The notes under the pieces: generated by a model
What the model was told of the DNA's origin: nothing
The model's database searches: none
What the model saw: only the letters and a program-made list of their open reading frames with translations
Position numbers and translations under genes: made by a program
DNA from: Oscillospiraceae bacterium
GTDB taxonomy: Bacteria > Bacillota > Clostridia > Oscillospirales > Oscillospiraceae
Length of the DNA stretch: 64,000 bases
Assembly (NCBI GenBank): GCA_902778285.1
Contig: CACYXC010000017.1
Location: forward strand, 1 to 64,000
Direction: 5' to 3'
In this document: piece by piece, positions 1 to 64,000 of the stretch
Position numbering within the stretch: the first letter of the stretch is position 1
Layout: each line of letters opens with the position of its first letter

Positions 1-91
1 AAGGATTCCACTTCATCCTTTGCAGGGGCTTGGGGCAGCATGCCTCAAAAGGTTAGGGGATGCACGCCAGACTGGGTTTTGACACAGTCTG

Positions 92-312
92 GGGGATTCC
101 TCCCCTTGCTGCCTTTCTTTGGAATTGCGTGCCGCCGCTGCCGGTGGCAGATGCTGGCGGCGCGCAATTTCCGCAGCCGCGCCATTGGCGGGCCGTCGCG
201 AAGCAGGCCCGGGAATGGCCTTTGCGGCAAGGCGGGCTACAAAACCCGTTTCTTTCCCCAACGGGAAAGAAACGGGTTTTGCCTTGCGCAGCTTATCACT
301 TGTGAACACGTT
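92..312. repeat. Dispersed intergenic repeat, family C, copy 1
   Basis: Non-coding stretch at the window edge. It shares blocks with 49767-49878: a GGGGATTC..TCCCCTTG block followed by CTTTCTTTGG, then a long hairpin built on AAACCCGTTTCTTTCC and its complement, then CGCAGCTTA and CTTGTGAACA. This copy has an extra GC-rich insert at about 127-236. The perfect hairpin at about 240-281 is the most prominent structure. I see no credible gene in 1-370. Confidence 0.6.
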
Positions 313-321
313 GGAAAAAGG

Positions 322-361
322 GAAAAGCCCGGCGGCCGTCCAAACAGAAGGCCGCCGGGCT
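322..361 (-). terminator. Rho-independent terminator of the acetyltransferase operon
   Basis: A 12-bp GC-rich inverted repeat (AGCCCGGCGGCC at 326-337 and its complement at 350-361) is followed on the minus strand by a T-rich run. It lies just downstream of the stop codon at 371, so it ends the four-gene minus-strand operon. Confidence 0.8.
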
Positions 362-370
362 GTTCTTCTT

Positions 371-898
371 TTACAGATTGATCCAGTACTGCTCCAGATA
401 TACGTCCTCGTCGGGCTCATACACGGTCCGATCATAGACGCCCCCGTTTGCGAGGATCGTCCGGCGGCTGGCCTCGTTTTCGGTCAGGCAGGCGAGCATG
501 ACCTTCTCAAGGCCCAGATCCCGGCAGCAGGGCAGCACCTCAGCCAGCATCCACCTGGCGACGCCTTTCCTGCGCGCGTCCGGGCGGACGGAATAGCCGA
601 TGTGTCCGGCGATCCGCTCCAGATAGTCGTTGAGCGTGTGGCGTACCTGGATCATCCCGAGAACGGCCCCGTCCTCTTCACGGACGCAGAGAAACTGCGA
701 GGCCTGCACCTTTCCCTCCGGCACGGTCTCGGGGCGCTCGTAACGCCGGACCTCCTCAAGCCAGTCCGCCGGGTCCTCAAAACGGCGCAGAGGCCCCGCG
801 CCGTCCATGGAATCCCCCGCGTCGAGGAAAGCCTGCCGGTAGGCGCGCACCTGCTCCAGATGCGCCTCGGTCGGGCGAACAAGCGTCCAGGTTTCCAT
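371..898 (-). CDS. GNAT family N-acetyltransferase
   Basis: A 175-aa single-domain protein of the GNAT fold, which moves an acetyl group from acetyl-CoA to an amine. The acetyl-CoA binding motif A is visible near residues 105-120 (IGYSVRPDARRKGVARWML, matching the R/Q-x-x-G-x-G/A pattern), after a beta strand ending GMIQVRH. The length is normal for the family. The start codon follows the stop of the upstream small membrane gene by one base, so it is the last gene of a minus-strand operon. The substrate cannot be told from sequence; cytosolic small molecule or protein acetylation are both possible. Confidence 0.85.
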   Translation of the reverse strand: METWTLVRPTEAHLEQVRAYRQAFLDAGDSMDGAGPLRRFEDPADWLEEVRRYERPETVPEGKVQASQFLCVREEDGAVLGMIQVRHTLNDYLERIAGHIGYSVRPDARRKGVARWMLAEVLPCCRDLGLEKVMLACLTENEASRRTILANGGVYDRTVYEPDEDVYLEQYWINL

Positions 899-899
899 C

Positions 900-1103
900 T
901 TATTTCTTCCTCTTTTTGCTCGCGTACCAGAACATCCAGATCACGATGCAGATCAGGACCACGGCCACCGCGATGCCAAGGATCAGGTTGAACAGGCTCC
1001 CTACGATGCCGGCCGTGCCCTGGATCAGCTTCACGATCAGCAGAAAGCCGAAGACCAGCACGGCGATCAGGACCACCAGACGGGAAATTTGTTTTGTACT
1101 CAT
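900..1103 (-). CDS. Small membrane protein, 67 aa
   Basis: Begins MSTKQISRL and holds two hydrophobic helices (about residues 8-27 and 34-55) with a basic KKRKK tail, so it should be a two-pass membrane protein with the tail in the cytoplasm. The ATG at 1103 is chosen over an in-frame start 84 bases upstream because AAGGAGA sits just before it. No family is recognised. It is packed between the acetyltransferase and the AlkZ-like gene in the same operon. No function is proposed. Confidence 0.7.
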   Translation of the reverse strand: MSTKQISRLVVLIAVLVFGFLLIVKLIQGTAGIVGSLFNLILGIAVAVVLICIVIWMFWYASKKRKK

Positions 1104-1116
1104 GCGATTCTCCTTT

Positions 1117-1800
1117 TCAGGCGCTCCCGAGGAGCTTTTTGAGCTGTTTCTCCCCCGCCTCCGGACAGATCGCCCGCAGGCGCTCATAGACGCGCGCCTT
1201 CGAATCCTCGGGGTCCTCGCGGTAGGCCCGCTCCATGAAATCCGCGCCGAAGAGAGTCTCCGGCGTCGAATAGCGGGCCACGCCCCAGCCGTATTCCTTC
1301 CCGAATCTGTCGCGCATATAGTCGAAATCCGCGATCACCACGTAGCACTGCATCTGCAGGCGGGTGATGCGCGTGTCGAAGCCCTTCTCGCCGTCCTTCC
1401 CGAAGCCCGCGAGCTGCTTGAGCTCACGGCTGAGAAGGCTCCCGTGCCGCGTCAGCGTGTCGTAGATCTGCTTGTCGGCGCAGGGAGCGAAGCCGTCGTC
1501 ATACAGGGCGTCAAAATCGTAGCCGCTGCGGCGGTAGTTGGCGAAGACCGGGAAGAGCTCCCGGCTGATAAAGCCCGCGCGGCCGCGGAAAAACTTCCCG
1601 TACACGCACTCCCCCGTCCGGGCGAGCGGCCCCTTCCATTCCCAGGGGCCCTCCTCGGTGTCGGAAAACCAGAGCCGGGGCGGCGTGTGCTCGGCGATGG
1701 AGAAGCCGGGGACCTCATTTTTGAAGAAGGGCAGAAAGCCGAGCCGCAGCACGGCCTCCCGGATCTTCTCCGGCCCGGTCAGCTCTTCGATGCGCTCCAT
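1117..1800 (-). CDS. AlkZ/YcaQ-related winged-helix protein (tentative)
   Basis: A 227-aa cytosolic protein. The opening (MERIEELTGPEKIREAVLRLGFLPFFKN) and segments such as GKFFRGRAGFISRELFPVF and RHGSLLSRELKQLAG resemble the short AlkZ-related proteins of Clostridia, relatives of the HTH_42 family of DNA glycosylases that act on alkylated or crosslinked DNA. I cannot see a QxQ catalytic motif as in full-length AlkZ, so enzyme activity is not claimed. It starts one base after the upstream gene's stop (1802), so the two are probably co-translated. Assignment rests on recall of the family only. Confidence 0.5.
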   Translation of the reverse strand: MERIEELTGPEKIREAVLRLGFLPFFKNEVPGFSIAEHTPPRLWFSDTEEGPWEWKGPLARTGECVYGKFFRGRAGFISRELFPVFANYRRSGYDFDALYDDGFAPCADKQIYDTLTRHGSLLSRELKQLAGFGKDGEKGFDTRITRLQMQCYVVIADFDYMRDRFGKEYGWGVARYSTPETLFGADFMERAYREDPEDSKARVYERLRAICPEAGEKQLKKLLGSA

Positions 1801-1801
1801 A

Positions 1802-2932
1802 TCAGTTCAGACGCTCGAAGCCGTCGTTCGGCTGCGCCTTGGGCTTCGCCTTTGCCTGGCGCAGGTTGAAGACCATGGCCCAGTTGTACAGGATCAGCTG
1901 CAGCGCCGTGCCGAAGAGCATCAGCTGCATGCCCAGATAGCGACCGTCCGCGAGACAGGTCAGGCAGAGCGCGGCGCCGATCATGCAGTCAAAGCGGGCG
2001 CGGCGGGGCCTGGCGGTGCCGAAGGGGAAGCCCGCGATGCGGGCATAGGCGAACATGGCGGCCGACACGGCGACCATCTCCGGCACGTAGGACCAGAGCA
2101 CGCTGTTGATGGAGTTGCTGCGGTAGAGATAGACCAGCCACGCGGCAAAGAGCGCGACCGGCGGCAGAGACGCCGCGCAGAGCAGGCCCCTGCGCTCCGA
2201 CCCCTGATGCGCAAGCTCCAGCAGCAGCGGCGCGGAGATCGCGCTGACCGCGGCCATGGCCGAGAGGATGCGCAGGAAGCGGACGAACTTGTCCGTCTCC
2301 GATTTGGACAGCAGCGCCATCGCGCCGGCCAGCACGATGAGCCCGGCCAGCCAGTTGACGGCGCTGAAAAGCTGGTAGTCGTTTTTCAGCGCGGCGACAA
2401 ACTCCTCGGGTACGTAGAGCCGCTGCCGCTCGTCCCGGCTGAGAAAGCGCAGGAACACAAGGGCGGCGGCGAGGATAAAGCCGGGGAAGATCACATTGAA
2501 GGCGCTCCGGTCCACGAGCCCGAGATCGTTGAAGGCGATCATGACCTGGAGCCAGCGCAGAAAGACGCCGAAGGCGCCGGCGCCGGCCACGTAAAGGCTG
2601 ATCTCCAGCGCTTTTTTCAGCTTCCGCCGCGTCTCCTTCTTTTGCGCCTCCAGCTCCCGGTCCAGCTTCTCCTGCTCTTCCTTCTGCCTGGCGGAGGCGG
2701 CGCGGTGCTGCTCGAGCGCCTCTTTCTCCTTTACCAGCACCTCGCCCTCTGTCTCGGCCGACTCGCGCTGCTGCTCCAGCGCCTCGTTGAGCAGAGACAT
2801 GACGCTCTTCGGCTTTTCCTGCGCCCCGTCGCTCGTCTCCGGGGCTTCGGCCTGCGTCTCGGGCGTTTCGTCCCGCATCTCCGACGCCCCGTCCGGGGCG
2901 TTGTTCAGCTTTTCCATAGAATCGTTCTGCAT
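1802..2932 (-). CDS. Coiled-coil multi-pass membrane protein
   Basis: About 376 aa. The N-terminal part is acidic and polar, then comes a charged coiled coil (about residues 65-125, ending KKETRRKLKKALE), then about eight hydrophobic segments (YVAGAGAFGVFLRWL, FNVIFPGFILAAALVFL and later ones). The start at 2932 (MQNDSMEKL) has AGGA close upstream; starts at 2986 or 2917 are possible. First gene of the minus-strand operon, divergent from the SpoIID-like gene. No known family is recognised; a membrane role is inferred from hydrophobicity alone. Confidence 0.6.
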   Translation of the reverse strand: MQNDSMEKLNNAPDGASEMRDETPETQAEAPETSDGAQEKPKSVMSLLNEALEQQRESAETEGEVLVKEKEALEQHRAASARQKEEQEKLDRELEAQKKETRRKLKKALEISLYVAGAGAFGVFLRWLQVMIAFNDLGLVDRSAFNVIFPGFILAAALVFLRFLSRDERQRLYVPEEFVAALKNDYQLFSAVNWLAGLIVLAGAMALLSKSETDKFVRFLRILSAMAAVSAISAPLLLELAHQGSERRGLLCAASLPPVALFAAWLVYLYRSNSINSVLWSYVPEMVAVSAAMFAYARIAGFPFGTARPRRARFDCMIGAALCLTCLADGRYLGMQLMLFGTALQLILYNWAMVFNLRQAKAKPKAQPNDGFERLN

Positions 2933-3116
2933 ATTCCTGATCCCGTTTCCATAATGATTATATGATGGCGGAACGCCGCACGGCATTCCTCCGAGCCGCT
3001 CTGGGGCTCAGCAAAACAGCATATACGCACAGATTGCGTACATTTCATTCTATACTGATTTGCCCCCCGCGTCAAGACTTGCCGTGGGGACCAGCGTTAC
3101 CTTAAGGGAGGAACTT

Positions 3117-4106
3117 ATGAAAAAAACCATCCTGTGCGCCTGGCTCGGCCTGCTGCTCTGCGCTCTCTTCACGCTGCTGCCCGCGCCGCCGGAGGCAGAG
3201 AGCGAGGAGCAGAACGCGGCGCCGGCTCCCGCCGCGGCAGAGGCGGCGGCCTATGCCGCGTCAGGGACGCTGCGGGTGCTGCTGCCGGACGGAGAGAGCG
3301 AGACCATGGCGCTCGAGGACTATGTCCGTGGGGTGCTCGCGGCCGAAATGCCCGCGGATTTCCCGCTGGAGGCGCTCAAGGCGCAGGCGGTGGCGGCGCG
3401 GACCTATGCCATCTACTGCGCCGAGGGGCACAAGCACGGCACCGCGGACGTCTGCACGCGCTACTCCTGCTGCCAGGCCTGGCAGGACGAGCAGACGCTG
3501 CGGGAGCAGTGGGGCGCGGACTACGAGCGCTGCGCGGACAAGCTGCGCCGCGCGGCCGCCGAGACCGCGGGGCAGATCCTGACCTGGGAGGGGGCGCCGG
3601 TCTTTGCGGCCTTTCACTCCTCCTCCGCCGGGGCCACCGAGGACTGCGGCGCGGTCTGGAACCCGCGGCCCTACCTGGTCAGCGTCCCCACGCCGGAGAC
3701 GGCGGAGACCGTGCCGAACTTTATCAGCAGCCTGCGCTGCGCCCCGCTGGACTTCCGGGATACAATCCTCTCCGCCTGCCCGGAGGCAGACTTCTCCGGT
3801 CCGCCGGAGAGCTGGCTTGGCGAGCTGCGCCGGGATGAGAGCGGGCGCGTGGCCTTCGCCGTGATCGGCGGCGCGGAAATCCGCGGCACGGAGCTGCGGC
3901 GGCTCTTTTCCCTGCGCTCCACGGCCTTCACACTGGCATATACCGAGGGCGCCTTCGTGTTCACCGCGGCGGGCTTCGGCCACGGGGTGGGCATGAGCCA
4001 GTACGGCGCGAAGCTGATGGCCGAGGCGGGGGAGAGCTGTCAGGCGATCCTGGCCCATTATTACCCAGGCACGACCCTGGCCCGGCTTGCGGAGGGCGCG
4101 GCATAA
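3117..4106 (+). CDS. spoIID: SpoIID/LytB domain protein (stage II sporulation protein D-like)
   Basis: A 329-aa exported or membrane-anchored protein: an N-terminal hydrophobic segment (ILCAWLGLLLCALFTLL) followed by an Ala/Pro-rich linker and the SpoIID domain. Family hallmarks are the EDYVRGVLAAEMP block with the expected catalytic Glu, LKAQAVAARTYA, the FHSSSAG box, and GFGHGVGMSQYGA near the C-terminus. SpoIID is a lytic transglycosylase that degrades septal peptidoglycan during engulfment in spore formers. The ATG at 3117 follows AAGGGAGGA. It stands alone, so a vegetative SpoIID/LytB paralogue rather than the engulfment enzyme itself is possible. Confidence 0.85.
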   Translation: MKKTILCAWLGLLLCALFTLLPAPPEAESEEQNAAPAPAAAEAAAYAASGTLRVLLPDGESETMALEDYVRGVLAAEMPADFPLEALKAQAVAARTYAIYCAEGHKHGTADVCTRYSCCQAWQDEQTLREQWGADYERCADKLRRAAAETAGQILTWEGAPVFAAFHSSSAGATEDCGAVWNPRPYLVSVPTPETAETVPNFISSLRCAPLDFRDTILSACPEADFSGPPESWLGELRRDESGRVAFAVIGGAEIRGTELRRLFSLRSTAFTLAYTEGAFVFTAAGFGHGVGMSQYGAKLMAEAGESCQAILAHYYPGTTLARLAEGAA

Positions 4107-4133
4107 TGTTTACAGGATGGCATGGTATATCCG

Positions 4134-4162
4134 TTGACAGCGCATGGAGAGACTGTTATAAT
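4134..4162 (+). promoter_or_regulatory. Consensus sigma-A promoter of the flavin reductase gene
   Basis: TTGACA at 4134-4139 and TATAAT at 4157-4162 are separated by exactly 17 bases. Downstream, GACCG-AAA-CGGTC at 4179-4191 is a perfect inverted repeat near the expected transcript start, a possible operator. Confidence 0.85.
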
Positions 4163-4225
4163 AATGATAATCTCCGTTGACCGAAACGGTCGGCGGTCGG
4201 AAAATACGAATAAGGAGTGATAAAA

Positions 4226-6406
4226 ATGGCAATGAAACTGTCCCGCAGAGACTTTCTGAAGGGCACCGCCGCCGCGGCGGTCGGCGCGGCCTTCTTCGGT
4301 CTGGGCGGCAAGCTCAGCGCCTCCGCCGAGGAACCGGCGATCTATGTTCCCGGTACCTATTCCGCCACGGCGGCGGGCTATTCCAGCGACGTCACGGTCA
4401 CCCTGACCGTGAGCGAAACGGCCATCACGGACTGCGTCATCGACGCGTCCGGTGAGACCCCGGACATCGGCCAGGCGGCTGCGAAGGAGATGCAGAGCCT
4501 GATCGTGGAGAACCAGGGCGTGGATGCGGTGACTTCCGCCACCGCCGAAAACACGATCCCCGCCATCAAAAAGGCCTATGCCGACTGCATCCAGCAGGCC
4601 CTGATCGTAAAGACCGAGGAGCCCGCAAAGGAGGAGGGCTTCTCCTTTGAGAAGACCGAGTTCGGCACGCCTCTGTGGCTTGTACCGGAGCTGGGCATGT
4701 TCCAGTGGCGCGAGAAGCCCGAGACCCCCACGCAGTTTGAGCGGACCGAGAGCGCGGACGTGATCGTCGTGGGCGCGGGTCTCTCCGGCATCTGCGCCGC
4801 CCGCCGCAGCCTGGAGCTGGGCAACAGCACCATCATCCTGGAGAACGACGGCCGCTACGACATCCACGGCTTCCAGTGCGCCTCCGTCAACTCCGACTTC
4901 TACAAGCGCCAGGTGGAGGCCGCGGGCCTCAACTGGGAGGACTGGAAGATCGACGAGACCGATTTTGTGCGCAACTACATGAACATGCACAACAATCGCA
5001 CCAACATCGATATCGTCAAGCTCTGGACCGCCAATTCCGGCAAGGCCTTCGACTGGTACGAGGAGCTGATGCCGCCCCAGGGCACCGACGGCAGCTACGA
5101 CTACCGCAGCATGATCTACTTCCCCCGTCCGGAAGGCTATGACATGAGCCAGAAGGACCACAAGTACAAGACCTACATCGGCACCGTGGACTTCACCTAT
5201 CAGTCCTGGGCCCAGGCCGGCCGCAACCAGGTGGACTGGATCGAGGCAAACGGCGGCCAGTTCCGCTACAACGAGCGGGCCTACATGCTCACCGACGACG
5301 GCGCGGGCCGCGTCACCGGCGTGATCACCAAGGTCACCGCCGAGGACGGGACCGTCACCTACAACAAGTATGAGGCCGCCAAGGGCGTCATCATGTGCAC
5401 CGGCTACCACGGCCGCGCCAAGGACATCATGATGGAGATCGGCGTGGAAGAGGGCATGTACACCCTGCGAAACGGCAACGCCTTCCCCGACTCCTCCGGC
5501 TTCGGCGGCTCCGGCGACGGCCACCGCATGCTGGTCTGGGAGGGCGCGGACATCGAGCCATTCCGTCAGGCCGACGGCTGCGTGCTGTCCCTGCTGGACC
5601 CGGCGGCGGGCCTCGCGCTCAACAACAACGGCAAGCGCTTCCACAATGAGGACGACCAGTGCTGGACCCTGGGTCTGGAGCTGAGATGGCAGCCCGGCGG
5701 GCGGCAGTGGAAGATCTACGACGCCAACTGGCGCCGCGATCTGGACCACCAGAACATGTCCCACCAGGCCATCGACTCTGTCAATCACACCCCCTGGACC
5801 ATGCCCGGCACGCTGAACAACGAAAACGCCGCCCCCTACACCAACGGCACCAAGATGAAGGCTGACGGCACCGAGTGCGACGGCACCGAGTTCTATCTGG
5901 ACATCCTGGAGAAGGAGCTGCTGGCCGGCGTGGGCAATCCCGAGGGCATCGCCATCGGCAGCTACTGGAGCTGGCCCGGCGATATCCGCTACGGCGCCAA
6001 CACGCTGGAGGAGCTGGCCAAGATGGTCTATCCCGACGACGAGGAGGCCCAGGCCAACATGCTCGCCGAGGTGAAGGAGTACAACGAGATGGTAGCCCAG
6101 GGCGAGGATACCCGCTACGGCAAGGCCGCCAGCATGCTCTTCCCCATCGAGCAGGGTCCTTTCTTCGCCTTCTCTGCCGCCACCTCCACCAGCGGCCGCA
6201 TGGGCCAGGAGGGCATCATCTGCAACGACAGGCTGCAGCCCGTGATCCCGTCCACCGGCAAGCCCATCAAGGGCGTCTACTGCGCGGGCGTCATCGTCGG
6301 CGGCCGCCACGCCAACTGCTACATGACGCCAATGGGCGGCATGAACCACGGCTTTGACGTGACCTTCGGCAAGCTGGCCGCGGAATTCCTGACCGATGAC
6401 AACTGA
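4226..6406 (+). CDS. Exported FMN/FAD-dependent reductase (fumarate reductase-like flavoprotein)
   Basis: A 726-aa flavoprotein. It opens with a twin-arginine signal (SRRDFLKG then a hydrophobic Ala/Gly stretch), so it should leave the cell folded. Residues about 38-125 form an FMN_bind domain with the flavinylation-type motif VTSAT near residue 105, where ApbE would attach FMN to Thr. From about residue 178 comes an FAD_binding_2 domain with the Rossmann motif VIVVGAGLSG. This architecture is that of the UrdA/fumarate-reductase-like extracellular reductases which pass electrons to organic acceptors. The ATG at 4226 has AAGGAG 8 bases upstream. It is a single-gene unit with its own promoter and terminator. 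The substrate is unknown and ApbE is not in the window. Confidence 0.85.
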   Translation: MAMKLSRRDFLKGTAAAAVGAAFFGLGGKLSASAEEPAIYVPGTYSATAAGYSSDVTVTLTVSETAITDCVIDASGETPDIGQAAAKEMQSLIVENQGVDAVTSATAENTIPAIKKAYADCIQQALIVKTEEPAKEEGFSFEKTEFGTPLWLVPELGMFQWREKPETPTQFERTESADVIVVGAGLSGICAARRSLELGNSTIILENDGRYDIHGFQCASVNSDFYKRQVEAAGLNWEDWKIDETDFVRNYMNMHNNRTNIDIVKLWTANSGKAFDWYEELMPPQGTDGSYDYRSMIYFPRPEGYDMSQKDHKYKTYIGTVDFTYQSWAQAGRNQVDWIEANGGQFRYNERAYMLTDDGAGRVTGVITKVTAEDGTVTYNKYEAAKGVIMCTGYHGRAKDIMMEIGVEEGMYTLRNGNAFPDSSGFGGSGDGHRMLVWEGADIEPFRQADGCVLSLLDPAAGLALNNNGKRFHNEDDQCWTLGLELRWQPGGRQWKIYDANWRRDLDHQNMSHQAIDSVNHTPWTMPGTLNNENAAPYTNGTKMKADGTECDGTEFYLDILEKELLAGVGNPEGIAIGSYWSWPGDIRYGANTLEELAKMVYPDDEEAQANMLAEVKEYNEMVAQGEDTRYGKAASMLFPIEQGPFFAFSAATSTSGRMGQEGIICNDRLQPVIPSTGKPIKGVYCAGVIVGGRHANCYMTPMGGMNHGFDVTFGKLAAEFLTDDN

Positions 6407-6424
6407 TCGATAAACCATAAACGG

Positions 6425-6461
6425 ACAGGTATGGGCGGAAACCCGTCCATACCTGTTTTTT
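6425..6461 (+). terminator. Rho-independent terminator after the flavin reductase
   Basis: Inverted repeat ACAGGTATGG and CCATACCTGT around a GC-rich inner loop, followed by a run of T. It closes the reductase unit before the next gene starts at 6483. Confidence 0.85.
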
Positions 6462-6482
6462 GAAAGTATAGGAGCTGAGGCC

Positions 6483-7340
6483 ATGAAGCCCATCGAACTG
6501 CATCTGTATCTTCCCTTCTCCTACTGGCTGGACCGGGACCCGGAGACCGGCGCGCCCCTGCGGCGGCCGGATGAGCGGGCGCTTTCGGTCTGGCTGCGCG
6601 CGCTCTGCACGGAGCTTTCGAGTCTGAAGGAGGATTACGCGGACTGTGAGGTGACGGCCGTCCGCTTTCACGGCGGCTATCTGAGTTTGCTTGACGCCGA
6701 GGATCTGAGCCGCCTGCTCATCGCCGTGCACCGCAGCTTTTCCCTGCGGAAGGACTGCCCGGTCTGCGGCCTGATGTTCCCCGGGCGGCTGGATATGGAG
6801 ATGGTCGCGGCCTACGGGAACCGGCATGTGAGCCCGCTTCTCTTCACGCTGCCCTCCCTCTCCTTCCGGGAGTGCGAGCGTCTGGGCTATCCGGTGGCCC
6901 TGCAGGCCCTGGACAAGACCGTGTATTTCCTGCAGAATTTCAGCGTGGAGGACTGGGGCCTGCATCTGCCGATCGGGATCCCCGGCCGGGACGCGGAGAC
7001 CTGGCGCTTCCTGCTGGGGCAGATCTACCACTATCACCCGAAGTATCTGCGCTTTGCGAGCATCGACCCGGCGCGGGCGGAGGATCCCGCCTTTGCGGAG
7101 ATCTGTGCCGAGCTGGAGCGCCACGGCTATCACCGGGCGGCGGAGAATCTCTTCTCCCTCGCCGACGCGGTGCCGCGTCTCCTGCTGCCGCTTCCGGCGG
7201 ATGCGGAATACGTGGGCGCGGGGCCCGGCGCCGTGAGCCGGATCGACGGCTTTACGGTGCACAATACCGCGGACTTTGAAGTCTGGTGCCGAAACTGCGG
7301 CGACTGGCGGCAGCTCGTCGTCAAAGCGGAGCCTGTGTAA
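6483..7340 (+). CDS. HemW/HemN-like protein without the radical-SAM cysteines
   Basis: A 285-aa protein not obviously annotated by any one domain, but the order of motifs follows HemW/HemN. LHLYLPFSYW sits where LYIHIPFC-x3-C-x2-C normally begins; VRFHGGYLSLLDAEDLSRLL matches the FGGGTPSLL block; LMFPGRLDMEMV matches the E-NPGT block; GLHLPIGIPGRDAETW matches the DLIYGLPGQT block; and EYVGAGPGAVSRIDG matches the DYLGLGPGAHS block of the C-terminal part. The three cluster-binding cysteines are absent, and GGG is reduced to HGG, so it should not hold a catalytic 4Fe-4S cluster. It may be a degenerate paralogue with a binding role. Preceded by GGAGCTGAGG. Confidence 0.6.
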   Translation: MKPIELHLYLPFSYWLDRDPETGAPLRRPDERALSVWLRALCTELSSLKEDYADCEVTAVRFHGGYLSLLDAEDLSRLLIAVHRSFSLRKDCPVCGLMFPGRLDMEMVAAYGNRHVSPLLFTLPSLSFRECERLGYPVALQALDKTVYFLQNFSVEDWGLHLPIGIPGRDAETWRFLLGQIYHYHPKYLRFASIDPARAEDPAFAEICAELERHGYHRAAENLFSLADAVPRLLLPLPADAEYVGAGPGAVSRIDGFTVHNTADFEVWCRNCGDWRQLVVKAEPV

Positions 7341-7443
7341 GTACAAAAGTGGCCAGTGGTGAGTAGGGGCGGGGCTTGTCCCCGCCCGCCGGACGCGGTG
7401 CAGCGGGCTGTCGAGGACGCCAGCCCCTGTGCCGCTGACCGCG

Positions 7444-7478
7444 AAAAAAACTCCCGTTCCGGTGGAACGGGAGTTTTT
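7444..7478 (-). terminator. Terminator after rplA
   Basis: CTCCCGTTCC at 7451-7460 pairs with GGAACGGGAG at 7464-7473, with A-run and T-run on the two sides, so it can work in both directions. It ends the ribosomal operon on the minus strand. Just upstream, 7364-7390 carries a GC-rich dispersed motif (GTAGGGGCGGGG). Confidence 0.85.
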
Positions 7479-7497
7479 GCATCCGTATTCGGATCAA

Positions 7498-8190
7498 TTA
7501 CAGCTGCTTCTGAGCGTTGATCTTCACGCCGGGGCCCATGGTGGAGGCGGTGACGCAGGAGCGGATGTACTGGCCCTTCGCGGCGGCGGGCTTGGCCTTG
7601 ATGATGGCGCCCAGCAGAGCCACGTAGTTCTCGTACAGCTTCTCAGCGCCGAAGCTGACCTTGCCGATGGGGCAGTGGATGATGTTGGTCTTGTCCAGAC
7701 GGTACTCGACCTTACCGGCCTTGGCTTCCTTGACGGCCTGGGTGACGTTGGGGGTCACGGTGCCGGCCTTGGGGGAGGGCATCAGGCCCTTGGGTCCCAG
7801 GATCTTACCGAGACGGCCGACAGTGCCCATCATCTTGGGGTTGGCAATGACGGTATCGAACTCGAACCAGTTCTCCTTCTGGATCTTCTCGACGTAGTCC
7901 ATGCCGCCGGCGTAATCGGCGCCTGCAGCGAGGGCTTCCTCAACCTGCTCGGGCGGGCAGAAGACGAGGACGCGGACGGTCTTGCCGGTGCCGTTGGGCA
8001 GCACGATGGCGCCGCGGACCTGCTGGTCGGCGTGACGGCCGTCAACACCGAGCTTCACATGCAGCTCGACGGTCTCGTCGAACTTGGCCTTGCTGGCGTT
8101 GATGACCAGCTGCAGGGCTTCCTGGGGGTCGTACAGGGCCTGCTTATCAATGAGCTTGGAGCTCTCTTTATAATTTTTACCTCTAAACAA
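7498..8190 (-). CDS. rplA: 50S ribosomal protein L1
   Basis: A 230-aa protein of standard length. L1 forms the mobile stalk near the ribosomal E site and binds 23S rRNA; in many bacteria it also represses its own operon. Typical blocks are [52 protein letters not shown] and [16 protein letters not shown]. It follows rplK by about 60 bases on the minus strand and is the last gene of the rpmG-secE-nusG-rplK-rplA operon, with a terminator right after it; rplJ and rplL are not downstream here. Confidence 0.98.
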
Positions 8191-8251
8191 TTTCGTTTCC
8201 TCCTAAAATGTGGTGTAATGGATGGATAGATCCTCCCACGAGAGCCCCGGG

Positions 8252-8677
8252 TCAGTCGCCGACGACGACGCCCATGGAGCGGCAGGTACCGGCGATCATG
8301 CTGATGGCGGACTCGATGTCGGTGCAGTTGAGGTCGGGCATCTTCTGCTCGGCGATCTTGCGGACGTCTTCCTTGCTGATCGTGGCGACCTTGTCGCGCT
8401 GGGGAACACCGGAAGCGGTATCAATGCCGCAGGCCTTCTTGATCAGAAGGGCGGCAGGAGGGGTCTTGGTGATGAAGGTGAAGCTGCGGTCAGAGTACAC
8501 GGTGATGACGACGGGGATCATGAGGCCCATGTCGCCCTTGGTGCGCTCGTTGAAGTCCTTGGTGAACTGACCGATGTTCACGCCGTACTGGCCCAGAGCC
8601 GGGCCGACGGGGGGCGCCGGCGTGGCCTTGCCGGCGGGAACCTGGAATCTGACGTATCCAACTACTTTCTGTGCCAT
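8252..8677 (-). CDS. rplK: 50S ribosomal protein L11
   Basis: A 141-aa protein of standard length that binds the GTPase-associated region of 23S rRNA. It begins [34 protein letters not shown], with the proline-rich N-terminal loop that thiopeptides and stringent factor contact, and carries [26 protein letters not shown] precedes the start. It is separated from nusG by a 150-bp repeat (8749-8903), an unusual interruption of this operon. Confidence 0.98.
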
Positions 8678-8748
8678 AAGAGCACCTCTTTCTTAGAATT
8701 AATCACTTGGTTTTCCGCGAAAGCCGCTGCCGCCCTTTTCCCCGCAGG

Positions 8749-8903
8749 GAATCCAAATCGTTTTAGATGGGGCTTTGCCTCGGCAAAAACACCCTGAGGC
8801 GAGCTGTGCGGGCCCTCGCTTCGACCAAACGCGGCGTGCTGCGCACCGCCGCGCGCGATGAGAGCGAGTATCTCAATTGCGAAACAGGGGTTTCGCAATT
8901 GAA
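8749..8903 (-). repeat. Structured intergenic repeat, family B, copy 1 (upstream of rplK)
   Basis: Shares about 150 bases with 45535-45688, in the same orientation relative to the downstream gene. Read on the minus strand it begins with a hairpin (CAATTGCGAAAC and its complement), then GAGATACTCGCT, GTTTGGTCGAAGCGAGGGC, GTTTTTGCCGAGGCAAAGCC and AAAACGATTTG. The hairpin stems differ in sequence between copies but both pair, which argues for a kept structure. It sits inside the nusG-rplK gap. Confidence 0.7.
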
Positions 8904-9431
8904 TCAGTCTTTGATAACTTCGACCTGGTCGAGCTCCAGATCCACTGGAGTCTCTCTGCCGAACATGGAGACCACGACGCGGACCCGATCTCTCTCGGGT
9001 TCCAGCTCGTCCACCACGCCGATGAAGCCGGACAGCGGGCCGTCGGTGACCTTTACGCTGTCGCCCACGGCATAGCCGACGACGATCTCTCTGCGTTCCA
9101 CGCCCAGATCAAGGATTTCCTGCTCCGTCAGGGGGACGGCCTTGCCGTCGGAGCCGACGAAGCCCGTCGCGCCGCGCACGTTGTGGACCAGGTGCCAGCT
9201 GTCGTCGGTGAGGATCATCTTCACCAGCACGTAGCCGGGGAACACCTTGCGCTCCACCGTCTTCTGCTCACCGGACTCGGTGATCTCGGTGACGGTCTCC
9301 ATGGGGATGTTGACCTCACGGATCAGGTCCGTCATGCGGCGGTTTTCCGCGGCCTTCATGACAGCCGCGGCGACTGCGTTTTCATAACCGGAGTACGTAT
9401 GGACTACGTACCACTTAGCCTCTTCCGCCAT
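8904..9431 (-). CDS. nusG: Transcription termination/antitermination factor NusG
   Basis: A 175-aa protein with the NGN domain at the N-terminus (AKWYVVHTYSGYEN) and a C-terminal KOW domain (VGDSVKVTDGPLSGFIGVVDEL). NusG binds RNA polymerase and modulates pausing and Rho action. The ATG at 9431 is used; a TTG at 9440 overlaps the secE stop but is less likely. It follows secE by 5 bases, the usual order. Confidence 0.97.
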   Translation of the reverse strand: MAEEAKWYVVHTYSGYENAVAAAVMKAAENRRMTDLIREVNIPMETVTEITESGEQKTVERKVFPGYVLVKMILTDDSWHLVHNVRGATGFVGSDGKAVPLTEQEILDLGVERREIVVGYAVGDSVKVTDGPLSGFIGVVDELEPERDRVRVVVSMFGRETPVDLELDQVEVIKD

Positions 9432-9436
9432 GACGA

Positions 9437-9709
9437 TCAACCCGCCAGCATGAAGAGAACGCGGACCAGCATCTCAGCCAGCCGGTCAAAGCCCCAGAGC
9501 ACCACGGCGGAGACCAGCATCACGCCGACGGAGATCAGCGAATTCTGAACGAGAGCCTTGCGGGTGGGCCAGATGACCTTCTTCAGCTCGCTCTTCATTT
9601 CGCGGAACCACTTGCCGATTCTCTGGAAGAAACCGGGCTTCGCGTCGTCCTTCTTCACGGCGGTGACGGCCTTGGTCGGAGCAGCGTTGCTTTTCTTTTC
9701 TTCAGCCAT
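9437..9709 (-). CDS. secE: Preprotein translocase subunit SecE
   Basis: A 90-aa protein: a lysine-rich start, an amphipathic block GFFQRIGKWFREMKSELKKVIWPTRKAL typical of SecE, then one transmembrane helix (SLISVGVMLVSAVVLWGF) and a short tail. SecE stabilises the SecY channel. ATG at 9709 is chosen because AAAGGA lies 9 bases upstream; the GTG at 9715 is too close to it. Second gene of the rpmG-secE-nusG operon. Confidence 0.95.
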   Translation of the reverse strand: MAEEKKSNAAPTKAVTAVKKDDAKPGFFQRIGKWFREMKSELKKVIWPTRKALVQNSLISVGVMLVSAVVLWGFDRLAEMLVRVLFMLAG

Positions 9710-9729
9710 TTTCACACATCCTTTCAGAA

Positions 9730-9891
9730 TTACTTGGTCTCAACATGCTTGGTGTGCTTTCTGCAGAAGGGGCAGTACTTGCTCCGCTCCAAACGGTCTG
9801 AGGTATTCTTTTTGTTCTTGACCGTGTTGTAGTTTCTCTGCTTGCATTCATCGCATCTGAGTGTAATCTTAACTCTTGCGCCTGCAGCCAT
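9730..9891 (-). CDS. rpmG: 50S ribosomal protein L33
   Basis: A 53-aa gene read from the minus strand, starting [16 protein letters not shown] and ending KHTKHVETK. It has the four zinc-binding cysteines of the C+ form (C-x2-C at residues 13 and 16, C-x2-C at 40 and 43) with the family block [12 protein letters not shown] between them. A strong AGGAGG lies just upstream. First gene of the operon, 20 bases ahead of secE. Confidence 0.95.
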
Positions 9892-10015
9892 TTTTCGGCA
9901 CCTCCTATTTTATTTACCCGCGAAGGCGGGCATTGCCTCCCTGTATGGAACGGAGCGCGTCTTCCGGCAAAAAATGCGCACGAAAAAAACACCTCTCGTC
10001 CGACAGGTAATGCAT

Positions 10016-10044
10016 ACTATAGCACAGCCGCGGCGGCAGGTCAA
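10016..10044 (-). promoter_or_regulatory. Promoter of the rpmG-secE-nusG-rplKA operon
   Basis: On the minus strand TTGACC (10039-10044) and TATAGT (10016-10021) are 17 bases apart, about 125 bases ahead of the rpmG start. The untranslated leader between them and rpmG is fairly long. Confidence 0.8.
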
Positions 10045-10172
10045 CACTTTTTTGCCGATTTTCCGGGCTTTTTTGCAGCTTTCCCTGAGACTGAGGCGGC
10101 TTCTTGCACAATCTCGCGGCGCAGAACTTAATACTGTGCTTCAGCGCTGTATAATAAATAATAAAATAATAA

Positions 10173-10213
10173 AATGAAGCACGCACAAGCTGCCTGCTTG
10201 TGCGTGCTTCATT
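10173..10213 (-). terminator. Terminator of the XRE regulator gene
   Basis: A perfect 17-bp inverted repeat (AATGAAGCACGCACAAG at 10173-10189 and its complement at 10197-10213) overlaps the stop codon of the regulator and is followed on the minus strand by a T-rich stretch. Confidence 0.8.
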
Positions 10214-10526
10214 ACTTGTCTCCCAACAGCGCATGAACGAGAGAAAGGAGGAGAGAGGTCTGCTTTGCGTTAAGACGGTCCAACGCCAGATACAGTTCCC
10301 GCCTCTGGTTTGGAACGTGGTTATGTCCATCGAAAAATTCAGCAGGCGTAATGTCCAGGTACTCACAGATCGAGAAAAACATCTCCATGGACGGATAGGC
10401 CACACAATTTTCGATGCGGTTGATATAGCTGGGATTCTGCCCGAGCGCCAAACTCATCTCCCGCGCCGACACATTTCTCCCCTGCCGTAGTTCAGATAAG
10501 CGACTTGAAATAAACTGTTCGTCCAA
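10212..10526 (-). CDS. XRE-family helix-turn-helix regulator
   Basis: A 104-aa cytosolic protein. Residues about 8-66 form a Cro/C1-type HTH (LSELRQGRNVSAREMSLALG then NPSYINRIENCVAYPSMEMF and ITPAEFF). The remainder (ALDRLNAKQTSLLLSLVHALL) looks like a dimerisation helix. The start is a TTG at 10526 with only a weak GGTGA upstream. It is transcribed away from the cohesin/dockerin peptidase gene across an AT-rich region (10527-10731) rich in TATA-like inverted motifs, so it may control that operon as well as itself; this is inference from position. Confidence 0.8.
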   Translation of the reverse strand: MDEQFISSRLSELRQGRNVSAREMSLALGQNPSYINRIENCVAYPSMEMFFSICEYLDITPAEFFDGHNHVPNQRRELYLALDRLNAKQTSLLLSLVHALLGDK

Positions 10527-10593
10527 TTATATCACCGATATAATTATATACCATATGCAGTCATGATATACGCTATAATATATCCTATAAAGC

Positions 10594-10622
10594 TTGACAT
10601 AAGACCTTATATAGCATAAAAT
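10594..10622 (+). promoter_or_regulatory. Promoter of the surface peptidase operon
   Basis: TTGACA at 10594-10599 and TAAAAT at 10617-10622 are separated by 17 bases. TATAGCA occurs twice, once just before the -10 and once about 20 bases after it, a possible binding site for the divergent regulator. Confidence 0.7.
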
Positions 10623-10731
10623 AGCTCTGTATAGCACGGAGAAAACTAAGTGAGAAGATGCCGCCTGTCTGTCGGCGGTCCGGATTGTTCAAATACATAG
10701 GAAGAAAATGTTGATTGGAAGGAGAAGAGAC

Positions 10732-13700
10732 ATGATTCAAAACCGGAAGAAGGTTATGGCGCTGTTTCTCTGTTTGGTGATGTGTCTGTCGCTGTTCCCG
10801 GCGACGGCGCTTGCCGATGCAGAAATCATGGAAGAGCCCTTCGCCGAAGAACTCATCATCGAGGAGCCCATCGTCGAGGAGCCTGCCGTCGAGGAGCCTG
10901 TCGTCGAGGAGCCTGCCGTCGAGGAGCCTGCCGTCGAGGAGCCTGCCGTCGAGGAGCCTGCCGTCGAGGAGCCTGTCGTCGAGGAGCCTGCCGTCGAAGA
11001 GCCCATCGTCGAGGAGCCTGCGGAAGACCCGACGGAACCGACGGTTCCCGGCGACGGCGAAGAAGCCCCTGTGGAAGTTCCGGCTGAAGAGGAGGACGAG
11101 GAGCCTTCGGAGGAGCCGGTGCGGGTCATCTTCGTCTGTGACCCGGAGGATCTGACGCTTACGGTCTACACGCTGGATGAAAACGGGGATAAGCGCAGTT
11201 TCGAGCCGGAAGAAGACGGCTCTTATCTCCTGCTGCCCGGAGAATACTTCTACGAAGCCGAGTGCGAGGGGTATGAGACAGTTAGAGAAACACTTTTAGT
11301 TTCGTCTCTTATTCCCGAAGACGAGGTAGTGCTTACTATTTGTCTAAATGCAGTTCAGCAGATTTCGGCAACTGAACAAGTAAAAGTCAAATTTGTATGC
11401 TCCCCGGAAGATGCGCATATTGAAGTTTATGATTGTATCAATTTAAATGAAGCTGGAAAACCCACTTTATTAACCCCCGAAGATACAGGTTATTACATGC
11501 TTCGCCCGGGCTTATATTTTTACAATGCATCAAGGGACGGATATATACCGTTGCTTGAAATAGAGTTTGAAGTTCAGGAAACTGAAAATGAGGATTATAT
11601 TGAGACAATAGACGTAAGACTGATAGATGGCGCAATCAGCTTTATTCTGCCTTCTGCCTCTATGCAGGCCACTAAAGTAGATGGATCCCCAAATCCTTAT
11701 GTTGAGCTTTCCTATACAACAAGTACTCCGGTAGGAACGATTCGATATATATCCCAGGTTTCCGGGAGCCAATATTTTTATAGTAGTTATTGGGGATCAT
11801 GGGCAAGCCAAGCTGGCATCGAATGCGGTACGGCCAGTATATCTATGGCGGTTTCTTATGTTGGCGTCAATAAAACCCCTAAAGATATATTGGACTATGG
11901 AAACGGAACAACTTATTTTGGCACGTGGGGTAGTGCAACTCACTCAAGTCCGAGCTTTTCTACAGCAATGTCCAACTATATTAATGGCAAAGGAAAGTAT
12001 AGCCCCCCTGTAATCCATTTCCCGAATGGAACGCTGACGTCAGCAGGGCATTATGCTGTAATTAGTGGACAGATTTCGTCTACCCAATATTCCATTGTGG
12101 ACCCCGCGTACGGCATTGGAACAATAACGATTAATGGCACGTCGTGGAGCTATAGAGGGGCATCTGGCTCAATCGACCAAGTACATCAATGGTATAACCC
12201 AAGCGCATCCCTTCCAGATCCAACTTATTATCTCGATCTGAATGGATATCTTGACGGGACGGACAGCGGAAGCCTTGGCTCCTACGGCACAGTGGACGTT
12301 TATATCAACGGTTCGCTGGATGCAGCAGGAGTGACGGATTACTATAAAGCCTGGCCTGCCGGGACAAGATATGAGTTTAAAAACATAAAAGCCAATCCCG
12401 GCTACCAGTACTTAAGCGTATATTCGGGCTCGCTGAGCGGAACGATTGGAACGTCATTGACCCGGACGGTTTTGTCTTTTGCAACAAGCTATGCCCTTAC
12501 CTATAAAATGGACAGCGGGGATCAGACGTTCACCGTCTTGTCCGGTATGCAGCAGCTGGGCAGCTTTTATGACAAGCGAAACGGAGAGTATTTTATCGGC
12601 TTCTCTTATTCTCCCAATGCTGCGATGTTTGACGTCCGCCCCGGCGAGTATATCGAAATTACCAAGAATACCACCCTTTACCCTGTATATATCAGCCATG
12701 CGGAGGCAATTTCCGGCGAGCCGGTGCTGATTTACAATATCAATGATTTCCCGTCGAGTGGGTATATCATAACTCCGACGACAAAGGATGTTACTATAAA
12801 TGTAACAGAAGCTGATTGGGGGCCATGGAGCAGCTGGTCAACGAGTTCTGCTACGGGTAGCGCCACTCGGCAGGTAGAAACAACAACACTCTATCGATAC
12901 TACTACTTTTATTGCCCTGTCTGTGGCGGACATGAGCCTTTTCAGGGGATGAGTGATTGTGGGCGGTACACGATAACCGCTGGAGATTACCATGGACAGT
13001 GGTTTACTACTGCTTATTCCAACAGTTCCTATAAAAGTTTTAGCTACACAACAAAAAAATACTATACCAGCTCACTGGGAGACGGCCAGATTTGGTGCTT
13101 TTCTTCGGGCAACGTCAATCAGACGGCAGTAGGAACAATAGATGCCGACGGGAGCGAGGTTGTAATTAAAACAGGCTATCGTTATAGAGATCTACAAACT
13201 TCGACATCAACCGTCATAAAGACATTTGATGCATACATCATTCGCGCTATTACGACCTACACCGTCACCTACAACGCCAACGGCGGCACAGGCGCACCGG
13301 CGAGTCAGACCAAAGCGCACGGCACGGCGCTGACCCTCTCGAGCGAGATGCCCAGTCGCTCCAATGCTTCCGCGGGCAGTTATACTGTGACACTCAACGC
13401 CAACGGCGGCAGCGTGAGTACAAGTTCCCTGAGTGCGGCCCGAACCACGAGCTACAGCTTTAGGAACTGGAACACGGCTGCCAACGGCAGTGGGACAAGC
13501 TACAATCCCGGCGCCAGCTACACCGCAAACGCGGATGTAACGCTGTATGCGCAGTGGAACAGCACGCCCACCGGAAACGTAACTCTGTATGCGATCTGGG
13601 AGGCCGGAACATATACTGTCACCTACATCGCCAACGGCGGTACTGGAGCACCGGCTTCTCAGACGAAGACTCATAACGTTGCGCTGACGCTTTCAGGCAC

Positions 13701-13935
13701 GAAACCGACGAGAGCCAATGTATCCGCCGGCAGTTATACTGTGACACTCAACGCCAACGGCGGCAGCGTGAGTACAAGTTCCCTGAGTGCGGCCCGAACC
13801 ACGAGCTACAGCTTTAAGAACTGGAACACGGCTGCCAACGGCAGTGGGACAAGCTACAATCCCGGCGCCAGCTACACCGCAAACGCGGATGTAACGCTGT
13901 ATGCGCAGTGGAACAGACGCCCACCGGCAACGTGA
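10732..13935 (+). CDS. Secreted C39-like peptidase surface protein, N-terminal part (frameshifted)
   Basis: A 1067-aa reading frame with a signal peptide (VMALFLCLVMCLSLFPATALA), then about ten EEP[AVI]VE pentapeptide repeats encoded by near-identical 15-bp units, two PEGA-like beta domains, and a peptidase C39_2-type domain with Cys near residue 365 (GIECGTASISMAVSY), His near 440 (AGHYAVISG) and Asp near 457 (VDPAYG). After a WGPWSSW segment come two Listeria-Bacteroides (InlB B-type) repeats ending LYAQWN. The frame then breaks: compared with the earlier internal copy, one C is missing after 13916, and the lost frame continues as the cohesin/dockerin part up to 14540. Restored, the protein would be about 1269 aa. 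AAGGAG precedes the ATG at 10732. Base composition drops within 11.3-13.2 kb, suggesting a mosaic gene. Confidence 0.8.
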   Translation: MIQNRKKVMALFLCLVMCLSLFPATALADAEIMEEPFAEELIIEEPIVEEPAVEEPVVEEPAVEEPAVEEPAVEEPAVEEPVVEEPAVEEPIVEEPAEDPTEPTVPGDGEEAPVEVPAEEEDEEPSEEPVRVIFVCDPEDLTLTVYTLDENGDKRSFEPEEDGSYLLLPGEYFYEAECEGYETVRETLLVSSLIPEDEVVLTICLNAVQQISATEQVKVKFVCSPEDAHIEVYDCINLNEAGKPTLLTPEDTGYYMLRPGLYFYNASRDGYIPLLEIEFEVQETENEDYIETIDVRLIDGAISFILPSASMQATKVDGSPNPYVELSYTTSTPVGTIRYISQVSGSQYFYSSYWGSWASQAGIECGTASISMAVSYVGVNKTPKDILDYGNGTTYFGTWGSATHSSPSFSTAMSNYINGKGKYSPPVIHFPNGTLTSAGHYAVISGQISSTQYSIVDPAYGIGTITINGTSWSYRGASGSIDQVHQWYNPSASLPDPTYYLDLNGYLDGTDSGSLGSYGTVDVYINGSLDAAGVTDYYKAWPAGTRYEFKNIKANPGYQYLSVYSGSLSGTIGTSLTRTVLSFATSYALTYKMDSGDQTFTVLSGMQQLGSFYDKRNGEYFIGFSYSPNAAMFDVRPGEYIEITKNTTLYPVYISHAEAISGEPVLIYNINDFPSSGYIITPTTKDVTINVTEADWGPWSSWSTSSATGSATRQVETTTLYRYYYFYCPVCGGHEPFQGMSDCGRYTITAGDYHGQWFTTAYSNSSYKSFSYTTKKYYTSSLGDGQIWCFSSGNVNQTAVGTIDADGSEVVIKTGYRYRDLQTSTSTVIKTFDAYIIRAITTYTVTYNANGGTGAPASQTKAHGTALTLSSEMPSRSNASAGSYTVTLNANGGSVSTSSLSAARTTSYSFRNWNTAANGSGTSYNPGASYTANADVTLYAQWNSTPTGNVTLYAIWEAGTYTVTYIANGGTGAPASQTKTHNVALTLSGTKPTRANVSAGSYTVTLNANGGSVSTSSLSAARTTSYSFKNWNTAANGSGTSYNPGASYTANADVTLYAQWNRRPPAT
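13377..13916 (+). repeat. Internal direct duplication, 186 bp, 354 bp apart
   Basis: Bases 13377-13562 recur almost unchanged at 13731-13916, encoding two InlB-type B repeats (NANGGSVSTSSLSAARTTSY and onward). The frameshift of the gene lies exactly at the end of the second copy, where AACAGCACGCCC reads AACAGACGCCC. Confidence 0.9.
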
Positions 13936-14540
13936 CCCTGTACGCGATCTGGAAGGAAGAAGGGACAACGTCGGGGACATTGAGCCTCGGAAGTGTGCGC
14001 GGCGCACCGGGAAGCGAAGTAACGCTGGAGCTCACGCTGGACAAGAATCCGGGAATCATGATGCTGAGCTTCCGACTGAGCTACGACAAGAACAAGCTGC
14101 AGTACCTGGGCGGCGAAGACGGGAGTCTGACAGGATGGTCGTTCAGTACGACGGGCGACGGAGTCCTGTGGGATGGAGACAATGACTCCACGGCAACGGG
14201 AACAATCGTAAAACTGCACTTCAAGATCCTGGAATCGGCCGTGGAAGGCGAGACGTCGATTACCCTGAATGCATTGGAAGCATGGAACTATAACGAAGAA
14301 GGGATAAGCTTCGGGACGAGCGCTGGGAAAGTGACGATCAGCAAGCGGATCCCGGGAGATACGACAGGAGACGGGAAGGTCAACGGTCTGGACCTGATCC
14401 GGCTGCGAAAGCATCTGGCAGGCGACGACGTTCAGATTGATCTGTCGAACGCGGACGTGACGGGAGACGGGAAGGTCAACGGCCTGGATCTGATCCGGCT
14501 GCGAAAGTATCTGGCAGGCGACAATGTCGTCCTGAACTGA
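13908..14540 (+). CDS. Cohesin + dockerin C-terminal part of the surface peptidase (frameshifted)
   Basis: The continuation of the preceding gene in another frame; its apparent GTG start lies inside the upstream coding repeat and has no ribosome site, so it is probably not translated on its own. After a short LYAIW linker comes a cohesin-like domain (LSLGSVRGAPGSEVTLELTL, then NPGIMMLSFRLSYD and FGTSAGKVTI), followed by a type I dockerin with two calcium-binding repeats, each reading DTTGDGKVNGLDLIRLRK or nearly so, at about residues 150-205. Dockerins bind cohesins; having both in one chain would allow self-assembly or docking to the cohesin protein encoded 32 bases downstream. Whether the break is biological or a sequencing error is open. 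Confidence 0.75.
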   Translation: MEQTPTGNVTLYAIWKEEGTTSGTLSLGSVRGAPGSEVTLELTLDKNPGIMMLSFRLSYDKNKLQYLGGEDGSLTGWSFSTTGDGVLWDGDNDSTATGTIVKLHFKILESAVEGETSITLNALEAWNYNEEGISFGTSAGKVTISKRIPGDTTGDGKVNGLDLIRLRKHLAGDDVQIDLSNADVTGDGKVNGLDLIRLRKYLAGDNVVLN

Positions 14541-14572
14541 CAAATTGATCAATGAAAAAGAGGTACAAAGCC

Positions 14573-16462
14573 ATGAAAAAACTATTGTCTTCAATTCTCT
14601 GCATAGCACTGGTTATCAGCTTTCTGGCGGTTTCTGCGAGTGCGGCAGGCGCAGGAAGTATTCAACTCAGGCCAACTGCCGGAGAGGCGCATCCCGGCGA
14701 TACTATTACAGTGAAGTTAAATGTAACGAGCAATCCCGGGATTATGTTCTTCAGCTATACACCCAGCTATGATACCGGTCGGCTGGAGCTGGTTAAGATG
14801 GAGGGTAAAGACAGTTCGTGGACGTGTACAACAAGAGCGAACTGGGATGGAGCCGGTGACGAGACCTTTACCGGCGATGTGGTTACACTCACTTTTAATG
14901 TCAAAGCAGATGCAGCTCTGGGCACGGCGGACATCGGAGGAAGCGTCGAAGCATTTAATGAGAATGAGGAGGAGGTCAGCTTCTCTGTAAGCGCCGGTAA
15001 GGTTACCATCAGCGCTGCACCTCATGACCATGACTGGGGAAACGGTGAAGTGACCACGAAGCCCGGCTGCGAGACCAAGGGCGTACGTACCTACACCTGT
15101 TCGATCTGTGGTGAGACCAGGACCGAGGAAATTGCTGCCACGGGACACGTATGGGATAATGGCGTTGTTACCAAGGAGCCGAGCTGCAGCGAGCCGGGTG
15201 TGAAGACCTACACCTGCAAGAACGACAGTACGCACACCAAGACGGAAGAGATCCCCAAACTGGAGCATAAGTCCGATAGCGGCACCGTGACGAAGGAAGC
15301 TACCTGCGAAAAGGCCGGAGAGAAGACCTACAAGTGCACGATCTGCGGCGAAGTCCTGAAGACGGAGACGATACCGGCTCTTGGTCATGATTGGGATAAT
15401 GGCGTTGTTACCAAGGAGCCGAGCTGCAGCGCGCCGGGTGTAAAGACCTACACCTGCAAGAACGACAGTACGCACACCAAGACGGAAGAGATCCCCAAAC
15501 TGGAGCATAAGTCCGATAGCGGCACCGTGACAAAGGAAGCTACCTGCGAAAAGGCCGGAGAGAAGACCTACAAGTGCACGATCTGCGGCGAAGTCCTGAA
15601 GACGGAGACGATACCTGCTCTTGGTCATGATTGGGATAATGGCGTTGTTACCAAGGAGCCGAGCTGCAGCGAGCCGGGTGTGAAGACCTATACCTGCAAG
15701 AACGACAGTACGCACACCAAGACGGAAGAGATCCCCAAGCTGGAGCATGAGTCCGATAGCGGCACCGTGACAAAGGAAGCCACCTGCGAAGAGGCCGGAG
15801 AGAAGACCTACAAGTGCACGATCTGCGGCGAAGTCCTGAAGACGGAGGAAATTCCCGCCCTTGAGCATGAATGGGACGAAGGCGTTGTAACGAAGGAGGC
15901 CACCTGCACCGAGGCCGGAGAGAAGACTTACACCTGCAAACGCGACAGTTCTCACACCAAAACCGAAGAGATCCCGCCTTCTGATCATGAGTGGGATAAA
16001 GGTACAGTAACAAAAGAAGCCACCTGTGTCGAGACCGGTGAGAAGACCTACAAGTGCAAGAACTGCGAAGAGACCAAGACGGAAATAATCGCAGCAAAGG
16101 GCCATGTATGGGATAAAGGAACCGTGACAACGAAACCGACCTGCACAGAGCCGGGCGTAAAGACCTATACGTGCAAAACCTGCGGGGAAGTATTGAAAAA
16201 GGAAACGATCGCAGCTCTTGGTCACAATTGGGACAACGGCAAGGTTACAAAGGCGCCAACAACGACTCAGCCCGGTGAAAAGGTATACACCTGCAAGAAT
16301 GACAGCAGCCATAAAAAAGTAGAGGTTCTCCCGGCCACAAAAACTCCAAAGACCGGCGATGACAACCACATTGAAATCTGGATCACGCTCCTTGCGTTTT
16401 CTGCGATTGGCGCATCTGCTACGGTGATTGTTGGGCGAAAGAAGAAAAGAACAAATAAGTAA
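14573..16462 (+). CDS. Cell-wall anchored cohesin protein with 40-residue Cys/His repeats
   Basis: A 629-aa surface protein. It has a signal peptide (LLSSILCIALVISFLAVSASA), an N-terminal cohesin-like domain (about residues 27-148; HPGDTITVKLNVTSNPGIMF, VSAGKVTISA), then eleven tandem repeats of about 40 residues of the form GHxWDxGVVTKExxC...TYTCxxC, and a sorting signal: TPKTGD, a hydrophobic helix, and the basic tail GRKKKR. A sortase would anchor it to peptidoglycan; none is in the window. Some repeats keep C-x2-C, others replace it by C-x5-H, so metal binding or disulfides are possible. Start at 14573 chosen for the AGAGG 9 bases upstream. It is the likely partner for the dockerin encoded just before it. 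Confidence 0.8.
   Translation: MKKLLSSILCIALVISFLAVSASAAGAGSIQLRPTAGEAHPGDTITVKLNVTSNPGIMFFSYTPSYDTGRLELVKMEGKDSSWTCTTRANWDGAGDETFTGDVVTLTFNVKADAALGTADIGGSVEAFNENEEEVSFSVSAGKVTISAAPHDHDWGNGEVTTKPGCETKGVRTYTCSICGETRTEEIAATGHVWDNGVVTKEPSCSEPGVKTYTCKNDSTHTKTEEIPKLEHKSDSGTVTKEATCEKAGEKTYKCTICGEVLKTETIPALGHDWDNGVVTKEPSCSAPGVKTYTCKNDSTHTKTEEIPKLEHKSDSGTVTKEATCEKAGEKTYKCTICGEVLKTETIPALGHDWDNGVVTKEPSCSEPGVKTYTCKNDSTHTKTEEIPKLEHESDSGTVTKEATCEEAGEKTYKCTICGEVLKTEEIPALEHEWDEGVVTKEATCTEAGEKTYTCKRDSSHTKTEEIPPSDHEWDKGTVTKEATCVETGEKTYKCKNCEETKTEIIAAKGHVWDKGTVTTKPTCTEPGVKTYTCKTCGEVLKKETIAALGHNWDNGKVTKAPTTTQPGEKVYTCKNDSSHKKVEVLPATKTPKTGDDNHIEIWITLLAFSAIGASATVIVGRKKKRTNK
15147..15866 (+). repeat. Higher-order 240-bp tandem repeat, three copies
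   Basis: Starting at 15147, 15387 and 15627, blocks of 240 bases are almost identical, each encoding a pair of 40-residue units (one C-x2-C type, one C-x5-H type). The near-identity at silent positions shows recent expansion or gene conversion. Confidence 0.85.
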
Positions 16463-16464
16463 CT

Positions 16465-16504
16465 GAAGCAAAAGTCTCCGTCAATTGACGGAGTCTTTTG
16501 CTTC
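16465..16504 (+). terminator. Terminator of the surface peptidase operon
   Basis: GAAGCAAAAGTCTCCGTCAA pairs with the following TTGACGGAGTCTTTTGCTTC with one mismatch. It starts three bases after the stop codon of the wall-anchored protein. Confidence 0.75.
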
Positions 16505-16573
16505 TTAGTGCGCTTTTTTCCGCTAAGGGACATGCGTCTTCTCAGGAGAAGCCAAGCGCTGATACAACTCCGC

Positions 16574-16602
16574 TTGCGCCGCGCCGACAATCATGCTAAA
16601 CT
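16574..16602 (+). promoter_or_regulatory. Probable promoter of folC
   Basis: TTGCGC (16574-16579) and TAAACT (16597-16602) are 17 bases apart and 26 bases ahead of the folC start codon. The -35 is weak. Confidence 0.5.
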
Positions 16603-16627
16603 GTGCGCGGAGAGGTGAGATTGCACG

Positions 16628-17893
16628 ATGACCTACCAGGAAGCTTTACAATATATCGACGGCGTGAGCTGGCTCGGCTCACGGCCGGGGCTCGAGCGCG
16701 TGACGGCGCTGCTGGAAAAGCTGGGCGACCCGCAGAACGCGCTGAAATTCGTCCACATCGCGGGCACCAACGGCAAGGGCAGCTGCGCGGCCATGACGGC
16801 CTCGGTGCTCCGGGCGGCGGGTTATCGGACGGGGCTTTTCACCTCGCCCTACCTCTTCCGCTTCAACGAGCGCATGCAGATAAACGGCGAAGCCATCGCC
16901 GACGAGACGCTGGCCGCCCTGGTGACGGAGATTCGCCCGATCGCCGACGCCATGGCCGATCACCCCACGGAGTTTGAGCTGATGACCGCCGTGGCCCTGC
17001 TCTGGTACCGGCGCGAAAAGTGCGACATCGTGGTGCTGGAGGTGGGGCTGGGCGGACGGCTGGACGCCACCAATGCGATCGCCGCGCCCGAGGCCGCGGT
17101 CATCATGAACATCGGCCTCGATCACACCGCCATCCTCGGCGATACCGTGGAGAAGATCGCCGCCGAGAAGGCGGGGATCGTCAAGCCGGGCTGCGAGGTC
17201 GCGCTCTATCAGCAGAGCGCGGGGGTCGAGGCCGTCGTGCGCGAAAAATGCGAATCCGCCGGCGCGCGGTTGCACGTCGCGGACTTCTCGCAGCTTGCGC
17301 CGGAGTTCGACAGCCTCGAGGGCCAGGTGTTTACATACCGGGGCGTGCCCTATGCCATCCCCCTGCTGGGGGAGCACCAGCTGAAAAACGCGGCCGTGGT
17401 GCTGGAGGTCGTGGAGATCCTGCGCCAGAAGGGCTGGGCGCTGCCGCAGGACGCGGTGGAGCACGGGCTCTACGCCGTCTCCTGGCCCGCGCGCTTCGAG
17501 CTCGTGCGCGCCGAGCCGCCCTTCGTGGTGGACGGCGGGCACAATCCCCAGTGCGCCGAGACCGTAGCGGCAAACCTCCGGCGTTATTTCCCGGACCGGC
17601 GGCATGTGCTGCTGTGCGGCGTGCTGGCCGACAAGGACTATGCCTCGCTGTTTGCCATCCTCAACACGGCCGCGGACGCCTACGTCTGCGTCACGCCGGA
17701 CAGCGCCCGGGCCCTGCCCGCGGAAAAGCTGGCGGAGCATCTGGCGCGCTACGGCAAGCCCGTCACGGTCTGCGCGGATATCCCCGCGGGCGTGGAGGCG
17801 GCCTCCGCCGCGGCCGGGGAGGACGGCGCGGTCTGCGCCGTCGGTTCGCTGTACATGGCCGGCGCGGTGAGGGCCTGCTTCGGGCTATACTGA
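16628..17893 (+). CDS. folC: Folylpolyglutamate synthase / dihydrofolate synthase
   Basis: A 421-aa cytosolic Mur-ligase-type enzyme that adds glutamate to dihydropteroate and to folates using ATP. The P-loop GTNGKGS is at about residues 46-52, followed by GLFTSPYLFRFNERMQING (a FolC signature), DIVVLEVGLGGRLDATN and, in the C-terminal domain, DGGHNPQC. The length is typical. It is followed by a tandem repeat array and ruvX. With folA and thyA at 37-38 kb it makes up part of the one-carbon pathway. Confidence 0.95.
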   Translation: MTYQEALQYIDGVSWLGSRPGLERVTALLEKLGDPQNALKFVHIAGTNGKGSCAAMTASVLRAAGYRTGLFTSPYLFRFNERMQINGEAIADETLAALVTEIRPIADAMADHPTEFELMTAVALLWYRREKCDIVVLEVGLGGRLDATNAIAAPEAAVIMNIGLDHTAILGDTVEKIAAEKAGIVKPGCEVALYQQSAGVEAVVREKCESAGARLHVADFSQLAPEFDSLEGQVFTYRGVPYAIPLLGEHQLKNAAVVLEVVEILRQKGWALPQDAVEHGLYAVSWPARFELVRAEPPFVVDGGHNPQCAETVAANLRRYFPDRRHVLLCGVLADKDYASLFAILNTAADAYVCVTPDSARALPAEKLAEHLARYGKPVTVCADIPAGVEAASAAAGEDGAVCAVGSLYMAGAVRACFGLY

Positions 17894-17973
17894 ACAGGCT
17901 TCCCCGCGCACGGGGAAGCTCCCGCGGAGCGGGTGATGAGGTCCTTTCTTAGAGATTTATGCGAGATGCACAA

Positions 17974-18281
17974 GGGGACCTCATCCGGCCCTTCGGGCCA
18001 CCTTCCCCGCGCACGGGGAAGGCCATAAGGAAGGGACCTCATCCGTCTGCCCTTCGGGCAGCCACCTTCCCCCGAGGGGGAAGGCTAAAAGGAAGGGACC
18101 TCATCCGTCTGCTCTTCGGGCAGCCACCTTCCCCAGAGGGGAAGGCCATAAGGAAGGGACCTCATCCGTCTGCTCTTCAGGCAGCCACCTTTCCCCGAGG
18201 GGGAAGGCTAAAAGGAAGGGACCTCATCCGTCTGCTCTTCAGGCAGCCACCTTCCCCCGAGGGGGAAGGCTAAAAGGAAGG
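17974..18281 (+). repeat. Tandem array of five about 61-bp hairpin repeats before ruvX
   Basis: Five units start with GGGACCTCATCCG at 17974, 18033, 18095, 18156 and 18218. Each holds two small hairpins (CTGCCCTTCGGGCAG-like and CCTTCCCCCGAGGGGGAAGG-like). The end of the last unit, AAAGGAAGGAG, becomes the ribosome site of ruvX. Related units occur at 17900-17945, 52020-52085, 53807-53905 and 54277-54375. Confidence 0.9.
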
Positions 18282-18289
18282 AGATTAAA

Positions 18290-18700
18290 ATGCGCATCAT
18301 GGCGATCGATTACGGCGATCAGAGGATCGGGCTCGCGGTCTCGGACCTGCTCGGCATGCTGGCCGGCGAGGCCTGGACCATGAACGAGTGGAACCGCGAG
18401 CGGGCCGCCCTGCGCATCGCCGAGGAGGCGAAAACGCGCGAGGTCGGCACGCTGGTGCTGGGCCTGCCGAAGAACATGGACGGCACGGAGGGCCCGCGGG
18501 CCGCGCTGAGCCGGGAGTTCAAAAAGCTGCTGGAGGAGGCCTCCGGCCTGCCCGTCGTGCTGTGGGACGAGCGGCGCAGCAGCATCGAGGCGCACGCCAT
18601 CCTGCACGCGGCCGGGAAGAAGGAGCGCCTGCACCGCAAAAGCGTGGACGCCGTGGCGGCGAGCCTGATCCTGGAGGGCTATCTGGGCAGTTTGAAATAA
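18290..18700 (+). CDS. ruvX: Putative Holliday junction resolvase / pre-16S rRNA nuclease YqgF
   Basis: A 136-aa protein of the RNase H-like YqgF family, linked to 16S rRNA 5'-end maturation. Conserved blocks: AIDYGDQRIGLAVSD with the first catalytic Asp (residue 6), LVLGLPKNMDGTEGPRA, WDERRSS with the catalytic Glu, and the C-terminal KSVDAVAASLILEGYL with the last Asp. The ATG at 18290 lies 7 bases after GGAAGGAG, which belongs to the last unit of the upstream repeat array. Followed closely by the DUF2130 gene. Confidence 0.92.
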   Translation: MRIMAIDYGDQRIGLAVSDLLGMLAGEAWTMNEWNRERAALRIAEEAKTREVGTLVLGLPKNMDGTEGPRAALSREFKKLLEEASGLPVVLWDERRSSIEAHAILHAAGKKERLHRKSVDAVAASLILEGYLGSLK

Positions 18701-18736
18701 GAGCAAACACAGGGCAGGACCGATGGGAGGATCGTG

Positions 18737-19993
18737 ATGGAACAGATCAAATGCCCCAAGTGCGGGGAGGTTTTTCAGATCGACGAGGCGGGCTATGCCG
18801 CCATTGTCAAGCAAGTCCGGGATCGGGAATTTGAAAAAGAGCTCCGGGCCCGGGAGGAAACGGCCGTGCGCCTGGCCGAATCCGAAAAGGAGCGCGAGAT
18901 CACCGCGCTGCGCGCAAAGCTCGGCGAGCAGGAGAAGCTCGGCGCAGCAGAACGGGACGCTGCCGTGCAGCGGACCGTCGCTGAAAAGGAGAAACAGATC
19001 TCGGCGCTGGAGGAGAAACTGCGCGGCGCTGAGCTGGAGAAGAAATTTGCTGTGCAGGACGCGATCAACGCGCAGGCCGAGGCGGCCCACAGCCGGGAGC
19101 TCGCGATCCGGGAACTGGAGGGGCAGATCGAACGGCTGAAAAGCGATTTCGCCCTGCAGCAGGAGAAGAGCCAGAGCGAACGGGAGCTGCTTCTGAAGCA
19201 GAAGGATGAGCAGATCGCTTTCTACCGCGACATGAAGACCCGCCTCTCGACCAAGATGGTCGGCGAATCTCTGGAGCAGCACTGTGAGATCGAGTTCAAC
19301 CGCATCCGCGCCGCCGCTTTCCCACACGCCTATTTTGAGAAGGACAACGACGCGCGCTCCGGCTCCAAGGGCGACTTCATCTTCCGCGACTATGACGAGC
19401 AGGGACTGGAATATCTCTCTATCATGTTCGAGATGAAAAACGAGATGGACGAGACCGCGACCAAGCACAAAAACGAGGACTTTTTCAAAAAGCTGGACAA
19501 GGACCGGAACGAAAAGCGCTGTGAATACGCCGTGCTGGTTTCGCTGCTCGAGTCCGACAGCGAGTACTATAACGGCGGCATCGTGGACGTTTCGCACCGC
19601 TATCCGAAGATGTACGTGATCCGCCCACAGTTCTTCCTGCCGCTGATCTCCCTGCTGCGCAACGCCGCGCAGAACGCGCTGGGCTACCGGCGGGAGCTGG
19701 CGCTGGCGCGCTCACAGAATCTGGACGTGGAGAACTTCAACAACCAGCTTCTGGATTTCAAAAGCCGCTTTTCCCGCAACTACGAGCTTGCCAGCCGAAA
19801 ATTCCGGGAGGCCATCGAGGAGATCGACAAAACCATCAGCCATCTGCAGAAGACCCGCGACGCGCTGGTTTCCTCCGAGAACAATCTGCGCCTGGCCAAC
19901 GACAAGGCCGAGGATCTGAGCATCAAAAAGCTCACGAAGAACAATCCCACCATGACCGGGCTGTTTCAGGACGCGGGAATCGAGATCCGATAA
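18737..19993 (+). CDS. DUF2130 domain-containing protein
   Basis: A 418-aa protein. It starts with a zinc-ribbon-like CPKCGEVFQID, continues with a long coiled coil (about residues 25-165, rich in EKE/RELL), and ends in the DUF2130 domain (MKTRLSTKMVGESLEQHCEIEFN, SKGDFIFRDYDEQG, FEMKNEMDETATKHKNEDFF, VSLLESDSEYYNGGIVDVSHRYPKM). DUF2130 is thought to have a restriction-endonuclease-like fold; the E-x-K within FEMKNE would fit. Function is not known. ATG at 18737 has GGGAGG 6 bases upstream. No partner is evident. Confidence 0.85.
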   Translation: MEQIKCPKCGEVFQIDEAGYAAIVKQVRDREFEKELRAREETAVRLAESEKEREITALRAKLGEQEKLGAAERDAAVQRTVAEKEKQISALEEKLRGAELEKKFAVQDAINAQAEAAHSRELAIRELEGQIERLKSDFALQQEKSQSERELLLKQKDEQIAFYRDMKTRLSTKMVGESLEQHCEIEFNRIRAAAFPHAYFEKDNDARSGSKGDFIFRDYDEQGLEYLSIMFEMKNEMDETATKHKNEDFFKKLDKDRNEKRCEYAVLVSLLESDSEYYNGGIVDVSHRYPKMYVIRPQFFLPLISLLRNAAQNALGYRRELALARSQNLDVENFNNQLLDFKSRFSRNYELASRKFREAIEEIDKTISHLQKTRDALVSSENNLRLANDKAEDLSIKKLTKNNPTMTGLFQDAGIEIR

Positions 19994-20029
19994 CAGCGGC
20001 GCTTTTTTGGCCCGCAGGCAAAAAAAGGA

Positions 20030-20058
20030 TTTACTTCTTTACGGACAGCGAGTAAAAT
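20030..20058 (+). promoter_or_regulatory. Promoter of the MscS-type channel gene
   Basis: TTTACT (20030-20035) and TAAAAT (20053-20058) are 17 bases apart and 31 bases ahead of the start codon. Confidence 0.7.
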
Positions 20059-20088
20059 AAACATATAAAAATGAAGGGAGAGATCACT

Positions 20089-20889
20089 ATGAATCAAGTC
20101 CTCCAGTCCATCGGCATTTCCTCCGTTGAGGTCCTGCTCCACGCCCTCGTGACGCTGGTGGTCTGCGTCATCGCCATCAAGATCGTCACCAACATCGTAG
20201 ACAAGCTCCTCAACCGCAGCCTCAAGCTGGACAACACGCTGCGCCACTATATCGGCTCCGCCGTTCACACGGTGCTTTGGGTCCTGGCCGTCATCATCGT
20301 GGCCAAGTCCCTGGGCATCGACACGGCCTCCCTGGTCGCTCTGGTCGGCGTCGCCGGTCTGGCTCTGTCCCTGTCCGTGCAGAACGTGATGTCCAACCTC
20401 TTCTCCGGCATCACCCTGCTCATCACCAAGCCCTTCACCACCGGCGACGTCGTGGAAGTGGCCGGCAAGCTGGGCACCGTCAAGGCCGTCGGCCTGTTCT
20501 ACACCCAGCTCGACACGCTGGACAATGTCGCCGTCTCCATCCCCAACAGCGACGTGACCGGCGCGCATATCAACAACTTCAGCCGCGAGCCGCTGCGCCG
20601 CGTGGACCGCACCTTCACCGCCTCCTATGAGTGCCCCACCGAGGACGTGAAGGCCGCCATCTTCGACGCCATCGCCAAGGACGAGCGCATCCTGGCCGAT
20701 CCCGCCCCCTTTGTCCGCCTGCTGGACTACAAGGGCAGCACCGTGGAATACGTCGTGCGCGTCTGGTGCAAGAACGCCGATTACTGGGGCGTTTACTTCG
20801 ACCTCAACGAGAACGTGCGCGAGAGCTTTGCCGCCAAGGGCGTCAAGTTCAGCTACGAGCACGTCAACGTCCACATCGTGGAGAAGTAA
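20089..20889 (+). CDS. mscS: Small-conductance mechanosensitive channel (MscS family)
   Basis: A 266-aa membrane protein close in length to E. coli MscS. Three helices occupy about residues 12-115, the third being the pore-lining one (LVALVGVAGLALSLSVQNVMSNLFSGITLL), followed by the beta domain (KPFTTGDVVEVAGKLGTVKAVGLFYTQLDTLDNVAVSIPNSDV) and a C-terminal alpha/beta domain. It opens under membrane tension and releases solutes on osmotic downshock. Start at 20089 chosen for AAGGGAG upstream rather than the ATG at 20071, which overlaps it. Confidence 0.95.
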   Translation: MNQVLQSIGISSVEVLLHALVTLVVCVIAIKIVTNIVDKLLNRSLKLDNTLRHYIGSAVHTVLWVLAVIIVAKSLGIDTASLVALVGVAGLALSLSVQNVMSNLFSGITLLITKPFTTGDVVEVAGKLGTVKAVGLFYTQLDTLDNVAVSIPNSDVTGAHINNFSREPLRRVDRTFTASYECPTEDVKAAIFDAIAKDERILADPAPFVRLLDYKGSTVEYVVRVWCKNADYWGVYFDLNENVRESFAAKGVKFSYEHVNVHIVEK

Positions 20890-20928
20890 GGCGATACAAC
20901 AAAAGCTTCGGAAAAGGCGCTTCCCTTT

Positions 20929-21352
20929 AGGGCGTGCAAGTTAGGGATACGACAGCCGCAAACAGGATGTTTTCGCGCCAGACTTCGTTGCGCGTACTCG
21001 GAATACATATCCAGTATTCCTGCGCCGCTCGCCTCGTCTGACACGAAAAGCTCTCTGTTTGCGGTGCAAAGCAGTTTTGCGAGAGTCATTTTTTGTTCAG
21101 GCAAAACAGAAAACACCGGGAATACTTCGTGTATTTCCGGTGTTTTCAGACTGTAGACAAACCCATGCTGCCGAAGTTTGACACGCATGGGGAGAGCGCG
21201 AGAGGGGATTGGTTATTCCCTCTCGCGATTGATATACTCAAGTCGACAGCTTGAAAACACCGGGAATACTTCGTGTATTTCCGGTGTTTTCTGTGAAGCA
21301 AGGGCGGAAAAGGGCCTCGCAAAACCTGTCGGCCCCCTAATTTGCACGCCCT
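20929..21352. mobile_element. Non-coding element with inverted ends, 424 bp
   Basis: The two ends are inverted copies: AGGGCGTGCAAGTTAGGG at 20929-20946 and the complement of AGGGCGTGCAAATTAGGG at 21335-21352, with further matching inward (CGACAG and a TTTTGCGAG motif). There is no coding frame inside. A family A element (21109-21291) is nested in it. It looks like a MITE; I cannot identify the target-site duplication. Confidence 0.6.
21109..21291 (-). mobile_element. Terminator-duplicating element, family A, copy 1
   Basis: Two identical 39-bp hairpin sequences (GAAAACACCGGG..., 21109-21147 and 21253-21291) bracket a 105-bp interior. The reverse complement of the interior starts AAGCTGTCGACTTGAGTAT and ends GTTTGTCTACAGTCT, matching copies at 26128-26352 (almost exactly, apart from a deletion of about 55 bases) and 40210-40411. 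The inner ends CAAGCTGTCGACAAA and CAGACTGTAGACAAA are imperfect inverted repeats of each other. Confidence 0.75.
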
Positions 21353-21474
21353 TTGAGCGTCTTTTCTTCATGAACCGGCTCAACCGCCGCGCGAGTCACT
21401 CCCCGTGACAGTCGCTGGATTCTCAGGCGGCGATCTGCTAAGATGAGGTCACAACAGACAAGGAGGACAACAAA

Positions 21475-22491
21475 ATGGAAATGGGAAAAGAGATCCGCCG
21501 CCTGCGCAATGCGCGCGGGCTGACCCAGGAGGCCCTCGCCGCCGCGCTGAACGTGACCGCGCAGACCGTCAGCAAATGGGAGTGCGGCAACAGCATCCCC
21601 GACGTGCAGCTGCTGCCGGAGATCGCCGTATACTTCGGCGTCAGCATCGACCAGCTCTTCGCCATGAGCCCGGAGCAGCAGATGGAGCGCATCGAGAATC
21701 ACATCTACGACCGGGGCATGTTTACCGAGGCCGAGGAGCGGCAGCTCGAGCAGCAGCTCGGCGTCTTCGCCGAGGATCCGGCTCTGGAGGGACAGGCGAA
21801 GCTCCTGCTGACCAAGCTCTACAACAACCAGGCCGAGCAGTACCGCCTGCTGGCCGTGGAGATGGGCAAGGAGGCCGTCGAGAAGACCGGCGGCGGCCAC
21901 GACGCCGTCAGCGAGCTGGCCAACGCCTGGGGCAGCTACATGCCCGACTGGAACGTGCGCAATCACCACGCGCTCATCGACTGGTTCAGCGATTACTGCC
22001 GCCGCCATCCGGACAACCGCGCCGCCCTGATGTGGCTGCTGGACAACCTCATCGACGACCGCCGCCTGACCGAGGCGCGGGAATGGCTGGAGAAGCTTGC
22101 CCGGATCGACAGCAGTTTCCGCACGCCCATGTACCGCTATCTGATCGCGCTCGCGGCGGGAGAGAAGGACGAGAGCGAAAAGCAGAAACGCGAGCTCGAG
22201 GCGCTCGCGGACAGCGAGTGGTGCTGCGCCCTGACCCTGGGTGACATCTGCACCCAGCGCCAGGAATACGACGAGGCGGTCGCGTGGTACCGCAGAGGCC
22301 AGCAGCTGCAACCCTCGCCGAAATTCACCGACAGCGCCACAAGCATCGCCCACATCTGTGAGATCCGAGGCGACAGGGAAGGCGCGATCGAGGCCTACCG
22401 GGAGGTCCTGCGCCTGCTGAAGGAGGACTGGGGCATCGTCAGCGGCGAGGAGCGCGAGGCGGTGGAGCGCGCCATTCGGAAGCTGCAGTGA
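21475..22491 (+). CDS. XRE-type regulator with TPR-like C-terminal domain
   Basis: A 338-aa protein. Residues about 5-60 form an HTH (MGKEIRRLRNARGLTQEALA, NVTAQTVSKWECGNSIPDVQ, YFGVSIDQLF). The rest is helical and repeat-like (RALIDWFSDYCRRHPDNRAALMWLLD, EYDEAVAWYRRGQQLQP), similar to TPR-containing transcription factors of Bacillota that respond to peptides or other ligands. AAGGAGG lies 8 bases ahead of the ATG. It stands alone between repeat-rich DNA and the M16C peptidase gene, which it may or may not control. Confidence 0.85.
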   Translation: MEMGKEIRRLRNARGLTQEALAAALNVTAQTVSKWECGNSIPDVQLLPEIAVYFGVSIDQLFAMSPEQQMERIENHIYDRGMFTEAEERQLEQQLGVFAEDPALEGQAKLLLTKLYNNQAEQYRLLAVEMGKEAVEKTGGGHDAVSELANAWGSYMPDWNVRNHHALIDWFSDYCRRHPDNRAALMWLLDNLIDDRRLTEAREWLEKLARIDSSFRTPMYRYLIALAAGEKDESEKQKRELEALADSEWCCALTLGDICTQRQEYDEAVAWYRRGQQLQPSPKFTDSATSIAHICEIRGDREGAIEAYREVLRLLKEDWGIVSGEEREAVERAIRKLQ

Positions 22492-22522
22492 GGCGCTGCC
22501 GCCTGCCGCAAAGCGCAGAGAT

Positions 22523-22562
22523 TGAAAAAAACGGCTTGACCCGTGCGGTCAGGCCGTTTTTT
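22523..22562 (+). terminator. Terminator after the XRE/TPR gene
   Basis: AAAAACGGCTTGACC pairs with GGTCAGGCCGTTTTT around a short loop, followed by T residues. Confidence 0.8.
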
Positions 22563-22618
22563 TCGCTCCCGGCGGGCACACTACGCTTGATACAGCTTTA
22601 CACAGCTTTGTTTTTTTC

Positions 22619-22647
22619 TTGACAGACAGGCGCCGCGCGCCTAAAAT
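22619..22647 (+). promoter_or_regulatory. Promoter of the M16C peptidase gene
   Basis: TTGACA (22619-22624) and TAAAAT (22642-22647) are 17 bases apart, 41 bases before the start codon. Confidence 0.8.
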
Positions 22648-22688
22648 GAGGTATCGCTATTTTTTATTGCAGGAGGAACAGGAATACG

Positions 22689-25600
22689 ATGAAAAAACTG
22701 CTGTCCGTTTTGCTTGCCCTCGCGCTGCTGCTGTCCGCGGGCGCCTTCGCCGCGCCGGGCCGGGCCTACGCCGAGGACGCGCCCGCGCTGCCCGCTTTGG
22801 GCGACACGGTCGAGGGCTTTGTGGTGAAGGATCTGCGCGACTTCCCGCTGGTCGGCGCCGAGATCGTGCTCTTCGAGCATGAGCGCACCGGCGCGCAGCT
22901 GGTGTACATCGCCAACAACGATCGGAACCGCGTCTTCGACCTGAGCTTCTTCACCCGGGCCATCGACAACACGGGCCTGCCCCATGTGTTTGAGCATGCC
23001 ACGCTGGACGGCTCCGAGAAGTACCCCTCCAAGGCGCTGTTCTTCAACCTCTCCTACCAGACCTACAACACCTTCATGAACGCCATGACCGGCGCGCTGT
23101 ATACCACCTACCCGGTGGCGAGCCTCTCCGAGGCGCAGCTGCTCAAGTATGCCGACTACTATACCGACAGCTGCCTGCACCCGATGATCCTCGAGGATGA
23201 GAGCATCTTCCGCGAGGAGGCCTGGCGCTACCGCCTGGCGGACGCGGAGGACGAGCTGTCCATTGAGGGCACGGTCTACTCCGAGATGCTGGGCGCCATG
23301 GATCTGACGAGCACGGCCTACAGCAATCTGCTGCGCGCCGCTTTCCCCGGCTCCACGATCGGCAATATCTCCGGCGGCGATCCGGCCTTCATCCCCGACA
23401 TGACCTGGGAATCTCTGCGCGACTATCACGAGCTGTACTACCACCCCTCCAACTGCTGCGCCTATCTCTACGGCCAGTTCGAGGACTACATCGCCTTCCT
23501 CAAGCTGCTGGACGAGGCCTTCGCGCCCTATGAAAAGCGCGAGTTCGACTTCACGGACGCGGACTATGTCCCGTTGACCGAGAGCGTCACCGATCTGCAG
23601 GCCTTCCCGGTGGAGGCCGGCTCCTCCGCCGACAACACCTCCGAAATCTTCTACGCCTTCGTCTGCCCCGGACTCAATCAGGACCCGCAGGAGGAGCTGG
23701 TGCTCAACACCCTGACCGACCTGCTGGTGGTCGACGCCTCGCCTCTGATGCAGGCGCTGAAGAAGGCGCTGCCCAGCGGACAGTTTGCGTCCTATATCGA
23801 GCTGGACGGGCAGGAAGACATGATCGTGGTCTACGGCAGCAACCTCAACCCCGATGACGCGGAGACCTTCCGCAGCACCGTGGACGAGGCGCTGGCCGGT
23901 CTTGCCGAGACCGGCTTCCCCCAGGAGCTGGTGGACGGCGTGATGTCCTCCCTGTCCCTGTCCATCAAGCTCACCGGCGAGAGCGAGCTCGTCGGCGAGC
24001 CGCTGATCGAGTCTCTCATCGGCTACTATGCCTCCACCGGCGAGCTCTACGGCTACATGGACTATGTGGACGCCATGGAGCAGATCGACGAGTGGAACGA
24101 GCAGGACCTCTACCGTGAGGCCATCCAGAACTGGCTGCTCGGCGCCGAAGTCACGGTCCTGAGCGCGACCTATCCCGAGCCCGGCCTGCGCGAGCAGCTG
24201 GACGAGGCCGAGGCGGCCCGCCTGGCCGAGGTCAAGGCCGGCATGAGCGAGGAGGAGCTGCAGGCTCTCGTCGAGCAGACCAACGCCGAGGACGAGCCTG
24301 ACGACGCCTCCGCCTATGTCGCCGCGCTGCAGGCGGTGACGGTCTCCTCCCTGCCCGAGGAGATCCGCCTCTACGACGTGGCCGAGAAGGAAGAGGACGG
24401 CGTGCGCTATATCGACGTCGCCGCCGATGTGGACGGCGTGGGCAACCCGATCCTGCTGCTGGACGCCTCCGCTCTGCCGCAGGAGGACATCCTGTGGTTC
24501 GCGCTCTACTGCAAGCTGCTCGGCGAGCTGGACACCGCCTCCTACACGCAGGAGGAGCTGTCCGTGCTGAGGACACGTTATCTCTACAACGGCCAGATCC
24601 GCCTCTCCATTGCGGAGGATCTGGAGAGCGGCGAGCTCTGCCCGCGTCTGCGCGCCGAGTGGATGTCCGCGGACGAGGATCTGGCTGCGGGCTACGATCT
24701 CGTCTATGAGATGCTCTACAACAGCGATTTCAGCGACGGCGAGCGACTGTCCGGCCTGATCACCAAGACCAAGGCCGCGCTCAAGAGCGACATCAACGGC
24801 GAGCCCTACCGCGCCGCGATCTTCCGCGCGCTGGGCTATTATTCCCCGCTCTACCGCTACTACAGCTACTTTAACTTCACGGATTTCTACAGCTTCCTTG
24901 AGCAGGTCGAGGCTATGGCCGCCGAGGATCCCGCCGCGGTGACGGCGAAGCTCGAGAGCATCCGCGATTACTTCCACAACCGCGACAAGGCCGTCGCCGT
25001 CTATGCCGGCAGCGAGGACGGTATCGCCGTCAACGCCCCGCTGGCCGCCGCCTTCCTCGGCAAGCTCGACAACACGCCGCGCGAGCCGGTCGCCTATGAG
25101 CTGCCGCAGCCCGCGAAGAACGAGGCGCTGATCCTTGACAGTACCGTCTCCTACAACGGCGTGGCCATCGACTTTGCGTCCCTCGGCCTCGAGGATTACA
25201 GCGGCGACATGAGCGCCGTGGCGAGCCTCGTCTCCGATGCCTACCTCTACCCGATGCTCCGCGATCAGTACGGCGCCTACGGTGTGCTCCATGACTTCAT
25301 GGAGGACTGCGGCCCCTATGTGGTCTCTTACCGCGACCCGAACATCGGCGAGACCTTCCGGGTCTATGAGGATCTGCCCGACTTCCTGACAGAGCTCGAG
25401 ATGGATCAGGAGGAGCTGGACGGCTACATCCTCTCCACTTACTCCCGCTATGCCGCCTCCCAGGGCGAGTTGAGCGGCGCCGCCGAGGCCGCCATGGACG
25501 CCGTGACCCACGACTCCCAGGAGAAGAAGCTCGACTATATGCGCGCGCTCAAGGCACTCACGCCCGAGGCGCTGCAGGACTACGCCGCGCTCTATGCGGC

Positions 25601-26108
25601 CATGATGAACGACGGCGTCCGCTTCACCACCGGCGGCGCCGGCGCGATCAACGCCAATGCCGAGCTCTACGACGCGATCCTCAATCCCTTCGGCTCCGTG
25701 GACAGCACGCAGGTCGAATTCAGCGACGCGACCGAGGACTACGAGCACTACGAGGCCGTGCGCTTCGTCTTCGAGGAGCTGCTGATGGCGCCCGCCGGTG
25801 AGGACGTCTTCGGCGTGGACGAGGACGCCACGGTCGGCGAGCTGGCCGGCATGCTCTACGCCCTGATCGGCGGCGATCCCGCCGCGCAGGACGAGGCGAT
25901 CGGGACCTTTGCCCAGTACGGCATCCTGCCGGGTGACATCACGGCCGACGCCGTGCTGACCGGCGCGGACGCCGACGCAATCTTCGCAAGCTTCAGTGCG
26001 GCAGTGGGCGTGCCCTACGCGCCGGTCGGCGCAGGGGACGAGGCCGTCACCCGCGGCGAGCTGGCCCAGCTCTTCCTGGACTACTACGACGCGCTGCCGG
26101 AGGAATAA
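22689..26108 (+). CDS. Exported M16C family zinc metallopeptidase with SLH-like tail
   Basis: A 1139-aa protein. Signal peptide in residues 1-28 (LLSVLLALALLLSAGAFA ... AYAED), then a PreP/falcilysin-like M16C core. The inverted zinc motif HVFEH is at residues 99-103 inside GLPHVFEHATLDGSEKYPSK, with FMNAMTGALYTTYPVAS after it and a candidate third ligand in TVYSEMLG near residue 198. M16C enzymes enclose and cut short peptides. About 130 extra residues at the C-terminus (from FSDATEDYEHYEAVRFVFEE) resemble S-layer homology repeats with AVTRGELAQLFLDYY at the end, so it may be held on the wall rather than secreted freely. Ribosome site AGGAGG is 12 bases away. Confidence 0.88.
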   Translation: MKKLLSVLLALALLLSAGAFAAPGRAYAEDAPALPALGDTVEGFVVKDLRDFPLVGAEIVLFEHERTGAQLVYIANNDRNRVFDLSFFTRAIDNTGLPHVFEHATLDGSEKYPSKALFFNLSYQTYNTFMNAMTGALYTTYPVASLSEAQLLKYADYYTDSCLHPMILEDESIFREEAWRYRLADAEDELSIEGTVYSEMLGAMDLTSTAYSNLLRAAFPGSTIGNISGGDPAFIPDMTWESLRDYHELYYHPSNCCAYLYGQFEDYIAFLKLLDEAFAPYEKREFDFTDADYVPLTESVTDLQAFPVEAGSSADNTSEIFYAFVCPGLNQDPQEELVLNTLTDLLVVDASPLMQALKKALPSGQFASYIELDGQEDMIVVYGSNLNPDDAETFRSTVDEALAGLAETGFPQELVDGVMSSLSLSIKLTGESELVGEPLIESLIGYYASTGELYGYMDYVDAMEQIDEWNEQDLYREAIQNWLLGAEVTVLSATYPEPGLREQLDEAEAARLAEVKAGMSEEELQALVEQTNAEDEPDDASAYVAALQAVTVSSLPEEIRLYDVAEKEEDGVRYIDVAADVDGVGNPILLLDASALPQEDILWFALYCKLLGELDTASYTQEELSVLRTRYLYNGQIRLSIAEDLESGELCPRLRAEWMSADEDLAAGYDLVYEMLYNSDFSDGERLSGLITKTKAALKSDINGEPYRAAIFRALGYYSPLYRYYSYFNFTDFYSFLEQVEAMAAEDPAAVTAKLESIRDYFHNRDKAVAVYAGSEDGIAVNAPLAAAFLGKLDNTPREPVAYELPQPAKNEALILDSTVSYNGVAIDFASLGLEDYSGDMSAVASLVSDAYLYPMLRDQYGAYGVLHDFMEDCGPYVVSYRDPNIGETFRVYEDLPDFLTELEMDQEELDGYILSTYSRYAASQGELSGAAEAAMDAVTHDSQEKKLDYMRALKALTPEALQDYAALYAAMMNDGVRFTTGGAGAINANAELYDAILNPFGSVDSTQVEFSDATEDYEHYEAVRFVFEELLMAPAGEDVFGVDEDATVGELAGMLYALIGGDPAAQDEAIGTFAQYGILPGDITADAVLTGADADAIFASFSAAVGVPYAPVGAGDEAVTRGELAQLFLDYYDALPEE

Positions 26109-26127
26109 GCGAAAACGATCAAAACCT

Positions 26128-26352
26128 GCGCGGGAGGCCGAAAGGCCTCCCGCGTCAAGCTGTCGACAAAGTGTCGACAGCTTGAAAATCAAAAATGAGA
26201 ACTCCCCAAAAAGTTCTCATTTTTGAGTATATCAATCGCGAGAGGGAATAACCGGGGGAATCTTCCTCTCGCGCTCTCCCCATGCGTGTCAAACTTCGGC
26301 AGCATGGGTTTGTCTACAGTCTGGCGCGGGAGGCCGAAAGGCCTCCCGCGTC
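26128..26352 (+). mobile_element. Terminator-duplicating element, family A, copy 2
   Basis: Two identical 29-bp copies of a hairpin (GCGCGGGAGGCCGAAAGGCC..., 26128-26156 and 26324-26352) flank a 167-bp interior. The interior starts with AAGCTGTCGAC-AAAGT-GTCGACAGCTT, carries a second hairpin (AAAAATGAGAACT and complement), a third around CGCGAGAGGGAATA, and ends GTTTGTCTACAGTCTG. The hairpin flanks would act as terminator for the M16C peptidase gene. Confidence 0.8.
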
Positions 26353-26493
26353 GCTGCTTTTACAGAAAATAATGATAACCGAGCCTGATTTTGACAACTA
26401 AAATGTGCCGCGGTTTGATTTTCCCCTGGCGCACATACTGTTTTTTGCGGACCAAGCGAACGCAGACAGAATTGCGAAGGGGAGCTATAGGAT

Positions 26494-27483
26494 ATGAAAA
26501 AGACGATATTGACGGCGCTGATCGCCCTTGCGCTGGCAGCCGCGGCGCCGACGGCCTTTGCCCGTGAGCTGGCGCTGGGCGGCCAGGTCGTGGGCATCCA
26601 GATCAGCACCGCGGGCGTGCTGGTGGCGGGCACCGGCGCGGTGGAGACCGGCGAGGGCAGCCGCTCGCCGGCGGAGGAGGCCGGCGTACACACGGGCGAC
26701 GTGATCGTGGAGCTGGCCGGTCGGAAGGTAAAGAGCGCGGGAGAGCTGATCTCGGCGGTGGCGGAGCTCCAGGGCGCGGACGCGGAGCTGACCGTACTGC
26801 GCGGCGGAAAGCCGCTGCTGCTGACGGTGAAGCCCATCCGGTCCAAGGAAAACCAGTGGATGCTGGGCATGTGGCTGCGCGACGGGATCTCCGGCATCGG
26901 CACGGTCACCTTCTGCGACCCGGCCACGGGGCTCTACGGAGCCCTGGGCCACAGCATCAGCGACTCCGACAGCGGAGCGATGCTTCCGATGGATGAGGGG
27001 AGCATCACCGAGGCGCAGATCGTCTCCATCAAGCCCGGCACCGCCGGCGCGCCCGGCGAGCTCAACGGCTCCGCCGATCCCGGGAAGGTGCTGGGCAGCA
27101 TCGAGCGCAACACCGAGCACGGCATCTACGGCCACATGAACCACGTCGGCGTCGGCCGTGTGGTGGAGACCGGGGAGATCCGTACCGGACCGGCCACGAT
27201 CCTGGCCACGGTGGACGAGGGGAAGACGAAGGAGTTCTCCGTCCGCGTCAGCCGGATCTACCGGGACGGCGACGGGGAGCACGTCATGCTCAGCGTGACC
27301 GACCCCGAGCTCTGCGCCCGCACCGGCGGCATCGTGCAGGGCATGAGCGGCAGCCCCATCCTGCAGGACGGGAAGCTGGTCGGCGCGGTGACGCATGTCT
27401 TCCTCTCCGACCCGAAGCGCGGCTACGGCATCAGCATCCGGGACATGCTCGACGACGCGCTCATCCTCGACGAGGCGGCATAA
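26494..27483 (+). CDS. spoIVB: SpoIVB-type serine peptidase
   Basis: A 329-aa protein: N-terminal signal/anchor helix (ILTALIALALAAAAPTAFA), a PDZ domain (about residues 50-110; AEEAGVHTGDVIVELAGRKV), and an S55 peptidase domain with GIGTVTFCDPATGLYGALGHSI (catalytic His) and QGMSGSPILQDGKLVGAVTHV (catalytic Ser). In Bacillus, SpoIVB is made in the forespore and cleaves SpoIVFA to activate sigma-K. It is shorter than the Bacillus protein (about 426 aa), mainly at the N-terminus. It supports the idea that this organism sporulates. Confidence 0.92.
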   Translation: MKKTILTALIALALAAAAPTAFARELALGGQVVGIQISTAGVLVAGTGAVETGEGSRSPAEEAGVHTGDVIVELAGRKVKSAGELISAVAELQGADAELTVLRGGKPLLLTVKPIRSKENQWMLGMWLRDGISGIGTVTFCDPATGLYGALGHSISDSDSGAMLPMDEGSITEAQIVSIKPGTAGAPGELNGSADPGKVLGSIERNTEHGIYGHMNHVGVGRVVETGEIRTGPATILATVDEGKTKEFSVRVSRIYRDGDGEHVMLSVTDPELCARTGGIVQGMSGSPILQDGKLVGAVTHVFLSDPKRGYGISIRDMLDDALILDEAA

Positions 27484-27587
27484 AGAAACGGGCGTGCCGC
27501 AAAACGCAGAAAAGAGGCGCAAACGGACGGTTTTGACGCAGGGGCGGGGCTCGGCCCCGCCCGGCGCAGGGCAAAGAAAACGTGCAG

Positions 27588-27640
27588 AGAAAATGTGAGG
27601 CGAATTCGCAGCATTGTACGAATTTGCCTCACATTTTCTT
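27588..27640. terminator. Terminator-like hairpin between spoIVB and the island
   Basis: GAAAATGTGAGGC and GCCTCACATTTTC form a long stem, extended by AATTCG and CGAATT further inside, around a 10-base loop. It can serve spoIVB (plus) and the recombinase gene (minus). A GC-rich motif (GGGGCGGGGC) of the dispersed type lies at 27541-27562. Confidence 0.7.
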
Positions 27641-27729
27641 TGAAAGGTCCTGTTTTTCTGCCGGGAGGGGCAAGGGCCTCCACCCGTAAGATAGTTTTAT
27701 CATCATTTGCAGGGACGGCATGGCATTGG

Positions 27730-29816
<2,087 letters not shown>

Positions 29817-29959
29817 CAAGCGTCCTCCTTTTCATTTTTTTGCATTCTCATTTTCTCATAAAACGAGTCCTATAAACTGGACAATGCAAGATAAAAAGAA
29901 AAAACTCTTCTGGCCGCATACGTGGCGTGAAGAGTTTTCCTTTTGCACCGTGTCTGCAA

Positions 29960-30035
29960 AACTGTGAGATGAAATCGATCCCGTGCGGGATTGGGGTGCA
30001 CAAACCCCAACAAGTGCCGGAGGACACAATTTCAT
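29960..30035. other. Stem-loop rich, possible oriT or mobilisation remnant
   Basis: Within the gene-free stretch 29817-30273, ATCCCG-TG-CGGGAT (29978-29991) and TTGGGGT-GCACA-AACCCCAA (29992-30012) form two neighbouring perfect hairpins. This pattern is seen near transfer origins of clostridial mobile elements. Short minus-strand frames here have no ribosome site and are not called as genes. Confidence 0.4.
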
Positions 30036-30273
30036 TTTTGTCAGACGATGCGAAACTTGCTCTTGGCAGGTTTTTGCGATCGTCGGCAAGGACAAAAACG
30101 AATAAGTGTGGCACAAGGCGAATCTTGCTTTTAAGCAAGTCTCGTCTTTTTTACATTAACTGCCAAATACAACTCTAAAGACGAAAGTTCACAGGGGTTC
30201 AAGTACCTTACCCTCTGCCAATCCGACGAAACGCACGATGATTGTTCTCAATCACCATGCGTTTTATCCGTTC

Positions 30274-31314
30274 TTATTTCTTATTATTTGTTGTCAGATT
30301 TGAAATCGGATTTAACTCTTCATCCAAAACACAAAAGGACAGTTTTGTCGTCTCGCCATTTCCTTTTGTAAAGCTAAAAGTTGAGCTTCTGGCGCGTCCA
30401 AATTCATGTATTTTTGCTTTTCCGTTATCGATAGTCAGTAGGAACACAACATTTAATACATCATTATAGGGACAGAACAAACCGCCCTGGACGAGTATGG
30501 TTTTATATGAGTAGATTGTGTTACTAGCATTCTTTTCAATATTTATTAAGTTGTTCTCATCAATTACAACCAGTGGACTACCAAGAATAGCATCGTACAA
30601 CAAACTTGCTGCTGCAGAAAGCATTTCCCGTAAAGCAAGAAGCTTAAAAGAAATAATCTGCAATGCGTCTACAGGATTAACTTGTTGATTTGGCTTATAG
30701 CTTTGTTCTCGGACTTTAAAAGCTAAAATATCATTAGACACTATATCCATTGGTGCCTGAATAATATCTCTATATAATACGCTAAAAAGACTTCTTATTG
30801 CTTCGTCAGGAACATTACTAAAAGCTAACAGTAGATTTGTATCCATTAAACCATGGTATACGGAACTATCCTTAAACGCATTTACTGCACTATCCAAAAT
30901 AGATGTATCAATATCAATGGTTGGGATACCTACAATGGGTTTAAAAAAAGAATATGGAGATAGCATTTCTCCTATTTTATGGTTCTGCTCTGAGATATCC
31001 TCAAGACATAATTCAATAAAGCGTGATATATAACAATAGCCATAGGATATGTCAGTGAATTCCTTCTCAGTCAGCGCAATTCTCTCTGCTGTAACCTCTG
31101 GAAATGATGTTAACTTATTCTGATATGCAAGCAGCAAGCCATAAAACTCTGCCCGCAGAAGAATGCCATTATTGCAAACATCCTTTTTAGGGTCGAGCAC
31201 AGAATCTGATTTTGTAAACCTTAAGGAGGCAAGGGTATTACGAAGATCATTAAATTGATTCATAGAAGAGAGTATTTTGCATAAATCAAAGATTTCGCTT
31301 CTAAAACGTTTCAT
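30274..31314 (-). CDS. Hypothetical protein, partner of YaaC-like protein
   Basis: A 346-aa protein of an unrecognised family, mostly helical, with no signal peptide or clear membrane helix. Segments such as EKEFTDISYGYCYISRFIEL, FKDSSVYHGLMDTNLLLAF and NVVFLLTIDNGKAKIHEFG give no known motif. The codon use is AT-rich like its island neighbours. Its start overlaps the stop of the YaaC-like gene by four bases (31311-31314, ATGA type), so the two should be made together and may form one complex. No function is proposed. Confidence 0.7.
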   Translation of the reverse strand: MKRFRSEIFDLCKILSSMNQFNDLRNTLASLRFTKSDSVLDPKKDVCNNGILLRAEFYGLLLAYQNKLTSFPEVTAERIALTEKEFTDISYGYCYISRFIELCLEDISEQNHKIGEMLSPYSFFKPIVGIPTIDIDTSILDSAVNAFKDSSVYHGLMDTNLLLAFSNVPDEAIRSLFSVLYRDIIQAPMDIVSNDILAFKVREQSYKPNQQVNPVDALQIISFKLLALREMLSAAASLLYDAILGSPLVVIDENNLINIEKNASNTIYSYKTILVQGGLFCPYNDVLNVVFLLTIDNGKAKIHEFGRARSSTFSFTKGNGETTKLSFCVLDEELNPISNLTTNNKK

Positions 31315-32411
31315 CGCTTAGCCTCCTTTCTCTGTATTTCCGCTTGAATTAAGTCCTTTATTTCATGCTCGCCCAACACTTTAATCTGATTCTCAGGTTC
31401 ATATTTTTTGTTTTCAAATGAATACTCACATTTCTCAATTATCGAAAGGACAATATTCGGAAGTATCCTGCGAGAGATTTCCAAGAACTTTTCGACAAGA
31501 AGCTTTTCGCCTCGTTCATCAAGCCGCACAAACGGATTCCATATCTGTGGAGAATATCTACAAAGCGATGCCATTCCAAACAATGCCACATACATGTAAA
31601 TCCATTGCGGCAAGATGATATCCTTGTTTCTGTTTCTATGCCCCGCAAGTAGAAAAGACTGTCCGGTGATTGAGGTGTAGTGTATTGGATCCTGCAGGTA
31701 TTTATGTCGTAGAACAGCTATTGTCATTCCATCCTGTTCTGAAATAGAAGGATTCAAGTAGCTTTTTGTAAAATTAGGCACGCGGGATAACTGATCAAGT
31801 ACATTCTCTCGAGATGTGCGCCCTATAGATACTCTTTCAAGGTTGCCGTCTTCAGTGAGTACGGTCTCTAGTGGGATACAGTAGTTTTCATCTTCACCGT
31901 AGCACTGAACGGCTTCCAAGTTAATTTCGGGAATAGAGAGAAGGATTTCTTTTATGCATAGGTCATCGAGATCAGTTAAAGAGAGACCATCGGCTTCAAT
32001 CTTCTGGTTGAAGACATTTATACCGCCGTTGTTTGGCGAAACAAAATGAATCTTTGTTTTGCCTATCTCGGATGAGGCTTTTTCCGGGAGGGCTTTCATA
32101 CCATGGCTCTCAATATCCAGCGGCTCACCAGACAGCAATGTACTTGCCGCTAAAAACAGATTGACCGTCCCATAGTACAAAAGCAAGGGTGCGGTATGGA
32201 GCGTTGCTTTTTGGGACAAGGAATAGTACTCGTTGGCCTGCAATAATGACCCTATTATTGTTTCACAAAGAGCATCTTCTTTCCCATGTGTATTAATCCC
32301 GTTGTTTGAAAAGTACCTTTGTACTCTTGCCTTATATGAGTACTGTAGGAGTTTTTTCCAGAGCTCATCTTCCGGGTTTTCTGTATAAACAGTTATTCTT
32401 TCTTTTGCCAT
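31311..32411 (-). CDS. YaaC-like protein
   Basis: A 366-aa cytosolic protein. It matches the general plan of the YaaC-like family: SYKARVQRYFSNNG near the start, a long helix TAPLLLYYGTVNLFLAASTLL with an HGM motif after it, and LPQWIYMYVALFGMASLCRYSPQIWNP in the C-terminal part. YaaC of Bacillus has no well-established function; relatives occur in genome islands and near defence genes. ATG at 32411 is preferred because GGTGG lies just upstream; an ATG at 32429 is possible. It is coupled to the downstream hypothetical gene. Confidence 0.65.
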   Translation of the reverse strand: MAKERITVYTENPEDELWKKLLQYSYKARVQRYFSNNGINTHGKEDALCETIIGSLLQANEYYSLSQKATLHTAPLLLYYGTVNLFLAASTLLSGEPLDIESHGMKALPEKASSEIGKTKIHFVSPNNGGINVFNQKIEADGLSLTDLDDLCIKEILLSIPEINLEAVQCYGEDENYCIPLETVLTEDGNLERVSIGRTSRENVLDQLSRVPNFTKSYLNPSISEQDGMTIAVLRHKYLQDPIHYTSITGQSFLLAGHRNRNKDIILPQWIYMYVALFGMASLCRYSPQIWNPFVRLDERGEKLLVEKFLEISRRILPNIVLSIIEKCEYSFENKKYEPENQIKVLGEHEIKDLIQAEIQRKEAKR

Positions 32412-32442
32412 AGTGCCACCAACTACCATTTCCAGTCGTTTC

Positions 32443-32787
32443 TCATTTTATCGGCTTGATTGTAGATTCGATAAACGCTGCCTCGTCAGCGGATAACTGC
32501 TCCTGTGTTTTAATTCCCTTCTGGAGCAAAACAGAGATTCCTTTCAGCCGCAGGAACGTCTCTGCGTTGATATAGGATTGCTGCGCTGTCGTCGGCATGG
32601 TTTGATGCGTAGTATTCCATGCCAGCGTTTCGATAAGGTACTTCGTTGTCAAAGACTGGATGTGCTGCTGCATGGCGTCGTATTGCCGCGTACTGTAGTA
32701 CAGCCGCAGCTTTTTTACTTCGTCGATCAGATCGGCGATTTCCTTGATGTCTTTATACTGTTCAAATGTGTTCAGGTAATCATTCAT
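32443..32787 (-). CDS. Small hypothetical protein with restriction-enzyme-like tail
   Basis: A 114-aa helical protein. The last residues, LSADEAAFIESTIKPIK, are very similar to the end of the neighbouring fragment at 32793-33300 (LTPDEIAFIEATIKPME), which is the tail of a type II restriction-modification enzyme. The rest (YKDIKEIADLIDEVKKLRLYYSTRQYDAMQQHI) is not recognised. It lies five bases after the fragment's stop. It may be a specificity or accessory protein of the system. Confidence 0.6.
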   Translation of the reverse strand: MNDYLNTFEQYKDIKEIADLIDEVKKLRLYYSTRQYDAMQQHIQSLTTKYLIETLAWNTTHQTMPTTAQQSYINAETFLRLKGISVLLQKGIKTQEQLSADEAAFIESTIKPIK

Positions 32788-32792
32788 ATTCG

Positions 32793-33300
32793 TTACTCCA
32801 TCGGCTTTATCGTCGCTTCAATAAACGCAATCTCATCGGGCGTCAGATGATATTTTGCATACAGTTCCGTGTCTGTCCACGGCTTTGAAAAATCTTGAAG
32901 CGGAACGAATCTATAGGTTTTGTTTGGCAAGTCCTGTGAAATCCTACATGCCAAAACCAGTATCCTAAAGAATTTCGTCTTCAAATAGGTTATAAAACTA
33001 TGGGCCTCAATTTCATTCTTGAACGGGGCGTAAAGATATGTCTGTGAACATACAGAGTTATTTCCCGCGAATTCAGGTTGACCGACTATTTGATGGGGGA
33101 AATCTTCTCCTGCGCCATACGCCTTCGGTATAAGAACCTTGCATTTCTCGATATCCTGAGCATTTTTCGAAATATCAGTTTTTCTTACATATGCAGTTTT
33201 TCTAACAGCCCTATCAAGATAGAAGAGTTTTACGTCGTGGCCTGCTGCTTTTCTATTAAAGATTGTAATTGGATTCTTTTTACTTGTCGCCGGATTGGTT
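32793..33300 (-). pseudogene. C-terminal remnant of an Eco57I-type restriction-modification enzyme
   Basis: The minus strand encodes, in one open frame without a proper start, TPFGIPTNPA ... LIPKAYGAGEDFPHQIVGQ ... SVCSQTYLYAPF ... YLKTKFFRILVLA ... FVPLQDFSKPWTDTELYAKY ... FIEATIKPME. This is the typical end of the large bifunctional restriction-modification proteins; the methylase and nuclease parts are missing. It overlaps, in another frame, the end of the helicase gene, so the two were joined by a deletion near 33300. Only the last 63 residues (from the ATG at 32984) could be a small protein. Confidence 0.7.
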
Positions 33301-34582
33301 GGGATTCCAAACGGAGTAGAGCAGAAAACGCAAAAGACACGCCGCTATCGCGCAGCTCTTTCAGCCGATGACGAGAAGATTCATTTGGATTAAAAGCAAA
33401 ACGGATCATCTGGGGGAATCCATAATATGGGTTCTCCCATTCTTCTTTTGGCTCGTCTGCGGTGTTGTTCTCTTTGATCCATGCCTCCTGGTCTTTAACG
33501 ATGTCGGTAAACTGGTAGAAAGCGATAATGTCATCCTTGGAAAATTCGCTGCCCATTAAAATGCGGTAAGGTGTGCCAGAGAGATGAAGCCTTATGCGGG
33601 CATCAAGGAATTTCATTTGCTCTTCTGCTTCGGCAGCTTCAACGAAGTCATCCACATCGCCACCATGCTGTTTGCCTGCCGCGCGCAGAACGCGTCCATA
33701 CTTCTCGGCTCGGGCGCCAAAATGCGTCTCGTCTACGATCAGAAGGTCAATTTCACGGCCAAAGATTTCCCGATGTTTCTCTTTGATCGTGTCTCCCTGC
33801 AAATCCTGTAAGGTCAGAAAAACAACAACTCTTCTGCCTGAATCAAGTATATCCTTGATTATACTTTCGCTTGAAAGCAGCTGTTCGCCTGTAAGAAAAG
33901 CATAATCAGCAAATCTTACATGGCTTTCAACAGTCTTTTTCCACTCTTCTTTTACATCGGCTTTTGCGGATACAATCACCACGATGCCGGCATTCATTTC
34001 AGTGGCACAGTACATGGACGTGAAGGATTTACCGAACCGCATGACAGCATACATCAGTAGATTTGTTCTCCCAGCGTCTACAGCTGCCTTGAACTGTCGT
34101 ATGGTTTTGTCTTGGTTGGGACGCGGAGGATAGGTCTCTGTGCGTTCATATGTATGAGTTTCCGGCAAACCGGTTTCTGCGCTGTAAAACTGGTATTTGC
34201 CAGTGTTTTCATCGAAATCCTGTTGAATATCCTCAACGGCCTCAGCAATGTCAAGCGCTGACGCTTCCTTGAAAAACTCTCTGGAATAGTAAATTCCCTG
34301 TTCTATATTGGCGGGAAGCAATCTGGTACGATGTCGCTCTCCCTCTAGGAAACTGTGCACGGCAAAATCGCGGAAGTAAACATCGTCACTTACTTTCGCA
34401 ATTTGATCGTATTCCTTTTGAAGATCCGGAAAATGCTCACGCCACTCCTGCAACCGAACAGCCACAGGACGGTAGGTGTCACCGACTTTGAGATAATTCG
34501 GAATGGTGTTCGTGGTAAATGCGTAGATGTGAGGATCGACTCTGCCGGTAATCAATTGATCCAATACGGTTAAATCTCTCAT
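33230..34582 (-). CDS. DEAD/DEAH helicase-nuclease of a restriction-like system, truncated
   Basis: A 450-aa product beginning MRDLTVLDQLITGRVDPHIYAF, which has an N-terminal GIY-YIG-like look (AFTTNTIPNYLKVGDT), followed by a helicase core: motif I in AVMRFGKSFTSMY, motif II VDETHFG, motif III LSGTPYRIL. The second RecA-like half is absent; the frame runs out in LESQPIRRQVKRIQ, which is out-of-frame sequence of the fused methylase remnant. Members of this family are usually much longer. Start at 34582 overlaps the stop of the upstream gene (ATGA). Probably inactive as a complete restriction factor. Confidence 0.7.
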   Translation of the reverse strand: MRDLTVLDQLITGRVDPHIYAFTTNTIPNYLKVGDTYRPVAVRLQEWREHFPDLQKEYDQIAKVSDDVYFRDFAVHSFLEGERHRTRLLPANIEQGIYYSREFFKEASALDIAEAVEDIQQDFDENTGKYQFYSAETGLPETHTYERTETYPPRPNQDKTIRQFKAAVDAGRTNLLMYAVMRFGKSFTSMYCATEMNAGIVVIVSAKADVKEEWKKTVESHVRFADYAFLTGEQLLSSESIIKDILDSGRRVVVFLTLQDLQGDTIKEKHREIFGREIDLLIVDETHFGARAEKYGRVLRAAGKQHGGDVDDFVEAAEAEEQMKFLDARIRLHLSGTPYRILMGSEFSKDDIIAFYQFTDIVKDQEAWIKENNTADEPKEEWENPYYGFPQMIRFAFNPNESSRHRLKELRDSGVSFAFSALLRLESQPIRRQVKRIQLQSLIEKQQATT

Positions 34583-35565
34583 ATCCTCGCTCCGTTCTTC
34601 AGCAGTGAGACGAACTTCACCTTTTTGTTCTCTTTCCAGTCCATGATCATGCAATAGATTCCTGTGTGTAACAGGGGATCATTCTTTGCACACCCCTCAC
34701 AAGGACGTTTTTCCGGCTCGTCATCGAAGAGCTGAAGCTGCCCGCTGTCCGTATCCTTACAGCTGTCGGGAATCACGTACTTAAGCCCATCCATCTGCCA
34801 AATGTTCCACGACAATATCTCTGCTATACTGCGCAGATCATCCGTATCCGGTTCTTTTTTAAAGCGCGCAATATAATAATCAACATAGGACAGCAGCAGA
34901 TTCTCTCTGGCAAGCAGCACATTATCCCCCTGCCAATCAAAGCCATATACGCTCTGGAATGCGATAGTTGCCCATTCACGCCACGTCTCTTCTGTTTCGG
35001 CGTTCTCCATGACAACTCGCATTTTGCGATCCAGCAGACCGATCCGCTGGGCAAGATCTATGGTATCCCCTGTGACCGTATCATAGCGGCTTACCAAATA
35101 AGGCGCTTCCCCACATGTGATCTCCAGGCGGACATCTCGAACATAGTCCTCCCACGTTTTTCCGTCGGGCGTTGGAAATGCAATTTTGCCCTCCGTGGCA
35201 GTCCAACGCTTTTCGTGTTCTGTGTTAAACACATTTTCTGCGCCAAACCACGCATTATCAACCAGATTGTTCTGTTTGTTGCAAACCCATGAGGGCGTAA
35301 AGACTTCCGCTTTTTGCTTGATGCGTTCAACCTGCTCTTTTTTTGACTTCTCCACTCGAGGCTTTACAACATTGCCGTTATAGCCGATGACGGACAACAC
35401 TTCTATATAATCATGCCACTGAAAGCCGACTCCTTTATGGGCATAGTTATCCGTCGCCCAGATAATGTTTTTGCCTGATGAATGATCCTTCAGTAGAATC
35501 GCAAGCAACTCATGATCGCGGCGAAATAGATAGTTTTCTTTTATATCAATTTGATTCTTGTCCAT
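34579..35565 (-). CDS. Restriction endonuclease subunit M-like protein
   Basis: A 328-aa protein starting MDKNQIDIKENYLFRRDHEL. It has AEVFTPSWVCNKQNNLVDNAW, which recalls the FTP motif at the start of N6-adenine methylases, and EITCGEAPYLVSRYDTVTGD, which may be a variant of the SAM-binding motif I. I see no NPPY catalytic motif, so methylation activity is doubtful. Its ATG overlaps the stop of the ATPase gene and its stop overlaps the helicase start, so all three genes are translationally coupled. Database entries I recall under this name have the same layout. Confidence 0.65.
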   Translation of the reverse strand: MDKNQIDIKENYLFRRDHELLAILLKDHSSGKNIIWATDNYAHKGVGFQWHDYIEVLSVIGYNGNVVKPRVEKSKKEQVERIKQKAEVFTPSWVCNKQNNLVDNAWFGAENVFNTEHEKRWTATEGKIAFPTPDGKTWEDYVRDVRLEITCGEAPYLVSRYDTVTGDTIDLAQRIGLLDRKMRVVMENAETEETWREWATIAFQSVYGFDWQGDNVLLARENLLLSYVDYYIARFKKEPDTDDLRSIAEILSWNIWQMDGLKYVIPDSCKDTDSGQLQLFDDEPEKRPCEGCAKNDPLLHTGIYCMIMDWKENKKVKFVSLLKNGARI

Positions 35566-36761
35566 CACATTCCCTTTAACAGCCAATCGGCTACATCTAC
35601 GACCTGAACGCCCTCATATTGGTATGCCTCCTGGCGGGTGCGCGTGAGAATCATTTTCGGGTAGGCGTCCTTAATCTTCAATAGCGGATCTACCTCGCGC
35701 TGGAATGTATCGGGATCATCAATGCTGCTGGCAACCTGAATATATAGCTTTTCATTGCGCTTGATGGCAACAAAGTCTATTTCTTTCTTATACAGCACAC
35801 CTGCATACAGCTCGTAGCCGCGGCGCAACAACTCGATGGCCACGATGTTTTCAATCATTCGGCCATAGTCTGCGTTCTTCGTCCCTAGCTTGGCATACTT
35901 GAAAGAGTGATCGCTGAGATAGTATTTATCGTTAGAGGCAAGATAGCGTTTGCCCTGAATATCATATCTTCTGACCTTATAGAAAGCAAAGGCGTTACAA
36001 AGGTACTTGATATAGGCGCTGATCGTGCGGTCGTTTGTCTTGACTTGCTCGCTGGTAAAGGCCGCCGCCACGCTGCGGGTGGAGGTCAGATTGGAAATGT
36101 TGTCGATCAGGAAATCGCAGAGGCGCTCCATCAGTGGCATGTTGCGGATCTTATATTTTTTCTGGATATCCCGGACGATCAGCGTGTTGAACACGTCGGA
36201 AATATAGTCATACTTCGCTTCGGGCGTCTTATAAAGGTAGGAGCCGGACATGCCGCCCTCTTGAATATAGCGAGTGAATGCTGCGTACTGATCTGTCAGC
36301 TCATAGTACTGCATGAACTCGCCGAACGAGAAAGGATAAACTTCAATCTCAAAGGTGCGCCCGGTAAACAGCGTTGCCAGGTCACTGCTCAGTAGGAAAG
36401 CGTTGGAGCCGGTGATATAGATATCATATTTCTCGGAGGCGTGCAGACTATTGATTGCCTTCTCAAAGCCCTCACACATCTGGACTTCGTCAATGAAAAC
36501 AAAGTTGTTTTTGCCGGCGATATACGCGCTCTCAATATAGTGGTTCAACGCATGATACTCCGCCAGGCTCTCATATGAATTCAGGTTGAAATTGATGTGG
36601 ATGATATTTGCGTCAGGATCATTCGCCCGCACATAGGTCATAAAGGATTCCAACAGCTTGGACTTGCCGCTACGTCGGACGCCTGTAATGACCTTGATAT
36701 CCGGGGTACCCATTACTTCTTTCAGCTTGTTCAAATAGAAGTCTCGTTCGATAAGTCGCAC
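35565..36761 (-). CDS. AAA_14 / DUF4143 ATPase
   Basis: A 398-aa protein. The N-terminal P-loop ATPase has Walker A GVRRSGKSK (about residues 27-35), Walker B FVFIDEVQ, and the sensor YITGSNAFLLSSDLATLFTGR, typical of AAA_14. The C-terminal DUF4143 part (GRMIENIVAIELLRRGYELYAG, KEIDFVAIKRNEKLYIQVA) resembles a PD-(D/E)xK fold, with Gln where the second acidic residue is often found. Proteins of this type are widespread and poorly understood; some act with toxins or defence genes. Here it is the first gene of a coupled three-gene set. GAGGTGAGA precedes the start. Confidence 0.88.
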   Translation of the reverse strand: MRLIERDFYLNKLKEVMGTPDIKVITGVRRSGKSKLLESFMTYVRANDPDANIIHINFNLNSYESLAEYHALNHYIESAYIAGKNNFVFIDEVQMCEGFEKAINSLHASEKYDIYITGSNAFLLSSDLATLFTGRTFEIEVYPFSFGEFMQYYELTDQYAAFTRYIQEGGMSGSYLYKTPEAKYDYISDVFNTLIVRDIQKKYKIRNMPLMERLCDFLIDNISNLTSTRSVAAAFTSEQVKTNDRTISAYIKYLCNAFAFYKVRRYDIQGKRYLASNDKYYLSDHSFKYAKLGTKNADYGRMIENIVAIELLRRGYELYAGVLYKKEIDFVAIKRNEKLYIQVASSIDDPDTFQREVDPLLKIKDAYPKMILTRTRQEAYQYEGVQVVDVADWLLKGM

Positions 36762-36939
36762 AGAATCTCACCTCGTTGGTATTCTACCATATCTATTTCG
36801 CAAAATCAAGAATTAAACAAAATTGCGAAACAGCGCGATTAAGAAAGCATTTGTAAATAAAAGAGAAAGGTATGATCCCATTCTTTCGAAAAAAGAAACA
36901 ACTTGCACTCCGCTTAGCATTTTTACTATGTCAAAGACA

Positions 36940-36979
36940 AAGAAGCAAACTTGTACTGTAAAGTGCAAGTTTGCTTCTT
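36940..36979. terminator. Hairpin between folA and the island
   Basis: AAGAAGCAAACTTG (36940-36953) and its exact complement (36966-36979) form a 14-bp stem. It probably terminates folA (minus strand) and may also mark the right edge of the acquired region, since composition becomes GC-rich again from about 37030. No gene is seen in 36762-37122. Confidence 0.6.
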
Positions 36980-37122
36980 CAAAATCCAATCCTGTCAGAC
37001 AGCTACCAAATCTTTTTGGCTTCAAAACTCTCTTATGGGTGTTGGCACAAGCCCCTCCCCTACGCTGTGAGAGCGGCGTTTCTGCGCGTATCTGCGCCGT
37101 TCCTCTCCCGGGGGGTACCGGA

Positions 37123-37620
37123 TCAGCCTGCCGCCGACGCCCGCTCATAGGTGCAGAAGCAATAGCGCAGGCCGTTTTCCTCCAGCCAGCCGCCCTGCTC
37201 GGTGCAGACCCAGTCGGGCAGCGTGTCCAGATCGGGGAAGAAACTGTCCGAGTGGGGAGCGAGATCAATTTTTGTGATGTATACCTTCGCCAGGTGGGGG
37301 AAGAACTGCCTGTAAACGCTGGCGCCGCCGATGACCAGGCAGCGCTCCTGCCGCGCCGCGGCCGCCAGCGCCTCCTCGGTGGAGTGCACCACCTCGGCGC
37401 CCTCGATCTCGAGCGCCTGCCGGGTGACGACGATGTTGTGCCGCCCCTTGAGGGGCCTGCCGCCGGGAAAGTCCTCCATCGTGCGGCGGCCGACGATCAC
37501 CGCCGCGTCCCGGGTCACTTCGCGGAAATGCGCCCGGTCGGCCCGGAGCACCACGGGCTGGGTGCCGCCGGCGCCGATGCCCCAGTCGGCGTATACCGCC
37601 ACGATCGCTTCCAGTTCCAT
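37123..37620 (-). CDS. folA: Dihydrofolate reductase
   Basis: A 165-aa enzyme that reduces dihydrofolate to tetrahydrofolate with NADPH. Starts MELEAIVAVYADWGIG (substrate-site Asp/Trp region), with IVGRRTMEDFPGGRPLKGRHNIVVTR (NADPH site) and CLVIGGASVYRQFFPHLAKVYITKID. GAGGTGAAG lies just upstream of the ATG at 37620. It follows thyA by 10 bases, so it renews the dihydrofolate that thymidylate synthase makes. Confidence 0.93.
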   Translation of the reverse strand: MELEAIVAVYADWGIGAGGTQPVVLRADRAHFREVTRDAAVIVGRRTMEDFPGGRPLKGRHNIVVTRQALEIEGAEVVHSTEEALAAAARQERCLVIGGASVYRQFFPHLAKVYITKIDLAPHSDSFFPDLDTLPDWVCTEQGGWLEENGLRYCFCTYERASAAG

Positions 37621-37630
37621 GCTCTTCACC

Positions 37631-38461
37631 TCATACCGCCACGGGGATCGTGTGCCTGAATTCGGAGTACTCATAACCCTCCATGCGGAAGCTGTCGCGC
37701 GTGAAGGCATAGAAGTCCCGGACCTCCGGGTCGATGAGGAATTTCGGCGCGGGCTTCGGCGGATTGGCGATGATCTCCTCGATCGCCGGCACATGGCGGT
37801 CGTAGATGTGCGCGTCCGCGATCACGTGCACGAATTCGCCCGGCTCGAAGCCGGAGACCTGCGCCATCATCATCGTCAGCACCGCGTACTGCACCACGTT
37901 CCAGTTGTTGGCGGCCAGCATGTCCTGGCTGCGCTGGTTCAAAATGGCGTTGAGTCTGTTGCCCGAGACGTTGAAGGTCATCGAGTAGGCGCAGGGGTAG
38001 AGCGCCATCTCGCTGAGGTCGGCGAAGGTGTAGATATTGGTCATGATGCGGCGGGAGGCGGGGTTGTTCTTCAGATCCCACAGCACCTTGTCCACCTGGT
38101 CCATGTCGCCCTGAGGATAGTGGTGCTTCACGCCGAGCTGGTAGCCGTAAGCCTTGCCGATGGAGCCGTTCTCGTCCGCCCAGGCGTCCCACACGCGGGT
38201 GCGCAGATCGTGCACGTTGTTGCTCTTCTTCTGCCAGATCCACAGCAGCTCGTCGATGGCGGACTTCCAGTAGGTGCGGCGGATGGTCAGGATCGGGAAT
38301 TCCTCCGAAAGGTCGTAGCGGTTGACGATGCCGAATTTCTTGACCGTATGGGCCGGGGCGCCGTCCTCCCAGCGGGGGCGCACCTCCCGGTCGGTGTCCC
38401 AGACGCCGTTGTCCAGAATATCCCGGCAGTTTTGGATAAAGATCTCGTCTGCTCTGCTCAT
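37631..38461 (-). CDS. thyA: Thymidylate synthase
   Basis: A 276-aa ThyA-type enzyme that methylates dUMP to dTMP using methylene-tetrahydrofolate. Landmarks: RRTYWKSAIDELLWIWQKKSN, GSIGKAYGYQLG, the catalytic Cys in ALYPCAYSMTFNV, NQRSQDMLAANNWNVVQYAVLT, and HVIADAHIYDRHV. The ATG at 38461 follows GGGAGG. First gene of the thyA-folA operon. Confidence 0.96.
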   Translation of the reverse strand: MSRADEIFIQNCRDILDNGVWDTDREVRPRWEDGAPAHTVKKFGIVNRYDLSEEFPILTIRRTYWKSAIDELLWIWQKKSNNVHDLRTRVWDAWADENGSIGKAYGYQLGVKHHYPQGDMDQVDKVLWDLKNNPASRRIMTNIYTFADLSEMALYPCAYSMTFNVSGNRLNAILNQRSQDMLAANNWNVVQYAVLTMMMAQVSGFEPGEFVHVIADAHIYDRHVPAIEEIIANPPKPAPKFLIDPEVRDFYAFTRDSFRMEGYEYSEFRHTIPVAV

Positions 38462-38497
38462 GTGCGGCGAGCCTCCCTCTGTTTGTTGTCCTTCCGT

Positions 38498-38527
38498 ATT
38501 GTACCACAGGCACCGCCCCGCGCGCAA
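38498..38527 (-). promoter_or_regulatory. Probable thyA-folA promoter
   Basis: On the minus strand TTGCGC (38522-38527) and TACAAT (38498-38503) are 18 bases apart, 36 bases ahead of the thyA start and divergent from dpaA. Confidence 0.55.
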
Positions 38528-38555
38528 TAGAATAGAATGACCCGGAGGTGGTGCT

Positions 38556-39416
38556 ATGCGATATGCCGTTGTCGGCGGGGACCGGCGCTCGGCCCTGCTG
38601 GCGGAAATGCTGCAGCGGGAAGGGCACCGGGTGCACAGCTTTGCGCTGGAAAAGGCGGAGCTGCCCGCCGGGATAGCGCGGGACAGCACGCTGCAGGCCT
38701 GCACATACGGGGCCGACTGTGTGCTCCTGCCCACGCCCGCCGAGAGAGGCGGGCTTTTGTATGCGCCGCTGGGCCTTGCCGCTCCGCCCATGGACGAGGT
38801 GATCGGCGCGCTCTGGCCGGGCGCGCTGGTGATCGGCGGGGGCTTTGCCGCCGCGACGGTCGAGCGGGCGCTGCGGGAAAAGCTCCGCATCGAGGATCTG
38901 ATGCGGCGGGCGGATTTCCTGCAGGCGAATGCCGCCATCACGGCCGAGGGCGCGATCGGCGTCCTGCTGCGCGAGAGCGAGAAGACCCTTCTCGGCAGCC
39001 GATGCCTCGTCGCGGGCTGGGGGCGGATCGGCAAGCTGCTGACCCTGCGCCTGTCCGCGCTGGGCGCGTATGTCACGGCCGCCGCCCGCAGGCGGGCGGA
39101 CCGCGCGGAGGCCGAGGCGCTGGGGCTGCGCGCGCTGGATTACGGGCAGCTGGAGAGCATCGCCGGAGAGCTGGATTTCGTGGTCAACACCGTCCCCGCA
39201 CGGGTGCTGAGCGACGCGCTGCTCTGCTGCCTGCCGGGGGATGCGCTGCTGCTGGAGCTGGCCTCCCCGCCGGGCGGCTTCGATCCGCTGCTGGCGCAGA
39301 ACATAGGCCTGCGCGCGCTCACGGCGCCGGGGCTGCCGGGAAAGAGCGCGCCGGCCTCGGCGGCCGCCCTGCTCAAGCGCACGGCGGCGCAGATCATGCA
39401 GGAACAGGAGGAATAA
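38556..39416 (+). CDS. dpaA: Dipicolinate synthase subunit A
   Basis: A 286-aa protein (SpoVFA). It begins MRYAVVGGDRRSALLAEML, has a Rossmann NAD(P)-binding motif in LVAGWGRIGKLLTLRLSALG (about residues 150-170) and a D-isomer dehydrogenase-like C-terminal part (ELDFVVNTVPARVL, LLELASPPGGFD). With DpaB it makes dipicolinic acid, which fills the spore core with calcium. GGAGGT precedes the start. Directly followed by dpaB (one base apart). Confidence 0.92.
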   Translation: MRYAVVGGDRRSALLAEMLQREGHRVHSFALEKAELPAGIARDSTLQACTYGADCVLLPTPAERGGLLYAPLGLAAPPMDEVIGALWPGALVIGGGFAAATVERALREKLRIEDLMRRADFLQANAAITAEGAIGVLLRESEKTLLGSRCLVAGWGRIGKLLTLRLSALGAYVTAAARRRADRAEAEALGLRALDYGQLESIAGELDFVVNTVPARVLSDALLCCLPGDALLLELASPPGGFDPLLAQNIGLRALTAPGLPGKSAPASAAALLKRTAAQIMQEQEE

Positions 39417-39417
39417 C

Positions 39418-39993
39418 ATGGAGAAGAAACGGCTGGGGGTCGCGCTCTGCGGCTCCTACTGCACCTATGAAAAGCTCTTCGCGGGCCTGCCCGCGCTCGC
39501 GGAGCGCTACGAGCTCGTCCCCATCATGAGCGACACCGCCGCCGAGACGGATACGCGCTTCGGCTCGGCGGCGGGGAACATCCGGCGGCTCATGGAGCTG
39601 ACGGGCAGGCCCGTGATCACGACGATCGCCGAGGCGGAGCCGATCGGCCCGAAGGCGCAGCTCGACGCGCTGCTGATCGCGCCCTGCACGGGCAACACCC
39701 TCGCAAAGCTCGCCCACGGTGTCAGCGACAGCGCCGTGACCATGGCGGCCAAGGCGCATCTGCGAAACGGCAGGCCCGTCGTGATCGCCTTTTCCACCAA
39801 CGACGGGCTCTCCGGCTCGGCGGAAAACATCGGGCGGCTCCTGAATCGGAAAAACTATTATTTTGTCCCCTTCGGGCAGGACGACGCGGAGAAGAAGCCC
39901 TGCTCCCTGCAGGCGGACTTCACGCTGCTCGCCGACACGGTGGAGGCCGCCCTGTCGGGCAGGCAGCTCCAGCCCGTGCTCAGGGAGTATTGA
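39418..39993 (+). CDS. dpaB: Dipicolinate synthase subunit B
   Basis: A 191-aa flavoprotein-like subunit (SpoVFB), with VALCGSYCTYEKLFAGLPAL, DALLIAPCTGNTLAKLAHGVSDSAVTMAAKAHLRNGRPVVIAFSTNDGLSGSAENIG, and FVPFGQDDAEKKPCSLQADF. It works with DpaA in the last step of dipicolinate synthesis in the mother cell. The pair supports a sporulating lifestyle. Note that many Clostridia lack this operon and use EtfA instead. Confidence 0.93.
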   Translation: MEKKRLGVALCGSYCTYEKLFAGLPALAERYELVPIMSDTAAETDTRFGSAAGNIRRLMELTGRPVITTIAEAEPIGPKAQLDALLIAPCTGNTLAKLAHGVSDSAVTMAAKAHLRNGRPVVIAFSTNDGLSGSAENIGRLLNRKNYYFVPFGQDDAEKKPCSLQADFTLLADTVEAALSGRQLQPVLREY

Positions 39994-40209
39994 GAACGCA
40001 GCATTAAGCCTCGGCGTTTGGGAGGCGGAGAAGGCGTTTCACGCGCTCTCAGGACGATGCGGCGGGTCCGCAGGCATCTGCGGATTCGCCGTTTGTTTTT
40101 GATATATGAAAACCCGTACCGCGCGGGCGGCTGATAGCCGCCCGCAGACAGAGGGAAACGAATCACGCGCGAAAAAGCAGACAACAGAGACCGCCGGAAG
40201 CGGCAAAAC

Positions 40210-40411
40210 AGGCAGGGAGCTTTATGCTCCCTGCCCCAAGCTGTCGACAAAGTGTCGACAGCTTGAGCGGCAAAAATGGGAACTTCTGAAAAAGCTCCCA
40301 TTTTTGCACAGATTGTACCGCGAAAGGGGATTACCTCTCCCCATGCGAGTCCGACTTGTTCTGTATGGGTTTGTCTACAGTCTGAGGCAGGGAGCTTTAT
40401 GCTCCCTGCCC
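40210..40411 (+). mobile_element. Terminator-duplicating element, family A, copy 3
   Basis: Two identical 27-bp hairpins (AGGCAGGGAGCTTTATGCTC..., 40210-40236 and 40385-40411) flank a 148-bp interior that opens CAAGCTGTCGAC-AAAGT-GTCGACAGCTTG and ends GGGTTTGTCTACAGTCTG, the same ends as copies 1 and 2. The inner part has diverged but keeps an analogous hairpin (CAAAAATGGGAAC and near-complement). It lies in the 477-base gap between dpaB and rluD. Confidence 0.8.
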
Positions 40412-40470
40412 GTCAGCTTGTCAAAAAAGTCCTTGCAGTCTTTTACCACCCGCAGACCGAAAACTGAAAA

Positions 40471-41397
40471 CTATATCTCCGGGCCGAGGCGGGCGAGCAC
40501 ATCCTCGAAGTACGCGGGCAGCGGGCTTGACAGCTCGATCGCCTCGCCGCTGCGGGGATGGATGAATTTCAGCCGCCGCGCGTGCAGGCACTGGCCCTCC
40601 AGCCCCTTCTCGGGCGAGGGCGCGCCGTAGGTGAAGTCCCCGAGCAGGGGGTGGCCGATGCTCGCCATGTGGACGCGGATCTGGTGGGTGCGCCCGGTCT
40701 CGAGCACGCAGCGGATGTGCGTGTAGCCCTGATAGCGCGCGAGCACCTCCCAGTGCGTCACGGCGGGGCGGGCGTTTTTCTCGGTCACGGCCATGCGCTT
40801 GCGGTCCGTCGGGTGCCGCCCGATCGGCCGGTCCACGGTCCCGGCGTCCTCCCGGAAGCTGCCGCGGGCCACCGCCTCATAGACGCGGGAGAGGCTGCGG
40901 TCGCTGAGCTGCTCCGAGAGCGCCCGATGCGCGAAGTCGTTCTTTGCGGCGATCAGCAGGCCGGAGGTGTCCTTGTCGATGCGGTGGACGATGCCGGGCC
41001 GCTTCTCCCCGCCGACGCCGGAGAGGCTGCCCCCGCAGTGGAAGAGCAGGGCGTTGACCAGCGTGCCGTCCGGATGGCCGGGGGCCGGGTGCACCACCAG
41101 GCCGCGCGGCTTGTTGACGACGATCACGTCCTGATCCTCGTAGACCACATCGAGCGGGATGTCCTGCGCGATCAGCGGCATGTCGTCCGGCTCCGGCAGC
41201 AGGACCGTGAAGCGATCCCCCGCGGCGCATCTGTAGTTCTTCTTCACCGGCCTGCCGCCGAGCAGGACCATGCCGCGCTCCAGCAGACGCTGGGCGGCGC
41301 TGCGGGTCAGCTCCTCCGCCTGACGCGCGAGGAGAGCGTCGATCCGATCGCCGCTCTCCTCTGCCGTGATGATGAGGATGGAATCCTTATCGTCCAT
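40471..41397 (-). CDS. rluD: RluA-family pseudouridine synthase (RluD-like)
   Basis: A 308-aa enzyme with an N-terminal S4 RNA-binding domain (RIDALLARQAEELTRSAAQRLLERGMVLLGGRPVKKNY) and an RluA catalytic domain. The catalytic Asp is in GIVHRIDKDTSGLLIAAK; RTHQIRVHMASIGHPLLGD is also typical. It converts uridines of 23S rRNA to pseudouridine. The start at 41397 is one of two options (41409 is the other); AAAGGA lies upstream of both. Follows lspA, as is common in Bacillota. Confidence 0.92.
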   Translation of the reverse strand: MDDKDSILIITAEESGDRIDALLARQAEELTRSAAQRLLERGMVLLGGRPVKKNYRCAAGDRFTVLLPEPDDMPLIAQDIPLDVVYEDQDVIVVNKPRGLVVHPAPGHPDGTLVNALLFHCGGSLSGVGGEKRPGIVHRIDKDTSGLLIAAKNDFAHRALSEQLSDRSLSRVYEAVARGSFREDAGTVDRPIGRHPTDRKRMAVTEKNARPAVTHWEVLARYQGYTHIRCVLETGRTHQIRVHMASIGHPLLGDFTYGAPSPEKGLEGQCLHARRLKFIHPRSGEAIELSSPLPAYFEDVLARLGPEI

Positions 41398-41543
41398 ATT
41401 TATGACCATTCCTTTCGCCTTTGGGCCAAGACACAATATGTCCCGATGAAGGAATGGTCATAATGTGCCATGTTTTTCGGCTGCCGCGCCAGCGGCGAGA
41501 AAAACGGAGTTCAATCCAGGAGGATGAAACTCGTTTTATCCTC

Positions 41544-42560
41544 TTACTTGAATTCCGCCAGGATGTCTTCCAGAGAGAACTCCTCGCTGGAGACCTCCGC
41601 CTTGGGCGCGGGGGCCGGTGCGGGCTTGGCCGCGGGAGCCGGTGCGGGCTTGGGCGCGGGGGCCGGTGCGGGCCGCTGGGCAGGCTGGGCAGGGCGCTGT
41701 GCCGCGCTCTGTACCGGCCGGCGGGCGGGCTGTGCCGCCGGGCGCTGCGCCGCGCTGCGCTCGCTGCTCTCCTGCGACCGGACGCGCGCGTTGGCGCGCT
41801 CCCACTCGGCGAAGGGGTCCGCCTCCGCCTCGGCAGCCTTGGCCGGGCGCTGCGCGGGCCGCTGAGCCGGCCGCTGGGCGGACGCCCTGCTCTGGCTCTG
41901 CTGGCGCTGACGGGCGGCGCGCTGCTCCCTGTACTCTTCGTACTCGTCGTCCTCGCGGTCGCGGCGGGCCTTGCGGCTGGCCTTTTCCTCGGCGGCGTCA
42001 CGCTTGGCGGCCACGCGGGCGGCGCGCTTCTCCTTCGCGGAGGGGCGGCGGGGCAGATCTTCCTCATCGTCCTCGTCGTAGAGATCGTCAAGCTCCTCGA
42101 CGTCTTCGCTTTCGCGCTCAAAGAGGATCGCCAGCACGAAGATCAGGCAGAAGACCGTGATGAAAACATCCGCCAGGTTGAAGACCGGGAAGTTGATGAA
42201 GTCGGTCTTGAACATATCCTGCACGTAGCCGTTCATGACCCGGTCGATGCAGTTGGACAGGCCGCCGGCAGCGACCAGCACGATGCTCCAGCGCGCGAGG
42301 CGGCCGGAGATAAAGTTTGTCGCCAGGGCGATGATGACCGCCAGAACGAACACGCCGGTCAGAATGATAAAGTAGATCCGGGCTCCGCCGCCGCTGAGGA
42401 AGCTGAAGGCGGCGCCGTCGTTATGGACGTTGACCAGGCTTAGGATGCCGGGGATGAGCTCTTTCGTGCCGCCGTTTGCGAGCACGGGATTGCTCTGCAC
42501 CCCGAACTTGACCCACTGATCGGCGATGATGACCAATACGGCAACAATAGCGTACAGCAT
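41544..42560 (-). CDS. lspA: Lipoprotein signal peptidase with long C-terminal extension
   Basis: A 338-aa protein. Residues 1 to about 150 are a complete LspA: four membrane helices with the catalytic Asp pair in VHNDGAAFSFL and VFNLADVFITV, and GGLSNCIDRV. LspA removes signal peptides from prolipoproteins. The remaining about 185 residues are unusual: an acidic block (EELDDLYDEDDEEDL), a charged basic part, a low-complexity Pro/Ala/Gln region (AQRPAQRPAQRPAK) and a final SLEDILAEFK motif. The tail would be cytoplasmic. Most LspA proteins end at about 160 residues, so this is a fusion or an added tether. Start ATG 42560 with GGAGAAAG. Confidence 0.88.
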   Translation of the reverse strand: MLYAIVAVLVIIADQWVKFGVQSNPVLANGGTKELIPGILSLVNVHNDGAAFSFLSGGGARIYFIILTGVFVLAVIIALATNFISGRLARWSIVLVAAGGLSNCIDRVMNGYVQDMFKTDFINFPVFNLADVFITVFCLIFVLAILFERESEDVEELDDLYDEDDEEDLPRRPSAKEKRAARVAAKRDAAEEKASRKARRDREDDEYEEYREQRAARQRQQSQSRASAQRPAQRPAQRPAKAAEAEADPFAEWERANARVRSQESSERSAAQRPAAQPARRPVQSAAQRPAQPAQRPAPAPAPKPAPAPAAKPAPAPAPKAEVSSEEFSLEDILAEFK

Positions 42561-42641
42561 ATCTTTCTCCTATCCGCCCCGGGGACCGGGGCCGCAGATT
42601 TGCAGGGACGGGCAGATTCTCTGACTATTATAAACAATATT

Positions 42642-45443
42642 TCAGAGTTTTGCAACAACAGATGCGCAGCGCGGGCAAAGTCCCGTCTCGGGGTCGGCGG
42701 CGGCAGAGTGCCTCCAGCAGCGCGGACACTTGGCGCCGGGGGCTTCGATCACGGAGATGGAGAGACCGGGGCTGCGGCTGCCCGTACCGACGGCCGCATT
42801 CTCATCCGCGGCTCCGTCTTCCGCGATCAGGCACTCGGACACGATGAAGAGATCGGCCAGATCCATGTCGGACAGGCGCGCCAGCGCTTCCTTCGCATCC
42901 GCGTCGGCGGCGCGCAGGGTGACGGCGGCCTCCAGCGGCTTGCCGATGCGCTTGGCGGCGCGGGCGGTCTCGATGACGCCGTTGACATCGTTGCGCAGGG
43001 CGATCAGCTCCTCCCAGCGCTCCATGGCGGCCTCGTCCAGCGAGTACTCCGAGAAGGGCCCGTTCATCCGGTTGAGCAGCACGTTGCGCGCGTCGTCGCC
43101 CGCTCTGTGCGGCATGGCCAGCCAGATCTCATCGCAGGTAAAGGCCAGGATCGGCGCGAACATCTTGGTCAGCGTGTCCAGGATCAGGAACAGCGCGGTC
43201 TGGGCGCTGCGGCGCTTCAGCCCGTTCTTCTCCTCGCAGTAGAGGCGGTCCTTGATGATGTCCAGATAGAAGCTGGACAGCTCCACCACGCAGAAGTCGT
43301 TGATCGCGTGGGAGATCACGTGGAACTCGTAGTCCCTGTACGCCGCCTCGGCCTTTTCGATCAGCGCGTTGAGCCTGGTGACGGCCCAGCGGTCCAGCTC
43401 CAGCATGTCCTCGGGCGCGACCAGATCGTCGGCGTCAAAGCCGTCGAGGTTGCCGAGGCAGTAGCGGGCGGTGTTGCGGAACTTGAGGTAGTTCTGGCTC
43501 AGCTGTCTGAAGATCTCCTTCGAGCAGCGCACGTCCACATGGTAGTCGGCGGAGCCGGCCCAGAGGCGGATCATGTCGGCGCCGAACTCCTTGATGATGT
43601 CGGCGGGGTCCACGCCGTTGCCGAGGGATTTGTGCATGGCCTTGCCCTCGCCGTCCACGGTCCAGCCGTGGGTCAGGCATTCCTTATAGGGCGCGCCCTG
43701 ACCGAGAGCGCCGACGGCTACCAGCAGGGAGGACTGGAACCAGCCGCGGTACTGGTCGCCGCCCTCCATGTACATCGAGGAGGGCCAGAAACCCTGATCG
43801 CGCTTCATGGCGGCGTAGTGGGTGGAGCCGGAGTCAAACCAGCCGTCGAGCGTGTCGGTCTCCTGGGTGAAGTGTTTGCCGCCGCAGTGGGGGCAGGTGA
43901 AGCCCTCGGGCAGGATCTCGGACGCCGGGCGGTCGAACCAGGCGTTGCTGCCTTCCTTCTCGAAGAGCGAGGCCACGGCCTCGATGCTCTCCTCGGTGCA
44001 GACGGGCTTTTTGCAGTCGTCGCAGTAGAACACGGGGATGGGCAGACCCCAGCGGCGCTGACGGGAGATGCACCAGTCGGCCCGCTCACGGATCATGGCG
44101 GCCATGCGCTCCTTGCCCCAGGCGGGCAGCCAGCGCACGTCCTCGCAGGCGGCAATGGCCTCCTCCTTGAAGGAGTCGACCGAGCAGAACCACTGGGGCG
44201 TTGCGCGGAAGATGATGGGCTTCTTGCAGCGCCAGCAGTGGGGATAGCTGTGCATGATGTCCTCGCTCGCAAAGAGCATGCCGCTCTCCTTCATGTCGGC
44301 GAGGATGACGGGGTTGGACTCCTCCGTCCCGAGCCCGGCATACTTGCCGGCGTACTCGGTATGGCGGCCCTGATCGTCCACGGGCACCACCATATCGGTG
44401 CCGTAGCGCATGCAGGTGACGTAGTCGTCGGCGCCGAAGCCGGGGGCGGTGTGCACGCAGCCGGTGCCGGAGTCCATGGTGACGTAGTCGGCCAGCATCA
44501 GCAGGCTCGTCTTCGGCAGGAAGGGGTGGTCGGCCAGCATGTACTCGAAGAAGGAGCCCTCGTGGGTCTCCACGATCTCATAGCTTTCGACCCTGCCCGC
44601 CTTCATGACGGCGGGAACGAGCGCCTCGGCGATGACGTACATCTCGCCGTTGGGGACCTTGACGATGGCGTAGCTGTCGCCCGGGGAGAGGGTGATGCCG
44701 AGGTTGCCGGGCAGGGTCCAGATCGTGGTGGTCCAGATCAGGAAGAAGAGCTTCGACTTGTCCAGATGGCCCAGCTTGCCCTTGTCGTCGTGGATGGGGA
44801 ACTTGACATAGACCGTGGTGACCGGATCGTCCTGATACTCGATCTCGGCCTCGGCCAGAGCGGTCTCGTCATGGGCGCACCAGTAGACGGGCTTGAGGCC
44901 CTTGTAGATGTGCCCGTTCTGATACATCTTGCCGAAGATGCGCACTTCGTCGGACTCAAAGCCCTTGTTCATCGTGGTGTAGGGATGCTCCCAGTCGCCG
45001 ATGACGCCCAGGCGCTTGAAGCCCTCGCGCTGCCGGTCGATGTACTTGTTGGCGTAGGCCTCGCAGGCGGAGCGGAAATCCGCCACGCTCATCGCCTTGT
45101 GGTTGAGCTTCTGCTCCTTGATGATGGCGGACTCGATGGGCATGCCGTGGTTGTCCCAGCCGGGGATGTAAGGCACGTGGTAGCCGCGCATCATGTAGCT
45201 GCGGTTGATGAAGTCCTTGATGGACTTGTTGAGGGCGTGGCCCATGTGGATGTCGCCGTTGGAGAAGGGAGGGCCGTCATGCAGATTGAAGAGGGGCAGG
45301 CCCTCGCTCTTTTTCAGATGCTCATTGTAGATATCCAGCTCTTCCCAGTGCCTGAGCATGTCGGGCTCCCGCTTGGGCAGGCCCGCGCGCATGGGAAAGT
45401 CGGTTTTCGGCAGGTTCAGCGTGGCGTTAAAATCCTTAGTCAT
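42642..45443 (-). CDS. ileS: Isoleucyl-tRNA synthetase
   Basis: A 933-aa class I synthetase that charges tRNA-Ile. The HIGH-type motif is HMGHALN in GPPFSNGDIHMGHALNK; the KMSKS-type motif appears as MHKSLGN; editing-domain and anticodon-binding segments follow; and the C-terminal zinc finger is CPRCWRHS ... CPRC. Length is that of bacterial IleS. ATG at 45443 has AGGAGA 8 bases upstream. No T-box sequence is visible in the leader; instead a family B repeat occupies it. Confidence 0.97.
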   Translation of the reverse strand: MTKDFNATLNLPKTDFPMRAGLPKREPDMLRHWEELDIYNEHLKKSEGLPLFNLHDGPPFSNGDIHMGHALNKSIKDFINRSYMMRGYHVPYIPGWDNHGMPIESAIIKEQKLNHKAMSVADFRSACEAYANKYIDRQREGFKRLGVIGDWEHPYTTMNKGFESDEVRIFGKMYQNGHIYKGLKPVYWCAHDETALAEAEIEYQDDPVTTVYVKFPIHDDKGKLGHLDKSKLFFLIWTTTIWTLPGNLGITLSPGDSYAIVKVPNGEMYVIAEALVPAVMKAGRVESYEIVETHEGSFFEYMLADHPFLPKTSLLMLADYVTMDSGTGCVHTAPGFGADDYVTCMRYGTDMVVPVDDQGRHTEYAGKYAGLGTEESNPVILADMKESGMLFASEDIMHSYPHCWRCKKPIIFRATPQWFCSVDSFKEEAIAACEDVRWLPAWGKERMAAMIRERADWCISRQRRWGLPIPVFYCDDCKKPVCTEESIEAVASLFEKEGSNAWFDRPASEILPEGFTCPHCGGKHFTQETDTLDGWFDSGSTHYAAMKRDQGFWPSSMYMEGGDQYRGWFQSSLLVAVGALGQGAPYKECLTHGWTVDGEGKAMHKSLGNGVDPADIIKEFGADMIRLWAGSADYHVDVRCSKEIFRQLSQNYLKFRNTARYCLGNLDGFDADDLVAPEDMLELDRWAVTRLNALIEKAEAAYRDYEFHVISHAINDFCVVELSSFYLDIIKDRLYCEEKNGLKRRSAQTALFLILDTLTKMFAPILAFTCDEIWLAMPHRAGDDARNVLLNRMNGPFSEYSLDEAAMERWEELIALRNDVNGVIETARAAKRIGKPLEAAVTLRAADADAKEALARLSDMDLADLFIVSECLIAEDGAADENAAVGTGSRSPGLSISVIEAPGAKCPRCWRHSAAADPETGLCPRCASVVAKL

Positions 45444-45534
45444 AGAGATATCTCCTGTAAAAGTAAAATCGGGAAGGCAGATCGCCGGCAGCGATACAAG
45501 GAAAGTCGAAACAGGCCTGTATTCCGTCCCAAAA

Positions 45535-45688
45535 GAATTCAAATCGTTTTTGACGGGGCTTTGCCTCGGCAAAAACTCCTCAAGGCGAGCAGTGCGAGCC
45601 CTCGCTTCGACCAAACGAGCCTTCTCCCGAAAGGCGAGTGCGATAAAAGCGAGTATCTCAATTGTAAAACATCGTTTTACAATTGAAT
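45535..45688 (-). repeat. Structured intergenic repeat, family B, copy 2 (upstream of ileS)
   Basis: Second copy of the repeat at 8749-8903, in the same orientation relative to the downstream gene. Read on the minus strand: a hairpin (CAATTGTAAAAC and complement), GAGATACTCGCT, GTTTGGTCGAAGCGAGGGC, TTTTTGCCGAGGCAAAGCCCC and AAAACGATTTG. The hairpin stem and the middle part differ from copy 1 while pairing is kept. Confidence 0.7.
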
Positions 45689-45741
45689 GAAAGGGCGCGC
45701 GCCTTTCGGCGCCCGCCCCGTACAATGCAGATGGCAGAGGC

Positions 45742-46371
45742 TCAGACGGTGAAGGGCTGGGTGCTCTCCAGGCTGACCTCGGCTTCAGGCTCCTCGGCGG
45801 GGCCGAGATCGAGGGAGAAGTTCATCTCCGGCTGAATGTTGGAGGCGGAGTCCTCGATGCTGCGCACGGCGTCCTCCACGTCGGCGGCGCCGGCGGCCTC
45901 ATCGACCTCCGGCTGCGGTATGTAGTCCCGGCTGATGGTGTCGAGCTGGCTGAGCTGGCCCTCACACAGAGCGCGGACATCGTCAAAATACTTGGCGGTA
46001 GCGGCCTTCGCCTCCTCCAGGCGGCGCTCGTACAGGCGGGTCTCGTCCTCAATGGAGCCAACGCGGGCCTTGACCTTCTCCTCGGCCTCGGCGAGCATGC
46101 CGGCTGCGCGCTTGCGCGCGTCGTTCTCGATCTGGGCGGCCAGCTTCTGCGCCTGGAGAATGGCGGAGCTGAGCGTCTCCTCCCCGGCGCGGTACTCTTC
46201 GATCTTGTCGACGAGGACCTTCATCTTACTCTTGAGAACGGTGTTCTCCTTCTGGGCGGCGCCGATGCTCTCGGCAAGCTCGTCCAGAAAATCATCCACC
46301 GCGGCCATGTCGTAGCCGCCGATGCGGGCTTTCTCAAAGGTTTTTTCACGAATGTCCTGAGCGGTAATCAT
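45742..46371 (-). CDS. divIVA: DivIVA domain cell-division protein
   Basis: A 209-aa protein. The N-terminal DivIVA part (MITAQDIREKTFEKARIGGYDMAAVDDFLDELAESI) is the membrane-curvature binding segment; a coiled coil runs through residues 40-150, followed by an acidic, probably disordered tail. DivIVA marks poles and septa. Start at 46371 is preferred (AAGGTGG 8 bases upstream). Lies between ileS and sepF as in other Bacillota, but ylmG and ylmH are missing from the cluster. Confidence 0.93.
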   Translation of the reverse strand: MITAQDIREKTFEKARIGGYDMAAVDDFLDELAESIGAAQKENTVLKSKMKVLVDKIEEYRAGEETLSSAILQAQKLAAQIENDARKRAAGMLAEAEEKVKARVGSIEDETRLYERRLEEAKAATAKYFDDVRALCEGQLSQLDTISRDYIPQPEVDEAAGAADVEDAVRSIEDSASNIQPEMNFSLDLGPAEEPEAEVSLESTQPFTV

Positions 46372-46408
46372 ATCTGTATCCACCTTTCAAAGATTTCTAT
46401 ATTTCCGG

Positions 46409-47002
46409 TCAAAAGGTCTGGCCCGCGCTCTCGGCCTGCTCGGGCTGCGCCCCGAGCACGTCCACATTCTGGGGGGTGACGAAATAGGTCTTCGCGGAGA
46501 TCGGGGTGATCCTGCCGTGCATCGCGAAGGTGATGCCCGACAGAAAGTCCAGCAGGCGGCGGGCAAAGTCCGTCTGCACGCCCTCGAGCGTCATGACGAC
46601 GGAGCGGCCCTGCTCCAGATGCGCGACCAGCTCCCCGGCTTCGTCGAAGCTCTTGGGGCTGAAGAGGATCACCTGCTGCTCCTGACCGCCGAACTCCACG
46701 AGGCGCTCGCGCCGGGCCTTGCCGCCCTTCTTGAAGCCGAAACCGCCGAAGAGGCCGCCGCCCGAAGAGCCCTGCCCGCCTGCGGCGGGCTGGACGGCGG
46801 GCTTGGCAGGCTCCTCCTTCGGCGCGTCCTCCGGCTCGATCTTTACGCCGGAATCCTCGCCGAACGCACTCTCAAACTGTATCTGCGCGGCGCTGGGCTG
46901 CTGCTGGGACGAAGGCCTCAGGTTGGTCTCGGCGCCGTCAAAAAAATCGTCTTCATCGTCGTAAGGTTGGGTGAGCTTGCGCAGTTCATCGAAGAAACCC
47001 AT
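46409..47002 (-). CDS. sepF: Cell division protein SepF
   Basis: A 197-aa protein: an N-terminal amphipathic membrane-binding helix (MGFFDELRKLT), an acidic linker with a Gly/Ser-rich patch, and the SepF core (VILFSPKSFDEAGELVAHLEQGRSVVMTLEGVQ, ARRLLDFLSGITFAMHGRITPISAKTYFVTPQNVDV). SepF bundles FtsZ filaments and anchors the ring to the membrane. 21 bases after yggS, before divIVA. Confidence 0.95.
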   Translation of the reverse strand: MGFFDELRKLTQPYDDEDDFFDGAETNLRPSSQQQPSAAQIQFESAFGEDSGVKIEPEDAPKEEPAKPAVQPAAGGQGSSGGGLFGGFGFKKGGKARRERLVEFGGQEQQVILFSPKSFDEAGELVAHLEQGRSVVMTLEGVQTDFARRLLDFLSGITFAMHGRITPISAKTYFVTPQNVDVLGAQPEQAESAGQTF

Positions 47003-47023
47003 GGTCCTGCCTCCGGGATTGCG

Positions 47024-47728
47024 TTATGTTTGTTTATGATAATCTCGGGGCCCGAAGATCGCCGTGCCCACGCGGACCATGTTGGCCCCGCAGGCGATCG
47101 CCTCGGCAAAATCGCCGGACATGCCCATAGACAAAAAATCCATGGATACATTATCGTATTTTTTTCTGCCATTGTCAACAAAAAGCTTCCTCATTGCGAG
47201 AAAAAAGGGCCGGTTTTCGTCGGGACTTGTGCAAATGGGGGGAATTGCCATCAGCCCGCGCACGAAAATCCCGCCAAATCCGGCAGCCTCTTCCAGCGCG
47301 GCGGGGATCTCCTCCGGGGCGAAGCCGGACTTGGACGGCTCCGCGCCGATGTTGACCTCCAGCAGCACATCCTGCCGGATGCCGCGCTTGCACGCCTCGC
47401 GGGAGATGGCCTCCAGCAGGGCGATGCTGTCCGCCCCGTGGATCAGGGACGCCAGCCCGACCACCTGCCGGACCTTGTTTTTCTGCAGATGGCCGATGAA
47501 ATGCAGCGGCGCGCCCTCGTAGGCGCCCTGCGCGTTCTTCTCCAGCATCTCCTGCACGCGGTTTTCGCCGCAGATATCCACGCCCGCGGCAATGGCCTCG
47601 CGGACGCGGTCGGCGCTGTTCGTTTTCGTGGCGGCCACCAGCAGGATCTCCGCCGCTTCCCGCCCGGCGGCGGCCGCGGCGGCGCTGATCTCGGCGCGCA
47701 CGCGCGCCACGTTTTCCGCAATACTCAT
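47024..47728 (-). CDS. yggS: Pyridoxal phosphate homeostasis protein (YggS family)
   Basis: A 234-aa PLP-binding TIM-barrel protein. The PLP lysine is in LVAATKTNSADRVREAIAAG; further conserved blocks are CGENRVQEMLEKN, LHFIGHLQKNKVR, LEVNIGAEPSKSGFAPEE, GLMAIPP and LSMGMSGDFAEAIACGANMVRVGTAIFG. It buffers free PLP. Located directly before sepF, as is common. Confidence 0.95.
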   Translation of the reverse strand: MSIAENVARVRAEISAAAAAAGREAAEILLVAATKTNSADRVREAIAAGVDICGENRVQEMLEKNAQGAYEGAPLHFIGHLQKNKVRQVVGLASLIHGADSIALLEAISREACKRGIRQDVLLEVNIGAEPSKSGFAPEEIPAALEEAAGFGGIFVRGLMAIPPICTSPDENRPFFLAMRKLFVDNGRKKYDNVSMDFLSMGMSGDFAEAIACGANMVRVGTAIFGPRDYHKQT

Positions 47729-47729
47729 G

Positions 47730-48332
47730 TTATCCGCCTCTTTCTATCTCCGCTTCGATCCAGCGGATCTTCAGATACTCGCCGCCCTCGTTCAGGCGAA
47801 AGAGCAGCAGCCGTCCCGCCTCCGTCTCCCGGATCTCGAGCAGCCGGGCCGGGACGGGGCGCGCAAAGCCCGCAAAGCGCAGGCGGCAGGGCCCCGGCTC
47901 CGGGCTGCCGCCGGGCGCGGCCTCCGCCAGAAAGAACCATACGGCGTCCTCCACCAGCCTGGCCTGCCCCGGGATATCCGGCGGCGCGTCACGCAGGGCG
48001 GAGAGCGTTTCCTGCCCGAGCGCGTCCAGCGCGTCCGGCCCCAGGCTCTCGTAGCCGTCGCAGGAGGAGAAGTACACGCCCGGCCCCTCCGCCGTCCGGA
48101 TCCGCTCTCCCTCCGGCGCGCCGGGGATCGGGGCGATCACCCGCTCGTGACGGACGGCGAGGCCGGTAAGCTGCGCCTCCGCCCGCTCGAAGACGGGCAG
48201 CCGCGCCGCGGCAAGCCCGCCCAGGGCCGTATACAGGAAGGCCCCCGCATAGGCGCAGGCGGCCAGAAACAGCACGGCCGCGGCCGCCGCCAGAAGCCTG
48301 CTGTCCCGCCCCTTACGGATCGACGGCTTCAA
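47730..48332 (-). CDS. Hypothetical membrane-anchored protein in the division cluster
   Basis: A 200-aa protein with one N-terminal membrane helix ([22 protein letters not shown]) and an extracytoplasmic part. Its position before yggS-sepF is where many Clostridia carry a HlyD-like protein, and the segment [16 protein letters not shown] would fit that family, but it is much shorter than those. The start is a TTG at 48332 that lies inside hfq, 20 bases before its end, so the two are coupled. No better function can be given. Confidence 0.6.
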
Positions 48333-48543
48333 AGCACAGCGGCCGGGGCGGCACGATGGTGGAGATGGCGTGCTTGTAGATGAGCTGCTGCCTGCCCTCG
48401 GAGTCGAGCACGACGGTGAAGCCGTCGAAGCCCTTGACGACGCCGTGCAGCTGGAAGCCGTTCATCAAAAACATGGTGACGTTGAGCCGGTCGCGCCGGG
48501 CCTGATTGAGAAATGCGTCCTGGAGATTGATCGTTTTCTGCAT
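48313..48543 (-). CDS. hfq: RNA chaperone Hfq
   Basis: A 76-aa Sm-like protein: [40 protein letters not shown] (Sm1) and [13 protein letters not shown] (Sm2 with the KH signature). It forms hexamers that pair small RNAs with mRNAs. AAGGAG is 10 bases upstream. It follows miaA, as in many bacteria, and its last codons overlap the next gene. Confidence 0.96.
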
Positions 48544-48615
48544 GGTATATGTACTCCTTCTATCTTGAAATGTCCGCCGAAGGCGGTCACTCCATGATAG
48601 CGCGGAGAGATGCCA

Positions 48616-49554
48616 TTATTCTGTCGAAAGCAGGCGGGCGATCTCCGAGAGCGCCGCGCCGAAATCGGGCGTATGCTCCCAGCGGATCCAGTGGGCGGCT
48701 TCGTTGCGCCCGAACCAGGTGAGCTGCCGCTTGGCGTAGCGGCGGCTGCTCTGCTTGATGAGGGCGGCGGCCTCCTCACGGCTCAGCTCGCCGCGCAGGG
48801 CCAGCACCGCCTCCTTGTAGCCGATGGCCTGCATGGCTGTGCACTCGGCGCTCAGGCCCTCCGCCAGCAGACTCTCCACCTCGGCGAAGAGCCCCTGAGC
48901 GAGCATCTCGTCCACGCGGCTGTCGATGCGCGCGTAGAGATCGGCCCGGTCGCGGTAGCTCAGGGCGACGGTGAAGGCGCGGTAGCGCGGCGGGCGGGCG
49001 CGGGTCTCGGCGTCGTGCGCGGTGATGGTTTTGCCGGTCAGGCGGTAGATCTCCACGGCGCGTACGATGCGGCGCCTGTCCGCGGGGTGGAGCCTCTGCG
49101 CGCGCTCCGGGTCGAAGGCGCGCAGGCGCTCGAGCATGGCCTCGCCGCCGATCTCGTCGTATTCCGCGGCGATGGCGGCGCGCAGGCTTTCGTCCGCCTC
49201 CGCCCGTTCGGCGAAGTCCCGCCCCGCGAGCAGGGAGTCGATATACAGCCCCGTGCCGCCCACGAGCACGGGCGTTTTCCCCTCGGCGAGCAGCCCGTCG
49301 CAGACCGCGCCGGCCTCCCGCACGTAGCGGGAGACGGAGTAGTCCTCCGTGGGCTCCGCCACGTCGAGCATGTGGTGCGGCACCAGGGCGCGCTCCTCGG
49401 GCGTGGCCTTGGCGGTGCCGATGTCCATGCGGCGGTAGACCTGCATGGAGTCGGCCGAGACGATCTCGCCGTTGTATTTCTCGGCGAGGGCGATGCCGAG
49501 GCGGGTCTTGCCCGTGGCCGTCGGCCCGCAGACAACGATGATTTGTGGCTTCAT
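48616..49554 (-). CDS. miaA: tRNA dimethylallyltransferase
   Basis: A 312-aa enzyme that adds a dimethylallyl group to A37 of tRNAs reading UNN codons. P-loop GPTATGKTRLG (residues 9-19), ADSMQVYRRMDIGTAKATPEE, PVLVGGTGLYIDSLL, and ECTAMQAIGYKEAVLALRG are family blocks. The start ATG is at 49554. Its product is the substrate of MiaB, encoded at 52393. Order mutL-miaA-hfq is the usual one. Confidence 0.96.
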   Translation of the reverse strand: MKPQIIVVCGPTATGKTRLGIALAEKYNGEIVSADSMQVYRRMDIGTAKATPEERALVPHHMLDVAEPTEDYSVSRYVREAGAVCDGLLAEGKTPVLVGGTGLYIDSLLAGRDFAERAEADESLRAAIAAEYDEIGGEAMLERLRAFDPERAQRLHPADRRRIVRAVEIYRLTGKTITAHDAETRARPPRYRAFTVALSYRDRADLYARIDSRVDEMLAQGLFAEVESLLAEGLSAECTAMQAIGYKEAVLALRGELSREEAAALIKQSSRRYAKRQLTWFGRNEAAHWIRWEHTPDFGAALSEIARLLSTE

Positions 49555-49766
49555 AGTTGATGTGTCATGTATACGTTTTCGGAATGCGAGCGTTCGCGTA
49601 CTTGTGCGGCTCCCCTTACACAGGGGAGGCAAAAATCGTCCTCCGCCCGGCGAGCCAGCGGCCGCACGTTCGGGCGACAGCGCGCGACTCGTACCATGTC
49701 GGCCGGGGTAACGCCCAGCTCATGTCTCAGGGCGACTATAGAGGCATGCAGGTCACCCATTATGCC

Positions 49767-49878
49767 GAGGGGTCAAGGGGATTCTTCCCCTTGTGTCTTT
49801 CTTTGGCATCAAAAACCGTTTCTTTCCACACGGAAAGAAATGGGTTTTGCTACGCGCAGCTTACGTCTTGTGAACAGG
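49767..49878. repeat. Dispersed intergenic repeat, family C, copy 2
   Basis: Second copy of the repeat at 92-312, lacking the insert: GGGGATTCTTCCCCTTGTG, CTTTCTTTGG, a hairpin with AACCGTTTCTTTCC and GGAAAGAAATGGGTT, then CGCAGCTTA and CTTGTGAACA. The gap 49555-49896 between miaA and mutL holds only this and short GC-rich sequence. Confidence 0.6.
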
Positions 49879-49896
49879 CGGGAGCATACCGTCCTG

Positions 49897-51807
49897 TCAG
49901 ACGATCCGCTTGAACATTTTATCCAGATCTCTCCGCGTCAAAACCGCGGAGACGGGGCGGCCGTGGGGGCAGTATCTGACGCGGCCGGAGAGCACCTCGC
50001 GTACGATGCGCTCGCGCTCGGCGGGACTGGTGTCCCAGCCGGCCTTGATCGCGGCCTTGCAGGCCACGGTGTGCAAAATCTCGTCGCGGGCGCTCTGCCT
50101 GTCCGGCGCTTTGCCGCGGCGCAGCTTCTCGAGGATCTCCTCCACGGCGGGCACGGCGTCGGAGGCGAGGATGTCCGCGGGGACGGCGCGGATCACGTAG
50201 TCCGTCTCCCCAAAGGGCTCAATCTCGAAGCCGAGCTCCGAGAGCAGCTCGCCGTTTTGCTCCAGCAGCTCCGCATCCCCCGCGTCCAGCTTCAGCGGCG
50301 CGGGCGTCAGCAGGGTCTGGGACAGGATCTGCCGGTCCATGGCGCGCAGCCGGTCGAAGTTCATGCGCTCGTGGGCGGCGTGCTTGTCGATGAGCAGCAG
50401 CTCCTCGCCGACTTCGACTAAAATGTAGGTCTTCATGGTCTCCCCCAGGATCTTGTAGTCCGGAAGAGCCGGTTTTTCCACATTCTGAACAGGTTTCTCC
50501 ACAGACTCGGCGGCTTTTTCCGTCGAATCCGGTACTTTTTTCTCGAATTTCTCGATCTTTTGAACAGGCGACAGATCCAGGCGGGTCTGTTCGAGCGGCG
50601 AAGAGGCGTGCAGGGAGGCGAAGGCCGCGGAAAAATCGGGCCGTTTTTCGGCCGCGGGCGGCGTCTGCGGCCTCGCGGGCGCGCTCTGCGCGGCGCGGGG
50701 CCTGTCCACGGAATAGCCGTTCTGGCGGAAGCTCTCCGCGCTCATGCTGCGGTAGAAATCCGCCTTGGGCTCGATCGCTTTTTTCGTCGAGGGCGAGAGC
50801 TCCACCGCGGCGCTGCGCTTCTCCCCCTCCAGCGAGAGCTGCACCGCGTGATAGACCAGGTCGAAAACCTTTTTCTCGTAGGAGAATTTGACCTCCGTCT
50901 TGGCCGGGTGGACGTTTACGTCGACGCTTGCGCAGCTGAGGTCCAGATACAGCACGCAGGCGGGGTAGCGCCCGGTCAGCAGCGTGTTTTTATAGGCCTG
51001 CTCCAGCGCCGCCTGCAAAAGCTGGGAGCGGATAAAGCGCCCGTTGCAGAAGAAATACTGGGCGCTGCGGTTTCCGCGCCCGGCGGCGGGGGAGGAGACG
51101 AAGCCCGTGACCTTCAGCCCCTCGTCCTCGCTGACGCAGCGCAGCATCGAGGAGGCCAACTCCCGCCCCAGCAGGGTGTAGACGCAGGAGTCCTCGCGCC
51201 CGTCGCCGGGGGAGAAGAACTCCTCCTTCCCGTCGCGCAGCATCCGCACGGAGATCTCCGGCCTGCCCAGGGCGCAGCGCAGCGCACTCTGCACGCAGGC
51301 GGCGGCCTCGGCCCGGTCGGATTTGAGGAACTTCAGGCGCGCGGGCGTGTTGTAGAACAGATCGCGCACGATCATGGTCGTGCCCTCCGGGCAGCCGGCG
51401 GGGCCCATGTCCTGGATGTCCCCGGCGCTGAGCGTCACGCGGGTGCCGCTCGCGCTCCCCTTCTCGCGGGTCAGGAGCTCTATATGGGACACGGCGGAGA
51501 TGGCGGCCAGCGCCTCACCGCGAAAGCCCATCGTGGCGATGGCCTCCAGCCCGCGCTCGTCGCGCAGCTTCGAGGTGGCGTGCCGCAGGAAGGCGACGCC
51601 CGCGTCCTCCGGAGCCATGCCGCAGCCGTCGTCGCTGACGCGGATATAGGGCGCGCCGCCGCCGCGGATCTCCACGGTCACGTTTTGGGCCCCGGCGTCG
51701 AAGGCGTTTTCCAGCAGCTCCTTGACGACGGAGGCCGGGCGCTCCACCACCTCGCCGGCGGCGATCATGTCAGCCACGTGGGGGGAGAGGATATTGATGA
51801 CTGACAT
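49897..51807 (-). CDS. mutL: DNA mismatch repair protein MutL
   Basis: A 636-aa protein. GHKL ATPase motifs: LLENAFDAGA, DDGCGM, ATMGFRGEAL. A long Pro/Ala/Lys-rich linker (residues about 340-450) leads to the C-terminal dimerisation domain. The endonuclease motif reads DKHAAHERMNFD, a variant of DQHAxxExxxxE, and CPHGRP near the end is kept, so it may still nick DNA. ATG at 51807 has AAGGAAG 10 bases upstream. It is transcribed away from miaB-mutS. Confidence 0.96.
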   Translation of the reverse strand: MSVINILSPHVADMIAAGEVVERPASVVKELLENAFDAGAQNVTVEIRGGGAPYIRVSDDGCGMAPEDAGVAFLRHATSKLRDERGLEAIATMGFRGEALAAISAVSHIELLTREKGSASGTRVTLSAGDIQDMGPAGCPEGTTMIVRDLFYNTPARLKFLKSDRAEAAACVQSALRCALGRPEISVRMLRDGKEEFFSPGDGREDSCVYTLLGRELASSMLRCVSEDEGLKVTGFVSSPAAGRGNRSAQYFFCNGRFIRSQLLQAALEQAYKNTLLTGRYPACVLYLDLSCASVDVNVHPAKTEVKFSYEKKVFDLVYHAVQLSLEGEKRSAAVELSPSTKKAIEPKADFYRSMSAESFRQNGYSVDRPRAAQSAPARPQTPPAAEKRPDFSAAFASLHASSPLEQTRLDLSPVQKIEKFEKKVPDSTEKAAESVEKPVQNVEKPALPDYKILGETMKTYILVEVGEELLLIDKHAAHERMNFDRLRAMDRQILSQTLLTPAPLKLDAGDAELLEQNGELLSELGFEIEPFGETDYVIRAVPADILASDAVPAVEEILEKLRRGKAPDRQSARDEILHTVACKAAIKAGWDTSPAERERIVREVLSGRVRYCPHGRPVSAVLTRRDLDKMFKRIV

Positions 51808-52019
51808 TACAATCACTTCCTTGGTGAGAGAATGAATAATGAACAATGAATAGTGAATAATTGCGGTGCCGCTGCGCGGCGATCACAACAGTTTTGAGTT
51901 GTGAGTTTTGAGGAGAAACGGGGAACGCGGTCGTAGGGGCCGGCGCCCTCGACGGCCCGTGGCTGGGCCTGTGGATCAAGCACCCGGCGCTGTAGGGGCG
52001 ATTCGCCTCGCGGTCGCCT

Positions 52020-52085
52020 GCAAGAAAAACCCTCATCCGCCCCAATGTGAGCACTGGGGCACCTTCTCCCAAAGGGAGAAGGACA
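52020..52085 (-). repeat. Hairpin repeat related to the ruvX array
   Basis: CCTCATCCGCCCCAATGTGAG, a small hairpin, then CACCTTCTCCCAAAGGGAGAAGG: the same design as 53807-53905 in the other orientation. Upstream, 51935-52015 holds GC-rich GTAGGGGC-type motifs, and 51820-51860 an AT-rich AATGAATAATGAACAATGAA tract. Confidence 0.65.
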
Positions 52086-52117
52086 GCTCCGTAAAGACGG
52101 CGCTCTTGATTTGCCGC

Positions 52118-52246
52118 TCAGTAGCTCGAGTCCAGAGCCTGAACGAGCTCCGTCAGGTCCCCTCCGTCCTTCAAGATCTGCTTCGCGTCTGGAAGGAACT
52201 CCGGGTACTCCGTCTCAATCCTCTTCATCGCTTCTTCCCGACTCAT
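52118..52246 (-). CDS. Small hypothetical protein, 42 aa
   Basis: Reads MSREEAMKRIETEYPEFLPD at the start and ends LTELVQALDSSY. It is acidic and helical. The ATG at 52246 is 9 bases after GGAGG, a good ribosome site, and codon use looks normal, so it is likely a true gene despite its length. It lies between mutL and miaB on the minus strand. Function unknown; not in any family I recognise. Confidence 0.6.
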   Translation of the reverse strand: MSREEAMKRIETEYPEFLPDAKQILKDGGDLTELVQALDSSY

Positions 52247-52325
52247 TATCTGTCTCCTCCGGTCCGATAGTTCCGTTGGCATCAGCAACGTCTATTTGCT
52301 AAGAACTCATTATATCGGATTTTTG

Positions 52326-52355
52326 TTGAAAGTTCCATACCTTTTGTGTTAAAAT
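52326..52355 (+). promoter_or_regulatory. Promoter of miaB
   Basis: TTGAAA (52326-52331) and TAAAAT (52350-52355) are 18 bases apart, 37 bases before the miaB start. Confidence 0.6.
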
Positions 52356-52392
52356 CATTTGAATACTCAAAGCGAGCAGAGGACTGTCATTT

Positions 52393-53805
52393 ATGCCTTA
52401 CGAGAGAAAAGAGATCACGCCCGAACAGATCCGGGAGCAGGAGGAGGTCTGTCACCGCATTTTTGACCGCGTCACCGCCGACGGGCGGCGGCCCCTCGCC
52501 ATGGTGGACACCTACGGCTGCCAGCAGAACGAGGCCGACAGCGAGAAGCTGCGCGGATACCTGGCCGAGATGGGCTACGGCTTCACACAGGACGAGTTCC
52601 AGGCGGACGTGATCGTCATCAATACCTGCGCCGTGCGCGAGCATGCGGAGATGCGCGTGCTGGGAAACGTCGGCGCGCTCAATCACTCCAAGAAGGCCCG
52701 CCCCGGCCAGCTCATCGCCGTCTGCGGCTGCATGGTGCAGCAGGAGCACATGGCGCGGAAGATCAAGATGTCCTACCCGGTGGTGGACCTGGTCTTCGGC
52801 CCGCACGAGCTCTGGCGCTTTCCGGAGCTGCTGGAGCGCGTGATGCTAAGCGGCCGGCGCGTCTTCGCCGCCGAAAAGGACCCCGGCTCCGTGGCCGAGG
52901 GCATCCCCCAGCAGCGGGACGGCAGCGTGAAGGCCTGGCTCTCCATCATGTACGGCTGCAACAATTTCTGCACCTACTGCGTCGTGCCCTACGTGCGCGG
53001 ACGGGAGCGCTCCCGCCGGCCGGAGGACGTGCTGCGCGAGGCGCGACAGCTTGTGGAAGCGGGCTATAAGGACATCACCCTGCTCGGGCAGAACGTGAAC
53101 TCCTACGGGAAGGACCTCGACTGCGGGGTGGACTTCGCCGACCTCATCCGCATGGTCAACGCCATCCCCGGCGATTTTCGCATCCGCTTCATGACGAGCC
53201 ACCCCAAGGACGCGACCGAGAAGCTGTTTCAGACCATGGCTGCATGCGAAAAGTGTACCCACCAGCTGCACCTGCCGGTGCAGGCGGGCAGCGACCGCAT
53301 TTTAAAGGCCATGAACCGCAGCTACACGCGGGAAAAGTATCTGGAGCAGGTGCGGCTTGCCCGGCGGTACATGCCCGATCTGGTGCTGACGACGGACATC
53401 ATCGTGGGCTTTCCCGGCGAGACCGACGAGGAATTTGCCGAGACGCTCTCCCTCGTCGAGCAAGTGCGCTTCGACGCGATGTTCACCTTCATTTACTCCA
53501 AGCGCGTCGGCACGCCCGCGGCCTCCATGCCCGACCCCTATACCCGCGCCGACAAGCAGAAGCATTTCGACGCGCTCACCGAGCTTGCCAATCGCATCTC
53601 CGGCGAGAAGCACAGAGAGTACGAGGGCAGGACCCTTCGCGTGCTCATCGACGGGGAGACCGGCCGGGAGGAATACAATCTCTCCAGCCGTACCGACGGC
53701 GGCCGCCTCGTGCATCTGCACGGCGACCCTGCGCTGATCGGACAGTTTGCGGACGTGAAGATCACATCCGGCAACACCTGGGCGCTGTACGGCGAGATAG
53801 TATAA
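52393..53805 (+). CDS. miaB: tRNA-2-methylthio-N6-dimethylallyladenosine synthase
   Basis: A 470-aa radical-SAM methylthiotransferase that adds the methylthio group to i6A37. N-terminal UPF0004 domain with three cluster cysteines (DTYGCQQNEADSE, NTCAVREHAE, AVCGCMVQQ), radical-SAM motif CNNFCTYCVVPYVRGRERSR, and a C-terminal TRAM domain. It acts after MiaA, encoded nearby. In many Bacillota it is directly followed by mutS; here a DUF559 gene is inserted between them. Confidence 0.97.
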   Translation: MPYERKEITPEQIREQEEVCHRIFDRVTADGRRPLAMVDTYGCQQNEADSEKLRGYLAEMGYGFTQDEFQADVIVINTCAVREHAEMRVLGNVGALNHSKKARPGQLIAVCGCMVQQEHMARKIKMSYPVVDLVFGPHELWRFPELLERVMLSGRRVFAAEKDPGSVAEGIPQQRDGSVKAWLSIMYGCNNFCTYCVVPYVRGRERSRRPEDVLREARQLVEAGYKDITLLGQNVNSYGKDLDCGVDFADLIRMVNAIPGDFRIRFMTSHPKDATEKLFQTMAACEKCTHQLHLPVQAGSDRILKAMNRSYTREKYLEQVRLARRYMPDLVLTTDIIVGFPGETDEEFAETLSLVEQVRFDAMFTFIYSKRVGTPAASMPDPYTRADKQKHFDALTELANRISGEKHREYEGRTLRVLIDGETGREEYNLSSRTDGGRLVHLHGDPALIGQFADVKITSGNTWALYGEIV

Positions 53806-53806
53806 T

Positions 53807-53905
53807 AAGCCTTCTCCGCGCACGGAGAAGGTGCCCCGGTGCTCACACCGGGGCGGATGAGGTCTCCTGAAAGAATATGAACAGCGAAGGAGCAGGACCT
53901 CATCA
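53807..53905 (+). repeat. 99-bp direct repeat, left copy, beside the DUF559 gene
   Basis: Identical over 99 bases to 54277-54375. It contains CCTTCTCCGCGCACGGAGAAGG and CCCCGGTGCTCACACCGGGG hairpins, and ends AGGACCTCATCA. The first half belongs to the family seen at 17974-18281 and 52020-52085. Confidence 0.95.
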
Positions 53906-53924
53906 AAGCCAAAATGGGACGCTT

Positions 53925-54350
53925 ATGAAACACTATGCACCGCATTTGAGGCAAAACGCGCGGGAACTGCGAAAAAACATGACAAAGCAGGAGCGAAAGC
54001 TCTGGTATGACTTTTTAAAACAGCTGCCCGTAACAGTTAAGCGTCAGGAACTGATAGGCCATTATATCGCGGACTTCTATATTCCCTCGGTAAAGATCGC
54101 AATTGAGCTGGACGGCTCGCAGCACTTTGAAGAGCAGGGCCTGGCCTATGATAAAGCCCGGGACGACTTTTTCTCCGAGCAGGGAATCACGGTGCTGAGA
54201 TACCCCAACAACGAAGTTTCGCAGAATTTTACCGGCGTCTGCGAACATATTCTGCAAACCATCAAAACGAGAAAAGAAGCCTTCTCCGCGCACGGAGAAG
54301 GTGCCCCGGTGCTCACACCGGGGCGGATGAGGTCTCCTGAAAGAATATGA
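53925..54350 (+). CDS. DUF559 (Vsr-like endonuclease fold) protein
   Basis: A 141-aa protein beginning MKHYAPHLRQNARELRKNMT. Motifs ERKLWYDFLKQLP, GHYIADFYIPSVKIAIELDGSQHFE and RDDFFSEQGITVLRYPNNEV are those of DUF559, a PD-(D/E)xK fold related to very-short-patch-repair nucleases. About the last 25 residues are read from the right-hand 99-bp repeat, so the natural end may have been lost. The start at 53925 is preferred over 53877, which lies in the left repeat. It interrupts the miaB-mutS order; function of DUF559 proteins is unknown. Confidence 0.85.
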   Translation: MKHYAPHLRQNARELRKNMTKQERKLWYDFLKQLPVTVKRQELIGHYIADFYIPSVKIAIELDGSQHFEEQGLAYDKARDDFFSEQGITVLRYPNNEVSQNFTGVCEHILQTIKTRKEAFSAHGEGAPVLTPGRMRSPERI

Positions 54351-54375
54351 ACAGCGAAGGAGCAGGACCTCATCA
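54277..54375 (+). repeat. 99-bp direct repeat, right copy, beside the DUF559 gene
   Basis: Exact copy of 53807-53905. The DUF559 reading frame runs into it and the mutS gene begins 50 bases after it. Confidence 0.95.
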
Positions 54376-54424
54376 CTCCGTGCGCGGGGAAGCCTTGATC
54401 GAAACAGAGAAACGGAGAGACACT

Positions 54425-57022
54425 ATGGCGGAACTGACGCCCATGAAGCGGCAATATCTGGACATCAAGCAGCAGCATCAGGACTGCCTGCTCTTCTTCC
54501 GCCTGGGCGATTTCTATGAGATGTTCGACGAGGACGCGAAAGTGGCCTCGCGCGAGCTGGACCTGGCGCTGACCACCCGCGACCGCAATGTCGAGGACCC
54601 GGAGGCGCGCACGCCCATGTGCGGCGTCCCCTACCACAGCGCCGAGGCCTACATCGCGCGGCTCATCGCCAAGGGCTACAAGGTGGCCATCTGCGAGCAG
54701 ACCGAGGACCCTGCCCTGGCCAAGGGCCTCGTCTCGCGCGAGGTCATCCGCATCATCACCCCCGGCACCGTGACCGAGAGCTCCATGCTCGAGGAGGGGC
54801 GCAGCAACTATATCTGCGCCGTCCATCTGGCAAACGGCCGGGGCGGCGCCGCCTTCTGCGACATCTCCACCGGCGAATTCTGCTGCGCCGCCTTCGAGAG
54901 CGACCCCGTCTCCCACATCCTCAACGAGCTGGGGCGCTTCGCCCCGCGGGAGGCCGTGCTCTCCGCCGCCGCACTGGACGAGGAGGAGATCCCCTCCTTC
55001 CTCAAACAGAAGCTCAACGCCCTGCTGGAGTTCGGCGGCACGATGTTCGAGTACATGCCCGCGGCCGCGCGCGTATGCGAGCGCTTCGGCTACGCGGATA
55101 TCGACCAGAGCGGCCTCGGCGACGCGCCGGAGGCGGTCTGCGCCGCGGGGGCGCTGCTGCAGTACATTCAGGAGACGCAGAAATTCGACCTCAGCCACAT
55201 CCGGCAGATGGACGTGTTCGCGGGCGGGCGCTACATGGAGCTCGACTGGACCACGCGCCGCTCTCTCGAGCTGACCGAGTCCCTGCGCAGCGGGGAAAAG
55301 CGCGGCTCCCTGCTGTGGGTGCTGGACAAGACGAAGACCCCCATGGGCGGGCGCCTGCTGAGAGCCTGGGTCGAGCGGCCGCTGCTGTCGGTCGTCGCGA
55401 TCAAGCGCCGCCTCGCCGCGGTGGGCGAGCTTGCGAAAGACCATGTGGCCCGAAGCGAGCTGATGCTCGCCCTCCGGGAGATCAGCGACATGCAGCGCCT
55501 GGTCGGCCGCTGCGTCTACGGGACCGCCGGCGGCCGCGACCTGCGCACGCTTGCCAACTGCGCGGCGGTGCTGCCGCGCCTGAAAGAGCTGACGGCCCCC
55601 TTCACCGGCGCGGAGCTGCGGGATATCTGCGGCATGGACGCGCTGGAGGACATGCGTGCGGAGATCGACCGCGCCGTCTGCGACGAGCCGCCCTTCTCCG
55701 TCCGCGAGGGCGGCATCCTGCGCGCGGGCTACTCCGAGGAGCTGGACCGGCTCCGGAACGTCCGCGACAACGGCGCCCAGATGGTCACGGAGCTTGAGGC
55801 GCGCGAGCGGGAGCGCACCGGCATCAAGAAGCTGAAGGTCGGATACAACAAGGTCTTCGGCTATTACATCGACGTGCCGCGCTCCGCGGGGCTCGAGAAT
55901 GTGCCCGAGGACTACATCCGCAAGCAGACGCTGGTCTCGAACGAGCGCTATTTCACCCAGGAGCTCAAGGAGCTGGAGAACACGCTCCTGACCGCCCGGG
56001 AGCGCATCAACGAGCTGGAATATCAGTACTTCTGCGAGCTGCGCGACAGCGTGGCGGCAAAGGTCGGGCGCATCCAGGCGAGCTCCGACGCCGTGGCGCG
56101 GCTGGACGCGCTCTGTTCCCTGGCAGAGGTCGCCGTGCGCAACAACTACACCTGCCCGGAGGTGGACGCCTCCCGCGAGCTGCACATCCTGGAGGGCCGC
56201 CATCCGGTGGTGGAGCAGACGCTCAAGGAAGTGCTCTTCGTCCCGAACGACACCTATCTGAACGACGCGGACGACCGCGTCGCCATCGTGACCGGCCCGA
56301 ACATGGCGGGCAAATCCACCTACATGCGCCAGACCGCGCTCATTGTGCTGATGGCGCAGATGGGCTCCTTCGTCCCGGCGCGCTCGGCCACGATCGGCGT
56401 GGTCGACCGGGTCTTCACCCGCATCGGCGCCTCGGACGATCTGGCCTCCGGCCAGTCCACCTTCATGGTGGAGATGAACGAGATGGCGGCGATCCTGAAG
56501 CACGCCACCGCCGCCTCCCTGCTGATCCTCGACGAGATCGGCCGCGGCACCTCCACCTTCGACGGCATGGCCATCGCCCGCGCGGTGCTCGAATACTGCG
56601 CGGACAGGCGAAAGCTCGGCGCGAAGACCATGTTCGCCACGCACTACCACGAGCTGTCCGCCCTCGAGGGGGAGATTTCCGGCGTGCGCAACTACAACAT
56701 CACGGCCAAGAAGCAGGGCGGGACCCTGGTCTTCCTGCGCAAGATCATCCGCGGCGCGGCCGACGACAGCTACGGCATCGAGGTGGCAAAGCTCGCGGGG
56801 CTCCCCGAGTCCGTGATCCGCAAGGCCAAGGAATACCTGAAGGAGCTGGAGACCGAGGGCGTGGCCGCGCCCCCGGCGGGAGCGGACGAGGACCAGATCA
56901 GCTTCTCCGACGTCGGCGCCGATGAGGTGCGCCGCGCCCTGCTGGAGATCGACCTGAACACGCTCACGCCCATCGAGGGCATGAACCTGCTCTTCGAGCT
57001 GCAGCGGAAAGCGAGGGCCTGA
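54425..57022 (+). CDS. mutS: DNA mismatch repair protein MutS
   Basis: An 865-aa protein. The mismatch-reading FYE motif is in FFRLGDFYEMFDEDAK; the ATPase has Walker A GPNMAGKST, MAQMGSFVPA, DEIGRGTSTFDGMAIA and FATHYHEL. It recognises mispairs and recruits MutL. ATG at 54425 is chosen; the frame is open further upstream through the 99-bp repeat, but GGAGAG lies just before this ATG. Its stop overlaps the next gene's start. Confidence 0.98.
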   Translation: MAELTPMKRQYLDIKQQHQDCLLFFRLGDFYEMFDEDAKVASRELDLALTTRDRNVEDPEARTPMCGVPYHSAEAYIARLIAKGYKVAICEQTEDPALAKGLVSREVIRIITPGTVTESSMLEEGRSNYICAVHLANGRGGAAFCDISTGEFCCAAFESDPVSHILNELGRFAPREAVLSAAALDEEEIPSFLKQKLNALLEFGGTMFEYMPAAARVCERFGYADIDQSGLGDAPEAVCAAGALLQYIQETQKFDLSHIRQMDVFAGGRYMELDWTTRRSLELTESLRSGEKRGSLLWVLDKTKTPMGGRLLRAWVERPLLSVVAIKRRLAAVGELAKDHVARSELMLALREISDMQRLVGRCVYGTAGGRDLRTLANCAAVLPRLKELTAPFTGAELRDICGMDALEDMRAEIDRAVCDEPPFSVREGGILRAGYSEELDRLRNVRDNGAQMVTELEARERERTGIKKLKVGYNKVFGYYIDVPRSAGLENVPEDYIRKQTLVSNERYFTQELKELENTLLTARERINELEYQYFCELRDSVAAKVGRIQASSDAVARLDALCSLAEVAVRNNYTCPEVDASRELHILEGRHPVVEQTLKEVLFVPNDTYLNDADDRVAIVTGPNMAGKSTYMRQTALIVLMAQMGSFVPARSATIGVVDRVFTRIGASDDLASGQSTFMVEMNEMAAILKHATAASLLILDEIGRGTSTFDGMAIARAVLEYCADRRKLGAKTMFATHYHELSALEGEISGVRNYNITAKKQGGTLVFLRKIIRGAADDSYGIEVAKLAGLPESVIRKAKEYLKELETEGVAAPPAGADEDQISFSDVGADEVRRALLEIDLNTLTPIEGMNLLFELQRKARA

Positions 57023-57723
57023 TGATAAGACGCGACATCCCCTTTACCAGCCGCTTGAGCACCCCCGCGGCGGCGCTGGTGCTGCTGTGGCTGCCGGTGC
57101 ATATCCTCGGCCTGCCCTGGCTGCTGTACCGCGTCTTCGGCGTGACGGACGAGATCCGGCTCAACTTCCTGACCTACGGGATCGGCGCGGTCTACATGCT
57201 GATCGTTGGCTTTCGCTTCCTGCGGCGGGACTTCGACGCCCTCTGGGAGCATCCGGGCCGGATCTTTTTTCAGGTGATCGGCTGCTATGCCGCGATGCTG
57301 CTGATGAACATGGCGTTCTCCGGTCTGCTGAGCCTCTTCGTAGACGCGGCGGAGAACCCCAACAACGAGGCCGTCATGGACATGGTGGGCAGCGAGTACG
57401 GCAAAATGAGCGCCACCGCCGTCTTTCTGGCCCCCGTCGTGGAGGAGATGATCTTTCGCGCGGCCATCTTCGGCCTGCTGCGCCGCCGCAGCCGCCTGCT
57501 CGCCTATGTGCTGAGCATCGCGCTCTTCTCGATCTACCACGTCTGGGGCTACGCCCTGTCCGACCCCATGAGCTGGTTCTATCTGCTGCAGTATCTCCCG
57601 GCGGCTTATCTGCTCTGCCGCTGCTACGAGTACTGCGACAGCATCTGGGGCAGCCTGTTTTTCCACATGCTGACAAACTACGTCTCGATCCGGGCCTTGA
57701 GCCTGCTGGAGGAGCTGCTGTGA
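57022..57723 (+). CDS. CPBP family intramembrane metalloprotease
   Basis: A 233-aa membrane protein with six or seven helices. The Abi/CPBP motifs are VVEEMIFRAAIFGLLRRR (EExxxR) and SIALFSIYHVWGY (FxxxH), with a third His in SLFFHMLTNY. CPBP proteins include Rce1-like proteases and bacteriocin self-immunity proteins. Starts within the mutS stop (TGATG overlap), so it is co-translated with mutS. The substrate is unknown. Confidence 0.9.
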   Translation: MIRRDIPFTSRLSTPAAALVLLWLPVHILGLPWLLYRVFGVTDEIRLNFLTYGIGAVYMLIVGFRFLRRDFDALWEHPGRIFFQVIGCYAAMLLMNMAFSGLLSLFVDAAENPNNEAVMDMVGSEYGKMSATAVFLAPVVEEMIFRAAIFGLLRRRSRLLAYVLSIALFSIYHVWGYALSDPMSWFYLLQYLPAAYLLCRCYEYCDSIWGSLFFHMLTNYVSIRALSLLEELL

Positions 57724-58409
57724 GCGAAGGATTTGCGATCCGCCCCATCGCCCGGATGGAGAGCGATCTGCCGGAGAAGTTCGGCGTGCCCCGCCAGGCT
57801 GGGATCGTGGAAGCGCTGGAGGGCCGGATCGTCTTCGAGCCGGAATTCCGGAACCCCGACGCCCTGCGCGGGATCGAGGGCTTCTCCCACCTCTGGCTGA
57901 TCTGGCAGTTTTCCAAAGCGCTGCGGGAGGACTTCTCGCCCACGGTGCGCCCGCCGCGCCTGGGCGGCAACGAGCGCATGGGCGTCTTCGCCACGCGCTC
58001 GCCCTTTCGGCCGAACTCCCTGGGCCTGAGCTGTGTGCGTCTGCTGCGCGTGGAGCGGGACGGAGAGCGCGGCCCGGTGCTGATCGTCGGCGGCGCGGAC
58101 CTGCTCGACGGCACCCCGATCTTCGACATCAAGCCCTACCTCCCCTATGCCGACTGCCGGCCGGAGGCCCTCTCGGGTTTTGCGCCGGACCCGGGGGCGA
58201 CGCTGAGGGTCGAATTTCCGCCGGGGACGGAGGAGCGCCTCCCGCCCGAAAAGCGCGCGGCCCTGCGCGGCGTGCTCGAAAACGACCCGCGCCCGCGCTA
58301 TCAGGACGACCCCGAGCGCGTCTACGGGCTGGACTTCGCGGGGAGGAACGTGAAATTCCGTGTGGAGGGCGATACGCTCACCGTGATCGCAGTGGAGGAA
58401 GAGAAGTAA
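57720..58409 (+). CDS. tsaA: TrmO/TsaA-like tRNA methyltransferase
   Basis: A 229-aa protein with the TsaA domain: IEGFSHLWLIWQFSKAL, GGNERMGVFATRSPFRPNSLGLS and DIKPYLPYAD. TrmO methylates N6 of t6A37 in tRNA-Thr using SAM. A GTG at 57720 overlaps the stop of the CPBP gene (GTGA) and is the only sensible start, since the next in-frame codons follow the family start. The tail (GLDFAGRNVKFRVEGDTLTV) is a small C-terminal domain found in longer members. Third gene of a coupled mutS-CPBP-tsaA unit. Confidence 0.88.
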   Translation: MSEGFAIRPIARMESDLPEKFGVPRQAGIVEALEGRIVFEPEFRNPDALRGIEGFSHLWLIWQFSKALREDFSPTVRPPRLGGNERMGVFATRSPFRPNSLGLSCVRLLRVERDGERGPVLIVGGADLLDGTPIFDIKPYLPYADCRPEALSGFAPDPGATLRVEFPPGTEERLPPEKRAALRGVLENDPRPRYQDDPERVYGLDFAGRNVKFRVEGDTLTVIAVEEEK

Positions 58410-58417
58410 AAAGAAAC

Positions 58418-58548
58418 GGATTGCCGCGCCGGTGTGCGTACTGGCTCGCAATGACAGACATAAGGTTTGCGGCATCGTGACGACATGGTACCATGTTAAA
58501 CCTTGTCATTGCGAACCAGTGACCGATGTCACTGGTGTGGCAATCCGT
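58418..58548. repeat. Paired inverted intergenic repeat (BIME-like)
   Basis: CGGATTGCC...GCAATGACA and TGTCATTGCG...GGCAATCCG form two outward arms around a palindromic centre (ACATGGTACCATGT). Located between two convergent genes. The ATTGCGAACCAGTGACC sequence is typical of dispersed repeats in Oscillospiraceae. Confidence 0.7.
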
Positions 58549-58576
58549 TTTCTCTTTTTGCCGATGTCTCGTCTCG

Positions 58577-59494
58577 TTACAGCAGCGAGACCAGCTTCCT
58601 TGCCCCGTCGGCGAGAAAGGCGATGTTCTCCTCCTGCAGCACGGTGTCCCTTGCCGTGTGGATGCGCCCCATGTACAGGCCGAGCAGAGGCTTTTTCCGC
58701 ATGGCCGCCGCGCCGACGGCGACGGGGAAGTTCATCTGGTCGGAGGGGTAAAAGGCCGAGAGCGTGCTCTCAAAGTACAGCGTCTTGCCCTCGACGGCCG
58801 GGAAAGCTGCCTTCAGCGCATCCTCATAGCCCTTACGCGCCCTGCGGGACTGGACAAAGAGCAGGTGATCCCCGTCCGAGACGCAGTCGAAATTCACGAG
58901 CAGCTTGTCCTTCATGGCCTTTTTATGCCGCGAGGCGAAGAAGGCCGAGCCGAAGAGTCCGCTCTCCTCGTGGTCGAAGAAGACGAAGGCACAGTTCGCC
59001 CGCTCCTCCTCGCTCATGCGGCGGATGGTCTCCACCAGCGTCAGCACGCCCGAGGTGTTGTCGTTGACCGTGTGGGGGTTGGCCGGGCCCAGCAGGAACA
59101 CATAGAGCATGGCGCCGAAGCCGATCAGCACGCCCAGCGTCAATCCCGCGACGCCGATGCGCGGCGCGAGCAGCCAGGTCACGGCGGCCATCAGCGCCAG
59201 GAAGGGGAGCGCGATCAGCACGTTATAGAGCAGATAGATCAGAAAGTTCTTCGGCGTAATGAAATTGGGGAAGGGCAGCCGGGCACAGGTGTCATAGTGG
59301 GCGGTAAAGACCACCTTAGCCGTGTCCGGATCCCCGAGCACCAGGTTGCGGCAGCGGAGCAGGCCGCCCTCCTCGACGCGCAGACCGGGGAGGCGGCTCT
59401 GCATCATCTCGATGAAGGCCAGCTTCTGCCGCTTCGTCTTGCGGACCTGCCAGTTCTGCAGGATCTCGTACGACAGTCCGTCCACCGTGCTCAC
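58577..59494 (-). CDS. M28 family membrane metallopeptidase
   Basis: A 305-aa protein. The M28 core has FTAHYDTCARLP (His and Asp ligands), VNDNTSGVLTLVETIRRM (bridging Asp), FVFFDHEESGLFGS (Glu pair) and, near the end, a His in GRIHTARDT. Two membrane helices (LIYLLYNVLIALPFLALMAAV, GLTLGVLIGFGAMLYVFLL) are inserted between the first and second metal motif, which is unusual for M28. The start is a GTG at 59494 that overlaps the stop of the upstream gene. Likely an aminopeptidase acting at the membrane. Confidence 0.85.
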   Translation of the reverse strand: MSTVDGLSYEILQNWQVRKTKRQKLAFIEMMQSRLPGLRVEEGGLLRCRNLVLGDPDTAKVVFTAHYDTCARLPFPNFITPKNFLIYLLYNVLIALPFLALMAAVTWLLAPRIGVAGLTLGVLIGFGAMLYVFLLGPANPHTVNDNTSGVLTLVETIRRMSEEERANCAFVFFDHEESGLFGSAFFASRHKKAMKDKLLVNFDCVSDGDHLLFVQSRRARKGYEDALKAAFPAVEGKTLYFESTLSAFYPSDQMNFPVAVGAAAMRKKPLLGLYMGRIHTARDTVLQEENIAFLADGARKLVSLL

Positions 59495-60234
59495 CTGCTT
59501 ACCGTGAGCGTGCCGCCGCACTCGATCACCGGGATATACTCCCCGCCGTAGGTGCCGCCCCAGTGCCACTCGGCCTGCAGGTCCAGATCGCGCGAGCCGC
59601 CCGCGGGCAGCTGCACCGTAAAGGACTGGGAGCCGAGCTCCGTGGTCAGCAGCGCAGTGTTGCTGTCATAGGAGATGGCCGGGGAGTCGAGCGAGACATA
59701 CTGGCCGTTGAGACCGATGTTGACGCAGTTCGGCAGGGCGTTGACATAGATGCTGTAGGAGTTGAGATAGACCGTGACGCGCACGCTGATGTCGGTATCG
59801 CCGGAGACGCGGGCCTCCCAGTCGGCGCGGATGTCGATATGCGCGCCGGTGTGGGAGCTGAAGCTGCCGCTGCCGAGGAGCTTGCCCATGTCGGCGACGC
59901 CGCCGGGCGCGGGCATCGCGTCCGCCGCGGGCATGGGCGTCTCCATCACGGCTGCCGCGGGTCTGGGCGTCGGCACGGGCGTGGCGGGCGCGGCCGTCAC
60001 GGGCGTGCTCTGGCCCTGCGCCTCGCCGGGCAGGGCTGCCGCCTGCTGCGGCTGCGGGGTCACGGGCGCGGGCGTCGGCGTGTTCTCGGTCACGACCACC
60101 TCGTTGCCGGCGGGCTGGGCGGCCTCCGCCTCCCGGCGCCGGTCGAGGCTGGTCAGGAAGGTGAAGACGACCGCCACCACCAGCAGGAATACAAGAATAA
60201 ACAGCACAGCTGTGATTTTCCCTTTCACGGGCAA
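59491..60234 (-). CDS. Membrane-anchored protein with Pro/Thr linker and beta domain
   Basis: A 247-aa protein: one N-terminal membrane helix (ITAVLFILVFLLVVAVVFTFL), a long Pro/Ala/Thr-rich linker (residues about 45-110), and a beta-rich extracellular domain of about 130 residues with no motif I know. The start is TTG at 60234 or GTG at 60228, both close after AAGGAGG. Coupled with the M28 peptidase through a four-base overlap, so it may be its surface partner. Function unknown. Confidence 0.7.
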   Translation of the reverse strand: MPVKGKITAVLFILVFLLVVAVVFTFLTSLDRRREAEAAQPAGNEVVVTENTPTPAPVTPQPQQAAALPGEAQGQSTPVTAAPATPVPTPRPAAAVMETPMPAADAMPAPGGVADMGKLLGSGSFSSHTGAHIDIRADWEARVSGDTDISVRVTVYLNSYSIYVNALPNCVNIGLNGQYVSLDSPAISYDSNTALLTTELGSQSFTVQLPAGGSRDLDLQAEWHWGGTYGGEYIPVIECGGTLTVSR

Positions 60235-60310
60235 GTAACCTCCTTTTTATCCTCCCGCCCGGGCCGCCGCATCGCGGAGGCCGGGCAAGTGGTTTCAAAA
60301 AGTTACAAAC

Positions 60311-60339
60311 AGTATACAACAAATGTCGAAAAATGTCTA
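60311..60339 (-). promoter_or_regulatory. Promoter of the M28 peptidase operon
   Basis: On the minus strand TAGACA (60334-60339) and TATACT (60311-60316) are 17 bases apart, 77 bases before the start codon of the membrane-anchored protein. Confidence 0.65.
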
Positions 60340-60388
60340 CTGCTTCCGTGCAATTCTTTGGAAAGTTTCAGATTTCCGCAGATCCCTC

Positions 60389-60426
60389 TTGACAGGCCTA
60401 TATTACTGCGATATCATTTTGATATC
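60389..60426 (+). promoter_or_regulatory. SPFH operon promoter with overlapping palindromic operator
   Basis: TTGACA (60389-60394), 17 bases, TATCAT (60412-60417). GATATCA-TTT-TGATATC (60410-60426) is a perfect palindrome covering the -10 box, ending just before the AAAAGGAGG ribosome site. A protein bound there would block transcription. The ribbon-helix-helix protein encoded as the second gene of the operon is a candidate. Confidence 0.75.
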
Positions 60427-60443
60427 AAAAGGAGGTGCTTTCC

Positions 60444-61478
60444 ATGAAAGAGAAAGTATTGAACAACAAGAAGAACGGTATGGCCATGCTGCTGCTGTTC
60501 GCTCTGCTGCATCTGGCCGCCATCGGCCTTGTGATCTTCGCCGGCGTGAAGCTGGACGACGGGCGCATGGGCTTTCTGCCCCTGCTGCTGCTCGGCGTGC
60601 TCTGGCTCATGGTGGGCTGGGTCCCCTTCTGCGGGCTGAAGGTCCTCAAGCCGCAGGAGGCGCTGGTGCTCACGCTCTTCGGCAAGTACATCGGCACGCT
60701 GAAGGAGGACGGCTTCTACTTCGTCAATCCCTTCTGTGTCGCGGTCAACCCCGCCGCCCGCACCAAGCTCAACCAGAGCGGCGACGTGGACGCCGGCGCG
60801 AACAACGCCCTGCTGAACGTGGCCCTGGGTAAGAACGCGGACGCTGCCGCGGCGGAGATGCCCAGCAAGAAGATCTCCCTCAAGGCCATGACCCTCTCCA
60901 ACTCCCGCCAGAAGATCAACGACTGCCTGGGCAATCCCGTGGAGATCGGCATCGCCGTCATCTGGAAGGTCACCGACACCGCCAAGGCCGTTTTCAATGT
61001 GGACAACTACAAGGAGTATCTCTCCCTGCAGTGCGACAGCGCGGTGCGCAACATCGTGCGCATCTACCCCTACGACGTGGCCCCCGGCGTGGACACCACC
61101 GGCGACGGCGTGGCGGACGAGGGGAGCCTGCGCGGCTCCAGCGAGCTGGTGGCCCAGCGCATCAGGGACGAGATCCAGCAGAAGGTGCACGAGGCCGGCA
61201 TCGAGATCCTCGAGGCCCGCATCACCTATCTGGCCTACGCCCCCGAGATCGCGGCGGTCATGCTGCAGCGTCAGCAGGCCAGCGCCATCATCGACGCGCG
61301 CAAGATGATCGTCGACGGCGCCGTGGGCATGGTGGAGATGGCGCTGGAGCGGCTGAGCGAGAACCACACGGTGGAGCTGGACGAGGAGCGCAAGGCCGCC
61401 ATGGTCTCGAACCTTCTGGTCGTGCTGTGCGGCAACCGCGACGCGCAGCCCGTCGTCAACTCCGGCAGCCTGTATTAA
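60444..61478 (+). CDS. SPFH/Band 7 domain membrane protein
   Basis: A 344-aa protein. Two N-terminal membrane helices ([23 protein letters not shown] and [21 protein letters not shown]) precede an SPFH domain ([57 protein letters not shown]) and a coiled coil ([37 protein letters not shown]). Such stomatin/flotillin-like proteins form rings that organise membrane regions and proteases. Start at 60444 has AAAAGGAGG 8 bases upstream. First gene of a four- or five-gene operon. Confidence 0.93.
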
Positions 61479-61487
61479 GGAGCAAGC

Positions 61488-61691
61488 ATGGCAGACAACG
61501 CGAAAAAACAGGTGCCGCTGCGCCTGTCCCCCAAGCTCTATGACGCGCTTGTCCGCTGGGCGGAGGACGACTTCCGCTCTCTCAACGGGCAGATCGAGTA
61601 TCTGCTCACGGAGTGCGTCAGGCAGCGGAAAAAGAACGGAAAATACGTGGGCGAGGAGATCGACAAGCCCATCGAGCTGGACATCGAATAA
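61488..61691 (+). CDS. Arc-like ribbon-helix-helix protein
   Basis: A 67-aa protein starting [19 protein letters not shown]. The [21 protein letters not shown] segment is the beta strand and first helix of a ribbon-helix-helix fold, and [18 protein letters not shown] is the second helix with the typical SxNxxIxxLL pattern. It follows the SPFH gene by 9 bases, as in many Clostridia. It may repress its own operon through the palindrome at 60410-60426; that is inference. Confidence 0.85.
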
Positions 61692-61703
61692 GGAGGAAAC
61701 GTT

Positions 61704-62174
61704 ATGGCAAAAACGATCATCCGTATCATTCTGCTCCTGCTGAGCTTCCTCGTCCTGCTGGGCGCGACCCTGTTCATCGTTCTCCGCTGGGACAGCATCC
61801 CGGCGGAGGTGCCCACCGAGTTTGGCGGCGCGGGACGCCCCGAGGACTACCAGACGAAAAGCAGCCTCTGGGGCATGCTGATCGTGGGCTGGCTGTTCTC
61901 CGCCGCGCTGGCGGTGATCGGCCGCGTGCCCGCCCTGTGGAAGAAAAACGGCGGCTTTGTCCGGGTCTCGAGGCTGCGCATCGGCGGCGTGACCATTGGG
62001 CCCAACTGGCTGAACATGGACCTGATGAGCCTCCTGGTCGCGCTGCTGTTTTCGTATCTGAGCATCTGCAGCGCGCTCTGCCGCCCGCTGGGCGCCTGGT
62101 TTTTGCCGGTGTTCTTCGGCGTGCTGCTGTTCTCGTTCCTCGTGCCGAGCCTGCTGCTCGGGAGTGAGGAATAA
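61704..62174 (+). CDS. DUF1648-type membrane protein
   Basis: A 156-aa protein with four membrane helices. The N-terminal part, FIVLRWDSIPAEVPTEFGGAGRPEDY, fits DUF1648 (W-x2-IP-x2-V-T-x-F-x3-G), the domain found in SdpI-like immunity proteins. AAGGAGGAA lies right before the ATG. Third gene of the SPFH operon. Possibly linked to membrane stress or bacteriocin protection; not established. Confidence 0.75.
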   Translation: MAKTIIRIILLLLSFLVLLGATLFIVLRWDSIPAEVPTEFGGAGRPEDYQTKSSLWGMLIVGWLFSAALAVIGRVPALWKKNGGFVRVSRLRIGGVTIGPNWLNMDLMSLLVALLFSYLSICSALCRPLGAWFLPVFFGVLLFSFLVPSLLLGSEE

Positions 62175-62186
62175 GGGGGTGCCGTC

Positions 62187-62627
62187 ATGCGTCCCAGACT
62201 CTGGCATCATATCCTGACCGGGATCTCCGGCCTCTCCCTGCTGGGCGTGACGGTCTATACCGTCATCCGCTACGGCTCCCTCGACAGGATCCCCACGCAC
62301 TTTGACGGTGCGGGCGTGGCCGACGCCTACGGCCACAAGAGCTCGCTCGTGATGCTCATCTTCCTTGCCTGGATGCTCTTCGGCGTTTTGAGCGCGGTCG
62401 CCTTCCTGCCTCCCGACGCCTGGAGCGTTCCGAATCGCAATCCCCGCACACTGGCTGCCGCGGCGGACATGCTCGCGGTGATGAAGCTTGTGACGGTGCT
62501 GATGTTCTGCTGGATGATCCTCTGCTCCGTGCAGGGCTGGAATCTGGGCAGGTGGTTCCTGCCCGCGACCATGGTGGGCATGTTCGCCCCGCTGGTGCAC
62601 CTGATCATCGCCTCCGTGCGGAAGTAA
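62187..62627 (+). CDS. DUF1648-type membrane protein, second copy
   Basis: A 146-aa protein with four membrane helices and the DUF1648 segment IRYGSLDRIPTHFDGAGVADAYGHKSSL. It resembles the preceding gene in plan, so the two are probably old duplicates. The gap is 12 bases with AAGGGGGTG before the start. Fourth gene of the SPFH operon. Confidence 0.75.
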   Translation: MRPRLWHHILTGISGLSLLGVTVYTVIRYGSLDRIPTHFDGAGVADAYGHKSSLVMLIFLAWMLFGVLSAVAFLPPDAWSVPNRNPRTLAAAADMLAVMKLVTVLMFCWMILCSVQGWNLGRWFLPATMVGMFAPLVHLIIASVRK

Positions 62628-62639
62628 CATTGCCCTGAT

Positions 62640-62670
62640 TGTCATTCTGAGCGCAGCGAAGAATCTCATC
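62640..62670. repeat. Dispersed repeat GTCATTCTGAGCGCAGCG type
   Basis: GTCATTCTGAGCGCAGCGAA and the following GAATCTC are a widespread short repeat in Clostridia. Related arms recur at 63645-63737. Confidence 0.6.
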
Positions 62671-62706
62671 TGTTTCCCGCTGCCGTTCTGTCGGGAGGAA
62701 TATCGA

Positions 62707-63582
62707 ATGAAAAACAAACAGCTTTCGACCTATCTGCTCTGGGCCTTTCTGCTGGCCTGGGCGCTGCAGGCCGTCGCCGTCGGCTTTGCCTGGAACGGCC
62801 AGACCCATTATTTCCAGCTCGTGATGCTCGCCTCCATGTACGCGCCCTTTGCCGCCGTGCTGCTGGCCAAGGCGCCGCGGGACATGGGCTGGCGGCTGAA
62901 GCTGCGCGGCAAAGGGAAATGGGTGCTCGCCGCCTGGTTCGGCTTCGCCGTGCTCGCGGCCCTCGGCGCGGGGCTCTACTATCTGCTCTTCCCCGCGGCT
63001 CTGGACCTGAGCGGCGGCTTCCTGGCCGCCCAACTCGGCGAGGAGGGCATGCGGCAGATGGAGGCGCAGGGGCTGACGCTCAAGACCCTGATGCTGATCC
63101 GGCTGGCCGAGGCGCTGAGCTACGCCCCGCTCATCAACACCTTCGCCGCTCTCGGCGAGGAGGTGGGCTGGCGCGGCTTCCTGTATCCCCGGCTCAAGGA
63201 GCGCTTCGGCGCCGCGAAGGGGCGGCTGCTCGGCGGCCTGATCTGGGGCGTCTGGCACTGGCCGGTCATGATCTTCGCCGGGTATAATTACGGCACGGCC
63301 TACTGGGGCGCGCCGGTGCTCGGCCCGCTGCTCTTCTGCGTGGTCTGCACCGCTATCGGCGTGCTGATCGACTATCTCTACGAGAAGACGGAGTGCATCT
63401 GGATCCCGGCTCTGGCCCACGGCTCCTTCAACGCCGCCGGCGGGCTCGGCATGCTGGTGCTGAACCCCGCCTTTGCCGACCGGACGACCCTCGGCCCCAT
63501 GCCGATCGGCCTGATCGGCGGGCTGCCGATGTTCCTGCTGGCCGCCCTGCTGATCGGCAAAAGCGGCCGCGAAAGCGCATGA
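62707..63582 (+). CDS. CPBP family intramembrane metalloprotease
   Basis: A 291-aa membrane protein with about eight helices. CPBP motifs: ALGEEVGWRGFLYPRLKERFG (EExxWR), GLIWGVWHWPVM (the second motif with His) and ALAHGSFNAAG (third). It is closer to the Rce1/immunity-like group than the protein at 57022. The ATG follows GGGAGGAATATCGA. It lies after the DUF1648 genes, separated by a dispersed repeat, and may be transcribed with them. Confidence 0.9.
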   Translation: MKNKQLSTYLLWAFLLAWALQAVAVGFAWNGQTHYFQLVMLASMYAPFAAVLLAKAPRDMGWRLKLRGKGKWVLAAWFGFAVLAALGAGLYYLLFPAALDLSGGFLAAQLGEEGMRQMEAQGLTLKTLMLIRLAEALSYAPLINTFAALGEEVGWRGFLYPRLKERFGAAKGRLLGGLIWGVWHWPVMIFAGYNYGTAYWGAPVLGPLLFCVVCTAIGVLIDYLYEKTECIWIPALAHGSFNAAGGLGMLVLNPAFADRTTLGPMPIGLIGGLPMFLLAALLIGKSGRESA

Positions 63583-63644
63583 AGCGAAAGACCCTGCCAT
63601 GACGGGGATGCAAATAACGGGCGGATTCAAAGCGCCGTCCGTTC

Positions 63645-63737
63645 CGTCATCCTGAGGAGCGGAGCGACGAAGGATCTCTTCTTGGAAGACTTCTGCGGAA
63701 CTCTGCGGAGAGATTCTTCGCTTCGCTCAGAATGACA
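63645..63737. repeat. Inverted dispersed repeat before the tRNA genes
   Basis: GTCATCCTGAGGAGCGGAGC ... GAAGGATCTC at one side and GAGATTCTTCGCTTCGCTCA ... GAATGAC at the other form a long imperfect hairpin. The 235-base gap after the CPBP gene contains nothing else apart from the tRNA promoter. Confidence 0.7.
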
Positions 63738-63772
63738 GAGCATTTTCCTGCAGCGTCTTTTGAAAAAAGGTG

Positions 63773-63801
63773 TTGACAAACGGGAAGGAGTCTGTTATTC
63801 T
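63773..63801 (+). promoter_or_regulatory. Promoter of the tRNA-Asp/tRNA-Thr genes
   Basis: TTGACA (63773-63778) and TATTCT (63796-63801) are 17 bases apart, 16 bases before tRNA-Asp. Confidence 0.75.
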
Positions 63802-63817
63802 TACAAGGCTGATGGAT

Positions 63818-63894
63818 GGCCACGTAGTTCAGTCGGTTAGAACGCCGGCCTGTCACGCCGGAGGTCGAGGGTTCAAGTCCCTTCGTGGTCGCCA
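63818..63894 (+). tRNA. tRNA-Asp (anticodon GTC)
   Basis: Full cloverleaf: acceptor GGCCACG pairs with CGTGGTC, anticodon stem CCGGC/GCCGG with loop CTGTCAC, T-arm with GTTCAAGTC, and an encoded CCA end. Length 77. Confidence 0.97.
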
Positions 63895-63926
63895 GGTAAG
63901 CCCCTTGAAAAAGGGGCTTACAATTT

Positions 63927-64000
<74 letters not shown>

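What the first reader, a model, noticed from the sequence alone, without database searches (positions are those of the whole stretch)
21109..40411. A small element family that sits between two identical copies of a terminator hairpin
Three loci (21109-21291, 26128-26352, 40210-40411) share an interior with ends CAAGCTGTCGAC and GTTTGTCTACAGTCTG, which are imperfect inverted repeats of each other. At every locus the interior is flanked by two perfect copies of a hairpin, but the hairpin itself is different each time (39, 29 and 27 bp). The simplest reading is a MITE-like element that targets intrinsic terminators and duplicates the whole hairpin on insertion, so the host gene keeps a terminator. 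Target duplications of this size and of variable length are unusual. Two interiors also hold a GTCGAC-AAAGT-GTCGAC palindrome.
Basis: partly seen in the sequence, partly recalled or inferred. Interest (0 to 1): 0.88.

Follow-up and report, generated by a model that had tools for sequence, protein, structure and literature searches.

The report
Mini-transposons that duplicate terminator hairpins
This bacterial genome carries about a hundred copies of a tiny mobile DNA element that sit in hairpins at the ends of genes, nearly all of the examined ones between two copies of the same hairpin; they are likely moved by an IS1182-family transposase predicted to act on the folded hairpin itself, so that the gene would keep its stop signal.

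Summary
The right-end motif occurs 137 times in the 2.43-Mb host draft genome (up to 2 mismatches; reversed control 0). Of 84 evaluable copies, 79 lie between two copies of a site-specific hairpin. The repeat is 21-44 bp, centred on the palindrome in 67 of 76 and A...T-terminated in 65 of 76. None of 69 lies between divergent genes. Of 79 orthologous loci without the MITE ends, 78 lack a doubled hairpin; the other holds a second element type. A full-length IS1182-family relative with matching ends exists (1,637 bp, 507-aa transposase); ends of such an IS lie at ten host contig edges, two pairs with identical hairpins. Of 80 named IS1182-type loci, 42 show 18-39-bp repeats, 37 of them symmetric palindromes. 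Hairpin targeting by this family is in print, but IS1272 deletes or replaces the hairpin; whole-hairpin duplication was drawn there only as a possibility. Joining at the 5' feet of a DNA cruciform is inferred.

The parts
21110..21146 (.).
   Evidence: (L028)
21147..21253 (-). Site 1, MITE (107 bp); right end 21147-21162, left end 21242-21253; lacks the second half of the terminal palindrome and the middle hairpin
21254..21290 (.). Site 1, hairpin copy at the element's left end, identical to 21110-21146
   Evidence: (L028)
26128..26155 (.). Site 2, hairpin copy 1 (28 bp)
   Evidence: (L029)
26156..26323 (+). Site 2, MITE (168 bp); left end 26156-26167, right end 26308-26323
26156..26184 (.). 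Site 2, terminal palindrome CAAGCTGTCGAC-AAAGT-GTCGACAGCTTG
26324..26351 (.). Site 2, hairpin copy 2, identical to copy 1
   Evidence: (L029)
40210..40236 (.). Site 3, hairpin copy 1 (27 bp)
   Evidence: (L030)
40237..40384 (+). Site 3, MITE (148 bp); left end 40237-40248, right end 40369-40384
40237..40265 (.). Site 3, terminal palindrome CAAGCTGTCGAC-AAAGT-GTCGACAGCTTG
40385..40411 (.). Site 3, hairpin copy 2, identical to copy 1
   Evidence: (L030)
40414..40431 (-). Site 3, exact end motif of a second element family (GACTTTTTTGACAAGCTG), 2 bp outside hairpin copy 2
   Evidence: L374

Best explanation
These are small non-autonomous transposons (MITEs) that lie between two copies of a terminator-like hairpin, and they are likely mobilised by an IS1182-family transposase that is predicted to join both element ends to the 5' feet of an extruded DNA cruciform, so that gap repair would copy the whole hairpin to both sides. 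Shown by sequence: the ends, the copy number, the site-specific hairpin repeats, their centring on the palindrome, the A...T terminal pair, the lack of doubled hairpins at orthologous sites without an element, and an IS1182-family element with matching ends that also lies between duplicated hairpins. Inferred: that this IS moves the MITEs in trans; that the target is recognised as a folded four-way junction and not as linear duplex; that repair of the hairpin-long single-stranded gaps makes the second copy. In a cruciform the two attacked phosphates would lie next to each other although they are 21-44 nt apart in sequence, which would explain a repeat length that follows each hairpin. The second hairpin keeps the host's downstream T-rich stretch, so the gene would keep a terminator; this would make insertion nearly harmless and allow about a hundred copies.
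For: 137 right ends in the host, reversed control 0. 79 of 84 evaluable copies with a duplicated hairpin; right flanks swapped between loci pass in 12 of 830 tests. Repeats of 21-44 bp (median 28), 59 of 76 identical, 67 of 76 exactly centred on the palindrome, 65 of 76 A...T. Gene context: 39 of 69 between convergent genes, 15 and 9 co-directional in the two orientations, 6 unclear, 0 divergent. Of 79 orthologous loci without the MITE ends 78 have no doubled hairpin; independent insertions, each with its own doubled hairpin, in G006 and G021 (murC-like) and G033 (26128 site). Autonomous partner: L087, 1,637 bp, 507 aa, NF033551 IS1182 family 444.9 bits against a cut-off of 270. First 15 bases of the IS left end in the host (CAGACTGTAGACAAA) are identical to the MITE right end read inwards. 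Left and right IS ends at host contig edges carry identical hairpins in two pairs, C70/C61 and C14/C16; same in G062. 42 of 80 named IS1182-type loci have 18-39-bp repeats, 37 symmetric palindromes, 32 A...T.
Against: No transposition was observed and no transposase match is in the host assembly, only IS ends at contig edges; of these, two left ends (C10, C73) and two right ends (C35, C31) have no partner with the same hairpin. 5 of 84 MITE copies lack the pattern (two with scaffold gaps, one joined to another MITE, one between two different hairpins, one in an open frame with a 6-bp repeat), and L017, set aside by my edge rule, has only the 3' half of the hairpin on its left. A decayed MITE in G090 has a hairpin on its left side only (L197). 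16 of the 58 named IS loci with both ends and flanks have no repeat; 14 of these 16 have a hairpin at each end, but two different ones. Not every IS1182 element behaves so: PMC3196728 lists 4-bp direct repeats for ISCaa15. A duplex-reading mechanism with a variable stagger is not excluded.
Confidence: 0.8

Rival explanations
1. The transposase reads the palindrome as ordinary duplex DNA, for instance as a symmetric dimer on the two stem bases, and cuts with a stagger that varies with the palindrome, without any cruciform.
For: The A...T terminal pair (65 of 76) is a symmetric sequence preference that a duplex-reading dimer could give; no call tests folding in the cell.
Against: The stagger would have to range from 18 to 44 bp, and the repeat stays centred on the palindrome in 67 of 76 copies; by eye the targets share no sequence apart from being palindromic with A/T at the feet.
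Confidence: 0.15
2. Stem-loop replacement as proposed for IS1272: the element replaces the target hairpin and the flanking repeats arise in another way.
For: Same transposase family, by NCBIfam for our IS and by the papers for IS1272; same kind of target.
Against: Both hairpins are kept in 79 of 84 MITE copies and in 42 of 80 named IS loci. Of the five MITE exceptions only L112 (6-bp repeat) and L124 (joined to another MITE) have no hairpin beside them, and neither looks like a replaced hairpin.
Confidence: 0.03
3. Insertion is indifferent to hairpins and selection keeps only copies in which a terminator happened to be preserved, or the repeats were made later by recombination.
For: Elements are absent between divergent genes (0 of 69), which purifying selection could also give.
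Against: Repeat boundaries coincide with the stem base, and the repeat follows the hairpin length from site to site; autonomous IS in other Firmicutes show the same.
Confidence: 0.03
4. Assembly artefact: repeated hairpins created by misassembly of metagenome contigs around a short repeat.
For: The host record is a draft in 76 contigs, 10 of 94 copies were set aside at contig or locus edges and some have N gaps.
Against: The flanking hairpins differ from site to site; the same pattern occurs in isolate sequences, for example 7 of 8 Romboutsia timonensis loci (the eighth, L304, has two different hairpins), Clostridium neonatale and Chakrabartyella piscis; the C. cadaveris repeat is a less regular palindrome.
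Confidence: 0.02
5. The transcript's RNA hairpin, not DNA, guides insertion, as in a retroelement or an RNA-guided element that targets terminators.
For: Targets are at gene ends and look like RNA terminators.
Against: Both orientations relative to a single gene are found (15 against 9); the elements have terminal inverted repeats shared with a transposon of a DDE family; one copy sits in an open frame with a 6-bp repeat.
Confidence: 0.03

Closest known systems
IS1272 / TnSha1 (IS1182 family), stem-loop-replacing transposition (PMC5678879, PMC4923244; passages read)
   Same: Transposase of the same family by NCBIfam and by the papers; targets hairpins of unrelated sequence, several of them transcription terminators.
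   Different: IS1272 and TnSha1 replace or partly delete the hairpin and leave no target duplication; here the whole hairpin is present on both sides.
Pathway b of the cruciform model in PMC5678879 (Fig 13 legend and discussion passage read)
   Different: Drawn there as a possibility and, in the passages read, not assigned to an element; the data here fit it in one MITE family and many IS1182-type IS.
IS1182 family as catalogued by Siguier and colleagues (not read; cited in PMC5678879 and PMC4923244)
   Same: Some members are said to target palindromes; I recall, from no call, that ISfinder lists direct repeats of up to about 60 bp for the family.
   Different: PMC5678879 says no detailed data were given; the MITEs, their numbers and the hairpin-length rule did not come up in my ten paper searches.
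ISCaa15 of Amoebophilus asiaticus (IS1182 family, PMC3196728, table passage read)
   Same: IS1182 family, 18-bp inverted repeats.
   Different: Listed with 4-bp direct repeats in two copies, so not every family member shows long hairpin repeats.
IS elements that target REP palindromes (PMC1525189, search listing only)
   Same: Insertion into palindromic extragenic DNA.
   Different: A defined repeat family as target; here the target hairpins differ from site to site.
Class C group II introns (recalled, no call)
   Same: Insert next to intrinsic terminators.
   Different: Retroelements without hairpin duplication or terminal inverted repeats.

Membership tests
IS1182 family (autonomous partner L087/L224) | Transposase matches the curated IS1182 model above cut-off | tested here: met
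   NF033551 444.9 bits, cut-off 270; PF13751, PF05598 and PF01609 also match
IS1182 family (autonomous partner L087/L224) | DDE catalytic triad | tested here: inconclusive
   D147, D304 and E431 are invariant in a 4-sequence alignment and Pfam DDE domains match; the catalytic role is my reading and was not tested
IS1182 family (autonomous partner L087/L224) | Terminal inverted repeats | tested here: met
   CAGCCTGTAGACAAA and TTTGTCTACGGTCTG at the ends of L087
IS1272-type stem-loop replacement | Target hairpin lost, no target duplication | tested here: not met
   Hairpin duplicated in 79 of 84 MITE copies and repeats in 42 of 80 named IS loci
MITE | Short, too small for a transposase, with terminal inverted repeats | tested here: met
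   74 elements of 103-472 bp, median 133; ends of the window copies
MITE | Many similar dispersed copies with target duplications | tested here: met
   137 right ends; 79 of 84 with duplicated hairpin; 49 of 74 copies 100% identical to another copy over at least half their length
MITE | Ends shared with an autonomous element | tested here: met
   15 of 15 terminal bases shared between the MITE right end and the host IS left end; the MITE left end agrees with it at 13 of 16 (sequences, counted by hand)
MITE | Mobilisation in trans by that transposase | not testable with these tools
   Needs a transposition assay
Intrinsic terminator (target) | Stem-loop followed by a T-rich stretch at a gene's 3' end | tested here: met
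   At least 4 T in the 8 nt after the second hairpin in 55 of 76; 0 of 69 between divergent genes; termination itself not measured
Known RNA family | Match to an Rfam model | tested here: not met
   No match at gathering score in window 20500-41000

The most novel reading that the evidence does not exclude
A whole branch of IS1182-type transposons, with MITEs riding on it, measures its target duplication by DNA structure: the enzyme attacks the two 5' feet of an extruded cruciform, so the duplication is exactly one hairpin whatever its length. Because the host's terminator is copied and never lost, terminators become a safe harbour in which such elements can reach about a hundred copies in one small genome.
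Probability: 0.6. Interest if true: 0.85.

Novelty: new variant of a known kind. Interest (0 to 1): 0.72.

Why it matters
Most DDE transposons have a target duplication of nearly fixed, short length set by the spacing of the active sites (established knowledge). Here the length follows the hairpin over 18-44 bp, which points to a target recognised by structure and makes the question of cruciform-directed strand transfer directly testable. It gives many natural examples of the duplication pathway that was only drawn as a possibility for IS1272, and it suggests how a mobile element can fill a compact genome while leaving gene ends working. It also warns annotators that two identical terminators around 100-500 bp can be the footprint of such an element.

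Tried and rejected
PF13751 in the host genome: no match, and no protein-level copy of the L087 transposase at E <= 1e-30. A DNA search with the whole IS then found IS ends at ten contig edges. Other PF13751 loci of the genus (L051-L080) screened for exact direct repeats of 18 bp or more, 800-4000 bp apart: only L067 and L068 of 30 rang. L054 and L059 are IS1182 by NCBIfam too and did not ring, so the trait may be limited to a branch; this was not tested on a tree. First gene-orientation script was fooled by long antisense frames in GC-rich DNA and was replaced by a codon-usage version trained on 28 window frames; the calls are rough, and many distances of 0 there are frames left open up to the hairpin. 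Orthologues of site 1 and site 3 in relatives had no MITE, but their hairpins could not be matched one to one with the window's. PDB by sequence: no relative. Paper searches: 10 of 10 used; no listed paper was about a MITE or IS between duplicated terminator hairpins, but lists were capped, the library lacks most subscription journals, and ISfinder was not on hand. Passages of PMC3196728, PMC4438569 and PMC8868234 were also read and gave nothing on hairpin duplication.

Rows dropped before counts: 10 of 94 MITE copies at contig or locus edges, among them L017, which was de-duplicated to an instance near the end of L016; by eye its left hairpin is only the 3' half. 3 of 79 (L015, L156, L160) had no intact left end for the geometry; 69 of these had flanks long enough for gene calls; 74 elements were compared with each other. 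About 43 of the 137 end matches were not fetched as MITE copies, and some of the 137 are IS ends. The 12 of 830 control passes were not checked one by one; neighbouring copies in one locus are the likely cause. It also called some murC-like relatives single-hairpin; G033 and G073 there have a second, different hairpin, so the tested statement is now that no hairpin is doubled.
Full report
What is in the window. Three short elements of 107, 168 and 148 bp lie at 21147-21253 (minus strand), 26156-26323 and 40237-40384. Each begins CAAGCTGTCGAC and ends GTTTGTCTACAGTCTG, and each lies between two identical copies of a hairpin: 37, 28 and 27 bp, a different hairpin at each site.

Copy number. The host genome (G000, 2.43 Mb in 76 contigs, 89% complete) has 90 exact and 137 near copies (up to 2 mismatches) of the right end, and none of the reversed control. 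Some of the 137 are ends of a full-length IS. Of 101 genus genomes including the host, 34 have an exact copy. Copies look young: 49 of 74 are 100% identical to another copy over at least half their length. Interiors differ mainly by loss of whole hairpin modules (by eye on 30 loci).

The duplicated hairpin. I examined 94 copies (90 exact, 4 with one mismatch). Ten were set aside as edge cases; of the 84 left, 79 have the right-flanking sequence repeated before the left end. Right flanks swapped between loci pass the same test in 12 of 830. The five exceptions are two scaffold gaps (L027, L135), one copy followed directly by another MITE (L124), one copy between two different hairpins (L131), and one in an open frame with a 6-bp repeat AGTTCT at the centre of a short palindrome (L112). 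L017, lost to the edge rule, has only the 3' half of the hairpin on its left.

Geometry. In 76 copies the repeat is 21-44 bp (median 28); 59 are identical on both sides. In 67 of 76 the repeat is exactly centred on the palindrome, and in 65 of 76 it begins with A and ends with T. The repeat is therefore the hairpin, closed by an A-T pair, whatever its length. On both strands this places the join just 5' of an A at the foot of the stem. Pairing can run on beyond the repeat where A and T tracts flank it.

Target class. In 69 copies with usable flanks, 39 lie between convergent genes, 15 and 9 lie after one gene in the two element orientations, 6 are unclear on one side, and 0 lie between divergent genes (rough codon-usage calls). 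After the second hairpin at least 4 of 8 bases are T in 55 of 76; before the first at least 4 of 8 are A in 50 of 76. These are the marks of intrinsic terminators. The window has 19 other perfect hairpins of 9 bp or more outside the three loci (shuffles 1-3), so with the three target sites roughly one strong hairpin in seven is occupied.

Empty and independently filled sites. I compared 86 orthologous loci in the host and relatives at five places (rnfB-like, murC-like and the three window sites). Of 79 without the MITE ends, 78 have no doubled hairpin; the other, G033 at the 26128 site (L357), holds a second element type between two copies of its hairpin. Of 7 with end-like motifs, 4 have a doubled hairpin: the host at two places, G006, and G021, which again holds the second type (CAGACTGTCAAAAAA ... 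TTTTTTGACAAGCTG). The other three are a decayed MITE in G090 with a hairpin on one side (L197), an IS left end at a contig edge in G051 (L164), and a motif match in L180 that was not followed up. One-hairpin sites that read clearly as the counterpart are G033 after the rnfB-like gene and G051 at the 26128 site. The hairpins of relatives are not identical in sequence to the host's, so these are orthologous terminators and not unmutated empty sites. Gene names here are my reading of the translations.

The autonomous partner. L087 (G073, contig 52, the same contig as CACXAQ010000052.1 of Ruminococcaceae bacterium RUG11086 by length and match) is a 1,637-bp element with a 507-aa transposase that matches NF033551, IS1182 family, at 444.9 bits against a cut-off of 270. 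Relatives at 86-97% identity with left end CAGACTGTAGACAAA lie against hairpins in G018, G030, G051 and G062. In G062 the left end (contig 75) and the right end (contig 37) carry the same 27-bp hairpin, as expected if the assembly broke inside one insertion. The host has no transposase match but has IS ends at contig edges: five left ends at 92% identity and five right ends at 84-85%. Two left-right pairs have identical hairpins (C70/C61, C14/C16); a third (C62/C64) has the same stem but another loop; two left ends (C10, C73) and two right ends (C35, C31) have no partner. The first 15 bases of the host's IS left end are identical to the MITE right end read inwards. L087 itself has a different hairpin at each end.

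Beyond the genus. Of 459 relatives found in public genomes, the best 80 loci were taken. 42 have direct repeats of 18-39 bp (median 25) at the element ends; 37 of the 42 are symmetric palindromes and 32 begin with A and end with T. They include isolate sequences of Romboutsia timonensis (7 of 8 loci), Clostridium neonatale, C. cadaveris (a less regular palindrome) and Chakrabartyella piscis. For 13 loci an end was not found, and 9 have too little flank. 16 have both ends and flanks but no repeat; 14 of these have a hairpin at each end, two different ones. Such mixed flanks are what intramolecular transposition or recombination between copies would leave (inference), and the same is seen in L131, L224, L225 and L227.

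Mechanism. Shown: ends, targets, repeats, undoubled hairpins in relatives, and a transposase family that shares ends and outcome. Inferred: the IS moves the MITEs; both 3' ends attack the 5' feet of a cruciform, where the two phosphates are close in space but a hairpin apart in sequence; repair copies the hairpin. The first hairpin loses its T-rich stretch and the second keeps it, so termination would move to the second hairpin. No transposition, folding or termination was measured.

Prior art. PMC4923244 (passages read) reports that TnSha1 and IS1272 target hairpins, several of them terminators, and delete part of the target without duplication. PMC5678879 (passages read) reports stem-loop replacement by IS1272 and draws whole-stem-loop duplication as pathway b, a possibility. 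Both say that Siguier and colleagues noted palindrome targeting in the IS1182 family; PMC5678879 adds that no detailed data were given. PMC3196728 lists an IS1182 member with 4-bp direct repeats. I recall, from no call, that ISfinder lists long direct repeats for the family. The ten paper searches listed no work on hairpin-duplicating MITEs or IS1182 elements, but the library lacks most subscription journals. I therefore rate it a new variant of a known kind.

Noticed in passing
window 40412-40431: Two bases outside the second hairpin of site 3 lies an exact end of a second element family (CAGCTTGTCAAAAAAGTC). The host has 7 matches of that end with up to 2 mismatches (reversed control 3); L373, L375 and L377 of the 7 are flanked by a duplicated hairpin.
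   Followed up: partly
L377 (G000 contig 35, about 130): One terminator appears to hold both a second-family element and an IS1182 right end: hairpin, element, hairpin, IS end.
   Followed up: partly
L246, L253, L260, L266, L277, L281, L285, L288, L295, L297, L299, L304, L309, L310: Full-length IS1182-type elements with a hairpin at each end but two different hairpins; possibly adjacent deletions or recombination between copies.
   Followed up: partly
L112 (G000 contig 28, near 8246): A MITE inside an open frame with a 6-bp repeat AGTTCT in the small palindrome GGAAGTTCTTCC: the shortest target seen.
   Followed up: partly
L048 and L049 (G023, G045): Right halves of MITEs joined at the same position to an open frame that I take, from recall, for a TnpV-like transposon protein: likely a second transposon inserted in the MITE.
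   Followed up: no
window 53810-53854 and 54280-54324; 17898-17919 and 18001-18022: Paired hairpins repeated within a few hundred bases, unrelated to the MITE ends.
   Followed up: no
window 8873-8902 and 45658-45686: Two long hairpins that share TCAATTG...CAATTGA and the preceding CGAGTATC: perhaps another repeat family.
   Followed up: no
window 63646-63683: Part of a repeat (CGAAGGATCTC ... CTTCGCTTCGCTCAGAATGACAG) whose like is also seen beside a MITE in L001 and inside the element in L047.
   Followed up: no
L054 and L059: Another group of NF033551 transposases in the same genus without exact 18-bp direct repeats, so hairpin duplication may be limited to a branch of the family.
   Followed up: no
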